Part shown: positions 1 through 64,000 of the stretch, piece after piece | Layout: each line of letters opens with the position of its first letter | How positions within the stretch are numbered: the stretch's first letter is position 1 | Origin: Craspedostauros australis | Taxonomy: Eukaryota; Bacillariophyta; Bacillariophyceae; Mastogloiales; Achnanthaceae | Assembly: GCA_026770025.1 (NCBI GenBank) | Contig: JAMXDE010000026.1 | Coordinates: forward strand, 558,001-622,000 | Reading direction: 5' to 3' | Length of the DNA: 64,000 nucleotides | Made by a program: the position numbers and the translations under genes | Notes under the pieces: generated by a model | The model's database searches: none | What the model was told of the DNA's origin: nothing | Seen by the model: the letters and a program-made list of their open reading frames with translations, nothing else

Positions 1-3000
1 TGGACATGAAGTCGAGAGCGTCGAAGTGGGGTTCCATCGTGCCAGTACTGATGAAGGTGCTCAGCTTCTCCACGAATTGCTCGACGGCGTGGTCAGTGGC
101 CAGTCGGAGGAGGTCTTCGTTGAGAAAGACGCTGTTGAGGTCTTTCTCGAAATGGTCCTCCATGTCCGAGTGAAAGTTGTTGTACGTCTCCTGAAATGGA
201 GTCGCTCCTTCCTCGGTCATGTTGTCGGGGTCCGGTTGCCACCAGTCAGCCATGTTGATGCTTGCTTCTTCTACTTCAGCCGCCTTTGGAGCGAACGTTG
301 GGAGGACGACGTTGGTTGGCTGTGGATTCAAGGTGTTGAATCGACCTCGGAGTCTGCGCAACAAGTAGTGAGCGTCCACCTTGAATTGGTGTAGATCGAT
401 GGAGAGAGAGTCGCTACCTTTGCGTTGGAGAGGTTCGATTGTATGTAAGCAATCGACGATAGCTTGTGAGAATGTGATGATCGATGATGAGTCGGGGTGC
501 AGTTCCCTGGGTGTTGCGGCCTGTTCGATCTCTTCCAAGGTAGCTACTGCAGGGCAGAAGTAGTAATCATCGGTGTCTTCGTCGTCCAGCCAGGCTGCTT
601 TGCCTCCCATACGTGCGTACGTGAATCGCTTTGGTTGTTTGCGAATTCTCGTGCTTTGAGGTCTTTCTGGCGTTGGCTCAGACTTAGGTATCATGGGTGG
701 CGTGGAGCTCGTCTGAATTGGCGTCGGAGCTGGAAGTGGTAATGGAGTTGCTAATTCCAATGTTGGTGATTCTCGGAGAGGTGAGCTCAATTGCGGTTGA
801 AGTGTTCGCTGATCCGGTGACTCTATAGTAGAGTCAGGTACCGGGGACTCATCGGGAGCTCCCTCTGTCGAGGACATTTGCCTGTTGGCTCCCTCTGAAA
901 CTGGCATCGGAGGGGCGAGAGCTTCACTCATGAGATCGGGGATCTGTTGTGTCATTGGTTGCGACCCTTTCGCCAATACCTGTGGCGTTCTTTCACGGAT
1001 GGTTTGTTGGTTTCGCGTATCAAAACTCGGTGGTGGAGTGTTATCGTCGTTGCGTTGTAACCGGTTGTGGTCTCGCGTGTCTGATGCGAAGATGTCGTCC
1101 TGCTCCATTGATTCCACATCGTCGTCATCGAATGGATATTGGAAGGTGGTGTCACCAAACATGCGAGTCCATTCTTCCGATTGATAGCTTGGAAGTTGCT
1201 TCAAGTCGGTAGCAATCGTTGCGAACCAGTCATCGAACACGACGTGGAACTGAGGGGTGATTGAACCTGTCCGTGGTGATAGGACTAGAGGTACGGTTGA
1301 AGCATGCTTCGTAGAGAGACCCATGTTCACGTATCTCTCTCCTCTTGGTTCCCATCGGGGTATCTTGCGTCCATCGGCCAGCGCTTTGTTAAGGACATAG
1401 ACTGGACTGCCCCATACGTGCAGGTTATGAAGTTGCTTGAGGGGAAGACGGATGCGTGATAGAACATCGTAGGGTGTGAGACCGGTGGCGGGATTAGGCA
1501 CGCGATTGTAGATGTACGCGGCGTGTACGACGGCCATTGGCCATAGTTGAGCATCAAACATCGTTGGCCAGTGGATGCTTTGATGCATCATCATGGTTCG
1601 GGCCATTGAGACAATTGTTCGAATGCTTCGCTCGGCTATTCCGTTGTGGTGATGTGCGCCGACACCTGCGAATCGATGGACTTGATGGAAGATTTCAAGG
1701 TGTTTGGAGTATTCGGGTGAGGTGAAGGTGGTGGCGTTGTCTGATAGATACGATCGTACGGGGACTCCAACATCACGACACATCAGTTCGAACCGTTCCT
1801 TGGCTTCGAGGGTGGCGTGCGTGGTTAGCGCTGCCACAGGTTCCACGTGAATGTATCCTGATGCGTGATCGACAAAGATGGCTCCGCCTTTGTACATTTC
1901 GTTTGGATCGCCTTTGCCTCGTCCTGAGAAGAGGCGTCCTGGCGTTCGACCGACGAAGTGGTCCACTGATACTTGTTTTCCAGGGAACAAGTGATCGGTG
2001 CGCAAAACTCCTTGTTTGTCACGGACGACATGTTGAGTTATTCCTGGGGAAGGGCGACGGTGCAGCTTTCCGAATTGGCATGCAGCGCAAAGCGGGAGGC
2101 TTGTGACCCTTGCCGCAGCTGTGTGCATCTTTCTAGACGATTCTGACCCGGTGAGAGTACCCGAACGCAGCAGGAACTTCACTCGACTGAAGGATAAATG
2201 TCCGAGACGATAGTGCCACCGAAGAAGTTCCTTTTGCGGTTGGGTGAGGTTCACGTTGTGGTCCGACACGGTGGAGACGATGGAAGTTAGTGCAGCTGGC
2301 ACGTCATGGATGTTGTCGGCACTGTAGCCGACTGATGTTGGTAGCCTTGTGGACTTCTTGTAATTCGCTACGATTGCGTTGCGATCGTCGTTTCCCAGGA
2401 TTCCGCTGAGTTTGCAGGAGGATTTGTTGAAAACGATCGTTTCGCCCTGATACTCTTCAAGGAGACTGGAAGTGCTGATTAGCTTGACCTTTGATTCGGG
2501 AACATGGAAAGCAGGCAGTCGCAATTTGCGAGGGCTTCCAGTTACATCAAGGACATACCATTCGACGGTTCCCAACGCATTCACTTGGATTTTCTTGAGG
2601 AATCCGTTGAGAAAGGTCGGTCTTGGTGGAGGACTTGGAGTAGAACAGAAATCGTTGAGGTCATTTGTCACAGAAATTGATGCTCCGCTGTCCCAAACGA
2701 GTTCGAATGGAGCATCGGGTGAGAGATAACTCTCAGCTTTAGCTGGAGATGCGAAAGCATTGCGATTGGAGAAGAAGGAGGCTAGACCTTGCAGAGTGAG
2801 TAGTGCGGGCATGTCATTGTCACATTGTTGCTTTTGACTTCGATCATACATCAAGTCAATTCCGCGAGTTGGGTACAGGCTCCAGAGATTTCGTGAGATG
2901 GATGAGGTGCGACCTTCTTGGCGGGGCAATTTTGCTGTCGTGGGTGTTTGGTTTTTACCATAAGTGGAATTTTTCGATTGGTTCCAGTGACGACGTTTTG

Positions 3001-5125
3001 ATCTGTGATTGCGAGTTTTGGTCCGAGCCTGGGGACGCCACACACGTTTTGTTCGTGGGGAGTTTCCTTTCGACACGTTCACGGGTTTGGGTCCATCTGG
3101 GTCGAGACTTTCCATTACGAGATCGTAGAGACTGCGTTTCACGGCTCCATTGAAGTGTGTTGGACGTTTATGCACTTGCTTGTACCGTTCTTTGACTCGT
3201 GCCTTGTTGTAGACTAGATCAGCAGAGTTGATTGAGTCAGGTCTTCGTGGTACGTTCGTGTGGAGGAGTAGTAGAGTTACGGCAATTAGCATCCAGGCAT
3301 TTGCTGCCGCGATGTACCACCCATACTCTACTCCGATAGTGATGACTTGGAGTGAGGCGAAGAGGAGAACCATTCCAACGATGCTACCGAAGTAGTTGAA
3401 GGAAGTGAAGAGGTTCCAGACGAGAGACCACCAGGTGTCTTCGTCTTGACTGGAGGCTGCTGTGAAGCATGTCCACGCAGCCATGTCAATGGAGAGGTTG
3501 TCCTGTTTAGGAGCTTGCTTGCCCTTTGCCTTCGCCTTGAACTTGAAGTTGTCCTGATGACTCTCAGTGTTGTGCGAGAGACGCCAGCGGCGGCACTTGG
3601 CGCACCACATGAACGTCTTGTCGTTGACAAGCTTGCGCTGTGGTTCACCGGGCTTGGGAGCTTTGGACGACCAGCCCTGGCTGGCGTTGCGTTTGGCGTC
3701 GCGTTCCTTGGGCTTCTTGAAGTTGTTTCTCCTTCCGTCGTTCTTGGAGAAACCCTTGTGTTGCTCGAGAACGTTGGCGCTTGGATTCTGGACGGCGTTG
3801 TTGGCGTACGAGTACCTGGGCACGTTGCTGTCTCTGGTACGCCTGATGGCATGCCAGCGATTTCCGCGCACCTCGTTTTCGTACGACGCCTCGGCCTTGT
3901 TGCAGATTGCCATCCATGTGAGATCTTTTGCGGCAAGCTGGGGGCGAGCGTACTCGTACGTGAAGACGGGGAGACGCATGAGGATTTCCTCAAGGTTATC
4001 CTTCATCACATAGAGAGGACGTCGGTACTGTTCACCAGACCGGATCTGTCCTCCAGCCTGCAGGAAGGCGTCGAGGATCGTTCGGAGGAGACGAAGGTCG
4101 AAGCGACCGGCGTCGTCGAGGCGCTTGCAAAGAGCACGGAGGTGGACTGCCATGAGACCAACGTTCTCGTTTGGAAAACGTCTGCAGTTGACTTCGCGGA
4201 TCTTGGCTGCGAGGGCGTCTTGTTCATCCAAGGAGTTGGCCGAGTTGCTGTTCATGAACTCAACGAAGAGAGTGATGAAGTTATCGTGGAACTTCGGCTC
4301 GATTCGGTTCATGAGTTGGTCTTCGAGGGCTGGATCAAGACTGTCACGGAAGAACGCTGAGGCTGTCTCGTTGTTCTGGACGTCGTAGTGATCCCACTTC
4401 AGATGGAACTCGTCGAAGTGCTTGGTGGCATCTTCAAGAGTGAAGGCGGCTGGTGAGTCCAAGACGCAAGTCATTCCTGACTCTGCGTTGGCGTCAGCGA
4501 TGTACGCCATGGTGAGGAGTCCGGTTCTTGCCATGTGGTTTCGCACCAGGCGAATGAACTGCTGGATGTTCCCTCCTTTCTTGAACTTGTCGGTGAGTCC
4601 TTGCTCTCGCTTGGACTGGTTGGTTGAGTCAGCACCGTTATGGAGGATTCTCTGTTGTTGAGAGTTGGTCCACCTGGTGTGTGACTCGTCTTGGAGGCCC
4701 GTCCAATGCCCGTTCGGCGCGCCTGCGGTCCAGGGCACCCAGTTGCGTCCTTGCTTGAGGATGCCTCCCATGATGGGAACGGTTGGTTTCCCAGAGAGGT
4801 CGTGGTCGTCGTCTTCGCTGTCCTCTTCTGACTTTCTGCTCTTCTTGGGCATGGGGGTTTCCATGTCGAAGATGCTGTCGCCGAGGAAGGACTGTTCCGT
4901 TCGAGGTCTTGTGTCGCCAGCGGAGCGGCTGCGCTCGAGACCGGGACGGCTTGGGGTCGTGGTGGCTGTCGCCGCTGCTTGGGCAGTGGCTATGGCCGCG
5001 TTTGCTGCTTCTGCAGCGGCTTCGGCCGCCAATGTCGCCTGTGTGAGGCGAGCGTTCTCGACCGTGATCGCTTCGAGCTGCGCTTGCAGCTCTTCCAGCG
5101 TGGCAGGGGTTGTCTCTTCCGCCAT
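1..5125 (-). CDS. Copia gag-pol polyprotein, copy 1 (C-terminal end outside window)
   Basis: Minus-strand frame opening at the ATG at 5125 and running without a stop to the window edge, so at least 1,708 codons are visible. It is the near-identical partner of the polyprotein at 8286-15550, with positions related by x = 13410 or 13411 minus x. Gag, the zinc motif, the hydrophobic hairpin, protease, integrase and the region before reverse transcriptase are inside the window; reverse transcriptase and RNase H must lie to the left. The ATG context and the MAEETTPATLEELQAQ start favour 5125. Unlike copy 2, the gag frame here is continuous: the stretch around 4972 has one base more than copy 2 has near 8439. 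Role by family: virus-like particle, proteolysis, integration and reverse transcription. Copy 1 may therefore be the functional version, but its 3' end is unseen. Confidence 0.9.
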   Translation of the reverse strand, partial: MAEETTPATLEELQAQLEAITVENARLTQATLAAEAAAEAANAAIATAQAAATATTTPSRPGLERSRSAGDTRPRTEQSFLGDSIFDMETPMPKKSRKSEEDSEDDDHDLSGKPTVPIMGGILKQGRNWVPWTAGAPNGHWTGLQDESHTRWTNSQQQRILHNGADSTNQSKREQGLTDKFKKGGNIQQFIRLVRNHMARTGLLTMAYIADANAESGMTCVLDSPAAFTLEDATKHFDEFHLKWDHYDVQNNETASAFFRDSLDPALEDQLMNRIEPKFHDNFITLFVEFMNSNSANSLDEQDALAAKIREVNCRRFPNENVGLMAVHLRALCKRLDDAGRFDLRLLRTILDAFLQAGGQIRSGEQYRRPLYVMKDNLEEILMRLPVFTYEYARPQLAAKDLTWMAICNKAEASYENEVRGNRWHAIRRTRDSNVPRYSYANNAVQNPSANVLEQHKGFSKNDGRRNNFKKPKERDAKRNASQGWSSKAPKPGEPQRKLVNDKTFMWCAKCRRWRLSHNTESHQDNFKFKAKAKGKQAPKQDNLSIDMAAWTCFTAASSQDEDTWWSLVWNLFTSFNYFGSIVGMVLLFASLQVITIGVEYGWYIAAANAWMLIAVTLLLLHTNVPRRPDSINSADLVYNKARVKERYKQVHKRPTHFNGAVKRSLYDLVMESLDPDGPKPVNVSKGNSPRTKRVWRPQARTKTRNHRSKRRHWNQSKNSTYGKNQTPTTAKLPRQEGRTSSISRNLWSLYPTRGIDLMYDRSQKQQCDNDMPALLTLQGLASFFSNRNAFASPAKAESYLSPDAPFELVWDSGASISVTNDLNDFCSTPSPPPRPTFLNGFLKKIQVNALGTVEWYVLDVTGSPRKLRLPAFHVPESKVKLISTSSLLEEYQGETIVFNKSSCKLSGILGNDDRNAIVANYKKSTRLPTSVGYSADNIHDVPAALTSIVSTVSDHNVNLTQPQKELLRWHYRLGHLSFSRVKFLLRSGTLTGSESSRKMHTAAARVTSLPLCAACQFGKLHRRPSPGITQHVVRDKQGVLRTDHLFPGKQVSVDHFVGRTPGRLFSGRGKGDPNEMYKGGAIFVDHASGYIHVEPVAALTTHATLEAKERFELMCRDVGVPVRSYLSDNATTFTSPEYSKHLEIFHQVHRFAGVGAHHHNGIAERSIRTIVSMARTMMMHQSIHWPTMFDAQLWPMAVVHAAYIYNRVPNPATGLTPYDVLSRIRLPLKQLHNLHVWGSPVYVLNKALADGRKIPRWEPRGERYVNMGLSTKHASTVPLVLSPRTGSITPQFHVVFDDWFATIATDLKQLPSYQSEEWTRMFGDTTFQYPFDDDDVESMEQDDIFASDTRDHNRLQRNDDNTPPPSFDTRNQQTIRERTPQVLAKGSQPMTQQIPDLMSEALAPPMPVSEGANRQMSSTEGAPDESPVPDSTIESPDQRTLQPQLSSPLRESPTLELATPLPLPAPTPIQTSSTPPMIPKSEPTPERPQSTRIRKQPKRFTYARMGGKAAWLDDEDTDDYYFCPAVATLEEIEQAATPRELHPDSSSIITFSQAIVDCLHTIEPLQRKGSDSLSIDLHQFKVDAHYLLRRLRGRFNTLNPQPTNVVLPTFAPKAAEVEEASINMADWWQPDPDNMTEEGATPFQETYNNFHSDMEDHFEKDLNSVFLNEDLLRLATDHAVEQFVEKLSTFISTGTMEPHFDALDFMS

Positions 5126-5535
5126 GATGGATGACGGGGACTTCTCGAATAGTCTTCGGACTTCGAGGGGATCGATCTGTTTGCCTTCTCTTGCTCTTGC
5201 TCGACTTCACTTCGTTGGGAAGGTGTGCACTGAAGTTCGATGCAGGCTTGGAGGGGCTCGCACTCGGTCGGCGAGTGCGGTTATTGCTTGCTTTGGCAGA
5301 GGCTACTGAAGTTCGACCTTGGGTCGCTTACCTTCAGCTGGGACTTTTGTCCTCTTGAGTGGCTCGGTTTTCGAGCGGTGGGGATCTGATTTCAGATCAG
5401 ATGCATGCGGTGAGGACGTGGTCCTTGTTGGAAGCTCGGTCTTCGAGCTGTGCCTTTTGGCTTCGTCTCAGAGAGACTCTTGCGATCGGTTGGCAGAGGA
5501 AGATGCTCGGTGGAGTTGATAAGAGAGTATTTGGC

Positions 5536-5553
5536 AACCACTCGCAGCTACCA
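5536..5553 (-). promoter_or_regulatory. Primer binding site of copia copy 1
   Basis: Read on the minus strand, TGGTAGCTGCGAGTGG starts on the last base of the 5' LTR. The opening TGG pairs with tRNA CCA. The following TAGCTGC would pair with an acceptor end carrying the A1:U72 pair typical of eukaryotic initiator Met tRNA, so initiator tRNA is the likely primer (inference). The same motif follows the 5' LTRs at 7857 and 44228. Confidence 0.6.
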
Positions 5554-6239
5554 GTTAGGATTCGTGCGTAGGCGTCGCGAATCGGTGGAGAATGCCTCGT
5601 GAATCTGCCGGCTTCGGGATAGCCGTGTGATGCAGTTCAAGAGAGGTGTGCTGTTTGAATAGTTATAACTTGTAACGATGAGAAGTAGAGTGCTTTGTAG
5701 CTAATCCTTGTCTGTTATTATGAGTTAGCTTATTGGTGTTGGTAGGGTGAAGAAACGATGCCACACAACTTGGCGAGACCCTGCACTGATGCACTTGATT
5801 CAGTGCAACAGAGCAGACAGTCAATACAGTACCTTGCTCTCCGCACATGTAGTTACACTGCAGTGTAGGTCATGACAATCAGTGGTGACGGTCATGAAGC
5901 AGTGGCTGTGGCTGAAGCTGACACTCGGATTCCATTGCTTGAGTTGAAGCAAGTTGGATACGCATGCTGAGACCACGGTGGTAGTGTGGTAGTCATCAGC
6001 AATGAAGGAATCGAGATAAGTTTTAGTAAGGAGGATCTGAAGAGCATATAGTTCCCAGGTGGGGTGTGAGTCAGGTCGGTCAGGTTTGAGTCATGATGGA
6101 TTCGTGAATGGAGGAGAGAAAGGAGGAGAAAAAGGTTTGGTGGTCAATCAAGTCGGAAGATTTCGCGCCAAAACAGGAATTTCTCCCATCGGGTTGATAC
6201 CGTGTTCGGTACTAGTCTGTCCCTCATTGAATCTCAACT
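5553..6239 (-). repeat. 5' LTR of copia copy 1
   Basis: 687-bp LTR reading AGTTGAGATTC to ATCCTAACT on the minus strand. It is almost identical to the 3' LTR of copy 2 (15634-16320) but shows clear differences from the 5' LTR of copy 2 (7173-7857), for example where copy 2 reads ACTACAACACACC. Its outer flank on minus is CACCT, which equals the flank outside the 3' LTR of copy 2 and not that of its own visible neighbour. These facts are the basis of the inversion described in the findings. Confidence 0.9.
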
Positions 6240-6443
6240 AGGTGCATGATGCATGACATGATGAAGCAGGAGACAGCACTACATGAGCAAGGACAAGACT
6301 GTGTGCTACTGTGGATTATGTATGCTATGGCAAATGGAATTGAAAGAGATGGAGATGTTGTACTCACAGTTCCAACAATGCAACAACAGGAATAGGTAAT
6401 CAGATACTACTACTAGAGACTGGGTTACCCCGGATTTCCAACA
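6240..6443 (+). repeat. Displaced distal part of the 3' LTR of the gag-only element
   Basis: Starts with AGGTG, the duplicated target of a copia insertion, and ends CCCCGGATTTCCAACA. The same ending closes the gag-only element's 5' LTR at 18813 (minus strand). The two also align over the preceding ~120 bp, including CTCACAG and the AAAGAG..GAT run. The proximal part of this LTR is at 16321-16920 on the minus strand. The piece here is in the opposite orientation, as expected if the segment between the two copia copies was flipped. Confidence 0.75.
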
Positions 6444-6595
6444 TGCTTCAAGCAAGGACACATCTACTCTTACTGTGTCGATTGCCCAGCCCAGCCACTC
6501 CTCATCGATCTACCAGATGGTGTGGACGTGGCAAAGCCGACGACTCACGAAGAGCGAGATCGCCGCCGCGCGATGCTTGCCAAGGAGGAGTCACT
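6444..6595 (+). other. Coding-like fragment with a Cys/His motif
   Basis: Plus-strand frame open for about 50 codons, with CFKQGHIYSYCVDC near the start and a charged HEERDRRRAMLAKEE near the end. It has no own start or stop and is cut off by the LTR that begins at 6596. It looks like a piece of a gene that received the LTR, but I cannot assign a family. Confidence 0.3.
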
Positions 6596-7172
6596 TGTTG
6601 GCAAGTTCCGCTCACAGTAACCTACGATCGTGGAAGATGGTGTTGGTTGATAGTCGTTCATTTGCTATTTCATTACTTGGCTACTCCGATCCTCTCGGTG
6701 TACGCCGTTCTCTTGCCCGATGCTCTCGGCGCTTCAATCTGTTTCGTAGATTCGGTCTCCGACTATGAGTCGGTACGCGAGATGCTCTCTCGCTCCTCTC
6801 TTTATTCTCTCTCTCTCTCAACATCGTGTGTTCGTGCTACACGATACTCCGTGTTCGATGCGTACTCCGCATTCGACACTCCGTTCGTTCAGTACTGGCT
6901 CCTACTCCATGAGTACTTACCATTTGAAGTTCATCTTCAGTATCCATGATGCTGATCGTCTTTGGTCATCAGATCTTCGCCTCCTGCTCTGACTTGGAGA
7001 CAGATGTCGACGTGGTGACATGATGACATCCTGTCGACGTCAGTAGGCGTCCTTCTGCTCTCCAGATGTCATGTTCCATTGGTGATGCAGCAGCCTGTCA
7101 GATGATATCGTCATCTGAGGTTTAGTTGGGAAGTACCTCGAGATTCTCTTGGTACCATTGATGGATGGACGG
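6596..7172 (+). repeat. LTR of the TGTTGGCAAG family, truncated by copia copy 2
   Basis: Begins TGTTGGCAAGTTCCGCTCAC and matches the reverse complement of the complete 793-bp solo LTR at 29259-30051. It stops after GACGG, where the copia LTR begins. The two uninterrupted relatives show the empty site: CCGTC at 24444-24448 and at 29476-29480. About 216 bp of this LTR is missing here and should lie beyond the left edge of the window, next to the far LTR of copy 1. Confidence 0.85.
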
Positions 7173-7857
7173 AGTTGAGATTCAATGAGGGACAGACTAT
7201 TACCGAACACGGTATCAACCCGATGGGAGAAATTCTTGTTTTGGCGTGAAATCTTCCGACTTGATTGACCACCAAATCTTTTCTCCTCCTTTCTCTCCTC
7301 CATTCACGAATCCGTCATGACTCAAACCTGACCGACCTGACTCACACCCCACCTGGGAACTATATGCTCTTCAGATCCTCCTTACTACAACACACCTCAA
7401 TTCCTTCATACTGATGACCACCACACTACCACCGTGGTCTCAACATGCGTATCCAACTTGCTTCAACTCAAGCAATGGAATCCGAGTGTCAGCTTCAGCC
7501 ACAGCCACTGCTTCATGACCGTCACCACTGATTGTCATGACCTACACTGCAGTGTAACTACATGTGCGGAGAGCAAAGTACTGTATTGATTGTCTACTCT
7601 GTTGCACTGAATCAAGTGCATCAGTGCAGGGTCTCGCCAAGTTGTGTGGCATCGTTTCTTCACCCTACTAACACCAATAAGCTAACTCATAAAAACAGAC
7701 AAGGATTAGCTACAAAGCACTCTACTTCTCATCGTTATACGTTATAACTATTCAAACAGTACACCTCTCTTGAACTGCATCACACGGCTATCCCGAAGCC
7801 GGCAGATTCACGAGGCATTCTCCACCGATTCGCGACGCCTACGCACGAATCCTAACT
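7173..7857 (+). repeat. 5' LTR of copia copy 2
   Basis: 685 bp, AGTTGAGATTC to ATCCTAACT. It starts directly after GACGG inside the older LTR at 6596. It carries differences from the 3' LTR of the same element, for example near 7387-7412 and in the reading MCGEQSTVLIVYS instead of MCGEQGTVLTVCS. Confidence 0.9.
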
Positions 7858-7874
7858 GGTAGCTGCGAGTGGTT
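7857..7874 (+). promoter_or_regulatory. Primer binding site of copia copy 2
   Basis: TGGTAGCTGCGAGTGGTT begins on the last LTR base, as in copy 1 and in the element at 43686. It is the expected position for minus-strand DNA priming, probably by initiator Met tRNA (inferred from the acceptor-end match only). Confidence 0.6.
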
Positions 7875-8285
7875 GCCAAATACTCTCTAATCAACTCCAC
7901 CGAGCATCTTCCTCTGCCAACCGATCGCAAGAGTCTCTCTGAGACGAAGCCAAAAGGCACAGCTCGCAAACCGAGCCTCCATCAAAGGACCACGTCCTCA
8001 TCGCATGCATCTGATTTGAAATCAGACTCCAACGCTCGAAAAACCGAGCCACTCACGAGGACAAAAGTCCCAGCTGAAGGTAAGCGACCCAAGGTCGGAC
8101 CTCAGTAGCCTCTGCCAAAGCAAGCAATAACCGCACTCGCCGACCGAGTGCGAGCCTCCCCAAGCCTGCATCGAACTTCAGTGCACACCTTCCCAACGAA
8201 GTGAAGCCGAGCAAGAGCAAGAGAAGGCAAACAGATCGATCCCCTCGAAGTCCGAAGACCATTCGAGAAGTCCCCGTCATCCATC

Positions 8286-11200
8286 ATGGCGGAAGAGACA
8301 ACCCCTGCCACGCTGGAAGAGCTGCAAGCGCAGCTCGAAGCGATCACGGTCGAGAACGCCCGCCTCACACAGGCGACATTGGCGGCCGAAGCCGCTGCAG
8401 AAGCAGCAAACGCGGCTATAGCCACTGCCCAAGCAGCGGCTCAGCCACCACGACCCCAAGCCGTCCCGGTCTCGAGCGCAGCCGCTCCGCTGGCGACACA
8501 AGACCTCGAACGGAACAGTCCTTCCTCGGCGACAGCATCTTCGACATGGAAACTCCCATGCCCAAGAAGAGCAGAAAGTCAGAAGAGGACAGCGAAGACG
8601 ACGACCACGACCTCTCTGGGAAACCAACCGTTCCCATCATGGGAGGCATCCTCAAGCAAGGACGCAACTGGGTGCCCTGGACCGCAGGCGCGCCGAACGG
8701 GCATTGGACGGGCCTCCAAGACGAGTCACACACCAGGTGGACCAACTCTCAACAACAGAGAATCCTCCATAACGGTGCTGACTCCACCAACCAGTCCAAG
8801 CGAGAGCAAGGACTCGCCGACAAGTTCAAGAAAGGAGGGAACATCCAGCAGTTCATCCGCCTGGTGCGAAACCACATGGCAAGAACCGGACTCCTCACCA
8901 TGGCGTACATCGCTGACGCCAACGCAGAGTCAGGAATGACTTGCGTCTTGGACTCACCAGCCGCCTTCACTCTTGAAGATGCCACCAAGCACTTCGACGA
9001 GTTCCATCTGAAGTGGGATCACTACGACGTCCAGAACAACGAGACAGCCTCAGCGTTCTTCCGTGACAGTCTTGATCCAGCCCTCGAAGACCAACTCATG
9101 AACCGAATCGAGCCGAAGTTCCACGATAACTTCATCACTCTCTTCGTTGAGTTCATGAACAGCAACTCGGCCAACTCCTTGGATGAACAAGACGCCCTCG
9201 CAGCCAAGATCCGCGAAGTCAACTGCAGACGTTTTCCAAACGAGAACGTTGGTCTCATGGCAGTCCACCTCCGTGCTCTTTGCAAGCGCCTCGACGACGC
9301 CGGTCGCTTCGACCTTCGTCTCCTCCGAACGATCCTCGACGCCTTCCTGCAGGCTGGAGGACAGATCCGGTCTGGTGAACAGTACCGACGTCCTCTCTAT
9401 GTGATGAAGGATAACCTTGAGGAAATCCTCATGCGTCTCCCCGTCTTCACGTACGAGTACGCTCGCCCCCAGCTTGCCGCAAAAGATCTCACATGGATGG
9501 CAATCTGCAACAAGGCCGAGGCGTCGTACGAAAACGAGGTGCGCGGAAATCGCTGGCATGCCATCAGGCGTACCAGAGACAGCAACGTGCCCAGGTACTC
9601 GTACGCCAACAACGCCGTCCAGAATCCAAGCGCCAACGTTCTCGAGCAACACAAGGGTTTCTCCAAGAACGACGGAAGGAGAAACAACTTCAAGAAGCCC
9701 AAGGAACGCGACGCCAAACGCAACGCCAGCCAGGGCTGGTCGTCCAAAGCTCCCAAGCCCGGTGAACCACAGCGCAAGCTTGTCAACGACAAGACGTTCA
9801 TGTGGTGCGCCAAGTGCCGCCGCTGGCGTCTCTCGCACAACACTGAGAGTCATCAGGACAACTTCAAGTTCAAGGCGAAGGCAAAGGGCAAGCAAGCTCC
9901 TAAACAGGACAACCTCTCCATTGACATGGCTGCGTGGACATGCTTCACAGCAGCCTCCAGTCAAGACGAAGACACCTGGTGGTCTCTCGTCTGGAACCTC
10001 TTCACTTCCTTCAACTACTTCGGTAGCATCGTTGGAATGGTTCTCCTCTTCGCCTCACTCCAAGTCATCACTATCGGAGTAGAGTATGGGTGGTACATCG
10101 CGGCAGCAAATGCCTGGATGCTAATTGCCGTAACTCTACTACTCCTCCACACGAACGTACCACGAAGACCTGACTCAATCAACTCTGCTGATCTAGTCTA
10201 CAACAAGGCACGAGTCAAAGAACGGTACAAGCAAGTGCATAAACGTCCAACACACTTCAATGGAGCCGTGAAACGCAGTCTCTACGATCTCGTAATGGAA
10301 AGTCTCGACCCAGATGGACCCAAACCCGTGAACGTGTCGAAAGGAAACTCCCCACGAACAAAACGTGTGTGGCGTCCCCAGGCTCGGACCAAAACTCGCA
10401 ATCACAGATCAAAACGTCGTCACTGGAACCAATCGAAAAATTCCACTTATGGTAAAAACCAAACACCCACGACAGCAAAATTGCCCCGCCAAGAAGGTCG
10501 CACCTCATCCATCTCACGAAATCTCTGGAGCCTGTACCCAACTCGCGGAATTGACTTGATGTATGATCGAAGTCAAAAGCAACAATGTGACAATGACATG
10601 CCCGCACTACTCACTCTGCAAGGTCTAGCCTCCTTCTTCTCCAATCGCAATGCTTTCGCATCTCCAGCTAAAGCTGAGAGTTATCTCTCACCCGATGCTC
10701 CATTCGAACTCGTTTGGGACAGCGGAGCATCAATTTCTGTGACAAATGACCTCAACGATTTCTGTTCTACTCCAAGTCCTCCACCAAGACCGACCTTTCT
10801 CAACGGATTCCTCAAGAAAATCCAAGTGAATGCGTTGGGAACCGTCGAATGGTATGTCCTTGATGTAACTGGAAGCCCTCGCAAATTGCGACTGCCTGCT
10901 TTCCATGTTCCCGAATCAAAGGTCAAGCTAATCAGCACTTCCAGTCTCCTTGAAGAGTATCAGGGCGAAACGATCGTTTTCAACAAATCCTCCTGCAAAC
11001 TCAGCGGAATCCTGGGAAACGACGATCGCAACGCAATCGTAGCGAATTACAAGAAGTCCACAAGGCTACCAACATCAGTCGGCTACAGTGCCGACAACAT
11101 CCATGACGTGCCAGCTGCACTAACTTCCATCGTCTCCACCGTGTCGGACCACAACGTGAACCTCACCCAACCGCAAAAGGAACTTCTTCGGTGGCACTAT

Positions 11201-14200
11201 CGTCTCGGACATTTATCCTTCAGTCGAGTGAAGTTCCTACTGCGTTCGGGTACGCTCACCGGGTCAGAATCGTCTAGAAAGATGCACACAGCTGCGGCAA
11301 GGGTCACAAGCCTTCCGCTCTGCGCCGCATGCCAATTCGGAAAGCTGCACCGTCGCCCTTCTCCAGGAATAACTCAACATGTCGTCCGTGACAAACAAGG
11401 AGTTTTGCGCACCGATCACTTGTTCCCTGGACAACAAGTATCAGTGGACCACTTCGTCGGTCGAACGCCAGGACGCCTCTTCTCAGGACGAGGCAAAGGC
11501 GATCCAAACGAAATGTACAAAGGCGGAGCCATCTTTGTCGATCACGCATCAGGATACATTCACGTGGAACCTGTGGCAGCGCTAACCACGCACGCCACCC
11601 TCGAAGCCAAGGAACGATTCGAACTGATGTGTCGTGATGTTGGAGTCCCCGTACGATCGTATCTATCAGACAACGCCACCACCTTCACCTCACCCGAATA
11701 CTCCAAACACCTTGAAATCTTCCATCAAGTCCACCGATTCGCAGGTGTCGGCGCACATCACCACAACGGAATAGCCGAGCGAAGCATTCGAACAATTGTC
11801 TCAATGGCCCGAACCATGATGATGCATCAAAGCATCCACTGGCCAACGATGTTTGATGCTCAACTATGGCCAATGGCCGTCGTACACGCCGCGTACATCT
11901 ACAATCGCGTGCCTAATCCCGCCACCGGTCTCACACCCTACGATGGTCTATCACGCATCCGTCTTCCCCTCAAGCAACTTCATAACCTGCACGTATGGGG
12001 CAGTCCAGTCTATGTCCTTAACAAAGCACTGGCCGATGGACGCAAGATACCCCGATGGGAACCAAGAGGAGAGAGATACGTGAACATGGGTCTCTCTACG
12101 AAGCATGCTTCAACCGTACCTCTAGTCCTATCACCACGGACAGGTTCGATCACCCCTCAGTTCCACGTCGTGTTCGATGACTGGTTCGCAACGATTGCTA
12201 CCGACTTGAAGCAACTTCCAAGCTATCAATCGGAAGAATGGACTCGCATGTTTGGTGACACCACCTTCCAATATCCATTCGATGACGACGATGTGGAATC
12301 AATGGAGCAGGACGACATCTTCGCATCAGACACGCGAGACCACAACCGGTTACAACGCAACGACGATAACACTCCACCACCGAGTTTTGATACGCGAAAC
12401 CAACAGACCACCCGTGAAAGAACGCCACAGGTATTGGCGAAAGGGTCGCAACCAATGACACAACAGATCCCCGATCTCATGAGTGAAGCTCCCGCCCCTC
12501 CGATGCCAGTTTCAGAGGGAGCCAACAGGCAAATGTTCTCGACAGAGGGAGCTCCCGATGAGTCCCCGGTACCTGACTCTACTATAGAGTCACCGGATCA
12601 GCGAACACTTCAACCGCAATTGAGTTCACCTCTCCGAGAATCACCAACATTGGAACCAGCAACCCCATTACCACTTCCAGCTCCGACGCCAATTCAGACG
12701 AGCTCCACGCCACTCATGATACCTAAGTCTGAGCCAACGCCAGAAAGACCTCGAAGCACGAGAATTCGCAAACAACCAAAGCGATTCACGTACGCACGCA
12801 TGGGAGGCAAAGCAGCCTGGCTGGACGACGAAGACACCGATGATTACTACTTCTGCCCTGCAGTAGCTACCTTGGAAGAGATCGAACAGGCCGCAACACC
12901 CAGGGAACTGCACCCCGACTCATCATCGATCATCACATTCTCACAAGCTATCGTCGATTGCTTACATACAATCGAACCTCTCCAACGCAAAGGTAGCGAC
13001 TCTCTCTCCATCGATCTACACCAATTCAAGGTGGACGCTCACTACTTGTTGCGCAGACTCCGAGGTCGATTCAACACCTTGAATCCACAGCCAACCAACG
13101 TCGTCCTCCCAACGTTCGCTCCAAAGGCGGCTGAAGTAGAAGAAGCAAGCATCAACATGGCTGACTGGTGGCAACCGGACCCCGACAACATGACCGAGGA
13201 AGGAGCGACTCCATTTCAGGAGACGTACAACAACTTTCACTCGGACATGGAGGACCATTTCGAGAAAGACCTCAACAGCGTCTTTCTCAACGAAGACCTC
13301 CTCCGACTGGCCACCGACCACGCCGTCGAGCAATTCGTGGAGAAGCTGAGCACCTTCATCAGTACTGGCACGATGGAACCCCACTTCGACGCTCTCGACT
13401 TCATGTCCAAGGCGAAATCAGGGCCATGGTACTACCAAGACCCCGAACATTTGATGAACCAAGGGTACCTTCCACCCAAATCTGCGTACAACGCAGAAGC
13501 GTTCGTCCAAAGAACTCGCTCCGTGTGGAATGCGATGATCGAAAATCATCATTACCGTCTCGCATTCGAGCTACTCCGTCGCCAAGTGACGACGATCCGA
13601 CCAGGACCGTGGCCACTTCCAAGCGAATACGAGATTGAGCAATTCGTCCAAGGCATGATTGAGTCGAACACGGCGCCACTCACTTCGGCCCCAGCGACTC
13701 GCTCCGCCAACAAAGGATCCATGCTCGACATCGACTCGTCATCCACGCTCGACATCAACCCGTCGTTCATCCTCGACACAGCGAAGTGCATTCCACCAAC
13801 TACATGGGCGAACATCGAACAGCATGCCTACTCTGTCGCAATCATCGAGCCACAGAAGGATGCAACAAACTACCCCACCTACGTCGATAATCGCATGATC
13901 AGCTACTTTGCCGCAGGTGGCGACTTGGAGATCGCCGAACGCACCTCGGTGTACAAGGCATCCAACACCGACCCGGATACTCTCTCCTTCGACGAAGCCA
14001 TTCGCGACGACAACAAAGACGAGTGGATGCAAGCCGCCGAAAAGGAGATTCGAGATCTCACGGAAAAGGGCACGTGGGAGGAAGTGAAGAAGATCGACAT
14101 CAAGAACGATCGCATCTTTCCAGGAACCTGGGTCTTTCGCCGCAAGCGCCTCCCCGACGGAACCATCAAGAAATACAAGGGACGCTGGTGTTGCCGTGGA

Positions 14201-15550
14201 GACCTCATGCAAGAGGACTCCTCCACCTACGCACCAGTCGTCGCATGGTCATCCGTCCGCATCTTCCTCAGCACTTCCATCGTCATGGGTTGGACAACAA
14301 CGTCCATCGACTTCACGAACGCTTTCGTGCAAGCATCCATCCACAAGCCAGTCTACCTTCATCTCCCTCGTGGATTCAAATCAACGAAGGGTCCCGACAC
14401 CTGCCTCAAGCTCCGCAAGAGCCTGTACGGCTTGACGATTGCTCCTCGCCTCTGGTATGAACACCTCATCCGAGCCCTCACTACGATCGGCTTCAAGGCC
14501 TGCGACCAAGAGCAGTGCTTGTTCATCAAGAAGGACATCATGATCGTCCTCTACGTTGACGATGCGGGCATCGCCTCCAAGACCAAGCAAGCCGCCGACG
14601 ACTTCATCAAATCAATGCGCGACCTCGGCTTTGAGCTCACCCAAGAAGGAAGCTTCACCGAGTTCCTGGGAATCGAGCTCAGCCGTGATCCAAAAGCAGA
14701 CACGGTCCATCTCCGCCAACCAGGACTAATCAAGAAGATCCTCGCCACTACGAAGATGACGAACTGCAGTCCGTGCCCCGTACCAACTACGCAGCTCGCA
14801 CTGGGACAATGCAAGCATGAGCCTCCCATGAACGAACCATGGAACTACCGCTCCGTCGTCGGCATGCTGTTGTATCTCACGACCAACACTCGCCCCGACC
14901 TGGCATTCGCAGTCTCCCAAGTCGCTCGCTTCGGAAGTGACCCTCGCCGCTCACACGCCAAGGCCGTCAAGCGCATCATGCGCTATCTCAAGCACACTGA
15001 GGACAAGGGTACCATCGTGCGTCCCACCGGGCAGCTTGATCTCAAGTGCTACGTGGATGCAGACTTCGCAGGACTCTACGGACGAGAAGACAGCAAGGAC
15101 CCCGTCTCAGTCAAGTCGCGCACTGGCTACCTCATTACGCTGGGAGGGTGCCCCCTCATTTGGAAGTCCAAACTCCAAACTGAGATTGCTCTATCTACGA
15201 TGGAGTCCGAGTACGCCGCTCTCTCTCTCGCAATGCGCACGCTGATTCCCATTCAACAGCTCATCCGCCAAGTCATCAACAATGCCGGCACCACCATGCC
15301 ACTGCACACCAACCTCCAGTGCACGGTGTTTGAGGACAACCAAGCCTGCATTTCCCTTGCTACCAATCATCAACCAACCGCGCGCACCAAGCACTTCCTG
15401 ACTAAGTGGCACTTCTTTTGGTACTGGGTCAAGGCAGGGTTCATCTACATCCAGCACATCGCAACACCGGAGCAACTGGCCGACATCTTCACCAAAGGAC
15501 TGTCCATCGCAGTCTTCGAATACCTGCGATTCAAGATCATGGGTTGGTAA
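8286..15550 (+). CDS. Copia gag-pol polyprotein, copy 2 (one-base frameshift near the N-terminus)
   Basis: The natural start by comparison with copy 1 is the ATG at 8286. One base is missing near 8439 (copy 1 reads GCGACAGCC, this copy GCTCAGCC). The long frame to the TAA at 15548 is therefore in the frame of an upstream ATG at 8201, not of 8286. Order along the DNA: gag; zinc motif CX2CX6HX4H from 9806; two predicted membrane helices about 9990-10150; protease WDSGA with Asp at 10718; HHCC pre-integrase zinc site (His 11194, Cys ~11321); integrase D 11447, D 11669, E 11777 (D,D35E); reverse transcriptase YVDD at 14552-14563; RNase H from Asp 15056. A long Pro/acidic linker separates integrase from reverse transcriptase. 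Probably not translated as one protein unless the frameshift is suppressed. Confidence 0.93.
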
Positions 15551-15622
15551 TAACCAACAACAACAAACAACAACGAAGGATGAAGTTTTCATCGATACCA
15601 CAACTCCAATCACGACCCAACA

Positions 15623-15633
15623 CTGAGAGGGAG
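15623..15633 (+). promoter_or_regulatory. Polypurine tract of copia copy 2
   Basis: TGAGAGGGAG lies directly before the 3' LTR and is the expected plus-strand primer. The element at 43686 has the equivalent GAGAGGGAG before its own 3' LTR. Confidence 0.7.
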
Positions 15634-16320
15634 AGTTGAGATTCAATGAGGGACAGACTAGTACCGAACACGGTATCAACCCGATGGGAGAAATTCCTGT
15701 TTTGGCGCGAAATCTTCCGACTTGATTGACCACCAAACCTTTTTCTCCTCCTTTCTCTCCTCCATTCACGAATCCATCATGACTCAAACCTGACCGACCT
15801 GACTCACACCCCACCTGGGAACTATATGCTCTTCAGATCCTCCTTACTAAAACTTATCTCGATTCCTTCATTGCTGATGACCACCACACTACCACCGTGG
15901 TCTCAGCATGCGTATCCAACTTGCTTCAACTCAAGCAATGGAATCCGAGTGTCAGCTTCAGCCACAGCCACTGCTTCATGACCGTCACCACTGATTGTCA
16001 TGACCTACACTGCAGTGTAACTACATGTGCGGAGAGCAAGGTACTGTATTGACTGTCTGCTCTGTTGCACTGAATCAAGTGCATCAGTGCAGGGTCTCGC
16101 CAAGTTGTGTGGCATCGTTTCTTCACCCTACCAACACCAATAAGCTAACTCATAATAACAGACAAGGATTAGCTACAAAGCACTCTACTTCTCATCGTTA
16201 CAAGTTATAACTATTCAAACAGCACACCTCTCTTGAACTGCATGACACGGCTATCCCGAAGCCGGCAGATTCACGAGGCATTCTCCACCGATTCGCGACG
16301 CCTACGCTCGAATCCTAACT
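15634..16320 (+). repeat. 3' LTR of copia copy 2
   Basis: 687 bp with AGTT and AACT ends. It is followed by CACCT, which is the target duplication partner of the flank at 6240-6244 and not of the flank at 7168-7172. It differs by only about one base from the 5' LTR of copy 1 in the diagnostic region near 15840-15900. Confidence 0.92.
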
Positions 16321-16920
16321 CACCTCATGTACGTCTCATCTTGCAGTATCGATGCATCTTATCATTCATCTCAGATGTTCCATCTCCTGCTCTCTGCATG
16401 CATCTCATCATGCATTTCAGTAGTTTCATTTCGCTCTACGCTCATGCAGTACATCTCGTAGCCGTGTAGGTACCTCGCCATGGATCTCATGACAATCGAT
16501 CCCACATCATAGTCAATTCCTCAGTATTCCTCTCACGCGACCATCATGTCACCTGTCGCGTCGCCATTCGTGCTCTTGAGCGGATAGGGGATCGCCTCCG
16601 TTTCACTTTCTCAAAGGGGCGATCCCTTGTCCGTCGATGCGCGTCGACTTGGTTGGGATTTATTGTTCGCGTTGTCCATAGTTGTTGGCCCATGCGCGGA
16701 TGCATCCCTAGTGGTAAAATCATAGGTTCGCCCTCACTTCCATGACGGACCATGGACAGACCCTGTGATGCAAGACACGATTGGTTGCGTGAGGTGGGAC
16801 AGGCTCACAAGGTTGTCCGAGTGTGATCAACAATGTTGAATTCATTGAGTCGTGAAGATATTATTGGGAGGTGCGGCAATCATGGATATCTTGACAAAGT
16901 CGTACCCCCGATTCCTGACA
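16321..16920 (-). repeat. Proximal part of the 3' LTR of the gag-only element
   Basis: On minus it starts TGTCAGGAATCGGGGG at 16920 and matches the first ~60 bp of the LTR that starts at 19560, with weaker similarity beyond. It ends at AGGTG (16325-16321), the copia target site. The gag frame reads into it and stops there. Confidence 0.7.
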
Positions 16921-18729
16921 GAAGCATAGTGGGCACGATGCCCATCCTTGGTACAGAGCACGCCCTGCTGCTTCGATCGTCTTCTCGATGGGAGACTTGT
17001 TGGTGGAGAGCGAGAAGACAGGCTCTCTGCAGATGTCTTCCGCTCCGATCACCATCGCCACTTCGTTGGTAGTCTCCTCTTCGGTGCTGACGAGGTCTTC
17101 ATCGTAGATGACCTCGTCGAAGAACCCGTCGTCTTCAGTGGACTCGTTGTCGGACGGGAAGAGTTCGCGGTTGATTCGCTCGGCTGCGACCGCTGGTGGT
17201 CCGTAGTGACCGTACACCCCTGGGTGGTGGGCCGCCCGCTCTTCTGCTGTCCATTCAGCACCTTGGTTTGGCGCGTCGCCTCCTCGGTTGGTCATCTCTT
17301 CGTCGGTGGACGTGAGGGCGAGGTCTTTGGTGGTCTCCTCTTCGGGAGGCATCATGGCGTGGTCGTTGCTCATGTTTTTCTTGATGTTCGCAATTTCTTG
17401 GGTTGTTACGAGTCTTGGGTTGGTCACATTTTTGACCTCTGTCGAATCAAGTTCGAACTCGTTGGTGAGGAAGCACAGCATTTCCGTGCTATCCATGGAC
17501 TTGTCGTCTTCGGGCAACCAGATGGGCTCCTCGATCATGGCTAGGCCAACGTCGTCGGCCTTCTCGTTGGAGGTCGACCACATCTCCTTGTCAACTTCAA
17601 CGAAGGAGTTGTAGCCTGCCACATCGTCATCTGCAGTCCGCCACATGTGTTCTTCGACCATCACGAGGGCGACATCTGTTTCTTCCTCCATGCCATCGGT
17701 CGCCACGTTTGCGGCCTCGGCTTCTCGCATCGCTGCTTTCAACTTGAAGCAGTCGAGGATCTTGTGCCCCTTCTTACCGCAGTACTTGCAGTTTCCGTTG
17801 AACTTGTTCTTGGCGGGGGTGTCTCCTTTCTTGTTGTTCTTCTTCAAGCCCTTGTTGTTTTTGTTCTTCGGGGGAGAGCGACAGTCCGCCTTCTTGTGCC
17901 CGTAGGCACCGCAGTTGCGGCAGTACCCTTTGAAACCGCCGGTGGCAGCGAGAGCCATTTCCTCTTTGGTGTCGCTCTCGCGGCGGTTGCTTCCTTGCTT
18001 GATATGACGTGCGTCGTAGGTGGCACTCACTGCTTCACGGATGTCCTCGATTGACATCGTGCTTTCAATGCCGTTGAACTTGAGCTCGATGAGCTTCACA
18101 TCCATCTCGTAGTCCCTTGCAAGGGCGTTAAGCACGAGCATGTGGTACTGCGTCATGTTCAAGTCGACGCTGGCGTGGGAGAGACGTCCGCGGAGCACTT
18201 CCATCTCGGTGAGGAACGTGTCCGGGTGTTCTCCCTTCTTCATGCGCATCCCGTTGAGCTGCGCCAACAACTTTGCCTTCATAGGCGCAGTGCGCTGCTC
18301 GTAGATATGCTCAAGAACTTTCCATGCCTTACGTGGGTCTCCTCCCTCGTAAGCGCTGCTCTTGCATCCCAACACAGCCATGAAGGCAACATTGCCTTCG
18401 GTGGTTTCATGGCTAATAGCCATGGTCAGTTCTTCAAACGCGTACTTCGCCAATGCCTTCTTGTACTCAGCCTCCTCTTTAGGAGTCATGACACTTGGCT
18501 TCTTGGCTTCTTCGTCGTCCTTCTTCTTGCCTTTCACGGGGAGGGAAGCAACGGAGGGGACAAACGGTTCTTCCTTCACAACCACATCACCCATGTCCTT
18601 GAGATACAAGTCTCCATAGCCCTTGCGGTTGGCGCGGACCAGGAACTTTGCACTCCAAGCTTTCCAGCTGGACCGCTTGCCATCGAACATGATCATGTAA
18701 CGATCAGTCTTACCTAGGAAGGATGTCAT
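16861..18729 (-). CDS. Gag protein of a copia-type element
   Basis: 622 codons from the ATG at 18729. The N-terminal ~230 residues look like the UBN2/retrotransposon gag family: FDGKRSSWKAW near the start, then LLAQLNGMRMKKGE, then LNALARDYEMDV. Two CCHC zinc knuckles follow, CRNCGAYGHKKADC near residue 270 and CKYCGKKGHKILDC near residue 313. The C-terminal half is acidic, with short repeats built on EEETT/EEEMT. No protease or polymerase motif is present. The last ~20 codons are read from the 3' LTR, so the native C-terminus may have been lost by deletion of pol. Role by family: capsid and nucleocapsid. Confidence 0.85.
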   Translation of the reverse strand: MTSFLGKTDRYMIMFDGKRSSWKAWSAKFLVRANRKGYGDLYLKDMGDVVVKEEPFVPSVASLPVKGKKKDDEEAKKPSVMTPKEEAEYKKALAKYAFEELTMAISHETTEGNVAFMAVLGCKSSAYEGGDPRKAWKVLEHIYEQRTAPMKAKLLAQLNGMRMKKGEHPDTFLTEMEVLRGRLSHASVDLNMTQYHMLVLNALARDYEMDVKLIELKFNGIESTMSIEDIREAVSATYDARHIKQGSNRRESDTKEEMALAATGGFKGYCRNCGAYGHKKADCRSPPKNKNNKGLKKNNKKGDTPAKNKFNGNCKYCGKKGHKILDCFKLKAAMREAEAANVATDGMEEETDVALVMVEEHMWRTADDDVAGYNSFVEVDKEMWSTSNEKADDVGLAMIEEPIWLPEDDKSMDSTEMLCFLTNEFELDSTEVKNVTNPRLVTTQEIANIKKNMSNDHAMMPPEEETTKDLALTSTDEEMTNRGGDAPNQGAEWTAEERAAHHPGVYGHYGPPAVAAERINRELFPSDNESTEDDGFFDEVIYDEDLVSTEEETTNEVAMVIGAEDICREPVFSLSTNKSPIEKTIEAAGRALYQGWASCPLCFCQESGVRLCQDIHDCRTSQ

Positions 18730-18812
18730 GGTGATGATGATGATGATAGGATGTTTGTTGCTGTGTTGATGGTGGTAGAAACGTAGGATTTCAATCGTAA
18801 CGTTTCGAAACG

Positions 18813-19560
18813 TGTTGGAAATCCGGGGTTATAGTTAGTACTAAATTCTAATCTGCTGTTAGAAACTGTACCGTTTTAGAACTGTGAGCACAATCTCACT
18901 TTCTCTTCCGATTTCGTTTTCTTGACAGGCATCTGTCGCGGTATCGACACGGGGCATCCTGTTGTCTCTTAGGTGCTTCCCTCTTCATTCATCATGCTCT
19001 GTTCTTGCTTCCTTGTCTCCGCATTGTCGTAGCTGTCTACGTTTGCATGGTAGGGATCTGCAGTCCTGAGCACTTGCCTGTCTCATGTTTCCTTCGTTGA
19101 TCCTCATGACACCATCGTCTCATAGCCGATGTCACCCTTGGTGATGTTCCAAACCTGCGGATGTTCTGATCCTTTCCGATGTTTCCAAACCTGCGGATGT
19201 TCTTGTCCGCAGGAGGGGCGCGTGCTATCCTCTGAAGAAGGTGCGTCACTTGCCCATGGACATGCTGTTCTGATCGACGTCGTCGTCTGGATGGTTGCCA
19301 TGGTTGGCGCGGTATCGGGACTTCCTGATCCGCCATGGGTGTTGTCTTTATGTTTCCAGAGGACAGACTACCCTCCTTGCGGTAGTACAGGTATCAATCG
19401 CGTCCGTATGCTTAGTCATAGTCATAATGACATGGTATTCAAAGGTGTGACGAATAGTCTCCGAACATGTGACGAATAATATTCAAAGCTGTGATGAATA
19501 ATGTTGGGAGGTGCGGCAATCACGGGTATTCTGACAAAGTCGTACCCTCGATTCCTAACA
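18813..19560 (-). repeat. 5' LTR of the gag-only element
   Basis: 748 bp, TGTTAGGAATC to GGATTTCCAACA on the minus strand. It contains a short direct repeat, ACATCCGCAGGTTTGGAA, near 19140-19205. No TGG-type primer site follows it; the next bases include the palindrome CGTTTCGAAACG. Confidence 0.65.
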
Positions 19561-19626
19561 AGTGCAGTGGTCATCAGCGTGGAGGGAATCGAGGTGTGTT
19601 GTAGTCAGAGGATCTGAGGAGCATAT
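19561..19626 (-). repeat. Copia LTR fragment, left half
   Basis: Matches the copia LTR of copies 1 and 2 (compare 5990-6052) and ends GAGGAGCATAT. In an intact LTR the next bases are AGTTCCC. Here the 34.7-kb TIR-bounded segment begins, and ATATAGTTCCC is found at its far end (54363-54373). Confidence 0.8.
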
Positions 19627-19779
19627 GACCCACGTCAGCCAATGACCGTACGGTCGCTACAGGATCCTGAAAAAATGGGCTCCTATAGAGACTATAATTT
19701 AATCATATATACTTCAACACATTGGTAATAAGGTAGGAGTGTTAGACAGTGAGTCCAGGCCTTGGTTATAAACTTATGA
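19627..19779 (+). repeat. Left terminal inverted repeat of the 34.7-kb segment
   Basis: Nearly identical to the reverse complement of 54211-54362: one mismatch in the first ~105 bp, a few beyond. It holds the perfect palindrome GACCGTACGGTC and an AT-rich core. Similarity fades after CTTATGAT. Confidence 0.85.
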
Positions 19780-19840
19780 TGGCGTCAGCCTAGCGTTTTA
19801 GAGGCAAAACGTGATGCAAGCGGCCAGAATTCTCTTTTGA

Positions 19841-22278
19841 GGAAATTCACTAACCAGGTCGTTTTGGAGGCCAAAGTCCACTAACCAGGTCGTTTTGGTA
19901 TTGGCCAATCACAATGGCCGGAGTTTTGGCCGGCGCGTCCCTGTGACAACGGCGAAAATAATAATTTAGCCACGAAGCCAACACAAACATTTCACTGCAG
20001 AACAGTGGAAAGTAGTCTAGTTTATGATGTTGTCGATGAATCCTGTTGAGCAGAGGGTCAAACCAGCTATTATCGATTGCATACTAACATCAGCCATTGG
20101 CATGTACCTACCTTGGAACAGCTACATCCAACTGCAAGGAGATTCAGATTACATTTAGTCAGTTCATGTGCTGTCATTCGGTCACTGTGTGGAATGAGTT
20201 GGTCATATGTGCATATAAACTGTCAATCACAATCAAATCCAACCCGGCGCCCACTTCCAACACACTCCAAAGGATCTGGTCACGAAGTATGAGGTCTCCA
20301 GTCCATCTGGAAGGTAGTCAAATCTGAGAATCTAGATTTCGAGTGGTGCTGTGGGTGACAGTACTGTGAGCTACGCACCACACTGTACAGTAGATTGTCA
20401 AAATGTGCCTATAAATGTCAATCACAATGAAATCCAACCCGGCGCAAACTTACAACACACTCCAAAGCGTCTGGTCACGAAGTATGAGGTGTCCAGTCCA
20501 TCTGGAAGATAGTCAAATCGATGGATCTGGACATCGAGGTGCTGTGTGTGACAGTACTGTGAGCTACGCACCACACTGTACAGTAGATTGTCAAAATGTG
20601 AATATAAACTGTCAATCGCAATCGAATCCAACCTGGCGCGCACTTACAACACACTCCGAAGGATCTGGCCACGAAGAATGAGGTCCTAGATCCATCTGGA
20701 AGGTGTTCAAATCGATGGATCTAGATTTCAAGTGCAACATTGCGTCTTGTGAGGTAGATGGAGCACCGGACTGCCACCCACAGCACCACTCGGAATCTAG
20801 ATCCATCGATTTGAACACCTTCCAGATGGATCTAGGACCTCATTCTTCGTGGCCAGATCCTTTGGCGTGTGTTGTAAGTGCGCGTCAGGTTGGATTTGAT
20901 TGTGATTGACGTTTTCTATGCACATATGGGCAATCTACTGTACAGTATGGTGCGTACCTCGTTGTACTGCCACCCACAACACCACTCGAAATCTCCACAT
21001 CCAGATATGGATACCTTCCAGATGGACTGGAGACCTCATACTTCGTGACCAGATCCTTTGGAGTGTGTTGTAAGTGCTCGCCGGGTTGTATTTGATTGTG
21101 ATTGACGTTTTCTATGCACATATGGGCAATCTACTGTACAGTATGGTGCGTAGCTCACAGTACTGTCACGCACAACACCATTCGAAATTTAGATTCTCAG
21201 ATTTGACTACCTTCTAGATGGGCTGGAGACCTCATACTTCGTGACCAGACGCTATGGGGTGTGTTGTAAGTGCGCGTCAGGTTGGATTTCATTGCGATTG
21301 ACATTTATAGGCACATTTTGACAATCTACTGTACAGTATGGTGCGTAGCTCACAGTACTGTCACCCACAGCACCACTCGAAATCTAGATTCTCAGATTTG
21401 ACTACCTTCCAGACGGATCTAAGACCTCATACTTCATGACCAGATCCTTTGGAGTGTGTTGTAAGTGCTCGCAGGGTTGGATTCGATTGCAATTGACATT
21501 TTATATGCACATTTTGACAATCTACTGCACAGTATGGTGCGTAGCTCACAGTACTGTCACCCACAGCACCACTCGAAATCTAGATTCTCAGATTTGACTA
21601 CCTTCCAGACGGATCTAAGACCTCATACTTCGTGACCAGATCCTTTGGAGTGTGTTGGAAATGGGAGCCGGGTTGGATTTCATTGCGATTGACGTTTTAT
21701 ATGCACATTTTGACAATCTACTGTACAGTATGGTGCGTAGCTCATAGTACCGTCACCCACACTACATGATATCTAGATTCTCAGATATGGATGCCTTCCA
21801 GATGGACTGGAGACCTCATACTTCGTGACTGTACTCTCTGAGGTGTTCTCGGAGTGGTGGAGTTGTTGTAATCAAGTATGCTTGACATTTTGTATGCACA
21901 TATGACCAACATAGTACACACAGTGACCGAACGGTATCATGAGAACTGGCTATATGAGATTTATCACTCGTTGCAGCTGGATCTGGACCGTCCCAAGGTA
22001 GGTACATGCCCATGACCGATGTCAGTATGCAATATAGTTGGTTTAACCCTCTCCTCGTCTTCCGCAGAACAGGATTCATCAACACCATCAAAAACTGGAG
22101 TACTCTACACTACTCGACAGGGACACAGTTGATGTGTTTACTTCACGGCTAAATTAATATTTTCGATGTTGTCGTAGAGACACGCCGGCCATTTCAGTCA
22201 CCCAATCATCGTGTCGGGCACCAAAACGACCTGGTTAGTGGACTTTGGCCTCCAAAACGACCTGGTTAGTGAATTTCC
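19841..22278. mobile_element. Foldback-type element with internal tandem array
   Basis: Each end carries two direct copies of CACTAACCAGGTCGTTTTGG spaced 11 bp apart (19848-19867 and 19879-19898; inverted at 22221-22240 and 22252-22271). Inside them the arms continue as an inverted repeat of roughly 350-400 bp (about 19905-20230 against 21880-22215), with shared strings such as GGCATGTACCTACCTTGG. Between the arms is an array of ~195-bp units that switches orientation. No coding frame is supported, so this is probably a non-autonomous DNA element. No target duplication could be fixed. Confidence 0.7.
20221..21890. repeat. ~195-bp tandem units, orientation switch near 20755
   Basis: Units start near 20221, 20417 and 20611 on plus. 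After ~20755 the same unit recurs in inverted orientation several times until ~21890. Common strings are ACACACTCCAAAGGATCTGG, CGAAGTATGAGG and ACTGTACAGTAGATTG. The orientation switch sits beside a short unique stretch (about 20735-20770). The short open frames here are by-products of the repeat. Confidence 0.8.
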
Positions 22279-23613
22279 TCATTCTCTTTTTGAGGGGCTC
22301 TTGTCACGACACGTGGAACCCATTTCTGTCTGGTTTTCGATTTCTTTGTGTTTTGCTTGGTGGGACCCTCGATTCGGAACAAAATGAAGTGCTGATTTGG
22401 ACGTTACGGACGTTAACCCCAGTCGAAACTGTGATGACGTGATGCTTCTTGTCGTTAAGTGCGATGTGATGTCGCATGTTCCATGTTGAGTGACATCGTC
22501 AAGTCCACGAGTGGTTGGACAGACTTTTTATTTGATGTCTTCGACCCACCTGGTCCAGATCGAGACTGATTCTCACGGTTTTTTGGGGTCGCAGAAGCGT
22601 GTTCGCCAATCCGTTTCGAATGTGCATTTGGGACGCTCGTCGTGCGATGAAAATGAAATCAACTGTATTTGCGTTTTGCAACGCGTGTCACCACACAACA
22701 CGGCGGAGAGTCCGTCGTTGCTCATGTTCTGCACTGCGCGTTTTTGTTGAGTGACCTTGTGTCATACTCCTCTACATTCATCACAACATCATGTGCACTG
22801 CATACTCTACTCACACCCTACTATTCTACTCTGCATGATGTTGCTTTTCTCCAGAATAGACCTGGATTGTTTGCCAACTGCTATCCTTTGTCGTACAAAT
22901 CTGACGCACACAATCACCTGCATCACTGAATGGGAACGAGTAGTATTTTGCATCTTTGTTTTTGTGTTGTTTGTGCATCACCAAGCGACGGTCGACGCGT
23001 CCGACTGAATCATGTTGTGAACGTTCATGTTAACAATTGACGATTAACACACACATCACCGCATCCAACGACACACGCTCACAAGCACAACATCAACATC
23101 AACACAATCACCCAAACATGCTCAGGAGCACACACCAAATGCCCAAGTGCAAGGAAACCCAAGACAACCCAAGAGAACCAACTGAAGGAAATGATGAAGT
23201 CTTCGACTACTCTACTCCCCCACCCAATATCTGAATGGCCTCTCCATGCATTCTCTTATTGGCACTTACACTTGGAGTTGCCCATGGTCATCCAGGTTTC
23301 TGGAGACTGGAAATAGCAACATTCCCTTCCCTCCCAGCAGAAACAAATTAATTGCAGCTCTGTCGCATCTCCAACAGCGATCTCTTCAGGACAATACCTG
23401 CCATATGCACACACCCATCCATCAAACAGAGAGAAAGTCTGCCTATCAACACCAACAAACGCATTGGAGAGCCAATCATGATCAGCCAACAAAGAGCAAA
23501 TGTCCAGACTACAGAAGCCAGCAAGACAATGATCCAAAACGCAATGTGGAAAGAGGCAGCCAGAACTTCATCTATGCCTGCCTTTGCCTCCACCTTGATC
23601 AGGATGACTTGCC
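22279..23613. other. Unassigned DNA, no supported gene
   Basis: Mixed sequence between the foldback element and the next LTR. A minus-strand frame at 23256-23537 (Cys-rich, Trp-containing) and another at 23348-23593 (strongly hydrophobic) overlap in different frames. Neither has support beyond being open. They may be the remains of the site hit by the LTR at 23614. Confidence 0.4.
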
Positions 23614-24225
23614 TGTAAGCAAGTTCTGCTCACGGATACTCTTGTGATTTCATACAACAGTGTTGGTGGTGGTGCTGGTTGCTATGGTTTCTTCTGCTAT
23701 TTCATTATGTTGCTCGTCTGATTCTACCTTGGAGTCTCTGCTGTTAGTCCGATGCTCTTGGTGTCTTCCGTTGGTCCACCTCACTATGAGTCGGCACACA
23801 AGATCCTCTCTCGCTGTTACTTGTATTCTCTCTCGCTCTCTCAATATTGTGTGTTCGTACCATGCAATATTCCGGACTCGACATGTACTCCATATTCGAT
23901 ACACATTCCGTCATCTCATCCTCTATTGGCCCACTACTCCACGAGTAATCGTCAATGTCTCGTCCGAACTCCTCCTTGCATATCCGCAATCTTGATGTCA
24001 CTCGGTCATCAAATCTTCGCCTTCTTGGTATGATGTGGAGACAGCTGTCCATGTGGTGACATGATGACATCCTGTCAACATCAGCTGTCATGTTCCATAC
24101 TTCTTCAGATTCCAAATTCCATTGATGATGCAATGGTCTGGTGAGGATATTGTCATTTGAGGTTTAGTTGGGAATTGCATCGATTCTTCTTCGATGTCAA
24201 CTTTTTTCTGTTGGTTGATGGAAAG
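23614..24225 (+). repeat. Diverged LTR of the TGTTGGCAAG family
   Basis: Starts TGTAAGCAAGTTCTGCTCAC and follows the family sequence at 6596-7150 (GCTATTTCATTA, CTATGAGTCGGCAC, GACATGATGACATCCTGTC) with many substitutions. It ends without the family's terminal part, abutting an opposite-strand copy. Older than the other three copies. Confidence 0.65.
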
Positions 24226-25019
24226 TGTCGAGATGTACATGTGAGTATATGTCAAGATGTACGTGTATATGTGCATCGTTCACCCGTTATTCTCTCATAC
24301 GCACTTGGACGGTATAACTACACTCGTGTCAATAGTATGCTGTGATTCGTCAGAATTACAGTGGAAATGGAACACACGAAAAGGGGCAAGATTTCTGGAG
24401 GAAATTTGCAATTGACGATTTCTGAGAGAATTGGAATAATCGTCCGTCCATCCATCAATGGTACCAAGAGAATCTCGAGGTACTTCCCAACTAAACCTCA
24501 GATGACGATATCATCTGACAGACTACTGCATCACCAATGGAACATGACATCTGGAGAGCAGAAGGACACCTACTGACGTTGACAGGATGTCATCATGTCA
24601 CCACGTCGACATCTGTCTCCAAGTCAGAGCAGGAGGCGAAGATCCGATGACCCATGAAGATCATGGATACTGAAGGTGAACTTCAAATGGTAAGTACTCA
24701 TGGAGTAGGAACCAGTACTGAACGAACGGAGTGTCGAATGCGGAGTACGCATCGAGCACGGAGTATCGTGTGGCACGAGCACACGATGTTGAGAGAGAGA
24801 GAGAGAGAATAAAGAGAGGAGCGAGAGAGCATCTCGTGTACCGACTCATAGTCGGAGACCGAATCTACGAAACAGATTGAAGCACCGAGAGCATCGGGCA
24901 AGAGATCGGGCGTACACCGAGAGGATCGGAGTAGCCAACTAATGAAATAGCAAACGAACGACTATCAACCAACACCATCTTCCACGATCGTAGGTTACCG
25001 TGAGCGGAACTTGCCAACA
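24226..25019 (-). repeat. LTR of the TGTTGGCAAG family, apparently solo
   Basis: Reading on minus, TGTTGGCAAGTTCC to GTACATCTCGACA, about 794 bp. It is close in sequence to 29259-30051. No internal region or second LTR is attached. The flanks (GAAAG left, ACCGT right) do not duplicate, so this copy may be the residue of a deletion rather than a clean solo LTR. Confidence 0.8.
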
Positions 25020-25385
25020 ACCGTCAATTGAGCAACATAGCCCTGAACAAGATCCCATTGTGGTATCATTGCCAGATGGGAACTTGGGGACTTGGGCATA
25101 TTCTGGATGAAGTGCTTCTTCTAACGAATGACTTGGATGTGGCTCGGTTTTGGCATTTGAGAGGAGTTGAGTGATATCAATAGAGAGCGATTCCACCTTG
25201 TGGTATGGTACTGACAAGGACAAATGGGCATCCTGCTTGTGCGTTTGCGTTCCCGATGCCTCTGGAGGGCGGGCCTTGTTGTTGTCGTTTAAATCACCAG
25301 GATCTGTTTTGGAATCTGTTGCGGCATCTTCACGAGGTGTGCAGGCAGAGCATACTTGAAGAATGTACTCACGGAGTCAGAGACA
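25020..25385 (-). other. Coding-like fragment cut by the LTR at 24226
   Basis: A minus-strand frame of about 120 codons is open from near 25385 to the LTR border. It has an ordinary-looking composition (PREDAATDSKTDPGD, SVPYHKVESLSIDITQLL). It has no clear start and is lost at the LTR. The family is unknown; it could be an exon or part of an old pol gene. Confidence 0.3.
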
Positions 25386-26639
25386 ACCAGAATTGGTGAA
25401 CCCCTCCATGGGTGTGTCCGCTGGTGTTTGCAGGCCATCTATATTGTGAATGGTGGATGCCTGGTGAGACGAACATACTCTATATAGAGCCCATATCCAA
25501 CAATGGCATTTGGTGCCCAATTGTGTCCTTTGCTTCTTGACCTGACATGGGCCCAAATCAACCACTATCACATGCCACTCTTGCCCATCCACGAATCTTC
25601 CCATGGGGGTTCACCTATGTTCTTGGATAATGCACGCATTGGACTGGTGGTTGGTGTGGTGCCATTGCTGCTGTTCGAAGACCCTTGTAGAATTATGTTG
25701 TGTTTCTCCATTGTCATCTTGTTGTGCAGAGTTTGATGTTCTCAACCGTGGCTTGCTGTTAGGGGACGTGGAGATTACCCAGAATCGTACCGCATGTACG
25801 CAAGGAACAGGGTACAAAACACTTTGCGAGTCAGGAAGCCACAAAACCATTCCATCACAAAGAAACGCAGCTGACGATGTTCCACAACGTGTTGTGGTTG
25901 GTGTTTCACAATGTAGTATCTATTTCCTGTCACGTAGAGGACGGATCAGAGAGAACAAGCATGAACTAGATCTTATTGTGCAATTGCCACTTTTCCCAAT
26001 AGCAACCATTTCGGAGCAAACCAGTGCACAAACTCTATAACTAGTGTAATCGTTAGAGCATCGAAAGCGATCTGCAGGATGGCAGTTGCACGATCACATG
26101 ATCACCATGATGGTTATCTTCAGCCCAACGGTATTCACCACCATGAAGGTAGCGAGGAGTTGGTATCCTGTCGCTGTTTGCGTTGCTGCTGAAGATCACA
26201 ATTTGGCTTCTCCTTCGCCGATTCCGTGACAAAGGATCGAATTATTCGATGGAGCGCGTCGCTGTTGTGCGAGTTCCGCCACGTCACGCACTTCCTCCAG
26301 CTGAAACGTCTGCCTCGCACTTCACTCCGAATCTTTGTTCTTCACCGTCCATCCTCTCTGAAGAGCCACTGGAAACCAACGCAAAGCGCAAAAGGGCGCA
26401 ATCGAGGGATGACACAGAGGATGCGCACGAGTGCACATGTGGTTGGTACCTTGTCAATGTAGGAGGTCTGGCGTCAACTGGCGGCGACGGCATCGCATGA
26501 AACACCCACCCAGCATTGTGCACATCTTTGTACAAACATTTGTTCGTCGCTCCGAAAAGGAGGAGCAGTGATGTCCAATGGCCCTGGCCCTCCGCCTCGC
26601 TACTGCAGAATCCCCACCCACAGCACCACATGTGAACAG
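25386..26639. other. Unassigned DNA, no supported gene
   Basis: I see no domain, RNA gene or repeat boundary here. Short frames occur on both strands without consistent coding character. Confidence 0.4.
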
Positions 26640-27712
26640 CAAACAGTAAACAGCAGACAACCACACGAGCAGCATGAGCATCGCCAGCTAAAGCAACACG
26701 AGCAGCCGCATGAGCATCGCCAGTGCCAGCCACACGAGCAGCAGACAGCAGCATGAGCATCGCCAGTGCCAGCCACACGAGCAGCCGCATGAAGAGCGCC
26801 AGCTCCAGCCACACGAGCAGCAGCATGAGCATCGCCAGTGCCAGCAACACGAGCAGCAGCACGAAGATCGCCAGTGCCAGCCACACCAACAGCAGACAGC
26901 AGCATGAGCATCGCCAGCTCCAGCAACACGAGCAGCAGCATGAGCATCGCCAGCTAAAGCAACACGAGCAGCAGCATGAGCATCGCCAGTGCCAGCCACA
27001 CGAGCAGCAGCATGAAGAGCGCCAGCGCCAGCTCCAGCCACATGAGCAGCAGCACGGAGACCGTCAGTGCCAGCCACACAAGCAGCAGCATGAGCATCGC
27101 CAGTGCCAGCAACACGAGCAGCAGCACGAAGATCGCCAGTGCCAGCCACACCAACAGCAGACAGCAGCATGAGCATCCCCAGCTCCAGCAACACGAGCAG
27201 CAGCATGAGCATTGCCAGTGCCAGCCACACCAACAGCAGACAGCAGCATGAGCATCGCCAGTGCCAGCAACACGAGCAGCAGCATGAGCATCGCCAGTGC
27301 CAGCCACACAAGCAGCAGCATGAGCATTGCCAGCTCCAGCCACACGAGCAGCAGCATGAAGAGCGCCAGCTCCAGCCACACAAGCAGCAGCATGAGGAGC
27401 GCCAGTGCCAGCCACACCAACAGCAGACAGCAGCATGAGCATCGCCAGCTCCAGCAACACGAGCAGCAGCACGAAGAGCGCCAGCTCCAGCCACACCAAC
27501 AGCAGACAGCAGACAGCAGCAACATGAGCATCGAAAGCTCCAGCAACACGAGCAGCCGCACGAGGAGCGCCAGCTCCAGAATCACAAGCAGCAGCACGAG
27601 GAGCGCCAGCTCCAGCCACACCAACAGCAGACAGCAGCATGAGCATCGCCAGCTCCAGCAACACGAGCAGCAGCATGAGGAGCGCCAGCACCAGCAGACT
27701 GCACACAGCATA
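26640..27712. repeat. 36-bp minisatellite, about 30 units
   Basis: Imperfect tandem copies of a 36-bp unit; its halves are CAGCAGCATGAGCATCGC and CAGTGCCAGCCACACGAG. Because 36 is a multiple of three, every frame repeats with a 12-residue period. Five of the six frames carry no stop in the unit, which creates long apparent proteins on both strands: Gln/His-rich or Ser-rich on plus; Leu-, Cys- or Ala-rich on minus. I treat it as non-coding. Confidence 0.9.
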
Positions 27713-28010
27713 CAGTACACAGCAAGTGAGCAATCGCCACCGAATGACAATATTTCCCAATAATGTCAACATCAAACTCTTCCATCTTTGTCGAGTCTTT
27801 CTAGAAGTATCGCCCATAGCTAGTTCCATGTTGCTACTTGGTGTCCGCGATGAGTTCTGCTGTCCGTTTCCATTTTGGTGGTGTCCTCTGCGCAGATTGT
27901 CAACGAATGTATGATAATTGGCTTGTTCTCCAGAGAGAGGCTTGTCAGCAGATTGCGTGTTGAACATGAACAAGTAGTGATCTGCGTGTACTTTACTGAT
28001 GGTTCAAATG

Positions 28011-31000
28011 TTATTGCTGTTCGTTTCCACATTGGTGGTTGGATTTTTGTGCGGTTGTTCGTGGTGGCTGTTCTGTGTGTTTTGGCGCCAATTTTCTCTT
28101 TCTTGGGTTTGGCATCGTCTTGTTGAGATGGGCTTGTACACGGTCCGGTGTTGTTTGCCATCTGAGAAGCCAATCGTGCTGCACAAATTCCATCACCTTT
28201 TCATGTGCTTCATGTTTCAATGCAGCTTTCCTGGTCTTTGGATCATTCAGGTTGTAGTAGCCATCGAGAAATGCCTTGATGTGCGGTGCCAGTGGAACAC
28301 GTTTCCTTGACTTGGTCATGGCCCACCCAGCACTCATTTTCGGTGGATGCAAGGCAGTTCTGGTGGGTTCTGCCAATGTGTGCTTCATCACAACATCTCC
28401 AATCCCGCTCTCTTTCACAGCTTGAGCACATGCAGTGGCAATACTATGTGCCTCTTCATCTTCTGGAACAAGATCATCTTCCCCCCTGCGCTTTGTTGTT
28501 GGCAATTTGGTTGTCAGAGCGGGTTTGTTGGACTTCTCACCAAACTTGCAGCTGATTGCAAGATCCTCCTTTGGATGCTCATCCAGCTGCTCCTTGTGAA
28601 CCGTGACAGGTTCTGAAACCCCTGAAGATGCATTCACATCCACATGATCATCATACCATTTGACGTGATGCGTAGCTCTCACCGAAGCAAAGTTCACCTT
28701 GAACTTTTTTGTTGACTTGATTGACTTTTTCAGCTTGGATGCGTCGACAAGCACCACAATTGTTCCTGCTATCTTTGCTTGATTCACTGCCTCGAAGATT
28801 TCCGATTCTGTTGTCACCTTGAAGCCCCCCTTCAGATATGAGTCCAACACACGAGTAATGAAGCTGAAATGGGTATCAAGCCGACACTTACCCGTCTGTG
28901 CCTCGGAATACACCCACTCCTTGATGTTTGGTAGGTGCTGATTCTCTGCATCGTTGTTCAGGTGGAAGATGTATGGAATCAATTCTTGGCTTGCAAAGCA
29001 ACTGGCATTGTCACTTTGCATGATGACCTCTGTCACATTTGGGTATTCAACATGAATCCGCTTCATCAGGAGCTTCAACACGCCTGCAACTTGATTGTGA
29101 TCTTGAGTAGAGTAGCCAGCAATGACAAAGTCCATGAACTCGAACTTAAATAGGCCATTCTTACAGGTCACTATCATTGCACCAAGCAGTGACATACCTG
29201 TCTTGCCGTAGTACTGTGTCTGAGCTTCCTTTGGCCACCGTGGCAACGTTTTCTGTTGTGTCGAGATGTACATGTGAGTATATGTCGAGATGTACGTGTA
29301 TATGTGCATCGTTCACCCGCTATTCTCTCATACGCACTTGGACGGTACAACTACATTCGTGTCGATAGTATACTGTGATTCGTCAGAATTACAGGGGAAA
29401 TGGAACACACGAAAAGGGGCAAGATTTCTGGAGGAAATTTGCAAATGACGATTTCTGAGAGAATTGGAAGATCGTCCGTCCATCCATCAATGGTACCAAG
29501 AGAATCTCGAGGTACTTCCCAACTAAACCTCAGATGACGATATCATCTGACAGACTACTGCATCACCAATGGAACGTGACATCTGGAGAGCAGAAGGACG
29601 CCTACTGACGTCGACAGGATGTCATCGTGTCACCACGTCGACATCTGTCTCCAAGTCAGAGCAGGAGGCGAAGATCCGATGACCGAAGGGCATCAACATC
29701 ATGGATACAGAAGGTGAACTTCAAATGGCGAGTACTCATGGAGTAGGAGCCAGTACTGAATGAACGGAGTGTCGAATACGGAGTACGTATCGAACACGGA
29801 GTATCGTGTACGACGAGCACACGATGTTGAGAGAGAGAGAATACAGAGAAGAGCGAGAGAGCATCTCGCGTACCGACTCATAGTCGGAGACTGAATCTAC
29901 GAAACAGATTGAAGCGCCGAGAGCATCGGGCAAGAGAACGGGCGTACACCGAGAGCATCGGAGTAGCCAAGTAATGAAATAGCAAACAGACGACTATCAA
30001 CCAACACCATCTTCCACGATCGTAGGTTACCGTGAGCGGAACTTGCCAACACTGTTGGTGGTCAAGTACTACCATGACGATGTCATCTCTGTTGTTGAGC
30101 CGCATTCGGATCTTGTTGATCTCTTTCTTCTGCACCTTCGTTCGCACCTTGTGCGCCATGAATGTTACGACTTCATCATCCAACCCTTCAACCATCTTCA
30201 CCATGCTCTCCAATTCGGCTTTCTCGCTGGGATTGAGTTGGATGGACCCGTCGGCGACAGATCTGACGAATTCATTGACCTTGTTAGGAAAGAATGTCAC
30301 CGTTTCAGCGCATGTGCTGCATACCTTGCCATTTGCATCATGCTGCGTGCCTTTGCAAAGAGCAAACTTTGCACAGTGCAACGGATCATCATTGGCAGCA
30401 CGGGCAGCGTGAGCAGTAGGAGTAGCATTGCCATCACCATCACCATCACCATCACCAACATTGTCTCCCACTCGCACATGGGCCCCAGCATATGATTCAT
30501 GGAGGAACTTTGCATGCAACTCCCATTGCATTGCCAGGTGATCTGCTCTCGCCTTCACTTCCATGGCAGTCCTGGTGTCACTCCTAAGATGTACGATCTG
30601 CTCGATCCTCGTAATCATCTCTTTCAGATGCGTTTGTATTGCATCAAAGTTGTACACATATGATGACACACCCGTTTCGCATTTTCCTGGTCTAGTGAGC
30701 AGGTGCGCCATCCTCATGAAGGCGGGCTTTCCAACTGGATCCTCGCATGACGCCTGATAACTTTCGAACATGCTCTGCAAAGTCTTGCCACCCCGAAGAA
30801 AGATTGGGAGGTTGGGAAGGAGGACTCCATTCACCACCTTCGATCTCAGCTGTCCAGGGCGAAAGGCGAGCGTCTCATTGAAGAATGATACAACGCTGAC
30901 AAGCCTCTCCACAGGCACTCGGTACGGGTAGGAAGCCTTCACCACGCATTCGCCTCCCAGCCATAGCTGGTATCATTCACGTGACGACGTTTCTTCCGAT

Positions 31001-31797
31001 TTTGTCATCGTCTCGCGGCCAAGGGGCACTTTCTCTTGTTGTGCCAGAGGCAAGCTGTTGCTGAAGTGCTGTGTCAGTATGGCAGTCGCCGCTTCGCATG
31101 GGTACGCTCGTCCCACCACGGATCGCGCCATAGTGGCAACTTCCTTGGGCGCAAGCAAGCACATGGAGTACAGGTGCTCAGCGAGTTCGAACTTTGGGAG
31201 CTGCATGCCATGGATGGCGTACTTGGACATCTCGTCGAAGAACAGTAGGCTGGCTTGCTTTGTCTTTTTCAGTGACAGGGACCACACCTTCTTGCAAATG
31301 CTCGAGCACATCTTCTTGAGCCGGCTGATCTGTGGTGCACCATTCTCCTCTTCTCTGAGGGACTCAATGGTATGGTTGAACCCGTTGTCCGGCATGCCAT
31401 GAGTGCTGCTACGTTCGATGCCAAGAACGTTCAAGACACCAATAAGCAGGTTTTTGTTGCATGGCTTATGCTCGCTCTTGTACCCGCAGCGTGGGCACTT
31501 GTGGAAAGACAGTCCCTTCTCCACATAGGCATCCTCACCATCATCGCCGTCGTCGAAGTCGTACTCGTTGCCGCTGCTGGCAACGCCAAGATCATCACTG
31601 TTGCTGCCACTATCCCTGCAGTTGTACTTGACAGGGGTGTGCACCCGAGAGCTGCGCGGAGAGCGCTTGGAGGGCGATCCACGTGCTCCTGCTTCTGGTC
31701 TGGAAGAACGGGAGGCAGGAGAGGTGGACGATGCAGGCGGAGACCGGGAAGGCTTCCCCTTGGAGTGAGTAGGGCTGGAGGCAACAGGGGAGCTCAT
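28011..31797 (-). pseudogene. Broken gene with a DDE-like core, possible transposase
   Basis: Minus strand, ATG at 31797 (MSSPVASSP), about 1,000 codons once the inserted LTR is discounted. A TGA at 30973-30975 interrupts the frame, which then resumes in phase. An LTR at 29259-30051 with a CTGTTG duplication splits codons for ..LDHQQ and KTLPRWPKEA; the frame is in phase across it. N-terminal part: Ser/Pro-rich, then a Cys/His cluster CPRCGYKSEHKPC near 31459-31500. Middle: a second Cys cluster (CAKFALC..CSTC) near 30310-30375. C-terminal part: STQDHNQV, then SDNASCF near 29010, SEAQTGKC near 28900 and LDTHF near 28875. This D/E/D spacing is what I associate with an unnamed family of transposon-borne RNase H-fold proteins. 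The role as transposase is inference. Stop at 28011. Confidence 0.6.
29259..30051 (-). repeat. Solo LTR, TGTTGGCAAG family, inside the DDE-like gene
   Basis: 793 bp, TGTTGGCAAG to ATCTCGACA on minus, flanked by CTGTTG at 29253-29258 and 30052-30057. Removing the LTR and one duplication (799 bp) restores the gene's reading phase, which confirms both the boundaries and the target gene. Confidence 0.93.
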
Positions 31798-33635
31798 GAT
31801 GACGAGTTGAAGGTTGGGAAGACGATTACTTGGTTGGTTGGTAGGTATGCGTAAGAATACAACTATTGGAGATGATGTGTGTGGGCAATCCGACAGGCAC
31901 AGCAACGGTGCCAGAAAGCAACAAGGGAAAGCAACAGCACTGGGGATGAACGAACATGCCTCTTTGCAGCGCAGTGGCAAATCACGTGATACATTGCTGG
32001 GGGCACCAAATGCACAAAAAGGTCATTCGCGATGCTGGCTGTGACCCCTGTTTGAGCGAAGGTTGCGCTCTTGTTTCATCTTCTTCGCGAGAAGTGGACG
32101 CGACAGGCACATCTTCAATATTCGCTGGTGCGCGATTCACACGTCACACGTGAATTTTGTGAAAGGTTTGCCAACGACGAATTTTGTTCCGTTGTCGTGG
32201 AGGATTCCGATTGGCCGATTCGATTCGGTTCTATCTGTGCTCGAAATGCGGGACTGGCACCAACGGAAGAGCACAAACTACATTGGCGCCGTCATGGGTG
32301 TTGTTGATACCTTGGCACCAAGCAAATTGTAGTGTTTGTGCGTTTCGACGGCGGTTCCGGAGGCGATTGTCGATTGTCGAACTCGCAAAGAAACGTCAGC
32401 TGGTGCATCCAAAAAACGTCGCTGTGAACAACAAAACGAACAACAAAAAAGAAAAACAACAAGCAACACAAACGATCACCACACACAACATGATCAAGAG
32501 CAACTTGCACAGTCCACATTCAAGTACCACCACCGGTGAAATAGCAGTCTCTACTATCATGTTCTCAGAAATTGTATTTGAAAACAATGCATCACAGTAA
32601 AACATAGTAGAAAGATAAATTCTATGATACAATGGAGTACTCGTACCAGTGGAATCCCAGGCTACCCCACCCTTGGACAGAAGCACGTCGCCACGTTGTC
32701 TCGTTGCCTCTTTGTCACATTGCCTCCACATCGGGCCCTGTCGTCCCCTCTGATTCCGTGGATGAACGAAGTGTTCATTTTATAGTCGTGCTTTCCAAAA
32801 CGAGCTGTGATTGAGACAGCGCCACCATCGATCCATCGCGTCCCTGGAATGGGCATTGGCATCATGCCTGCTGTGATCCTCTCCTCCTGTTCCTTCCATT
32901 CTTGTCATTTATGTATTAGTACGAGCACAGGTCCTCCTGCATTGTCGTCGTGTTGGAGCATTGGTGTTCACACTATCGATTTGAAGTCTTGCTGAACAAA
33001 CACAAACATAATCCAGCGTCTCAAAATGTGATGTGTGGACATTGTTGGGAGATGCGAGTCGATCCAGTCGCAACGGCTTCGATCTTTTTGGAGAGTTTGC
33101 AAGGTTCGTCACGATCTCTGACATGTCACACTGATGCCAATCGAACCATTACGGCACCTTGCACTTCATTGTTGGTACACACACTTGTGTCACACCATGC
33201 TCTGCCAATACTATGCATAGATCGAAATCCAACCAAGACATGCACAATGGCACCATCCAATACGTGTACACACAGAACCATCAAAGCCTTGGGGGTATTG
33301 TCTCATTGAGACAACCACGGCACCAATGCTGCCACTACGACGACACCACCAGCATCATCGTTGTCATCGTCATCATCGTTGTCATCGTCGTTGTCATCGT
33401 CGTTGCCATCGTCGTTGCCATCGTCATTCTCTCCTATTGCTGTGCCAGTTGGGTCGAAATGGTCTTCCTCAACAGTTTGTCGATGAAAGATTGTGGTGAT
33501 CTTCATCTGCTGCATGACGATCAGCAACACTGACATGTTTGACCGTCTAGCCCCTTAGCATTTGCACGCAAGCCACCCATACGCTCACAAACGATAACGG
33601 TGTCAGGGACAGCGACAAAATCAGAAGGAGGACAG
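31798..33635. other. Unassigned DNA upstream of two broken genes
   Basis: Sits between the start of the minus-strand DDE-like gene and the plus-strand Pro/Thr-rich gene, so it should hold promoters for both, but I see no defined element. A short plus-strand frame near 32071-32307 has mixed composition and no recognisable motif. 33335-33430 is a trinucleotide-based run of GTC/ATC/GTT codons that is open in several frames. Confidence 0.4.
33335..33430. repeat. Imperfect (GTCATC/GTCGTT)n microsatellite
   Basis: Tandem hexamer-like run of GTCATC and GTCGTTGCCATC motifs. It yields Asp/Asn runs on minus and Val/Ile runs on plus. Simple repeat only. Confidence 0.85.
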
Positions 33636-34534
33636 CTAGAAGACCAAAGACACAGAGGTGCCAACCACTATTGCAACCACTACCCCTGGCATGTCAATGG
33701 TGGCACCAACCAGCGCCCTGACTTCAGCTCCATCATCAGCGCTGTCGTTGGCTTCAACTCCTACCCAACAAGCCCCAATCTCGGCTCCGTTCAGCAACCC
33801 GACTGCTGCATCTTGGATACCAACAGCAACACCAACCTCAGCCCCAATCGCACCAACAGCTGGCCCGACCTTGGCAGCAACTAGTCCACCAATGTCTGCT
33901 CTCACCAGGGCTGCAACTTCCACACCAACTTTTGCACTGCCATCTGCACCGGCCTTGGTGCCATCTCCAGCCCAGACATTCGCTCCAAATCCAGCACCCA
34001 CTGCATCTCCAACAGTGGCTCCAACTGTGTTCAATGCCTCCATCGTCGCCATCTATGATTAACATGATACAGCCACAGATGACACTCTGGGAGATATCAA
34101 GACTTTGTTTTGCACCAGGGATGAGGCGTCGTGTCGCAAGGCCATTCTTGATGTCCGCAGTCTTCCAGACCTCCAGATGTTCTTTGCATGCACTGGGGAT
34201 GATTCAAGTGAGGGAGAGCCCCATGCTGTGTTCAACAACTCCGCTTCCAACTCAGAGCTTTCTCAACAGCTCAAGGTGGACTTGAGCACAGAAGCTCAAT
34301 TCGTCACTGCCTTCAAAGGAACCCCGATGACAATGAAATGCACAAGAAATGCTGGCATAACCTTCTGCACCACCAATGGTGACTGCTTCTCTACTTCCAA
34401 TGGCAGTTGCATGTTCCAGATCAGGGCCTCTACAGAGATCTCAACTCAGTACTCCAATTCCGGTGCCTCATGCTGCAGCGTGATGCAGTGCATGACGCTT
34501 GTGGCCGATGAAATCATTACCATGATTCCAGACT

Positions 34535-35164
34535 TATTAGCGCACGCTAAATCTCTAACAATAGCGACACCCGTCGACCAATCAGAAATCTTCACTTTTC
34601 TTACCTTTTCCGTTCCGAACGGAAATTTTGGTCGAAAATCCGTTGTGTCAGATTTGTGTCGCATTTCGCGTCGCAAGAATCGTTTTCCCTCAATCACAGA
34701 TCCAAAAATGTCGTGGAAATTGATTTCTTGCCAAGATGAGCCAATCTGCCCAATCAGGACAGACTTGGATCTTGGGTGTGACACGTGCGAATCTTGCCCT
34801 GACCTTCTCAAGTGAATACGATCAATCGTGTGATCGTACTACTAGCAACATCGTGAGAAGACGTAATTTACAACACGGGCTATCGCGGTGTTTTGTTCAT
34901 TGACTTTTGCACCTCATCTTCACGCAGTAACACGCACATTTGTCGTGTTGTCTCCGTGTTATTTTTACTTGCAATTGCATGAGATCATGTCATGCCTCTC
35001 TCATGCTCACAGTTCCAAGAGGACAATCTTGTGAGCTCGACAGCATTCCTACTACCATACGAATAACACAGTAAACAAACACTCTCCTCACCAACAACAA
35101 CGACTTGATCACTCTACGTTCTCGGTGCGGTATCTTCAAACCCATCTACGATTACGTTCTGACA
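34535..35164 (+). repeat. 5' LTR of the 34535 copia element
   Basis: 630 bp. It opens with a short hairpin, TTAGCGCACGCTAA, and ends TTACGTTCTGACA. The termini TA..CA are not the usual TG..CA. Confidence 0.93.
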
Positions 35165-35181
35165 GATTAACAGTCGCAAGC
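35165..35181 (+). promoter_or_regulatory. Candidate primer binding site (tRNA anticodon-half type)
   Basis: The bases after the 5' LTR, GATTAACAGTCGCAAGC, lack TGG. Their reverse complement holds CTGTTAA framed by GA and TC, which is the anticodon stem-loop pattern of an Asn (GTT) tRNA: T33, GTT, A37. Priming by an internally cut tRNA is known for Drosophila copia, so this may be a half-tRNA site. This is inference from pattern only. Confidence 0.4.
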
Positions 35182-35484
35182 TTTCACCTACTGAATTGAT
35201 TGCGTGACAATCCATCCATCCTTCATCCCTCGTTCACCCACGAGCGATCCCTTCATCTTCCATCACGTGACGACGTGATTTCGGCTTCCCTTCGGCTTTC
35301 TCGCATCCGCAGAACGCCCCCCTTTCGGTTCCTCTGCTGAGTTCGGGCCTTCCCACTCAGCCATCCAAGACTTCCTGCAGCACCCTCCCGCACCAGAAGA
35401 CGATTCAGTCAGTGCAATCCAGCCTCAGCTACCCTTCAGCCTCCAGCATCCGCATCCACTCTCTCCATCCATCCATCGCCAATC

Positions 35485-38400
35485 ATGTCGACTCCTGAGA
35501 TGGACCTCGCCACCTTGGATCACATCCTCGGTGTCATCGGCATCCCTTTGGACTCCACTCCTCGCGACATCATCGCCCATGCGGACATCGTCAGCCCTCT
35601 TGACCTTGTCTCGCTCACCGAAGATGATCTTCGCAGCTTCCAACTTCGTGATGATACCGAAGATGGCGAAACCATCGTCGCCGTACTCGGAGTGAACCAC
35701 ATCCGCAAGATTCTCAACCTTGGCAAGTGGTATCTCACCCAAGCCATCCTCGACGACAACACCTGGAACGATCTCGATCGTACCTCGTTCATGGCGTTCA
35801 CAGCTGAGCAGAACAACCCTTCCCTTCCGTCTTCGAACTCGCATTCGACTGCAAGCTCTCCCATTCCATCTCCGATGGGCATGGGTCATCACACCACTCC
35901 AGCATCCGCATTCCGTCCGGTGCCTGAAGAACCTCCGCATGTGAACTTCGCATTCGATCCTTCGGCTTCGGTGCCTGATCCTGCCTACCCGCAACCACCT
36001 GTGACTCCATCCATGGCACCCTCTTCCAACTTCCAAGGTGTCCATGCCATGGAGCTACCGGCTGACTACGTCAAGGAGTTCAGCAAGGCAACCAAACGAG
36101 AGAGCCTGTCGCTCCCGACACTGAAGGACGACAAGCACTTCCTCACCTTCATGCGGACCTTCGAGACTCTTTCCTTCTCTCATGGACTCAACCACCATCT
36201 CGACATGGACTTCATGCCAGCACCCAAGGACGAGGCCTTCTTCGCGAGCCAGAATCGCTACCTCTTCGCCGTGCTCACTGAGCATGTCAAGACTTCCAAG
36301 AGTCGGCGCATCATCCGCGCCTACAAGAAGTCTTGCGATGGCCGTGCGGCCTATGCCGACCTCGTTGACAGCTACACCAGTGGCGTCGTCGGCGAGACTC
36401 TGTCCATCAAATACAGAGACACCATCGTCGCCTTCCGTCTGGACCAGACTTGGACCAAGACCCGCGAGCAATTCCTCGATGCTTGGGAAACCAAGCTCGA
36501 CGACATCGAGGAGCTCGATGATGCATGCGTTGACGAGGCAGTCAAGCAGCAATGGTTGCGCACCGCCATCGGTCCCGATGTCGACCTGACTCGGGCCTAC
36601 ACCAACGTCAAGTCCAACTCCCGCCAACGTCACAAGCAATCTCGCGGCTTCATCAAGGTTGGTGTCTCCTTCGAAGACCTCCTTGAGTTCGTTCGAGATG
36701 AGGCACAATCCCTTGACGCCAACCAGCCTCGCACCACATCTCGGCGCAAGGTCAACAACGCCAAGACCAGCGGCTCTGCTGGCAAAGGCAATGGCAAGGA
36801 CTACGCCAAGGACGACCGTCGTTCCATCCCCAATGATGAATGGCGTGAGATGTCCAAGGACCAACGCAAGGCATTCCTCGAAGCAAAGGGAAAGTGGCGC
36901 AAGAACAAGGGCAAGGGCAAGGCTGACTCCCACCGAGCTGCCAACAACGCTGCCACATCTTCGGGTACCACCGACACTCCTTCCGCAACTCCATCCGCTG
37001 GCAACACGGACTCTTCCAAGGCTGGTGACCAGTCCACTGCCATCGATCGCCTTCTCGCACAGACCAAGTCCACCTCTTCGTCTGACGATACTCCTCAACT
37101 GGTCTACAAGGGCCAGACCTGGCGCCTTGCCAACTCCACGGTGGTCCGGTACAGCTTCAACAAGCTTGTCAAGGACCACTCTGGCTCTCTCGTCGACAGC
37201 GGTGCCAATGGTGGCCTGGCTGGCGATGACGTCCTCGTTCTCTGCAAGACAGGACACACCGCCGACGTCAGTGGCATTGGTGACTCTGCCATCGCCAACC
37301 TCGACATCGGTACGGTTGCCGGTCTCATCCAGACCACCGAAGGGCCCATCATTGGTAAATTCCACCAATACGCGCTCTACGGAAAGGGCAAGACCATCCA
37401 TTCATCCAACCAGCTTGGTGCCTTCGGAATGGATGTCAACGAACGCCCACGGAATCTCCCTGGAGGTCGCCAGACCATCATCACACCAGGAGGCCACATC
37501 ATCCCACTGGCTGTCCGGCAAGGCCTGTCCTACATGGACATGGCCAAGCCTACCCGCTCCGAACTCGACAAGTATCCACATGTCGACTTCACCGCGGACG
37601 ACGAATGGGACCCTTCTTCCCTCGACCAGGAGATGAACCTCGACGACGTCGATGATGATGACGCCGCAGCACTCCAGCGCCGCGAGAACAACTCTACAGT
37701 TCTCACGGCCTACACTGGTGCTCGCCAAGCTGACATCGCTGACAATCCGGGCAGCATCATTGCCACTCGCAAGCCTGCTGACTACGAGGCCCTCCGCCTC
37801 CACTTCGGCTGGATACCAGCTCGTCGCGTTCGCGACACTCTTCGGTGCACCTCCCAGTGGTACCGTACCGCCGAGCGCTTCTCCATGCGCAAGCATTTCA
37901 AGTCTCGGTTCCCAGCGGCCAACGTCGACCGTCTCCATGAGACGGTTGCGATGGATACGCTCTTCTCCGATACCCCTGCTCACGACGACGGGGTTCCCGG
38001 CCATGGCGGCTGCACCATGCTTCAGGTGTACGTCGCCCTCGACTCTCGGTTCACGGCCGGCTTTCCCATGCCATCCGAGAGCCGCATCTCCGACACTCTC
38101 CGTGACTTCATCCGACGCCACGGGGCTCCCGACCTACTGATGTCCGACAACGCCAAGGCGCAGATCGGTAACAAGGTTATGGAGATCCTCCGGCAGTATC
38201 ACATCCGTGATCACCAGAGTGAGCCGGAACATCAACACCAGAACGGCGCGGAACGCCGGATCCAGGATATCAAACGCACAACCAACGGTGTGATGGATCG
38301 CACGGGTACTCCCGACCGCTTCTGGCTGATCTGCACGCTCTATGTGGTTGATCTCTTCAATCACATCGCGCAGGTCACCGCTGGCTCCATCACCCCCCTC

Positions 38401-41067
38401 CAAGCCGCCTTCGGACAGCGACCGGACATCTCCAAGTTCCTGTCCTACCGATGGTGGCAGCCTGTCTACTACCGGGTTGACAACCCCACCTTCCCCAGCC
38501 AGTCCAAGGAGCGCAGTGGGCGCTGGGCCGGTCCCTGCCTTCACAAAGGCGATGATCTTACCTTCTGGGTCCTCGACGACGAGACCCAGCGACTTCTTCC
38601 TCGGTCTGCCATCCGACCTGCCGACGACTCTGCCACCCGCAATCTTCGTGCGGACTTCCCCTTCCCCATTGTTGGGGAGGACGATGGCTCTGATGCCATG
38701 AATGTGGCGAATGGGGAGCCTGACGACGATATCTCCGTCCCTCCTGACTCCGACCCCATCGTACACTCCCTCGCCGATTCCATCCTGGCTGACCGCCGCG
38801 GCACAGACCCTGAAACAGTGGGGAATGCCAAGGTCCACATCCCGAAGTTCTCTCCCGAGGATCTCGTTGGGATGACCTTCATCCACGAGAAGGATGGCCA
38901 ACAAGTCAGAGCGGAGGTGGTGCAAAAGGTCAATGACCTTGATGCAGCCAACCACCAACGCATCAAGATGCTACTCGCACTGGCTGATGGGGAGACGCAT
39001 GACCTCATCTCCTACGTTGAGCTCGCCGATATCATCGAACGGCAACAGGAGCACAACGACGACCCCGACGCCAAGTGGGAGTTCGACTCCATCATCGGAC
39101 ACGAGGGTCCCCTCTCATCTTCCTCTCCCTCCTACAAGGGATCCAGCTTCAACGTCATCGTGAAATGGGGAGACGGCTCCACCTCCACCGAACCCCTCTC
39201 CATCATGATTCAGGATGATCCCGTCTCTTGCGCTGCCTACGGCCGCCGCCACGAGCTGCTCGACGAGCCTGGCTGGAAGCGCCTCAAGCGCCTCGCCATC
39301 CGCACCAATCGTCTCGAGCGCCAGGTCAACAAATCGAAGACCTTCAACCACGCTCCTACCTTCCAGTTCGGTGTCCAAGTCCCTCGCAACCACAAGGAAG
39401 CGATGCGACTCGACGACAAGAACGGCAACTCCCTTTGGGCCGACGCCGAGAAGAAGGAGATGGACCAACTCTTCGGGTACCACACCTTCAAGTCTCTCGG
39501 CAAAGGCGCCCCTGTCCCTTCCGGCTTCCAGAAGATCCGCCTCCAATGGGTCTATGCTGTGAAGCATGACCTCCGTCACAAGGCGCGCTGCGTCGCTGGG
39601 GGTCACCTCACCGACCCCTGCAAGGATGCATCCTATGCAGGTGTGGTCAGTCTTCGCTCTCTCCGCCTCTCCCTCCTCGCCGGCGAACTCAATGGCATTC
39701 CAACATGGGTTGGAGACATCGGCAATGCGTATCTTGAGGCCTTCACTCAAGAACGCATCTGCTTCATCGCTGGCGACGAATTCGGTGACTTCGCTGGTCA
39801 TACCATGCAGATAGTCAAGGCACTCTACGGCCTGCGCACATCGGGCGCCCGATTCCATGAGGCTCTCGCCGACACCCTTCGCGACATGGGTTTCCTCCAA
39901 TGCCGCTCCGATCCCGACGTCTGGATGCGTGACGCCAACTCCCATTGGGAGTATGTCTGCGTCTACGTTGATGACCTCACCGCGACAATGGCCGACCCCA
40001 AGGCCTTCTTCGACATCCTCTCTTCGAAGTACGGGTACCAGCTCAAGGGAGTTGGTCCTATCAAGTACCATCTCGGTGCTGACTTCGGCCGTGATCCCGA
40101 CGGCACTCTCAAGCTCTCCCCGCAATCCTACATCAAGCGGATGATGGAGAACTACGAACGCATGTTCGGCGAGCTTCCCCGCAAGATCAGCTGCCCTCTC
40201 GACAAGGCCGACAGTCCGGAGCTCGACACCTCTTCCGAACTTAGCGAAACCGACAAACGCAAGTTCATGTCACTCATCGGCGCACTCCAGTGGTGTATCT
40301 CCCTCGGACGGTTTGACATCTCTGTCGCCGTCATGACGCTGGCACGCTTCCGCTCAGCTCCTCGCCAAGGTCATCTGGATCGCGCAAAGCGGATCTACGG
40401 ATATCTTCGCAAGCATCCTGATGCTGCCATCCGCTTCCGCACCTGCGTTCCCCGCTTCGATCTCCACTACGAGGTTCCCAACCATGACTGGATCTACTCC
40501 GTCTACGGGAAGACCTCTGAGGAGATTCCGGACGACATCCCCGAGCCGAAAGGCAAGCCCGTCCGAACCACCACGTTCGTCGACGCCAACCTTCTCCACT
40601 GCCAAGTCACTGGCAGATCGGCCACCGGTGCCCTCCATCTGGTCAACCAGACCCCCATCGAATGGTTCTCCAAGCGTCAAGGCACGGTTGAGACCGCCAC
40701 CTACGGGTCCGAGTTCGTCGCTGCCCGTCAAGCTACAGAGCAGATCATCTCCCTCCGTCTTGCCCTTCGTGAAATGGGCATTCCGATCGACGGCCCCAGC
40801 TGGATGCTGGGTGACAATCAGTCCGTCATCACCTCCTCCACGGTCCCCAAGAGCATGCTCTCCAAGCGCCACAACGCACTGGCCTACCATCGCGTCCGGT
40901 CCGCTGTCGCCGCTGGCATCCTCTACTTCATCAAGATCCCCGGCACGCAGAACGTCGCCGACGTGATGACGAAGTTCCTTCCATGGGCTGTCTTCTGGCC
41001 CCTCGTGAAGCCCATCCTCTTCTGGAAAGGACACACCGAGTCCTCTTCCCCGACCTACAAGACCTGA
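35485..41067 (+). CDS. Copia gag-pol polyprotein (1,860 aa, intact)
   Basis: Single frame from the ATG at 35485 (MSTPEMDLATLDHILG) to TGA at 41065. Gag covers about the first 450 residues and ends in a Lys/Gly-rich basic region (KNKGKGKADS); no CCHC knuckle was found. Protease is SLVDSGANGG with Asp 571. Integrase has Asp 824 (VAMDTLFSD), Asp 888 (MSDNAK) and Glu 923 (NGAERR). Reverse transcriptase has ALYGLRTSGARF and YVDD at 1494-1497. RNase H has Asp 1700 (FVDAN), a Glu in YGSEF and Asp 1777 (LGDNQ). The C-terminus is NVADVMTKFLPW, the usual copia ending. The SGAR form of the LYGL motif is one I associate with diatom copia lineages. All catalytic residues are present, so it is probably functional. 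Confidence 0.95.
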   Translation: MSTPEMDLATLDHILGVIGIPLDSTPRDIIAHADIVSPLDLVSLTEDDLRSFQLRDDTEDGETIVAVLGVNHIRKILNLGKWYLTQAILDDNTWNDLDRTSFMAFTAEQNNPSLPSSNSHSTASSPIPSPMGMGHHTTPASAFRPVPEEPPHVNFAFDPSASVPDPAYPQPPVTPSMAPSSNFQGVHAMELPADYVKEFSKATKRESLSLPTLKDDKHFLTFMRTFETLSFSHGLNHHLDMDFMPAPKDEAFFASQNRYLFAVLTEHVKTSKSRRIIRAYKKSCDGRAAYADLVDSYTSGVVGETLSIKYRDTIVAFRLDQTWTKTREQFLDAWETKLDDIEELDDACVDEAVKQQWLRTAIGPDVDLTRAYTNVKSNSRQRHKQSRGFIKVGVSFEDLLEFVRDEAQSLDANQPRTTSRRKVNNAKTSGSAGKGNGKDYAKDDRRSIPNDEWREMSKDQRKAFLEAKGKWRKNKGKGKADSHRAANNAATSSGTTDTPSATPSAGNTDSSKAGDQSTAIDRLLAQTKSTSSSDDTPQLVYKGQTWRLANSTVVRYSFNKLVKDHSGSLVDSGANGGLAGDDVLVLCKTGHTADVSGIGDSAIANLDIGTVAGLIQTTEGPIIGKFHQYALYGKGKTIHSSNQLGAFGMDVNERPRNLPGGRQTIITPGGHIIPLAVRQGLSYMDMAKPTRSELDKYPHVDFTADDEWDPSSLDQEMNLDDVDDDDAAALQRRENNSTVLTAYTGARQADIADNPGSIIATRKPADYEALRLHFGWIPARRVRDTLRCTSQWYRTAERFSMRKHFKSRFPAANVDRLHETVAMDTLFSDTPAHDDGVPGHGGCTMLQVYVALDSRFTAGFPMPSESRISDTLRDFIRRHGAPDLLMSDNAKAQIGNKVMEILRQYHIRDHQSEPEHQHQNGAERRIQDIKRTTNGVMDRTGTPDRFWLICTLYVVDLFNHIAQVTAGSITPLQAAFGQRPDISKFLSYRWWQPVYYRVDNPTFPSQSKERSGRWAGPCLHKGDDLTFWVLDDETQRLLPRSAIRPADDSATRNLRADFPFPIVGEDDGSDAMNVANGEPDDDISVPPDSDPIVHSLADSILADRRGTDPETVGNAKVHIPKFSPEDLVGMTFIHEKDGQQVRAEVVQKVNDLDAANHQRIKMLLALADGETHDLISYVELADIIERQQEHNDDPDAKWEFDSIIGHEGPLSSSSPSYKGSSFNVIVKWGDGSTSTEPLSIMIQDDPVSCAAYGRRHELLDEPGWKRLKRLAIRTNRLERQVNKSKTFNHAPTFQFGVQVPRNHKEAMRLDDKNGNSLWADAEKKEMDQLFGYHTFKSLGKGAPVPSGFQKIRLQWVYAVKHDLRHKARCVAGGHLTDPCKDASYAGVVSLRSLRLSLLAGELNGIPTWVGDIGNAYLEAFTQERICFIAGDEFGDFAGHTMQIVKALYGLRTSGARFHEALADTLRDMGFLQCRSDPDVWMRDANSHWEYVCVYVDDLTATMADPKAFFDILSSKYGYQLKGVGPIKYHLGADFGRDPDGTLKLSPQSYIKRMMENYERMFGELPRKISCPLDKADSPELDTSSELSETDKRKFMSLIGALQWCISLGRFDISVAVMTLARFRSAPRQGHLDRAKRIYGYLRKHPDAAIRFRTCVPRFDLHYEVPNHDWIYSVYGKTSEEIPDDIPEPKGKPVRTTTFVDANLLHCQVTGRSATGALHLVNQTPIEWFSKRQGTVETATYGSEFVAARQATEQIISLRLALREMGIPIDGPSWMLGDNQSVITSSTVPKSMLSKRHNALAYHRVRSAVAAGILYFIKIPGTQNVADVMTKFLPWAVFWPLVKPILFWKGHTESSSPTYKT

Positions 41068-41079
41068 ATGTCCGGGACA

Positions 41080-41091
41080 CGCTTTGGGGAG
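41080..41091 (+). promoter_or_regulatory. Polypurine tract of the 34535 copia element
   Basis: TTTGGGGAG immediately precedes the 3' LTR, the expected plus-strand primer. Confidence 0.55.
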
Positions 41092-41721
41092 TATTAGCGC
41101 ACGCTAAATCTCTAACAATAGCGACACCCGTCGACCAATCAGAAATCTTCACTTTTCTTACCTTTTCCGTTCCGAACGGAAATTTTGGTCGAAAATCCGT
41201 TGTGTCAGATTTGTGTCGCATTTCGCGTCGCAAGAATCGTTTTCCCTCAATCACAGATCCAAAAATGTCGTGGAAATTGATTTCTTGCCAAGATGAGCCA
41301 ATCTGCCCAATCAGGACAGACTTGGATCTTGGGTGTGACACGTGCGAATCTTGCCCTGACCTTCTCAAGTGAATACGATCAATCGTGTGATCGTACTACT
41401 AGCAACATCGTGAGAAGACGTAATTTACAACACGGGCTATCGCGGTGTTTTGTTCATTGACTTTTGCACCTCATCTTCACGCAGTAACACGCACATTTGT
41501 CGTGTTGTCTCCGTGTTATTTTTACTTGCAATTGCATGAGATCATGTCATGCCTCTCTCATGCTCACAGTTCCAAGAGGACAATCTTGTGAGCTCGACAG
41601 CATTCCTACTACCATACGAATAACACAGTAAACAAACACTCTCCTCACCAACAACAACGACTTGATCACTCTACGTTCTCGGTGCGGTATCTTCAAACCC
41701 ATCTACGATTACGTTCTGACA
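41092..41721 (+). repeat. 3' LTR of the 34535 copia element
   Basis: 630 bp, same length and, as far as compared, same sequence as 34535-35164. Followed by AGACT. Confidence 0.93.
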
Positions 41722-42480
41722 AGACTCTTGTTCTGGTATGACCATGGCAAATCAATCCCATAGCAATGTTGGCAGCAACATCATCATCCTTGGCAGCTGC
41801 CTCAATGACAACTCCTGGGCTGCGCTTGGCAGCTTCATGCATACAATCAACATCAACACAGTCATTGGTTTCAAGATCATTGGACCAGCAGCATGCACCA
41901 ACGCCAGAAGCTGCCAAAACCTTGGAATCAACATCTACGGAATCATCTGCATTGAGCGTGCTGTATGCAACGGTGCCAATATCTGCGCCAATATGCACTT
42001 TCGCACGGAACAGCCATCGAGCGTTGTCGCACCAACTCTTGCCAACATCAATGTCTAGGAGGAGGGATACCAGGGAGAGCGCTTGTGCCAGAACGCCCAC
42101 CATGAAACAGGAAAGGCCACTAGAAGCCTCAATCTTGGCAACACCTCCTGCATGCCTGCTGGCAGTTGAAACGGCACAGCAAGCACCGATGCTGCAATAG
42201 ATGACCTCAATATCGAAGATGGCGTCTGCATGACCAACAACAGCTGGTAGACCTGTGTCGCTGTTGTCATGTGCATCGGAACCGCTGGTCAGGCGTACGT
42301 CATTGCCAATGTCATCACCAATTGCACTGTCTCCATCCCAGATGTACGCTCTTCGAAAACACAAAGCATGTGCTGCGCATGCTGTATTTTGCGCATATCA
42401 ATATCCACTTTGTCAGCGCCAGCGTATGACCTCAGGTCGTACACGTAGCTGCAATTTCGATTATCAGTTGTTGAGAGGAC

Positions 42481-43680
42481 GGTGAGGCGCCTGAATCAAG
42501 CAACCAACGAGTTGAGTCATCCGACGCATAAAGACTGCGTCACACTCACACCCGTATCCATACCCACGCACATCAACACACCCAATCAATTGAAACAGCA
42601 CACCCTGTGAACAAGAACGAACGGCATTCCATCTTGTAGACTGCTCTCGCTTCATCCTTGTTTGTATCTACGAGCGACTCTCTTCCTGACTTGGATGGAG
42701 GCGATGCGTCTTCTGCACGGAGACGACCAACAACGAAGTGTCTGCTGATCAGTATCAGCTGCATGGAATTCCAAGAGGAAAAAGGACCAACGTCGTCCAC
42801 ACACGACGATTTGTTGCATGGGCCTTGCCATGGAACAATGTGAATAGCATCCACTCTAACATACAATAAACTAGGGAATAGAGCAGCACATGTAAATCAA
42901 CAACAGTATTATCTTGTATGTGCAAGGCATCGCTCAAGGTCAAGAGCAAGAGGAACATGTGCTGTAGCATGCTTTCTCAATGGACGTTGGAAAGAGCGGT
43001 GGAATACACTCCAGTTTCATGGCGCCACTCATGCACGCGTCTACCAAGGGCAACGCAGACAATGATCTCCTCTTTTTCATTGGCTGACACTCTCTACTGG
43101 CTTGGCAGGAATGGCCAGATGCTATGCTTTCTTCTGGGCACTCTGCCCTCTTCTGGGTCCTCTGGTGATTTGTTAAGTGTCTCCAGATGCCCTGCAGCTT
43201 CAATAGTTGTGGTAGGCTGCTCTTCTGGATACTTCCAGCTGTGTCATTGCCTGATCATCTCTGCCACAAGTCTGTTGTGCTGACACTCTATCCATTCTGT
43301 TAGTTTGTTGAGTGTTGATCATAGCCGGGTACTCTGCTGATTCGTTGGTTTTGGCCAACCACACTCAGTTGGATGTTGTCTGGAGAGTACCCCACAGACT
43401 CTGCAACTGTGACCAGGGACTCTGATCTTTGTGGAATGGTGTAGATTGATCTGTTGACTGTTTTGCGATCGTCTGCCACATGTACTCTGTTCTCTGTTGG
43501 GTACTCTGTTGATGGGGATTTGCAGTTCGTGGGTTGTTGCCAATTGCTTTGCAGCAAGTTTCCTGCTCGACTCTTTGCGTGTTGCTAGTTGCTTCCTGTT
43601 AGACCTTTTCTGTGGATTTGTAGGTTGCAGCTGGATGCTTTTCTCTCCTCTGGATCTGCTCTGCTTGATGCTGTTGGTTG
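42481..43680. other. Unassigned DNA, no supported gene
   Basis: T/G-rich in its right half, with recurring GGGTACTCTG and TTGTTG-type motifs (about 43290-43680). No motif-bearing frame on either strand. Confidence 0.4.
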
Positions 43681-43685
43681 GGCAG

Positions 43686-44228
43686 AGTTGGGACAGACTA
43701 GCTCCGGGACTGACTCGGGACCTGACTGTCCATTCCGCGTACACAGTATTTGGTACCCAAGACCGATACTGTGATGAAAGGCTACCACACACACGATGTG
43801 TAGTTGAACTGCAATCCATGCGTTGCTCGCCCTCCAGCTCATGCACCCCTGCCATCTGTCCATCTCGTCATTCTGTTGAACATGCATCTATCTTGAAGCA
43901 TATCCATGTGAATGGATCAGCTGCTGCTCTATGGGTGACGATACTGGAAGACTGTATGTGTGCAGGATCACCACGGCATGCTGCTGCGCAACAAAGAACG
44001 GCTACAGTACGACAGCACGAACCCCACCTTTTTACTCGATCGTCCTATCAATAGTAAGCTTAACACATAAAACAAGCAATCAGAAACAATCTTACCAGCT
44101 TACTTCCAAGTCTACTACAGTTACATCATCGTCTGATACAGCTTTGTTCTCAACATCAAACGGCGTCAAAACCGGTTGAAGGACAAACCATCCTCCTGGC
44201 AACGTGCAAAAGACACGGAATACTAACT
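43686..44228 (+). repeat. 5' LTR of the 43686 copia element
   Basis: 543 bp, AGTTGGGACAGACTAG to GAATACTAACT. The ends are fixed by the GGCAG duplication. Confidence 0.95.
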
Positions 44229-44245
44229 GGTAGCTGCGAGTGGTT
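44228..44245 (+). promoter_or_regulatory. Primer binding site of the 43686 copia element
   Basis: TGGTAGCTGCGAGTGGTT, identical to the site in copies 1 and 2, starting on the last LTR base. Confidence 0.65.
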
Positions 44246-44584
44246 CTCGCTTACATCCACCTTTCCTCACTCTCAAAGAGACTTCCTCAAGCGCGCAGAC
44301 CGCTGTGTCCAACGACACTGAGCCCAAAGGCTCCAAGCCTCGCAGGACCAACGATCCTGACTAGCAATCTATGAAGTTAGCCCGAAGGCAACTCATCAAA
44401 TCAAGCCCTTGCTAAGCAAGCGCACCCAACCAACACCTGCAAAACCAGGTGTACGTCTCAAGAGCACCCCTGCCAAGACCTCCGTGCACACCTTCGCCAC
44501 CGAAGGGAGGAAGAGCAGCAAGACCTGAGACAACCGTCGACACCAAGCGAAGCCCAACGACTTCGACACCTCCGCCGCCTCACC

Positions 44585-47500
44585 ATGAGCGCCCAAGGAG
44601 AAGACACGAGCATCAGCAGCGAAGAACGCAGGCTGGAGGCTTTCGTGGAACGGCTCAACCAACAAGCCGCTCAAGCCCTTCGAGACCTCAACGAATCCCG
44701 AATCTCGCGAGGAGCTGCACCCATCCCTGCTCAGCAAAGAGACCAAACGGCAGCCGGGCAAGGAGAGGGCGAAACCGCCCAAGACAACGATGGAGACGCC
44801 AACGACCAACCGAACCCTGGTGAAACCGATGGAACCGCAAGACGCGGAGGGAACGAAGGCAACCCCACCGAATCCACCGGAGGTGACTTCCCTTTTGCCG
44901 CCGACGAGGACCCCATCGGACCCGAAACCACGTACGTGGCGTACGAAAGCGAAGACAAGCCAGAGAAACCCATCATGGGTGGACTCACCAAGGCTGGTCG
45001 TCACTGGGTACCATGGACGGGAGGGAAACCGAACGTCGAATGGACGGGCCTTGCGGAAGACGCAGCCACGTCCTACGACAGCTCCCAACAGCAGCGCGTC
45101 CTCCACAACGGCTCGGACTCCAAGAACCAACCGGAGCGAGAGAAGGGCATTCGCCCACGCTTCCGAATCGGGGACAACCGCCAGCGCATGCTGCGCCTCC
45201 TCAAGGACCATATGTCCACTGCAGGTCTCATCTCGATGACCTACATGAGGAGCAACGAACACCCCGATGAGATGGTGTGTGTCCTCGACGCCCCTGGCAG
45301 CACCACCATCAGCCAAGCCACTGACCACCATGATCACTATCGCTACTTGTGGGATCGATACGACAAGCAGAACAACGCATCTGCCGCTCGATTCCTACGC
45401 GACAGCCTCGACCCCGACCTCGAAGACCGCCTGATGAACCGCATCAAACCGAAGTATCAACAAGACTTCAACGTGATCTTCACCGAACTCATCAAGAGTA
45501 TCACCTCGAGCTCGCTGGACAAGTACGCACGACTTCAAGAAAAGGTCAGGAAGACCACGCCCCAGAAGTTCCAAGGAGAGAACATCCAAGCCATGGCTGA
45601 CGCTCTTCGCATCATGTGCAAGGAACTTCAAGACGCCGATCAGTTCGAAATCTCGCTTCTCCGTACCATGACAGACAACTTCTTCATGGCAGGAGGCAGA
45701 ACCACGTCAGGAGAACGATACCGTCATCGAATCCTCGACATCAGCGATCGACTCAGACGACTGATCGAAGACAAGTCCCTCAAGACCTACGAGCGAGCGG
45801 AGCCCCACCTGCTCCGTGAAGACCTCACCTGGATGGACATCTGCAGCGTAGCTGAAGACGCCTATCTCGATGAGCTACAGGGAAACTCCTGGCACGCCAA
45901 CAGGCACTCTCGTGATCGAAACACCCCTCGCATGCACGCAAACCACACCTCAACTACGAAGGAAGCCCGTCTTCTGGAACAGCACAAAGGAGGCAAGCGG
46001 CAGGGTGCCAAGAACAAGTCAACCACGAAGAGAGCACAACCAAAGAAGGACCCCTGGATCACAACGCCCCCAAGGAAGGGTGAGCCACAACAGAAGCTCA
46101 TGAACGACAAGACCTTCCACTGGTGTGCGAAGTGCCGCCACTGGCGCATCTCCCACGGCACAGCTGGCCACATCGACGACTTCCAGCGAAAGGCCAAAAG
46201 CCCACAGCTCGAAATCGACCATGCTGCCTGGACCTGCCTGTCCGCGGAAGCACACGTGAGCGAGCTTGCCTGGTGGACAGCCGTTTGGAAAACCTTCACC
46301 TCCTTCGACACCGTCAACATCTTGACCGGATCCTTCCTTGCCCTCTGTTCAGTGCAAATCGCTGTGCTCGGCATCGAGTGTGGCTGGTATGTGATGAGCA
46401 CCATGATGTGGATGACAACAGCCATTGTGCTATTCGCCCTCCACACCAGTGTTCCACGTCATTACCAACCCACTTCGGCCCGAACAAGCCATGCAACCAA
46501 CGTCTGGAAGAAGAAACAACGAAAGCGTTTTAAAACACACCAACGCTTCTACCACCATCCAGCCAAGCCAGCAGACAGTCTGTACGACTCTGTGTTTGGC
46601 GACGACGACTTCAAACACTTCCTCCACGACAAACGCACCACCATCGCAAAATTCGACGCTCCACGTGCGAACCACCGAAACAAAACTCGACGGGTTCGCC
46701 GATGCAAAGGTACAAGCCAAAACTCCTGTCGCGCGAAGCATACGCCCAGTCCCGCTCGTCCACCCAACCAACGCTGCGAAGCACAACCAAGTGAACACGC
46801 AAACACCAACGTATTTACCAACGCCGATTACACCCTCACGGCCATCTTCGGTTGTAAACACGCCTTCGCCGCGCCTCACAAGGTAGAGGAGGTCATCCCA
46901 AGCGGTGGCTCCTTCGATGTAGTGTGGGACACCGGTGCCTCCATCTGTGTTACCAACGACATGAACGATTTTGTGGGCCCCACCTCTGCACCAACAACAC
47001 CGACCTTCCTTAACGGGTTCTTGCGTCGCACCAAGGTGAAGACGAAGGGTACAGTGGAGTGGTCGATCCTCGACACTAACGGCAAGCCACGATCCTTGCG
47101 TCTCCCGGCCTTCTACGTACCTGGATCATCCGTCAAACTCATCAGCACCACAAGCCTCCTCCATCAGTACAAAGGAGAGAACATCATCGTGGAAGCGACC
47201 AACATCAAGCTGAGCGGTATCCCAGGAAACGAAGAACGAGGATCCATCATCGCCCACAACCGGAAAGCAAATCGTCTTCCCACATCACGTGCCTACCGCA
47301 CAGGCGACCTCTCCGACGTGCCAGCCGCGCTCACAACAACCATTACTTCTGTGGCACAACACAACCAAAATCTGAGCCAACCACAGAAGGAACTCCTCAA
47401 GTGGCACTACCGACTCGGGCACCTTTCCTTCCGACGCGTGCAATTTCTACTTCGATCCGGTGCACTTGTCAACACCGAAGCATCACGAAAAATGCAAACA

Positions 47501-50500
47501 GCAGCCGCCCGTGTGCAGGAGTGCCCGCTATGTGCGGCATGCCAATTCGGCAAACAACACCGCAGACCAACGCCAGGCACAACACAGCACGCAATACTGG
47601 ACCGACAGGGTGTGATCAAAACTGATCATCTCTTCCCTGGCCAACAGGTCTCCGTGGATCACTTCGTGGGACGCACGCTGGGCCGTCTATTCACTGGAAG
47701 GGGCAAATCCGACTCCTCTGAGATGTACAAGGGCGGAGCGATGTTTGTGGACCATGCATCAGGGTACATTCACGTGGAACCTGTTGCGTCCCTCACCACT
47801 CATGCAACCCTCGAAGCCAAGACACGATTTGAGTCCATGTGTCGCGATGTGGGTGTACCAGTGCGCTCCTATCTATCGGACAATGCCACCACCTTCACAT
47901 CGCCAGACTACACCAAACACCTCGAGCGCTTCCACCAAGTGCATCGCTTCGCCGGAGTCGGTGCCCATCATCACAACGGAGTGGCCGAGCGGAGCATTCG
48001 TACCATCATCTCCATGGCACGCACGATGATGATGCATCAGAGTATTCACTGGCCGACGATGTTTGACGCACAGCATTGGCCCATGGCGGTCGTGCATGCA
48101 GCGTACATTCACAATCGGGTCCCCAACGCAGCCACTGGATTGACACCAATGGACATCCTTTCGCGTACTCGCATCCCGCTGAAGCAGCTTCACAACCTTC
48201 ATGTGTGGGGCAGCCCAGTATACGTGTTGAACAAAGCTCTCGGCGATGGTCGCAAGATCCCACGATGGGAACCACGCGGAGAACGGTACGTCAACATGGG
48301 TCTCTCCACCCGTCACGCATCAACAGTCCCCCTGGTGTTGTCACCACGGACAGGATCGATTACCCCGCAATTTCACGTCGTTTTTGACGACTGGTTCGCA
48401 ACCATCGCAACAAACCCAAGCGACCTTCCCGACTACAACACCAGTGAGTGGACCCACATGTTCGGCGATACAACCTACCAAATCCCTTTTGACGACGAAG
48501 ACATCATCGCCATGGAAGAAAGAGACATCGAACGTGAAGACGCAAACGACCACCAACGGTTTCACTCCACAAACGATGCCCCGATGCCACCGCCATCATC
48601 AGGCGCGCCACCGGTATTCACGCGAACTCCGATCAACACAAATTCACCAGCTCACATTTTGGAACAGCCGTCGGAACCGGAAATGAACAGCGACACAACA
48701 CCGGTCGATCAAGTGCAACCACCTCAACCAACCTCCCAACCAGCGGATACTGTTGAAGATCACACACGCACACCACCAATGCCACCAACAGAGGGAGGCG
48801 AGGAGCCGAAAGAACGTGCCGTCACAACTTCGCCAAACCTGTTGCCACCAACAGAGGGAGCGACAAACGATGACGAAAGCGGTATAATGCCGATCGCAAG
48901 TGATTCCCCTCCAGCTTCGCCACCTCGTGAGCCCATTCACGCGCCAACGAAAAGAGACAAGGCAAAATCATCCAAGCCACCTCCACTTCGCCGCTCGGAG
49001 CGTATCAACAAACGAGAGCCACGAGAACGCAAAACCGTCGAGCGACTCACCTACAACAAATTAGGGGGCAAAGTCGTGTGGGCAGATGACGACACACCAC
49101 CCATCGAAGCTAGCGCCAACGTGACAACTCAACACACAGGTGACCACAGCAAGACCCAAGCGGTACAGAGCATGAAGAAGGTCCTGCAGGAGTGCCGCCA
49201 GTCGCTAATGGAGTTCACGGAGCACCCTGACGACCAGGTAACACAAAAAGCCAAGGTCCTGGTCCGTGACGCGGAATCCATGCTCCGAAATTTGAAAACC
49301 ATCGATACCGAAGAGCTACGAAAGGACGAACGGCGTTGGGCGCAGGGCGACCTCGAAATGGAACGGATGCTACGTGCAAGACAGCTCGAGATCCGAGCCG
49401 AGATGCGCAGGGAACAAGAGGAGGCAGCGGCCAATGAAGCTACATCCCGGCATGAACATCACATCCTCATGATGAGCAACCAGTCCGACCCGCCCTCAGA
49501 GGACGACGACTCATCCCCCGGCAACACCATGGACCCCATCGACATCGGCCACCTGTGGCCACATCACGTCAACATCACTCGGCACATCCGCCACTACTTT
49601 GACCATGTGGTGCGGTTCCGATTCCCGACGGAAGCTGCAAGGAGCCAGTGCATCTACTACGCCATCCGTAGATTTGTTGACGCCGTCGATGAAATGCTCG
49701 AAACAGGTGAGTATCACCTCCCCGTCTCGTACTTCGGATTCATACCAAGGGTACAAGGTCAACGGTATACCCTGGAACGAGCTATCGCGGCCATGGAGAA
49801 CGGTCTACGACCACCGGACGAAGATGAACGGGTACAGGACTTCATGCGACGAGCGGGCTTCGCGTGGCATCTCATCACGCATGACGAGCGATTTGAGATC
49901 GGAATACTTCACTTGCACATCCAGCTTGGAGTCGCACCCGAGGTACCACCAACGATCATGGCCCCACCGAGCGAATTCGAACCAGCAGAACAGCACGCTT
50001 CGGCATCAACTCACTACGCCTACCAACCACCGCCGTATGACGACGAAACCGACGAACACTACGCGATGGCAGCAGCGGTCGAGCACGACGACAACGACAA
50101 CCACAGTGCCCTCATCACATACGACCTGCTCAGCTTCTTCACCAGCGGCGGCGACCTCGATATCGCAGATCGCCACTACAGCTACAAGGCGTCAAAAGCT
50201 GACCCTGACACTCTTTCCTTCAACGAGGCAATGAATGACGACAACAAAAGCGAATGGATGGCCGCCGCGCACAAGGAAATTCACGATCTCACCAACAAAG
50301 GGACGTGGATTGAGGTGCCGAAATCCTCCATCACCGATCGCATCTTCCCTGGCACATGGGTGTTCCGACGCAAGCGAATGCCTGACGGCACGGTCAAGAA
50401 ATATAAAGGCCGATGGTGCTGCAGAGGCGATATGATGACCGAAACGGAAGCGACCTACGCTCCAGTCGTCGCATGGTCGTCCGTCCGCGTCTTTCTCATC

Positions 50501-51778
50501 CTTTCCATTCTGCTCCGCTGGGTCACGACATCGATCGATTTTTCGAACGCGTTCGTCCAAGCCGACATCCACCGGCCTGTCTACTTACATCTTCCTCGCG
50601 GCTTCCGATCAACGAATGGACCTGACACGTGCCTCAAGCTGATTAAAAGCCTTTACGGTCTCACTATAGCTCCCAAGCTATGGTATCAGCATCTCGTGCG
50701 CGCCCTCCTTGCAGAAGGATTTCACACGTGTGATCAAGAGAAGTGCCTGTTCATGCGCGACGGCATGATGATCGTTCTCTACGTGGACGACGCCGGTATC
50801 GCATCGCGTACGGAAGAAGAGGCAGACGCATTCATCGAGTCCATGCGCAAACGCGGATTTGATCTCACACGCGAAGGCACATTCACGGAATTTCTGGGAA
50901 CATCACTGCATCGAGACCCCAAAAACAACACCATCCACCTCAAGCAAACCGGGCTAATCAACAAGATCATCGAGGCCACCGGCATGCAACACTGCAAACC
51001 AAATGTGACACCAACAACACAACTTGCCCTCGGCGCCTCAACCGACCAACCGCCAATGAAGGAAGCATGGAACTACCGCTCTATCGTCGGCATGCTGCTC
51101 TACTTGACTACGAACACACGCCCCGACCTTGCCTTCGCCGTCTCTCAAGTGGCCCGATTCAGCAACGATCCCCGCCAACCGCACGCAAAGGCCATTAAGA
51201 TGATCGTGCGATACCTCCGCCACACAAACACCATGGGCACTATCGTACGACCAACGGGCCAACTTAACCTGGAGTGCTACGTGGATGCCGACTTTGCTGG
51301 TCTATACAAGCGCGAGTCCGACGATTCTCCCAACGCAGTGCGCTCACGCACCGGCTACGTCATCATCCTCGGTGGCTGCCCGCTCGTGTGGAAATCGAAA
51401 CTGCAGACGGAGATCGCCCTATCAACAATGGAGTCGGAATACGCCGCGCTGTCTCTTGCCATGCGTGCCCTCATCCCCATGCAACAACTCATCAACGAAG
51501 TCAACGCATCAACGAGCCTCAACCAACCGCTGCAAACCAACATCCAATGCACCGTTTTTGAAGACAACGAGGCGTGCATTGCACTGGCAACGAACCACAA
51601 GGTCACGGCGCGGACCAAGCACTTCCTCACTAAGTGGCATTTCTTCTGGCACTGGGTCAAGGAGGGCTTCATTCGAATCCTGCACGTGCCAACACCTCAC
51701 CAAGTCGCCGATATCTTCACCAAGGGTCTCGCGCGGGATGCATTCGAGCACCTGCGCCGCATGCTCATGGGGTGGTAA
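44585..51778 (+). CDS. Copia gag-pol polyprotein (2,397 aa, intact)
   Basis: ATG at 44585 in the context CACCATGAG, TAA at 51776. Gag is followed by WCAKCRHWRISHGTAGH (CX2CX6HX4H, Cys 514). Then comes a hydrophobic segment at residues ~563-620 that would form two membrane helices. Protease is VVWDTGASICVTND with Asp 782. The HHCC site HYRLGHLSF..CAACQFGK leads into integrase with Asp 1025, Asp 1099 and Glu 1135 (D,D35E). A linker of roughly 650 residues holds a basic RRSERINKREPRERK stretch and a charged helix near residues 1580-1625 that may form a coiled coil. Reverse transcriptase has YVDD with Asp 2068; RNase H begins YVDADFAGLY with Asp 2234. The C-terminus is QVADIFTKGLA. All catalytic residues are present. 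Confidence 0.95.
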   Translation: MSAQGEDTSISSEERRLEAFVERLNQQAAQALRDLNESRISRGAAPIPAQQRDQTAAGQGEGETAQDNDGDANDQPNPGETDGTARRGGNEGNPTESTGGDFPFAADEDPIGPETTYVAYESEDKPEKPIMGGLTKAGRHWVPWTGGKPNVEWTGLAEDAATSYDSSQQQRVLHNGSDSKNQPEREKGIRPRFRIGDNRQRMLRLLKDHMSTAGLISMTYMRSNEHPDEMVCVLDAPGSTTISQATDHHDHYRYLWDRYDKQNNASAARFLRDSLDPDLEDRLMNRIKPKYQQDFNVIFTELIKSITSSSLDKYARLQEKVRKTTPQKFQGENIQAMADALRIMCKELQDADQFEISLLRTMTDNFFMAGGRTTSGERYRHRILDISDRLRRLIEDKSLKTYERAEPHLLREDLTWMDICSVAEDAYLDELQGNSWHANRHSRDRNTPRMHANHTSTTKEARLLEQHKGGKRQGAKNKSTTKRAQPKKDPWITTPPRKGEPQQKLMNDKTFHWCAKCRHWRISHGTAGHIDDFQRKAKSPQLEIDHAAWTCLSAEAHVSELAWWTAVWKTFTSFDTVNILTGSFLALCSVQIAVLGIECGWYVMSTMMWMTTAIVLFALHTSVPRHYQPTSARTSHATNVWKKKQRKRFKTHQRFYHHPAKPADSLYDSVFGDDDFKHFLHDKRTTIAKFDAPRANHRNKTRRVRRCKGTSQNSCRAKHTPSPARPPNQRCEAQPSEHANTNVFTNADYTLTAIFGCKHAFAAPHKVEEVIPSGGSFDVVWDTGASICVTNDMNDFVGPTSAPTTPTFLNGFLRRTKVKTKGTVEWSILDTNGKPRSLRLPAFYVPGSSVKLISTTSLLHQYKGENIIVEATNIKLSGIPGNEERGSIIAHNRKANRLPTSRAYRTGDLSDVPAALTTTITSVAQHNQNLSQPQKELLKWHYRLGHLSFRRVQFLLRSGALVNTEASRKMQTAAARVQECPLCAACQFGKQHRRPTPGTTQHAILDRQGVIKTDHLFPGQQVSVDHFVGRTLGRLFTGRGKSDSSEMYKGGAMFVDHASGYIHVEPVASLTTHATLEAKTRFESMCRDVGVPVRSYLSDNATTFTSPDYTKHLERFHQVHRFAGVGAHHHNGVAERSIRTIISMARTMMMHQSIHWPTMFDAQHWPMAVVHAAYIHNRVPNAATGLTPMDILSRTRIPLKQLHNLHVWGSPVYVLNKALGDGRKIPRWEPRGERYVNMGLSTRHASTVPLVLSPRTGSITPQFHVVFDDWFATIATNPSDLPDYNTSEWTHMFGDTTYQIPFDDEDIIAMEERDIEREDANDHQRFHSTNDAPMPPPSSGAPPVFTRTPINTNSPAHILEQPSEPEMNSDTTPVDQVQPPQPTSQPADTVEDHTRTPPMPPTEGGEEPKERAVTTSPNLLPPTEGATNDDESGIMPIASDSPPASPPREPIHAPTKRDKAKSSKPPPLRRSERINKREPRERKTVERLTYNKLGGKVVWADDDTPPIEASANVTTQHTGDHSKTQAVQSMKKVLQECRQSLMEFTEHPDDQVTQKAKVLVRDAESMLRNLKTIDTEELRKDERRWAQGDLEMERMLRARQLEIRAEMRREQEEAAANEATSRHEHHILMMSNQSDPPSEDDDSSPGNTMDPIDIGHLWPHHVNITRHIRHYFDHVVRFRFPTEAARSQCIYYAIRRFVDAVDEMLETGEYHLPVSYFGFIPRVQGQRYTLERAIAAMENGLRPPDEDERVQDFMRRAGFAWHLITHDERFEIGILHLHIQLGVAPEVPPTIMAPPSEFEPAEQHASASTHYAYQPPPYDDETDEHYAMAAAVEHDDNDNHSALITYDLLSFFTSGGDLDIADRHYSYKASKADPDTLSFNEAMNDDNKSEWMAAAHKEIHDLTNKGTWIEVPKSSITDRIFPGTWVFRRKRMPDGTVKKYKGRWCCRGDMMTETEATYAPVVAWSSVRVFLILSILLRWVTTSIDFSNAFVQADIHRPVYLHLPRGFRSTNGPDTCLKLIKSLYGLTIAPKLWYQHLVRALLAEGFHTCDQEKCLFMRDGMMIVLYVDDAGIASRTEEEADAFIESMRKRGFDLTREGTFTEFLGTSLHRDPKNNTIHLKQTGLINKIIEATGMQHCKPNVTPTTQLALGASTDQPPMKEAWNYRSIVGMLLYLTTNTRPDLAFAVSQVARFSNDPRQPHAKAIKMIVRYLRHTNTMGTIVRPTGQLNLECYVDADFAGLYKRESDDSPNAVRSRTGYVIILGGCPLVWKSKLQTEIALSTMESEYAALSLAMRALIPMQQLINEVNASTSLNQPLQTNIQCTVFEDNEACIALATNHKVTARTKHFLTKWHFFWHWVKEGFIRILHVPTPHQVADIFTKGLARDAFEHLRRMLMGW

Positions 51779-51848
51779 CGGAGACGCAAATTGTGAACTG
51801 TTGATCGAACGATGGAGGTTTTTACACCGGGGACATGCTTCGCACTAC

Positions 51849-51860
51849 GCCGAGAGGGAG
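51849..51860 (+). promoter_or_regulatory. Polypurine tract of the 43686 copia element
   Basis: GCCGAGAGGGAG directly before the 3' LTR, matching the tract of copy 2. Confidence 0.7.
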
Positions 51861-52403
51861 AGTTGGGACAGACTAGCTCCGGGACTGACTCGGGACCTGA
51901 CTGTCCATTCCGCGTACACAGTATTTGGTACCCAAGACCGATACTGTGATGAAAGGCTACCACACACACGATGTGTAGTTGAACTGCAATCCATGCGTTG
52001 CTCGCCCTCCAGCTCATGCACCCCTGCCATCTGTCCATCTCGTCATTCTGTTGAACATGCATCTATCTTGAAGCATATCCATGTGAATGGATCAGCTGCT
52101 GCTCTATGGGTGACGATACTGGAAGACTGTATGTGTGCAGGATCACCACGGCATGCTGCTGCGCAACAAAGAACGGCTACAGTACGACAGCACGAACCCC
52201 ACCTTTTTACTCGATCGTCCTATCAATAGTAAGCTTAACACATAAAACAAGCAATCAGAAACAATCTTACCAGCTTACTTCCAAGTCTACTACAGTTACA
52301 TCATCGTCTGATACAGCTTTGTTCTCAACATCAAACGGCGTCAAAACCGGTTGAAGGACAAACCATCCTCCTGGCAACGTGCAAAAGACACGGAATACTA
52401 ACT
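51861..52403 (+). repeat. 3' LTR of the 43686 copia element
   Basis: 543 bp, same length and, as far as compared, same sequence as the 5' LTR. Followed by the duplicated GGCAG. Confidence 0.95.
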
Positions 52404-52408
52404 GGCAG

Positions 52409-53682
52409 TCTACACATGCTTCCTATTGATTCGTCAATGCATGCTGAATGTTTTCTTTGGATTGGTTGATTGTCTCAGGGCGCAGTCTGTAGTCTATGTG
52501 ATGCTCATGATTGATCTTGTATTGGTGTTGGGTGCATGCTTTGCTGGATACCCTCAGTTGGATGCAGTATTATCTGCTCTCTGCTGCTTACGACATGTGC
52601 TGCAGACTTCTGTGTTGTGTGCCATGCTTTCTGCTCATTGATTGCCTCCTGCCAGATGCTGTGCTATTGGCCATCAGCCAAATTTATGACTCTCAAAGAG
52701 TATTGAGATATTCATTCCACTGCCTCAATGCTCAGCCATCTGTAAGGTTCCAAATGCACGAATTCGCTGGTCATCGTCATTGTCATTGTGCTGTCAATGT
52801 TGTTGAGGATTTTGTTGTCCTGATGCATGGCGTTCGCAGCTCGTTGTGCGTCGCTGACTGCTCCTCTTTGCCTGTGCTTGGTGCTGTCATGTGGGATGCA
52901 AACTTGGCCCATGGTGGGAGTGCAATGAGATGCAGCTCTAGATGCGTTATTTCCCTTCAACCATACTCGTATTCCTCATGCGTTGGCATAGATTGTTGAC
53001 AATGGTTGCTGCGCCTGCTGATGAGTCTGTGGAAGGCATTAGCGGAGTACCTTGGTGGATGTCTCCGCTGGTGTATTCATGTGATGGTGGAGTCCCATGG
53101 TCATCGACAATGCTGTTGATACCAAACTACGCAGTGTCCTTCTACTCAGCGCGCATTGAGCTTTTCGTCGATGGGCACATTGGCGTCGTTGGTGGTGATA
53201 TTGGTGACCTGTGGACCTGGTTGACTTCCTGTGGTGAATGTAATTGTGGTTGTTGTTCTTGTTTCTGTTACTGACGGTGTTATTGGGGCGAATCAGTGGG
53301 TGCACTCAACACCTCTTGCCAAACGATTCGTCGAATTTGTGGAGTTTTGCGGCTTTGCAAACATCAGATTCTGTCTGTCCGTCTACCATCATACACACGT
53401 CATGATACTGAGACGAAATGATTGGACAAGGAGTTTTGATGATGACGTTCGACAAATGTCAATGACAAAAACGAGATCCATCTCGAAATTTCAAATTTGA
53501 AATTGAAACGTTCACATCACTCAGTAGTATAAATTACGTACAATTTCGCCATACATGAAGAAGGACGTTTCGGGAGTTGCGCGAGCCGATATTCGAAATG
53601 ATCACTCTCGCTTTGGATTGATGACGACCGGATGGGCTCCGCGATTGCTTCTTCCCCAGCAGACTGCATCTCATTGTATGCT
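52409..53682. other. Unassigned DNA, no supported gene
   Basis: Continues the T/G-rich sequence seen left of the copia insertion. Overlapping short frames on both strands show no motif. Confidence 0.4.
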
Positions 53683-54100
53683 TCAAAAATGATCCACTTC
53701 AGAGACTGGAGACAGTTTCTTCGACAAGGGTTGGATTGAACCACTGGGATCGTACAACGTGAACGAGGACATTCCCAACAGTCCAACACGGCGATCCACG
53801 AGGGTGATGATGTCAACGCCACTCTCCATCATCGCCTTGCTCTTTGAGTAGGGCTTGGACTGGACCACCACTCGTGCATGAGCGGTTATTCCTCCCCCAT
53901 GCACGATATCGAGCCAACCGAAACAAAGATGAGCGTTGGAAAAGTAGCTGAAGCGCTTGGAGCGGTTGTGCGCGGTGGCTGCTTTGTTTCGCGACGTTGA
54001 GTGTGTCGTGAAATTGTGTCGTCTGCCCGTGAGTACGTTTCATTCACGAATGTTTGGCCCAAAATCGAGTTCGAGAGGGTCTCGGATCCGTGAACCAACC
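53683..54100 (-). other. Coding-like remnant near the right TIR
   Basis: On minus, a frame with ordinary protein composition is open from about 53950 (AHLCFGWLDIVHGGG) to 53683 (VVQSKPYSKSKAMMESG, ending SPVSEVDHF). A different frame upstream is also protein-like (SILGQTFVNETYSRADD), as if joined by a frameshift near 53950. I do not recognise the family. Its place close to the inner side of the right TIR makes it a candidate gene of the 34.7-kb segment. Confidence 0.3.
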
Positions 54101-54210
54101 AGAAATGTACCGAATCAGTCTCATTGACGAAAACTCACAATACGAGGAACAACGCGAAAAACGCACTCACAAAGGCCCTATTAGAGATAGCTTGGCCATT
54201 TTCATGACCT

Positions 54211-54362
54211 CATAACTTTATAACCAAGGCCCGGACTCACTGTATAGCACCTTTCCCTTAATACCAATGTGTTGAAGTATATATGATTAAATTATAGTCT
54301 CTATAGGAGCCCATTTTTTCAGGATCCTGTAGCGACCGTACGGTCATTGGCTGGCGTGGGTC
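54211..54362 (-). repeat. Right terminal inverted repeat of the 34.7-kb segment
   Basis: Inverted match to 19627-19779. Followed by ATATAGTTCCC, the continuation of the LTR that stops at 19626. Confidence 0.85.
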
Positions 54363-54373
54363 ATATAGTTCCC

Positions 54374-54538
54374 TGTCGAAATTCCCCGTAGTCCCAAAAG
54401 TAACGTGCTCCTGTAACGCTCAGGAGTGATCGGTCATGCGCTTGCCACGTTAACGGTAGGGGGGTATTTGTTGTTTCTGTACTCTATTTTGGTTCAGTCC
54501 CGTACAATCGGGAATTAATGATGTCACACATTTCGACA
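54374..54538 (-). repeat. 3' LTR of the miniature element
   Basis: 165 bp, uninterrupted. It shows the empty site ACGGTAGGGGGGTATTTG (around 54454-54471) of the piggyBac-like insertion found in the other LTR. Confidence 0.8.
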
Positions 54539-54809
54539 CCCTCCCTAATTCGCGATTTGTACCCGATGATTGGTTGGTTGGTTGTTGTGCTTGTCCGTCT
54601 CTGTGTGTCTTCTTCTGGGGTCGTTGGGCCTTCAGCTTCTCTCTTGCGTCCTGCTTGAAACCGTTGTCACGTTCCTTTTTCGTATACCGCTGATGCAAGC
54701 GGTCGCCCTCCCAGGTCTCGATGTTCCACCTGCGGGTTGCTTTGCACTTTTTCTCTCGTTGTTCTTCTTTTTGCTTCGGAAAATCAGGTGTTGGTGGTAA
54801 CGAACCCAT
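54450..54809 (-). CDS. Small basic protein frame of the miniature element
   Basis: ATG at 54809 on minus (MGSLPPTPDFPKQKEEQREKK), about 119 codons, ending inside the 3' LTR. It is rich in Lys, Arg, Gln and Thr, with no zinc knuckle and no enzyme motif. It could be a gag remnant or chance. Kept because it lies in the sense direction of the element and fills its internal region. Confidence 0.3.
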   Translation of the reverse strand: MGSLPPTPDFPKQKEEQREKKCKATRRWNIETWEGDRLHQRYTKKERDNGFKQDAREKLKAQRPQKKTHRDGQAQQPTNQSSGTNRELGRVSKCVTSLIPDCTGLNQNRVQKQQIPPYR

Positions 54810-54885
54810 GAAGTTGGTCCGGTCTGATTCTTCCTCAGTCAACTATTTCGCTCTCCCGGGCGTAAGCCACAGGTTTACGTTACCA

Positions 54886-54971
54886 TGTCGAAATTCCCCG
54901 TAGTCCCAAAAGTAACGTGCTCCTGTAACGCTCAGGAGTGATCGGTCATGCGCTTGCCACGTTAACGGTAG
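54886..54971 (-). repeat. 5' LTR of the miniature element, first fragment
   Basis: 86 bp matching 54374-54459. Ends GTAG at the piggyBac-like insertion; the remainder is 58915-58997. Confidence 0.8.
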
Positions 54972-55808
54972 TGCCTATCCGCTTTTTTGCCGAAAAGGGG
55001 CGCAAAGGGGCTACAATGGGCCACATGGGGCTACAAATTTCCCGGATAAAAACAACCAACCCTTATCACCAACAACAATGTATAATAATGGTATCAATTG
55101 AAAGCCAAGAGTGAGATCTATCTGATGATGTTGTCAAACTTGCTGTGTGTTGATCGCTTGGATTCCATTTTATTGCTTGTGTTGACCCCATTTTGGAGGT
55201 TTTCCCCAAACCGACCGCGAAAAAAAAAAAACGGTGGAAAACGCAGGGGCTACACAGGGGCTACACGTACAATTCTACTGGGCCCTGGTACAAAATAATT
55301 TTCGGAACCCGTTCAAAACAGGCGCGCAAGCCTCTTCCATCCCCGGTTGGCACTTTGTTTCGTCTGTTGGACCTGTTCGTGGCATCGATGGAATCGCGAG
55401 TCTCTTCCGGTTGCGGTGGTGTGGTGGTTGCCTGCTGTGTGTTGTTCGTCGGCCCCTTATGTGCTGTTGAAGTTGGTGCTCTCGGCTCGTGATTCGAAAT
55501 TTGTCGTGTCGGCGACTTCAAACACACCAACACCTGTATTTGAATCCAATGTTCACATGCAGCAATGAACATGAGGCCATTCCAAGATGTTGCCACCATC
55601 TATCAATGATCGTTGCTGGCGACAATGGTTTCAGAGCAGTGCAACAGATCCATAACAGTCGGCGATCGCTCGATTTGTTGGGGCGTGACGCTGTATCACT
55701 TCTTGCACATCAACATGCACACAACATTTGATTGAGACATGAACACTTTGATCGCACACATTCTGATCATCCCCCTCCCAACATCTCCGCAACACGAACA
55801 ACATCAAC

Positions 55809-57926
55809 ATGAGGATCACTCTCGGAGCCAAGGTCGCTTGCAGATGTGGGCCTCGTCGGTCCAACGCACCTCGCAAAAAGCATGGCTACATCGTGGGACG
55901 TACGATCAAGGTTCTTCCCAAACACAACTGGATCATCCATTGGGAATCCTTGGGTGTTGTATGCCAACACAGTTCCCAAACCCTCATTCGCCTGGAAGGC
56001 GATGAAAGTCCACTTCCTGACACCAAGGTCAAAGAATACATTCAAACCATCTTCGTTGGAAAAGGAGTTGCGGCATTGGATGCTTTTGCGAAGAGCCACA
56101 GATTCCTCCCGCCACCAGATGCGATCACTGGACCGGCGGATGCACCTGCAGTCAGGCAAGACTTGGGTGTTGGGACGAACTCTCCATCCAGCAACATTCT
56201 CCCGAGCAACAATCCGGCTGCGACTTCTCTACCACTGAACTCTCCTCCCATCAACATTCACCTGACCAACGTTCCGGCCGCAACTTCCCAACCAACAAAC
56301 TCTTCGCACATGCCCCCAACCAACAAAGTCAGTATTGACAGCGGATCCGAAGAGCCGGAGGATGACGCATCTATGGATTGCAACATTGACAAGAACTTTG
56401 ACAACGACGTGTTGAATTATGCGATTGAGATGGAGGAACAAATCCTCCACTATGAACCACATCATGCAGAGAAGGCCACACTGATCTCCGACAACACCTC
56501 CATCAGCATGGGATCTCGAGCCGATGTAATGACATGGAAGGTTGTACCAGATGACCACATTGGCAGCCCCAAAGATGGATCTTCACGGGAGTGGGTGGGG
56601 GTTGCAAACTTTGACTTCACCAACCTAACCGTTGCGGGCAGGGGCAGGGACAGCAGGTACCAACGTATCAACATGCTGCATCTTCTACAGCACATGTGGC
56701 CTGGTGACTCGAAGGCCCAGGTTGACAAGCTCAATCAAAGGATCATCACGAGGCAACTTCCCACAAGAATATCGGAGGATCAGATTGACAATCACCTCAT
56801 ATCTCATCATGAGTTTTGGGTGTTCTTTGGATTGCTCCTTCTGGGCACTATTGAAGGCACATCCTGCCTGTGGGACGACAGAGACACTGAAGGATTCAAA
56901 CAGCCAATGGACGTCACCAACCACATGAAGAATTATCGGTTTCGTGCCATCCGAGAATCACTGATCCCACACATCTTCGCGGATGCATCCAAGCAATTCT
57001 CGGATCCATGGTGGCAAATTCAACCAGGTGTGGATGCTTTCAACGCGAAGCGGGCGGAGATCATGTGCGCGAGCACACTGAAGGTGATGGATGAATCCAT
57101 GAGTGCCTTCAAGACACGAACAACCAAGAATGGGAACCTTCCTCACCTATCCTTCGTCCGCCGCAAACCTGAGCCGCTGGGTGTGGAATTCAAGACCATT
57201 GCCAATGGAGAGACAGGGATCATGCTGTTCTTGGAGATCCAATGGGGCAAGGAGGGCATGGAGGGCGCGGCCTTCCTCGACAGGGTGAAGGGCAAGAATG
57301 CCGCATGCACCCTTCGCATGGCAGCAGCAACCAACATCTGTACCGATCCTTCGAAATCTTTGGATGATCCGCAGTTCAACCAGGGCAAGATCATCTTCCT
57401 GGGAGACTCGTGGTTCGCGTCTGTGGAGGCCACCAAGGCGCTTGAAACAGAGCTGGGTGCGAAGTTCATCGGCATCGTGAAGACGGCTCATCGGTTGTAC
57501 CCCAAAGTCTTCCTGGAGACCACAATGAAGGCGTGGCCATCCGGAAGCCAGCTGCTGATGGAAAGCAAGTGCGGCGGCCACAAGTACTACGCACTGGGGT
57601 ACAAGTACTGCAAGGCTAAGGTACTCTGCTTCGTCTTTTCCGCGGGAGCTGGGCATGCAGGCTGCAGGGCGCCGTATTTGTCAAAGTGGATCTCGGACGA
57701 TGGGCGCTCCATGACAAAGAAAGTGGATCAGCCGAGTGTCGCTTCGAAGTACTTTGAAAGCTGCAACAAGGTCGACGTCCACAACCAGGCTCGACAGGAC
57801 ATCCTTGGTCTGGAGAGAACTTGGCCCACACGCGACGGATACTTCAGGCTTGTCACGACTCTCTTTGGGATATCCGTTGTGGATGCATGGAGGGCATACC
57901 AATGCCACTTGGCGGGCAAGCACTGA
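55809..57926 (+). CDS. piggyBac-like DDE transposase (C-terminus lost to a stop)
   Basis: 705 codons from the ATG at 55809. The N-terminal ~70 residues are an SH3-like basic segment (KKHGYIVGRTIKVLPKHNW) often joined to this family in protists and algae. An acidic linker follows, then the transposase core: HEFWVFFGLLLLGTIEG, first Asp in KVMDESMSAF near residue 427, second Asp in FLGDSWFAS near residue 534, third Asp in CNKVDVHNQAR near residue 656. This is the DDD pattern of piggyBac transposases. A TGA at 57924 ends the frame, yet the same frame continues with NVPLMDFVNMMVKDML, so the native protein was probably longer. Role: cut-and-paste excision and integration. Confidence 0.85.
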   Translation: MRITLGAKVACRCGPRRSNAPRKKHGYIVGRTIKVLPKHNWIIHWESLGVVCQHSSQTLIRLEGDESPLPDTKVKEYIQTIFVGKGVAALDAFAKSHRFLPPPDAITGPADAPAVRQDLGVGTNSPSSNILPSNNPAATSLPLNSPPINIHLTNVPAATSQPTNSSHMPPTNKVSIDSGSEEPEDDASMDCNIDKNFDNDVLNYAIEMEEQILHYEPHHAEKATLISDNTSISMGSRADVMTWKVVPDDHIGSPKDGSSREWVGVANFDFTNLTVAGRGRDSRYQRINMLHLLQHMWPGDSKAQVDKLNQRIITRQLPTRISEDQIDNHLISHHEFWVFFGLLLLGTIEGTSCLWDDRDTEGFKQPMDVTNHMKNYRFRAIRESLIPHIFADASKQFSDPWWQIQPGVDAFNAKRAEIMCASTLKVMDESMSAFKTRTTKNGNLPHLSFVRRKPEPLGVEFKTIANGETGIMLFLEIQWGKEGMEGAAFLDRVKGKNAACTLRMAAATNICTDPSKSLDDPQFNQGKIIFLGDSWFASVEATKALETELGAKFIGIVKTAHRLYPKVFLETTMKAWPSGSQLLMESKCGGHKYYALGYKYCKAKVLCFVFSAGAGHAGCRAPYLSKWISDDGRSMTKKVDQPSVASKYFESCNKVDVHNQARQDILGLERTWPTRDGYFRLVTTLFGISVVDAWRAYQCHLAGKH

Positions 57927-58470
57927 CACAAGAATGTGCCTCTCATGGATTTCGTGAACATGATGGTCAAGGACATGCTCCACAACAACGAAGCCCCTGA
58001 TCCACCAAGCTCATTTGCCAGGATGAGAAGCGACCAGCCATCGGAAGTGCAATGTGGTGGCAATGGTGGCTCCTTGTCTTTGTTGACAACCGACAGTCCA
58101 GCCCATGCGACAACACAGGTGGCCCGTGCGACGACACAGGTGGCCGAGTGGCCCTGAGCAGACTTGATTAATGGTAACCACTTGGTAAAGCACTCAGGTA
58201 GAGTCCGGAACGGGAAGATTGACCATACGAAGCAGGGGATCGCCAGGTTCATGACGAGAGGGAAACGGGGCAGATGCTGTGTGTGCACGACTCGTCAAGG
58301 TACCATTTCCTGAACTGTCGAACGGGGTCTCCAGGCCAAACTGTTTGGTGCTGCGAAATGAAGGAGTACGACGGAATATTTCAACGATGTTTCGAAATCC
58401 ATGCAGAGAAACATGCAGGATCAAGGTCGCGTAGTTCCACACACCCAGACACCATGACAGATAGTTAAAG
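57927..58470 (+). pseudogene. Decayed C-terminal part of the piggyBac-like gene
   Basis: In the transposase frame, coding-like sequence continues past TGA codons at 57924, 58155 and 58311. A Cys cluster is visible before the last stop (GKRGRCCVCTTRQ). Then, in another frame, WCCEMKEYDGIFQRCFEIH reads to ~58468. Together they resemble the Cys-rich C-terminal finger of piggyBac proteins, now broken by a frameshift. Confidence 0.55.
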
Positions 58471-58914
58471 AAAGATGAGTGAAGAAGTCTGTGTCACAAC
58501 TCTTTCTATGTTCAATGGATTGTATGCAACAGCCAATGCAATGCAGGAAAGGAAGTGAAACGCCGCAGGGGGGGATGATCGGCAGGAAGAAGCGATGCCA
58601 CCAGTTTTCAGTGACCCGACCCGACGATATTGGATGTGGCAGAACTCAACGAGGAGAAGAGATGTGAACACCAAACTTCGGGGAGGGATGCAGCAGATGC
58701 AGGACAGATAGCTGGTAAATTTTAGTGTTGGTAGGATTGAGTGAACGTTAATCCGGAGCAAAAGAGTGCGGATGTTGGTGGTTTTTTGCAAGTTGGTGCT
58801 GTTTCCCTCGTAGCGGCTCCGTAGAGTTGTACCAGGATTCGACTACTTCGACCCTGTAGCCCCCTGTAGCCCCTTGTGGCCCCAAATGGGGGCGACACAA
58901 AAAGCGGATAGGCA

Positions 58915-58997
58915 GTAGGGGGGTATTTGTTGTTTCTGTACTCTATTTTGGTTCAGTCCCGTACAATCGGGAATTAATGATGTCACACATTTCGACA
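58915..58997 (-). repeat. 5' LTR of the miniature element, second fragment
   Basis: Starts with the duplicated GTAG and matches 54456-54538 to ATTTCGACA; followed by GTTCCC. Confidence 0.8.
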
Positions 58998-59186
58998 GTT
59001 CCCAAGGTGAGGTGTGAGTCAGGTCGGTCATGTTTGAGTCATGATGGATTCGTGAATGGGGGAGAGAAAGGAGGAGAAAATATTTGGTGGTCAATCAAGT
59101 CGGAGGATTTCGCGCCAAAACAAGAATTTCTCCCATCGGGTTGATACCGTGTCCGGTAGTAGTCTGTCCCTTATTGAATCTCAACT
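58998..59186 (-). repeat. Copia LTR fragment, right half
   Basis: Matches the first ~190 bp of the copia LTR on minus, ending with AGTTGAGATTC at 59186. It continues the LTR piece at 19561-19626 and 54363-54373. The flank beyond is CCGGG; on minus, the interrupted frame at 59187-59786 runs into it. Confidence 0.85.
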
Positions 59187-59786
59187 CCGGGTGTCCTTGT
59201 ACCTCGTCACTGGAACCTCTGTGCTCACTTTTTGCATTGATTTCTTTGCTGGCCTTTTCGAGATCGTCGCCACAAATAAGAGGAGGGTGCCAGTTCTCCA
59301 CTCTTGCAACAGCCCCCTCTCGGTGTTCCTTGTGTCGCACAACACTCTGCGGGCAACCATTAATGGAGTCTTATGGCGCACTCCGATTTCCGTTGGCTCC
59401 CTTTCGCCATCTTCTGACTCGTGGGGCGCGAAGGAACTTCTTCGCGGGTTGTCGCATCGATGAGCGCGAGCCTTCGTTGCTTCGGTCCCCTGCTGTCCTG
59501 CTGACCATGCATTGACACCACTGGTACTGATAGTACTTGCGTTAGTGCAGGGCCAGCCTCGCCACTGGAACTGTTGCATCAACGATTGGGGCAAAAGAGG
59601 CACAGGATCACATCCTCGACGAAAACACACACCACAACATCCCTGCCTGCTTGCGATACGCGATGCCCTCGCCTGAAACAAAAATCGCTCGGGCAGGTTC
59701 GCCAACATCCAATCGGGTGCAGTCGCCACACGTGCAGCGTGCATTTCATCCTCTCCGCTCGCGTAAGCCCAACTTTCCAACACCAT
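59187..59786 (-). CDS. Possible host gene, 3' end lost to the copia LTR
   Basis: Minus-strand frame of 200 codons from the ATG at 59786 (MVLESWAYASGEDEMHAAR) to the LTR border, where it runs on into LTR sequence. Composition is mixed, with a Cys pair GCCGVCFRRGC and a basic C-terminal part (ISKRPAKKSMQKVS). No family is recognised. It starts 246 bp from the plus-strand gene at 60033, so the two could share a promoter region. Support is only openness, position and composition; chance is possible. Confidence 0.35.
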
Positions 59787-60032
59787 GATCTACACACACC
59801 GCGGGTTTTGTCGTGACAAGGACAAACAACAACAGAGCACCCTGCCGATAAGGATACTCTTCTCGCGCTTCTTCGTGGATGAAGTTTACTCATCGCAACT
59901 CACTCCTCATCCTCACAAAAAGCATTCGCTGACAACCAAAGCAACGAGCAACACACAGCAGCCAGCAACCAGCAGCACTCACAAACCAATACCCTATTCT
60001 ACCTACTCTGACTCAAGCATCCGATCTTCATC

Positions 60033-61404
60033 ATGGTTTCCTTCGGCAAAGCAACTCTGTTCCTCTCGATCATGAGCTCCGTCATGGGCTTCACCTTGGG
60101 CGAAGGTGCGCAAAGCATTAAGAGTGCTCCAGGCCTGCTGAAGACTGCATGTGCCCAACAACTGCATGGATGATCATCCAACTCACATCTCCGTTTGCAC
60201 CGACATGCGTCTGCATCGTCCATTGTCCATCGCAACTCTCAATGTGTATCCTCCTCCCGTCTCGTCGACCACAATAGAAACTCAAGTGATGATGCAGAAG
60301 ACCCGCAACCTCAAGGGTGCCAGCGGCGGCTCCCAATCCAAGGGCTCCAAGAAAGGAGAATTTCCGCCCAATCAACCAGGGGCTGACCCGGAGGCATGGA
60401 GGCGCAGCCCCTCTGCTTGGTACTACGAGCAACTCGGTCAAATTCAAAACAGGGCACTCATCGAGCAACTGGCTGCAGTCACCGTCATTCCTATCGGTAT
60501 TTCGGACGGCACGCTTGCCACCTCACTGAACTCGGCTGTTGGTGTCGATGCCTGCGTGGACGGCAATCCAGGGATCGGACGAAACGGAGAATTCACTGCG
60601 ACGGCTTGCGATACTCTCAAGAGGCTCATCGAGTTTTGGTCGCTCGATCCTGCCATCGACAACACGCAAGTGGCAAGGATCCAAGTGCGAGGTGTGAAGG
60701 GACAACTTCTGGAAAATACAGCCTTGCTGAAGGCAACCTTCGCCGGTTCTCCAACCATCACCGACGAACTCATCCTGCAGCTGCAGGCAGGGATCCGGCA
60801 GGGGCTGCCAGATGGTTTCGACAACCCTCTGCTCACGTCCGCCTCGGCTGGTACTGGGTTACTGGCCGACGCAGGGACGATTGTCCAGCCAATTATCGAT
60901 CCATCCGGCGCCAGGACCGTCCTGCAATACTCCACCGCTTCCATCAGTTTTGGAGACGGTTACACGGATTTGTTGGCAGAAACGGGTCTCGCATCAAACT
61001 TCTCTATGGAGAGGGCCATCATCAATCTCTTCCCCTTATTCTTCATGACCGTTGTTGAACCAGTTTCCAGCACAAATCCTCCCGGGTTGGCTCCGGAAAC
61101 GGCAATCGACAACGATTTCCGTACTACCGAACGTGATGCCATCCGCAATGCGTTGGAGGGATACTTTTTTGCTCATATGAAGGGTACCCTCTATTTTGAT
61201 ACCTTCTGTGACATGTTGGAGCAGCCGCGTGGATCCGGAGTGAGTCGCCTCTGCGGTTTCATCGTCGGCGCAAAGCTTGCTGAGATGGACGGGGAGGTGG
61301 TGAATGCGAAGAGGGTCGTCGAATATGCCAGAGCCAACAGGGAAGGCATTTTGAGCGCCGACCCATCCATCTGCCCAACCCCACCCGGCTGCTTCGATGG
61401 TTGA
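60033..61404 (+). CDS. Secreted protein of unknown function (two exons, 399 aa)
   Basis: Exon 1 is 60033-60105 and exon 2 is 60278-61404, with a 172-bp intron (GAAG|GTGCGC to ACAATAG|AAACT). Spliced length is 1,200 bp including the TGA, so the frame closes exactly. Exon 1 encodes a signal peptide, MVSFGKATLFLSIMSSVMGF. The mature part starts with a Lys/Ser-rich linker (SGGSQSKGSKKGEF), then a globular ~330-residue region (AVTVIPIGISDGTLATSL; FFMTVVEPVSSTN; YFDTFCDMLEQPRG) with scattered Cys, ending PTPPGCFDG. I know no family for it. An unspliced start at 60151 is possible but would lack the signal peptide. The donor GTGCGC is not the strong consensus, so splicing is the main uncertainty. Best candidate here for an ordinary expressed host gene. 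Confidence 0.65.
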
Positions 61405-62744
61405 GCTGTCAACCTTTGCGCACCTTGTCGATGCGAAAGCCATACTCGCGAATGGCCATGTCGGCATCAAACTTAAAACACCATCATGTAGTCGGTACTT
61501 AATTCATGGAAGTGAACGATCATCGATCTACCCAGAGATCTCATTCATACCTGTACTTGCACTTGCATTTGTACTTGTGAGAGTTGTTGATCGAGGTCAT
61601 GGTGCAAGCGGAGAGAGTCCGTGCCGCTTGGTGGAAACACTCGTCGATCGTACCATATCCATGGTGAGTTTTTTCCTTCCTTTGAAGGAAGCTTTCCTAG
61701 TGCACCTTCCTTCAAAGGAAGATCGGAGGGGTCAGAGGGCCCCAATTCTTCCTTCAAAGGAAGGCTTCCTTTGAAGGAAGAATTTTGGCCTCTCAGGAGG
61801 GGTCAAAATCCAAAAAAACAGACCCCAACGCAAACATGACACCCCACTGCGTGGAAACAACACGGTTTTTGCGTTACGCGATACATACGGACGTTGCAAC
61901 CGCAAATTCACTTCTGGTTCCTGTGCTTTACATACTAGTGCCAAAATTGCAGCGCACTCATGCAGCACTTGATGTGAGCATGAAAAATACACCAATGCCT
62001 CTCCTTCGACTCGAGCAAATCCATGCATCTAATATGAATGAGGAGGATGGAAAATGGTAACAGTAATCCATATATTTCTGTTATATTACTTTAGTACAGT
62101 TGCCTTCATGGTTGCTTTGCTACGTCTACATGGAAGTCGACGTTCAGACTGACAGATGCGGGAGGACGTCCCTCCTCCACGTGTAGATGAGGTGGTTCCG
62201 ATTCCTCTCCTCTGGTTGTGCTCGGCGTCGACCTCGGTCGTGTTTTGATCGATTTCAAGCAGCATGAGACGTCTTCCACATGTTACACTCGATTTCAAAC
62301 AAATTTCATCGAGGCGTTGGAAAAAACTGCGAAATCACTCCATTATGTAAAAATAGTCGTTTTGATGTCTGCAACGACAGTTCGTGGTATCCAGGTTCTG
62401 GGTTGGACAGTTGTGTCGGTTTCTGCGGCAATGAAAGTCATCGGTTTTGGATGGCCCAGAACAAGGAACTTGGCTTGTTTTGGTGTGGGCTTGCGTCATT
62501 GTTCATGTCCATTGCACATCAAGGCGGCAAAATGGGCAGAAGACGAAAAGCCGACAGCACAGCAACAACGACAACAACGACGACAGCCACGACAAAAGTG
62601 AAAATGAAAGTGACAATGCAAGTGACCACGACAGCAAAGACAATGACAACATCAACATCAACAGCACAAAACCAAACTGAAAAGCCCAGCCCCTCATCAT
62701 CACATCCACATCGATGCGAGAAGCCAACCCCAAAGAGTGACAGA
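61405..62744. other. Unassigned DNA with short inverted repeats
   Basis: No supported gene. 61676-61791 holds a cluster of CTTCCTTTGAAGGAAG and its reverse form, four copies or so. 62560-62660 is a CAA/ACGACAACAACG-type simple repeat. Confidence 0.5.
61676..61791. repeat. Cluster of hairpin-forming CTTCCTTTGAAGGAAG motifs
   Basis: The motif and its reverse complement CTTCCTTCAAAGGAAG alternate, each nearly self-complementary, so longer cruciforms are possible. No gene end is close enough to call it a terminator. Confidence 0.6.
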
Positions 62745-63865
62745 TGCAGTCCATGTCCATGCTCTCCAACAGCATCGCATCGACAGCCACAGCCGCATCG
62801 ATTGAAGCATGCCGTCCGAGTCCATGCTCGCCAACAGCATCACATCCACAGCTGCAGCCACTGCGACTGAAGCATGCCGTCCGAGTCCATGCTCGCCAAC
62901 AGCATCACATCCACTGCTACAGCCACTGTGATTGAAGCATGCCGTCCGAGTCCATGCTCGCCAACAGCATCACATCCACAGCTGCAGCCACTGTGATTGA
63001 AGCATGCCGTCCGAGTCCATGCTCGCCAACAGCATCACATCCACTGCTACATCCACTGTGATTGAAGCATGCCGTCCGAGTCCATGCTCCACGACAGCAT
63101 CACATCCACTGCTACAGCCACTGTGATTGGGGCATGCCGTCCGAGTCCATGCTCGCCAACAGCATCACATCCACAGCTGCAGCCACTGCGACTGAAGCAT
63201 GCCGTCCGAGTCCATGCTCGCCAACAGCATCACATCCACTGCTACAGCCACTGTGATTGAAGCATGCCGTCCGAGTCCATGCTCCACGACAGCATCACAT
63301 CCACAACCGCAACCACTGCGATTGAAGCATGCCATCCAAGTCCATGCTCGCCAACAGCATCACATCCACAGCTACAGCCACTGTGATTGAAGCATGCCAT
63401 CCAAGTCCATGCTTGCCAGCAGCATCACATCCACAACCGCAACCACTGCGACTGAAGCATGCCGTCCGAGTCCATGCTCGCCAACAGCATCACATCCACA
63501 GCTACAGCCACTGTGATTGAAGCATGCCGTCCGAGTCCATGCTCCACGACAGCATCACATCCACAACCGCAACCACTGCAATTGAAGCATGCCGTCCGAG
63601 TCCATGCTCCACGACAGCATCGCATCCACAGCTACAGCCACTGCAACTGAAGCATGCCGTCCAAGTCCATGCTCCACGACAGCATCGCATCGTCAGCCAC
63701 ATCCACTTCGATCCAAGCATGCAGTCCATGCTCCATGACAGCATCGCATCCACATCCACTTCGATTGAAGCATGCCGTCCGAGTCCATGCTCGCCAACAG
63801 CATCACAGCCACAGCCATTTCCTCATCGATGCAAGCATGCAGTCCGTGCCCAAGCTCCCCAACAG
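62745..63865. repeat. 65-bp minisatellite, about 16 units
   Basis: Units start GAAGCATGCCGTCCGAGTCC and continue ATGCTCGCCAACAGCATC, then ACATCCACAGCTGCAGCC and ACTGTGATT. Variants alternate GCTCGCCAAC with GCTCCACGAC, and CAGCTGCAG with CAACCGCAA, suggesting higher-order repeats. The length is not a multiple of three, so frames shift at each unit and short frames of ~63 codons recur every 130 bp. Not coding. Confidence 0.9.
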
Positions 63866-64000
63866 CATTGCATCGACAGCCACTGATAATCAGCAATTAC
63901 ACACAGGACAAGAGGGGAGCACCAAACACTGCACTTACTACGCCGCCAGGGTGATCAATCCGAGAGGTGGAGTTGGAGATGTTTGGTGATAGTTGTTGCT

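Follow-up and report, generated by a model that had tools for sequence, protein, structure and literature searches.

A 34.7-kb TIR-bounded interval in a copia LTR is a single DNA transposon insertion enlarged by nested elements, with a broken DDE transposase gene that is probably its own

When TIRs enclose 34.7 kb of DNA, is the enclosed stretch one giant transposon that travelled with its genes, or a smaller transposon that filled up after it had landed? This question is raised by the window, the whole 64-kb stretch of DNA that we analysed (C24:558001-622000). An earlier note on it had described a 34.7-kb insertion between TIRs, a candidate giant transposon with a DDE-like gene and a Cys-rich gene, and had offered as its alternative a short element later expanded by nesting.

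The inverted near-identical repeats described there are present, with the correction that the right arm begins at 54210 and not at 54211. An inverted repeat search of the window paired 19623-19779 with 54210-54366 (157 nt, 94%), the 153-nt TIRs themselves are 93.5% identical to each other, and the element they delimit spans 19627-54362 (34,736 bp). The bounds previously drawn around it, 19561 and 59186, extend past the element ends. The flanks read GAGC-ATAT/GACCC...GGGTC/ATAT-AGTTCCC, and both outer flanks are indeed parts of one copia LTR. A search for empty sites, one of the checks proposed at the outset, found the uninterrupted form of this LTR (GAGCATATAGTTCCC) three times within the window, at 6042 (+), 7355 (-) and 15817 (-). 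Because the empty form reads without a break, the duplication made by the window element is ATAT, 4 bp long. Sister copies, whose duplications read ATAC, GTAT and TTAA, show that more than a bare TA is duplicated, which decides between the two lengths that had been considered. With ATAT on both sides and the flanks lying in one LTR, a single insertion event that duplicated 4 bp accounts for the interval. TIRs and a duplication of constant length in several copies, by which a cut-and-paste TIR transposon is recognised, were both found. We read the interval as a cut-and-paste DNA transposon that inserted once into a copia LTR and duplicated a 4-bp NTAN target.

The TIRs belong to a family. In the 74.8-Mb assembly the 21-base TIR end, with up to three mismatches, occurs at 47 places, against one for a reversed control pattern; the left TIR as query gave 51 candidates and the right TIR 49, the best 40 being scored in each case. 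By position, the genome holds 15 inverted TIR pairs, the window element included, along with other ends that are unpaired. We read 13 of these 15 pairs (C80:25478-33952 and C41:553936-577480 were left out) and found lengths of 4.1, 7.7, 7.8, 8.1, 8.4, 11.4, 12.6, 12.6, 12.6, 13.0, 16.9, 17.3 and 34.7 kb. Exact identity of the 4-bp flanks was seen in 10 of the 13 (ATAT six times, TTAA twice, ATAC and GTAT once each), and the remaining three read GTAA/GCAA, ATAA/CTAT (C35:96038-112888) and TTAT/ATAA, the last with a damaged left end. The count of 47 places against one, together with matching flanks in 10 of 13 pairs, shows that the family exceeds chance. Its target fits the pattern NTAN, all 4 bp of which are duplicated; it is not strictly TTAA and not a bare TA. 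The interiors of the read copies have parts common to several copies. Thus the outcome that had been named as fatal to the earlier reading, TIR copies found only as short MITEs, is not what the genome holds: the 12 other read pairs are 4.1-17.3 kb long and partly share their interiors. A MITE, meaning a short non-coding element, is excluded by 13 pairs of 4.1-34.7 kb.

The history of the interior can be read from one sister copy, C35:149814-158234 (locus L009, 8.4 kb), which aligns collinearly with the window copy, with 92-98% identity outside a solo LTR (88%), and contains neither of the two copias nor the foldback. These three are thus inserts in the window copy (Table 1), and the proposed check for copies lacking the nested copias gave a positive answer. 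Since the LTR pairs of the two copias are 100% and 99.8% identical, both elements look young and probably arrived after the transposon had landed. Solo LTRs 1 and 2 come from a different copia family than the nested copias, and the C35:149814 copy has a solo LTR of its own near the place of the first. Together the nested inserts (two copias, the foldback and two solo LTRs) total ~19.9 kb and leave about 14.8 kb, in agreement with the 14-16 kb estimated previously; when the older dispersed repeats at ~22981-24222 are also subtracted, ~13.6 kb remains. The sister copy and the near-identical copia LTRs speak against a 34.7-kb unit moving whole, and the interval is better described as a transposon that nested insertions enlarged afterwards. 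The alternative in the earlier note stands as to this expansion but not as to a short starting element, which on our reading measured about 14 kb. Insertion of two copias, a foldback and solo LTRs enlarged this transposon, of probably ~14 kb, to 34.7 kb.

Table 1. Features of the TIR-bounded interval and their positions in the window
Feature	Position	Strand	Basis
Left target site duplication ATAT, 4 bp	19623..19626		flank reading
Left TIR, first bases GACCCACGTCAGCC	19627..19779	+	repeat search, genome search
Nested foldback insert with a perfect TIR of 60 bp and 196-bp units, both inverted and in tandem; duplication of 9-10 bp, ATTCTCTTT(T); missing from C35:149814	19839..22280		repeats, copy alignment
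Older dispersed repeats: ~620-bp repeat (22981-23604) and degraded solo LTR in reverse orientation (~23619-24222); also in C35:149814	22981..24222		alignment
Solo LTR 1 (TGTCGAG...CCAACA), no matching duplication; rearrangement breakpoint	24226..25019	+	repeats, reading
Block holding the transposase gene, absent from sister copies C35:149814 and C29	25020..33573	-	copy alignment
Stretch like the downstream region of four read DDE genes (L044, L046, L047, L048; 62-66%); 71-74% at other places	25482..25790	-	genome search
Minisatellite region (register 36 bp) on the downstream side of the transposase gene; collinear region after the C14 relative	26563..27714		repeats, alignment
Broken transposase gene in three open frames: 28011-29312 and 29878-30972, both running into solo LTR 2, and 30973-32022	28011..32022	-	ORFs, genome search
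Solo LTR 2, within the transposase gene, CTGTTG on either side	29259..30051	+	reading
Decayed Cys-rich piece, first part, 96% to C35:149814	34063..34539	+	ORFs, alignment
Nested copia 1: LTRs 630 bp, 100% identical; duplication AGACT	34535..41721	+	ORFs, LTR comparison
Decayed Cys-rich piece, second part, two in-frame stops	41702..42148	+	alignment
Nested copia 2: LTRs ~550 bp, 99.8% identical over 551 aligned bases; duplication GGCAG	43686..52403	+	ORFs, LTR comparison
Right subterminal region common to the 12 other read pairs, 86-95% (16.9-kb C35 copy: from 53167 on)	53013..54209		copy alignment
Right TIR	54210..54362	-	repeat search, genome search
Right duplication copy ATAT	54363..54366		flank reading

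A DDE-type gene does lie inside the element, as had been suspected, but it is not intact, since one in-frame stop and solo LTR 2 interrupt it. It keeps the three catalytic motifs (VVLDHQQ, QSDNASCF and SEAQTGKCRLDTHF). The features of an RNase H-like DDE recombinase, an RNase H fold carrying two Asp residues and a Glu, were found for the transposase, with a fold model of moderate quality (pLDDT 70.3, pTM 0.60). A Foldseek search of the PDB, taken alone, returned no match at E 0.001 or better, and by sequence the PDB held no match for the transposase group. Nine proteins of the group submitted to Pfam with a max_evalue of 10, a setting of limited effect because HMMER filters discard most matches above about 0.1, matched no transposase model, DDE_Tnp_1_7 included; piggyBac-like proteins of the same genome do match DDE_Tnp_1_7. 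Pfam holds models for KDZ, EnSpm/CACTA, hAT, MuDR, Harbinger, Tc1/mariner, P and Merlin, and as none of these models matched the nine proteins we set these families aside, a distant relation to them being possible.

The group is abundant in this genome. For the C-terminal part of the transposase 102 genome matches were listed (101 of 357 candidates scored), and a hand count among these 102 found at least 73 in frames without stops that reach 1,100 aa or more. Outside the genome, searching the protein database with a profile brought in a single additional protein, and one named relative of the group is from Phytophthora; in a comparison of folds no viral protein matched at E 0.001, and viral contigs yielded no relative. 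One subgroup carries TIRs of 134 bp: of 40 scored hits, 34 fall into 17 pairs, most of which (14) span 6.0-6.7 kb, and an N-terminal transposase match lies inside 16 of the 17. Two such pairs, read at both ends, are flanked by CTAA/CTAA and TTAT/TTAT and have the ends GACCCCA and GAGCCGCC. With paired 134-bp TIRs around the gene and, in the two pairs read, NTAN duplications, the group appears to be a cut-and-paste family with recent activity, of the same style as the window family.

Does the broken gene belong to the element in which it lies? The best explanation of the locus, and in our judgement a fairly probable one, is an element of ~14 kb with its own DDE transposase, swollen by nesting, in which the gene is native. 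The gene at 28011-32022 would then be the former transposase of the element, and the TIR family would have been mobilised by the DDE transposase group, which has ends of the form GA(C/G)CC, NTAN 4-bp duplications and no Pfam family. Sister copies may have lost the gene by deletions with breakpoints at solo LTRs. Copies without the gene, the LINE composites described below among them, would have moved in trans, as their shared nested inserts and different flanks suggest. The edges of the gene block bear on these losses. Its left edge is a rearrangement at solo LTR 1; its right edge is defined only by comparison with C35:149814, where a solo LTR (flanks ACCAT and CCCAT) starts exactly at the point at which the window continues unbroken. 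A solo LTR at exactly this edge is the pattern expected from a deletion between two LTRs in C35, and in C29 the same LTR sits at the breakpoint that removes neighbouring sequence. Against this explanation stand the rearranged left edge, the moderate quality of the fold model and the lack of a PDB match, the three of 13 pairs whose duplication is not exact, and one count: the earlier note had asked whether the DDE gene is present in each large copy, and among the matches listed it was found in only 1 of the 15 TIR pairs.

That count also favours the most serious alternative, in which a DDE transposon of separate origin entered a non-autonomous TIR element and now forms the block 25020-33573, its ends having since disappeared, with some further, unseen transposase mobilising the family. 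The contigs that hold the gene's closest relatives (C14:1624733, C52:359248 and C28:237109, with C1:2954857 for the upstream region) agree with it, as the 21-base window-type TIR end with up to three mismatches gave no hit on them, and the 3' region of the block resembles the sequence downstream of other DDE genes that we read. In favour of a native gene, the C14 relative is collinear with window 26452-33063 and a place on C1 with 32909-33529. The left interior at 22980-24222, made up of dispersed repeats, had no hit near the C14 or C52 genes among the best 40 of 1,242 candidates. The two TIR types, of 153 and 134 bp, are not significantly alike: over the first ~105 bases 1,723 of 2,000 shuffles score as well, and over the first 25 bases 444 and 1,028 of 2,000 do. 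They have 7 of their first 11 bases in common and so fall short of the Repbase rule as quoted in PMC4455052, which allows 1 mismatch in 11 terminal bases. Nesting, moreover, is common here, with piggyBac in C7 and C20 and a LINE-like element in six copies. Against a separate transposon stand the block edges, where neither separate TIRs nor a duplication were seen (among 25 of the 74 short inverted pairs), and the coincidence of the right edge with the LTR edge of C35:149814, which a separate insertion leaves unexplained; the free-standing DDE family also shares the type of duplication and has similar first bases. We consider this alternative unlikely and prefer a native gene.

A piggyBac-like transposase as the motor of the TIR family, the gene being carried inside C7 (882 aa) and C20, is very improbable. 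The gene is present in both copies and TTAA accounts for 2 of the 10 exact duplications, but it lies within a 3.2-kb insert common to C7 and C20 that has its own CCC...GGG ends and interrupts the sequence of C4, its close copies are found far from any TIR of the window type, and the other 8 exact duplications are not TTAA. The nested position already contradicts this candidate, and we ruled it out. As a system, piggyBac resembles the window family in a 4-bp duplication that is sometimes TTAA; the family differs in that its duplication is not fixed to TTAA, and its transposase group in the absent DDE_Tnp_1_7 match. A further piggyBac-like ORF (window 55767-57926) is found beyond the right TIR.

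Large composites of the TIR family do move. A LINE-like insert occupies the same site in 6 of the 13 read copies, at full length in four (8.4 kb, 97-99% identical) and shortened in two; it has a site duplication of ~17 bp and a long frame with an Exo_endo_phos domain, and its two shorter frames had no Pfam match. The four full-length carriers are flanked by ATAT, TTAA, ATAT and one damaged pair, and the combination of a shared insert with differing flanks means that a composite of ~12.6 kb transposed several times. Such ~12.6-kb units, and an interval bounded as a whole by TIRs and a duplication, are what can be said for a true giant transposon in which the copias travelled together with the rest of the 34.7 kb. 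However, none of the 12 other read pairs has the two copias at these positions, and the near-identity of their LTR pairs places their entry probably after landing, which makes this reading extremely improbable. Least probable of all is an assembly artefact joining two unrelated ends: the 34.7-kb copy is known only once, but its 4-bp flanks are identical, the empty site lies within the same repeat, and both halves are collinear with C35:149814.

The Cys-rich gene of the earlier note turned out to be a decayed fragment. In the window copia 1 splits it, whereas the C35:149814 version is one open frame of 298 aa; a Pro/Ser/Thr-rich linker precedes the piece. This linker and the Phytophthora relative of the transposase group hint at a stramenopile source, perhaps a diatom. 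Its two parts (residues ~7-117 and ~112-297) match eight frames in the genome, 1,044-1,133 aa long, at 48-60% identity, and in those frames the parts lie ~1 kb or more apart. Being shorter than these ~1,100-aa relatives and carrying stops, the piece is a decayed fragment of a larger gene and not intact cargo. It is present in two of the 13 read copies, and C29 holds just the sequence that follows it. The protein database yielded no relative at E 0.001 among 314 candidates. Judged by positions in the assembly, a second element family too seems to carry relatives of the Cys-rich gene. At 6 of the best 40 places matching window 25482-25790, a Cys-rich match lies 4.66-4.93 kb away in a fixed geometry.

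The window element belongs to a known kind, the large TIR transposon with nested inserts. MULE duplications measure 9-11 bp, and the 4-bp duplication of the window family separates it from Pack-MULE-like gene-capturing elements. Those elements, mentioned by name in PMC12477816, are alike in holding a piece of another gene between TIRs. The same source describes KDZ, EnSpm and Sola-1 elements as giant DNA transposons in Ectocarpus, a brown alga (PMC12477816). As portrayed there, they resemble the window family in exceeding 10 kb, in nested inserts fixed in several copies (here the LINE-like insert) and in transposase-less copies that presumably moved in trans; they differ in that here nine transposase proteins have no Pfam transposase model, the TIRs are 134-153 bp long and the duplications are NTAN. 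Sola2, in the outline given by PMC3627910, makes 4-bp duplications of AWWT and has TIRs of 12-21 bp, a transposase of 888 aa and other genes. AT-rich 4-bp duplications (ATAT in 6 of the 10 exact cases), a large transposase (frames of ~1,200 aa here) and carriage of other genes are likenesses, but ATAC, GTAT, TTAA, CTAA and TTAT also occur here and the TIRs are far longer, the comparison with Sola2 (PMC3627910) being one of descriptions only. A Sola model was absent from the Pfam answers for the nine proteins of the group.

In the literature that we searched, no description of ends of this type or of this transposase turned up. The transposase group may be new, or it may already be in Repbase and missing from Pfam. 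Tentatively, as a reading that we think quite possible, we propose that the DDE group is an undescribed protist cut-and-paste superfamily (DHKQK, SDN and EAQTGK..LDxHF; NTAN; GA(C/G)CC ends; TIRs of 134-153 bp; tens of stop-free frames) that repeatedly acquired pieces of the Cys-rich family and produced large derivatives with retroelement cargo, the window element being a dead lineage that retains its own transposase.

If the group is truly unclassified, Pfam-based annotation would miss much of the mobile DNA of this genome, and integration into 4 bp with TA at the centre would be a new specificity open to study. The family shows a stepwise path from a mid-sized to a giant transposon, in which young retroelements land, some composites move again and LTR-associated deletions trim the interior. 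The lesson of the window is that a 34.7-kb TIR interval is not necessarily a 34.7-kb transposon.

Nested insertions lie within the terminal inverted repeat (TIR)-bounded element of the window and within its relatives (Table). An uninterrupted piggyBac-like frame occupies a nested insert in the C7 copy (locus L012), with copies that are 94-95% identical at other places in the genome. A second piggyBac-like frame, of 719 aa, sits just beyond the right TIR of the window's element. Among the 13 copies read, six TIR copies of this family each carry a LINE-like insert at one site. The layout of the foldback insert is that of Mutator/Rehavkus-type elements. On C41 (577460-577502), a TIR from the free-standing DDE family starts 22 bases away from the point at which one from the window's family ends.

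Outside the element, the window holds an inverted repeat (1-4968 and 8442-13409; whole span 1-13409) with 4,968-bp arms that are 99% identical and spaced 3.5 kb apart, the right arm overlapping a long copia-like open frame, and a 65-bp unit in about 16 tandem copies (62670-63883).

Table. Coding frames, inserts and paired matches
Feature	Position	Details
piggyBac-like open frame	window 55767-57926	719 aa; DDE_Tnp_1_7, E 2e-15
piggyBac-like frame	L012:4105-6750	882 aa, without stops; in 3.2-kb nested insert, ends CCC...GGG
LINE-like insert	L014:1278-9501	Exo_endo_phos domain; flanking duplication ~17 bp
Foldback element	window 19839-22280	60-bp perfect TIR; 196-bp repeat units, both orientations; 9-10 bp duplication
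Cys-rich + 25482-25790 match pair	C1:393744-399497	
Same	C7:1040163-1045916	
Same	C14:688919-694627	
Same	C28:110246-115954	
Same	C40:122961-128427	
Same	C49:401402-406921	

Relatives of the decayed Cys-rich piece inside the element occur elsewhere in the genome. Among the 40 scored matches to window 25482-25790, a stretch of the transposase-gene block, six places have a Cys-rich match in opposite orientation at a constant spacing of 4.66-4.93 kb; these places seem to represent a separate element family carrying the Cys-rich gene. A further 29 Cys-rich matches (counted by hand), spread over many contigs, are 393-aa frames that each contain three internal TGA codons and share 38-39% identity with the Cys-rich piece, which looks like a dispersed repeat bearing a decayed Cys-rich gene.
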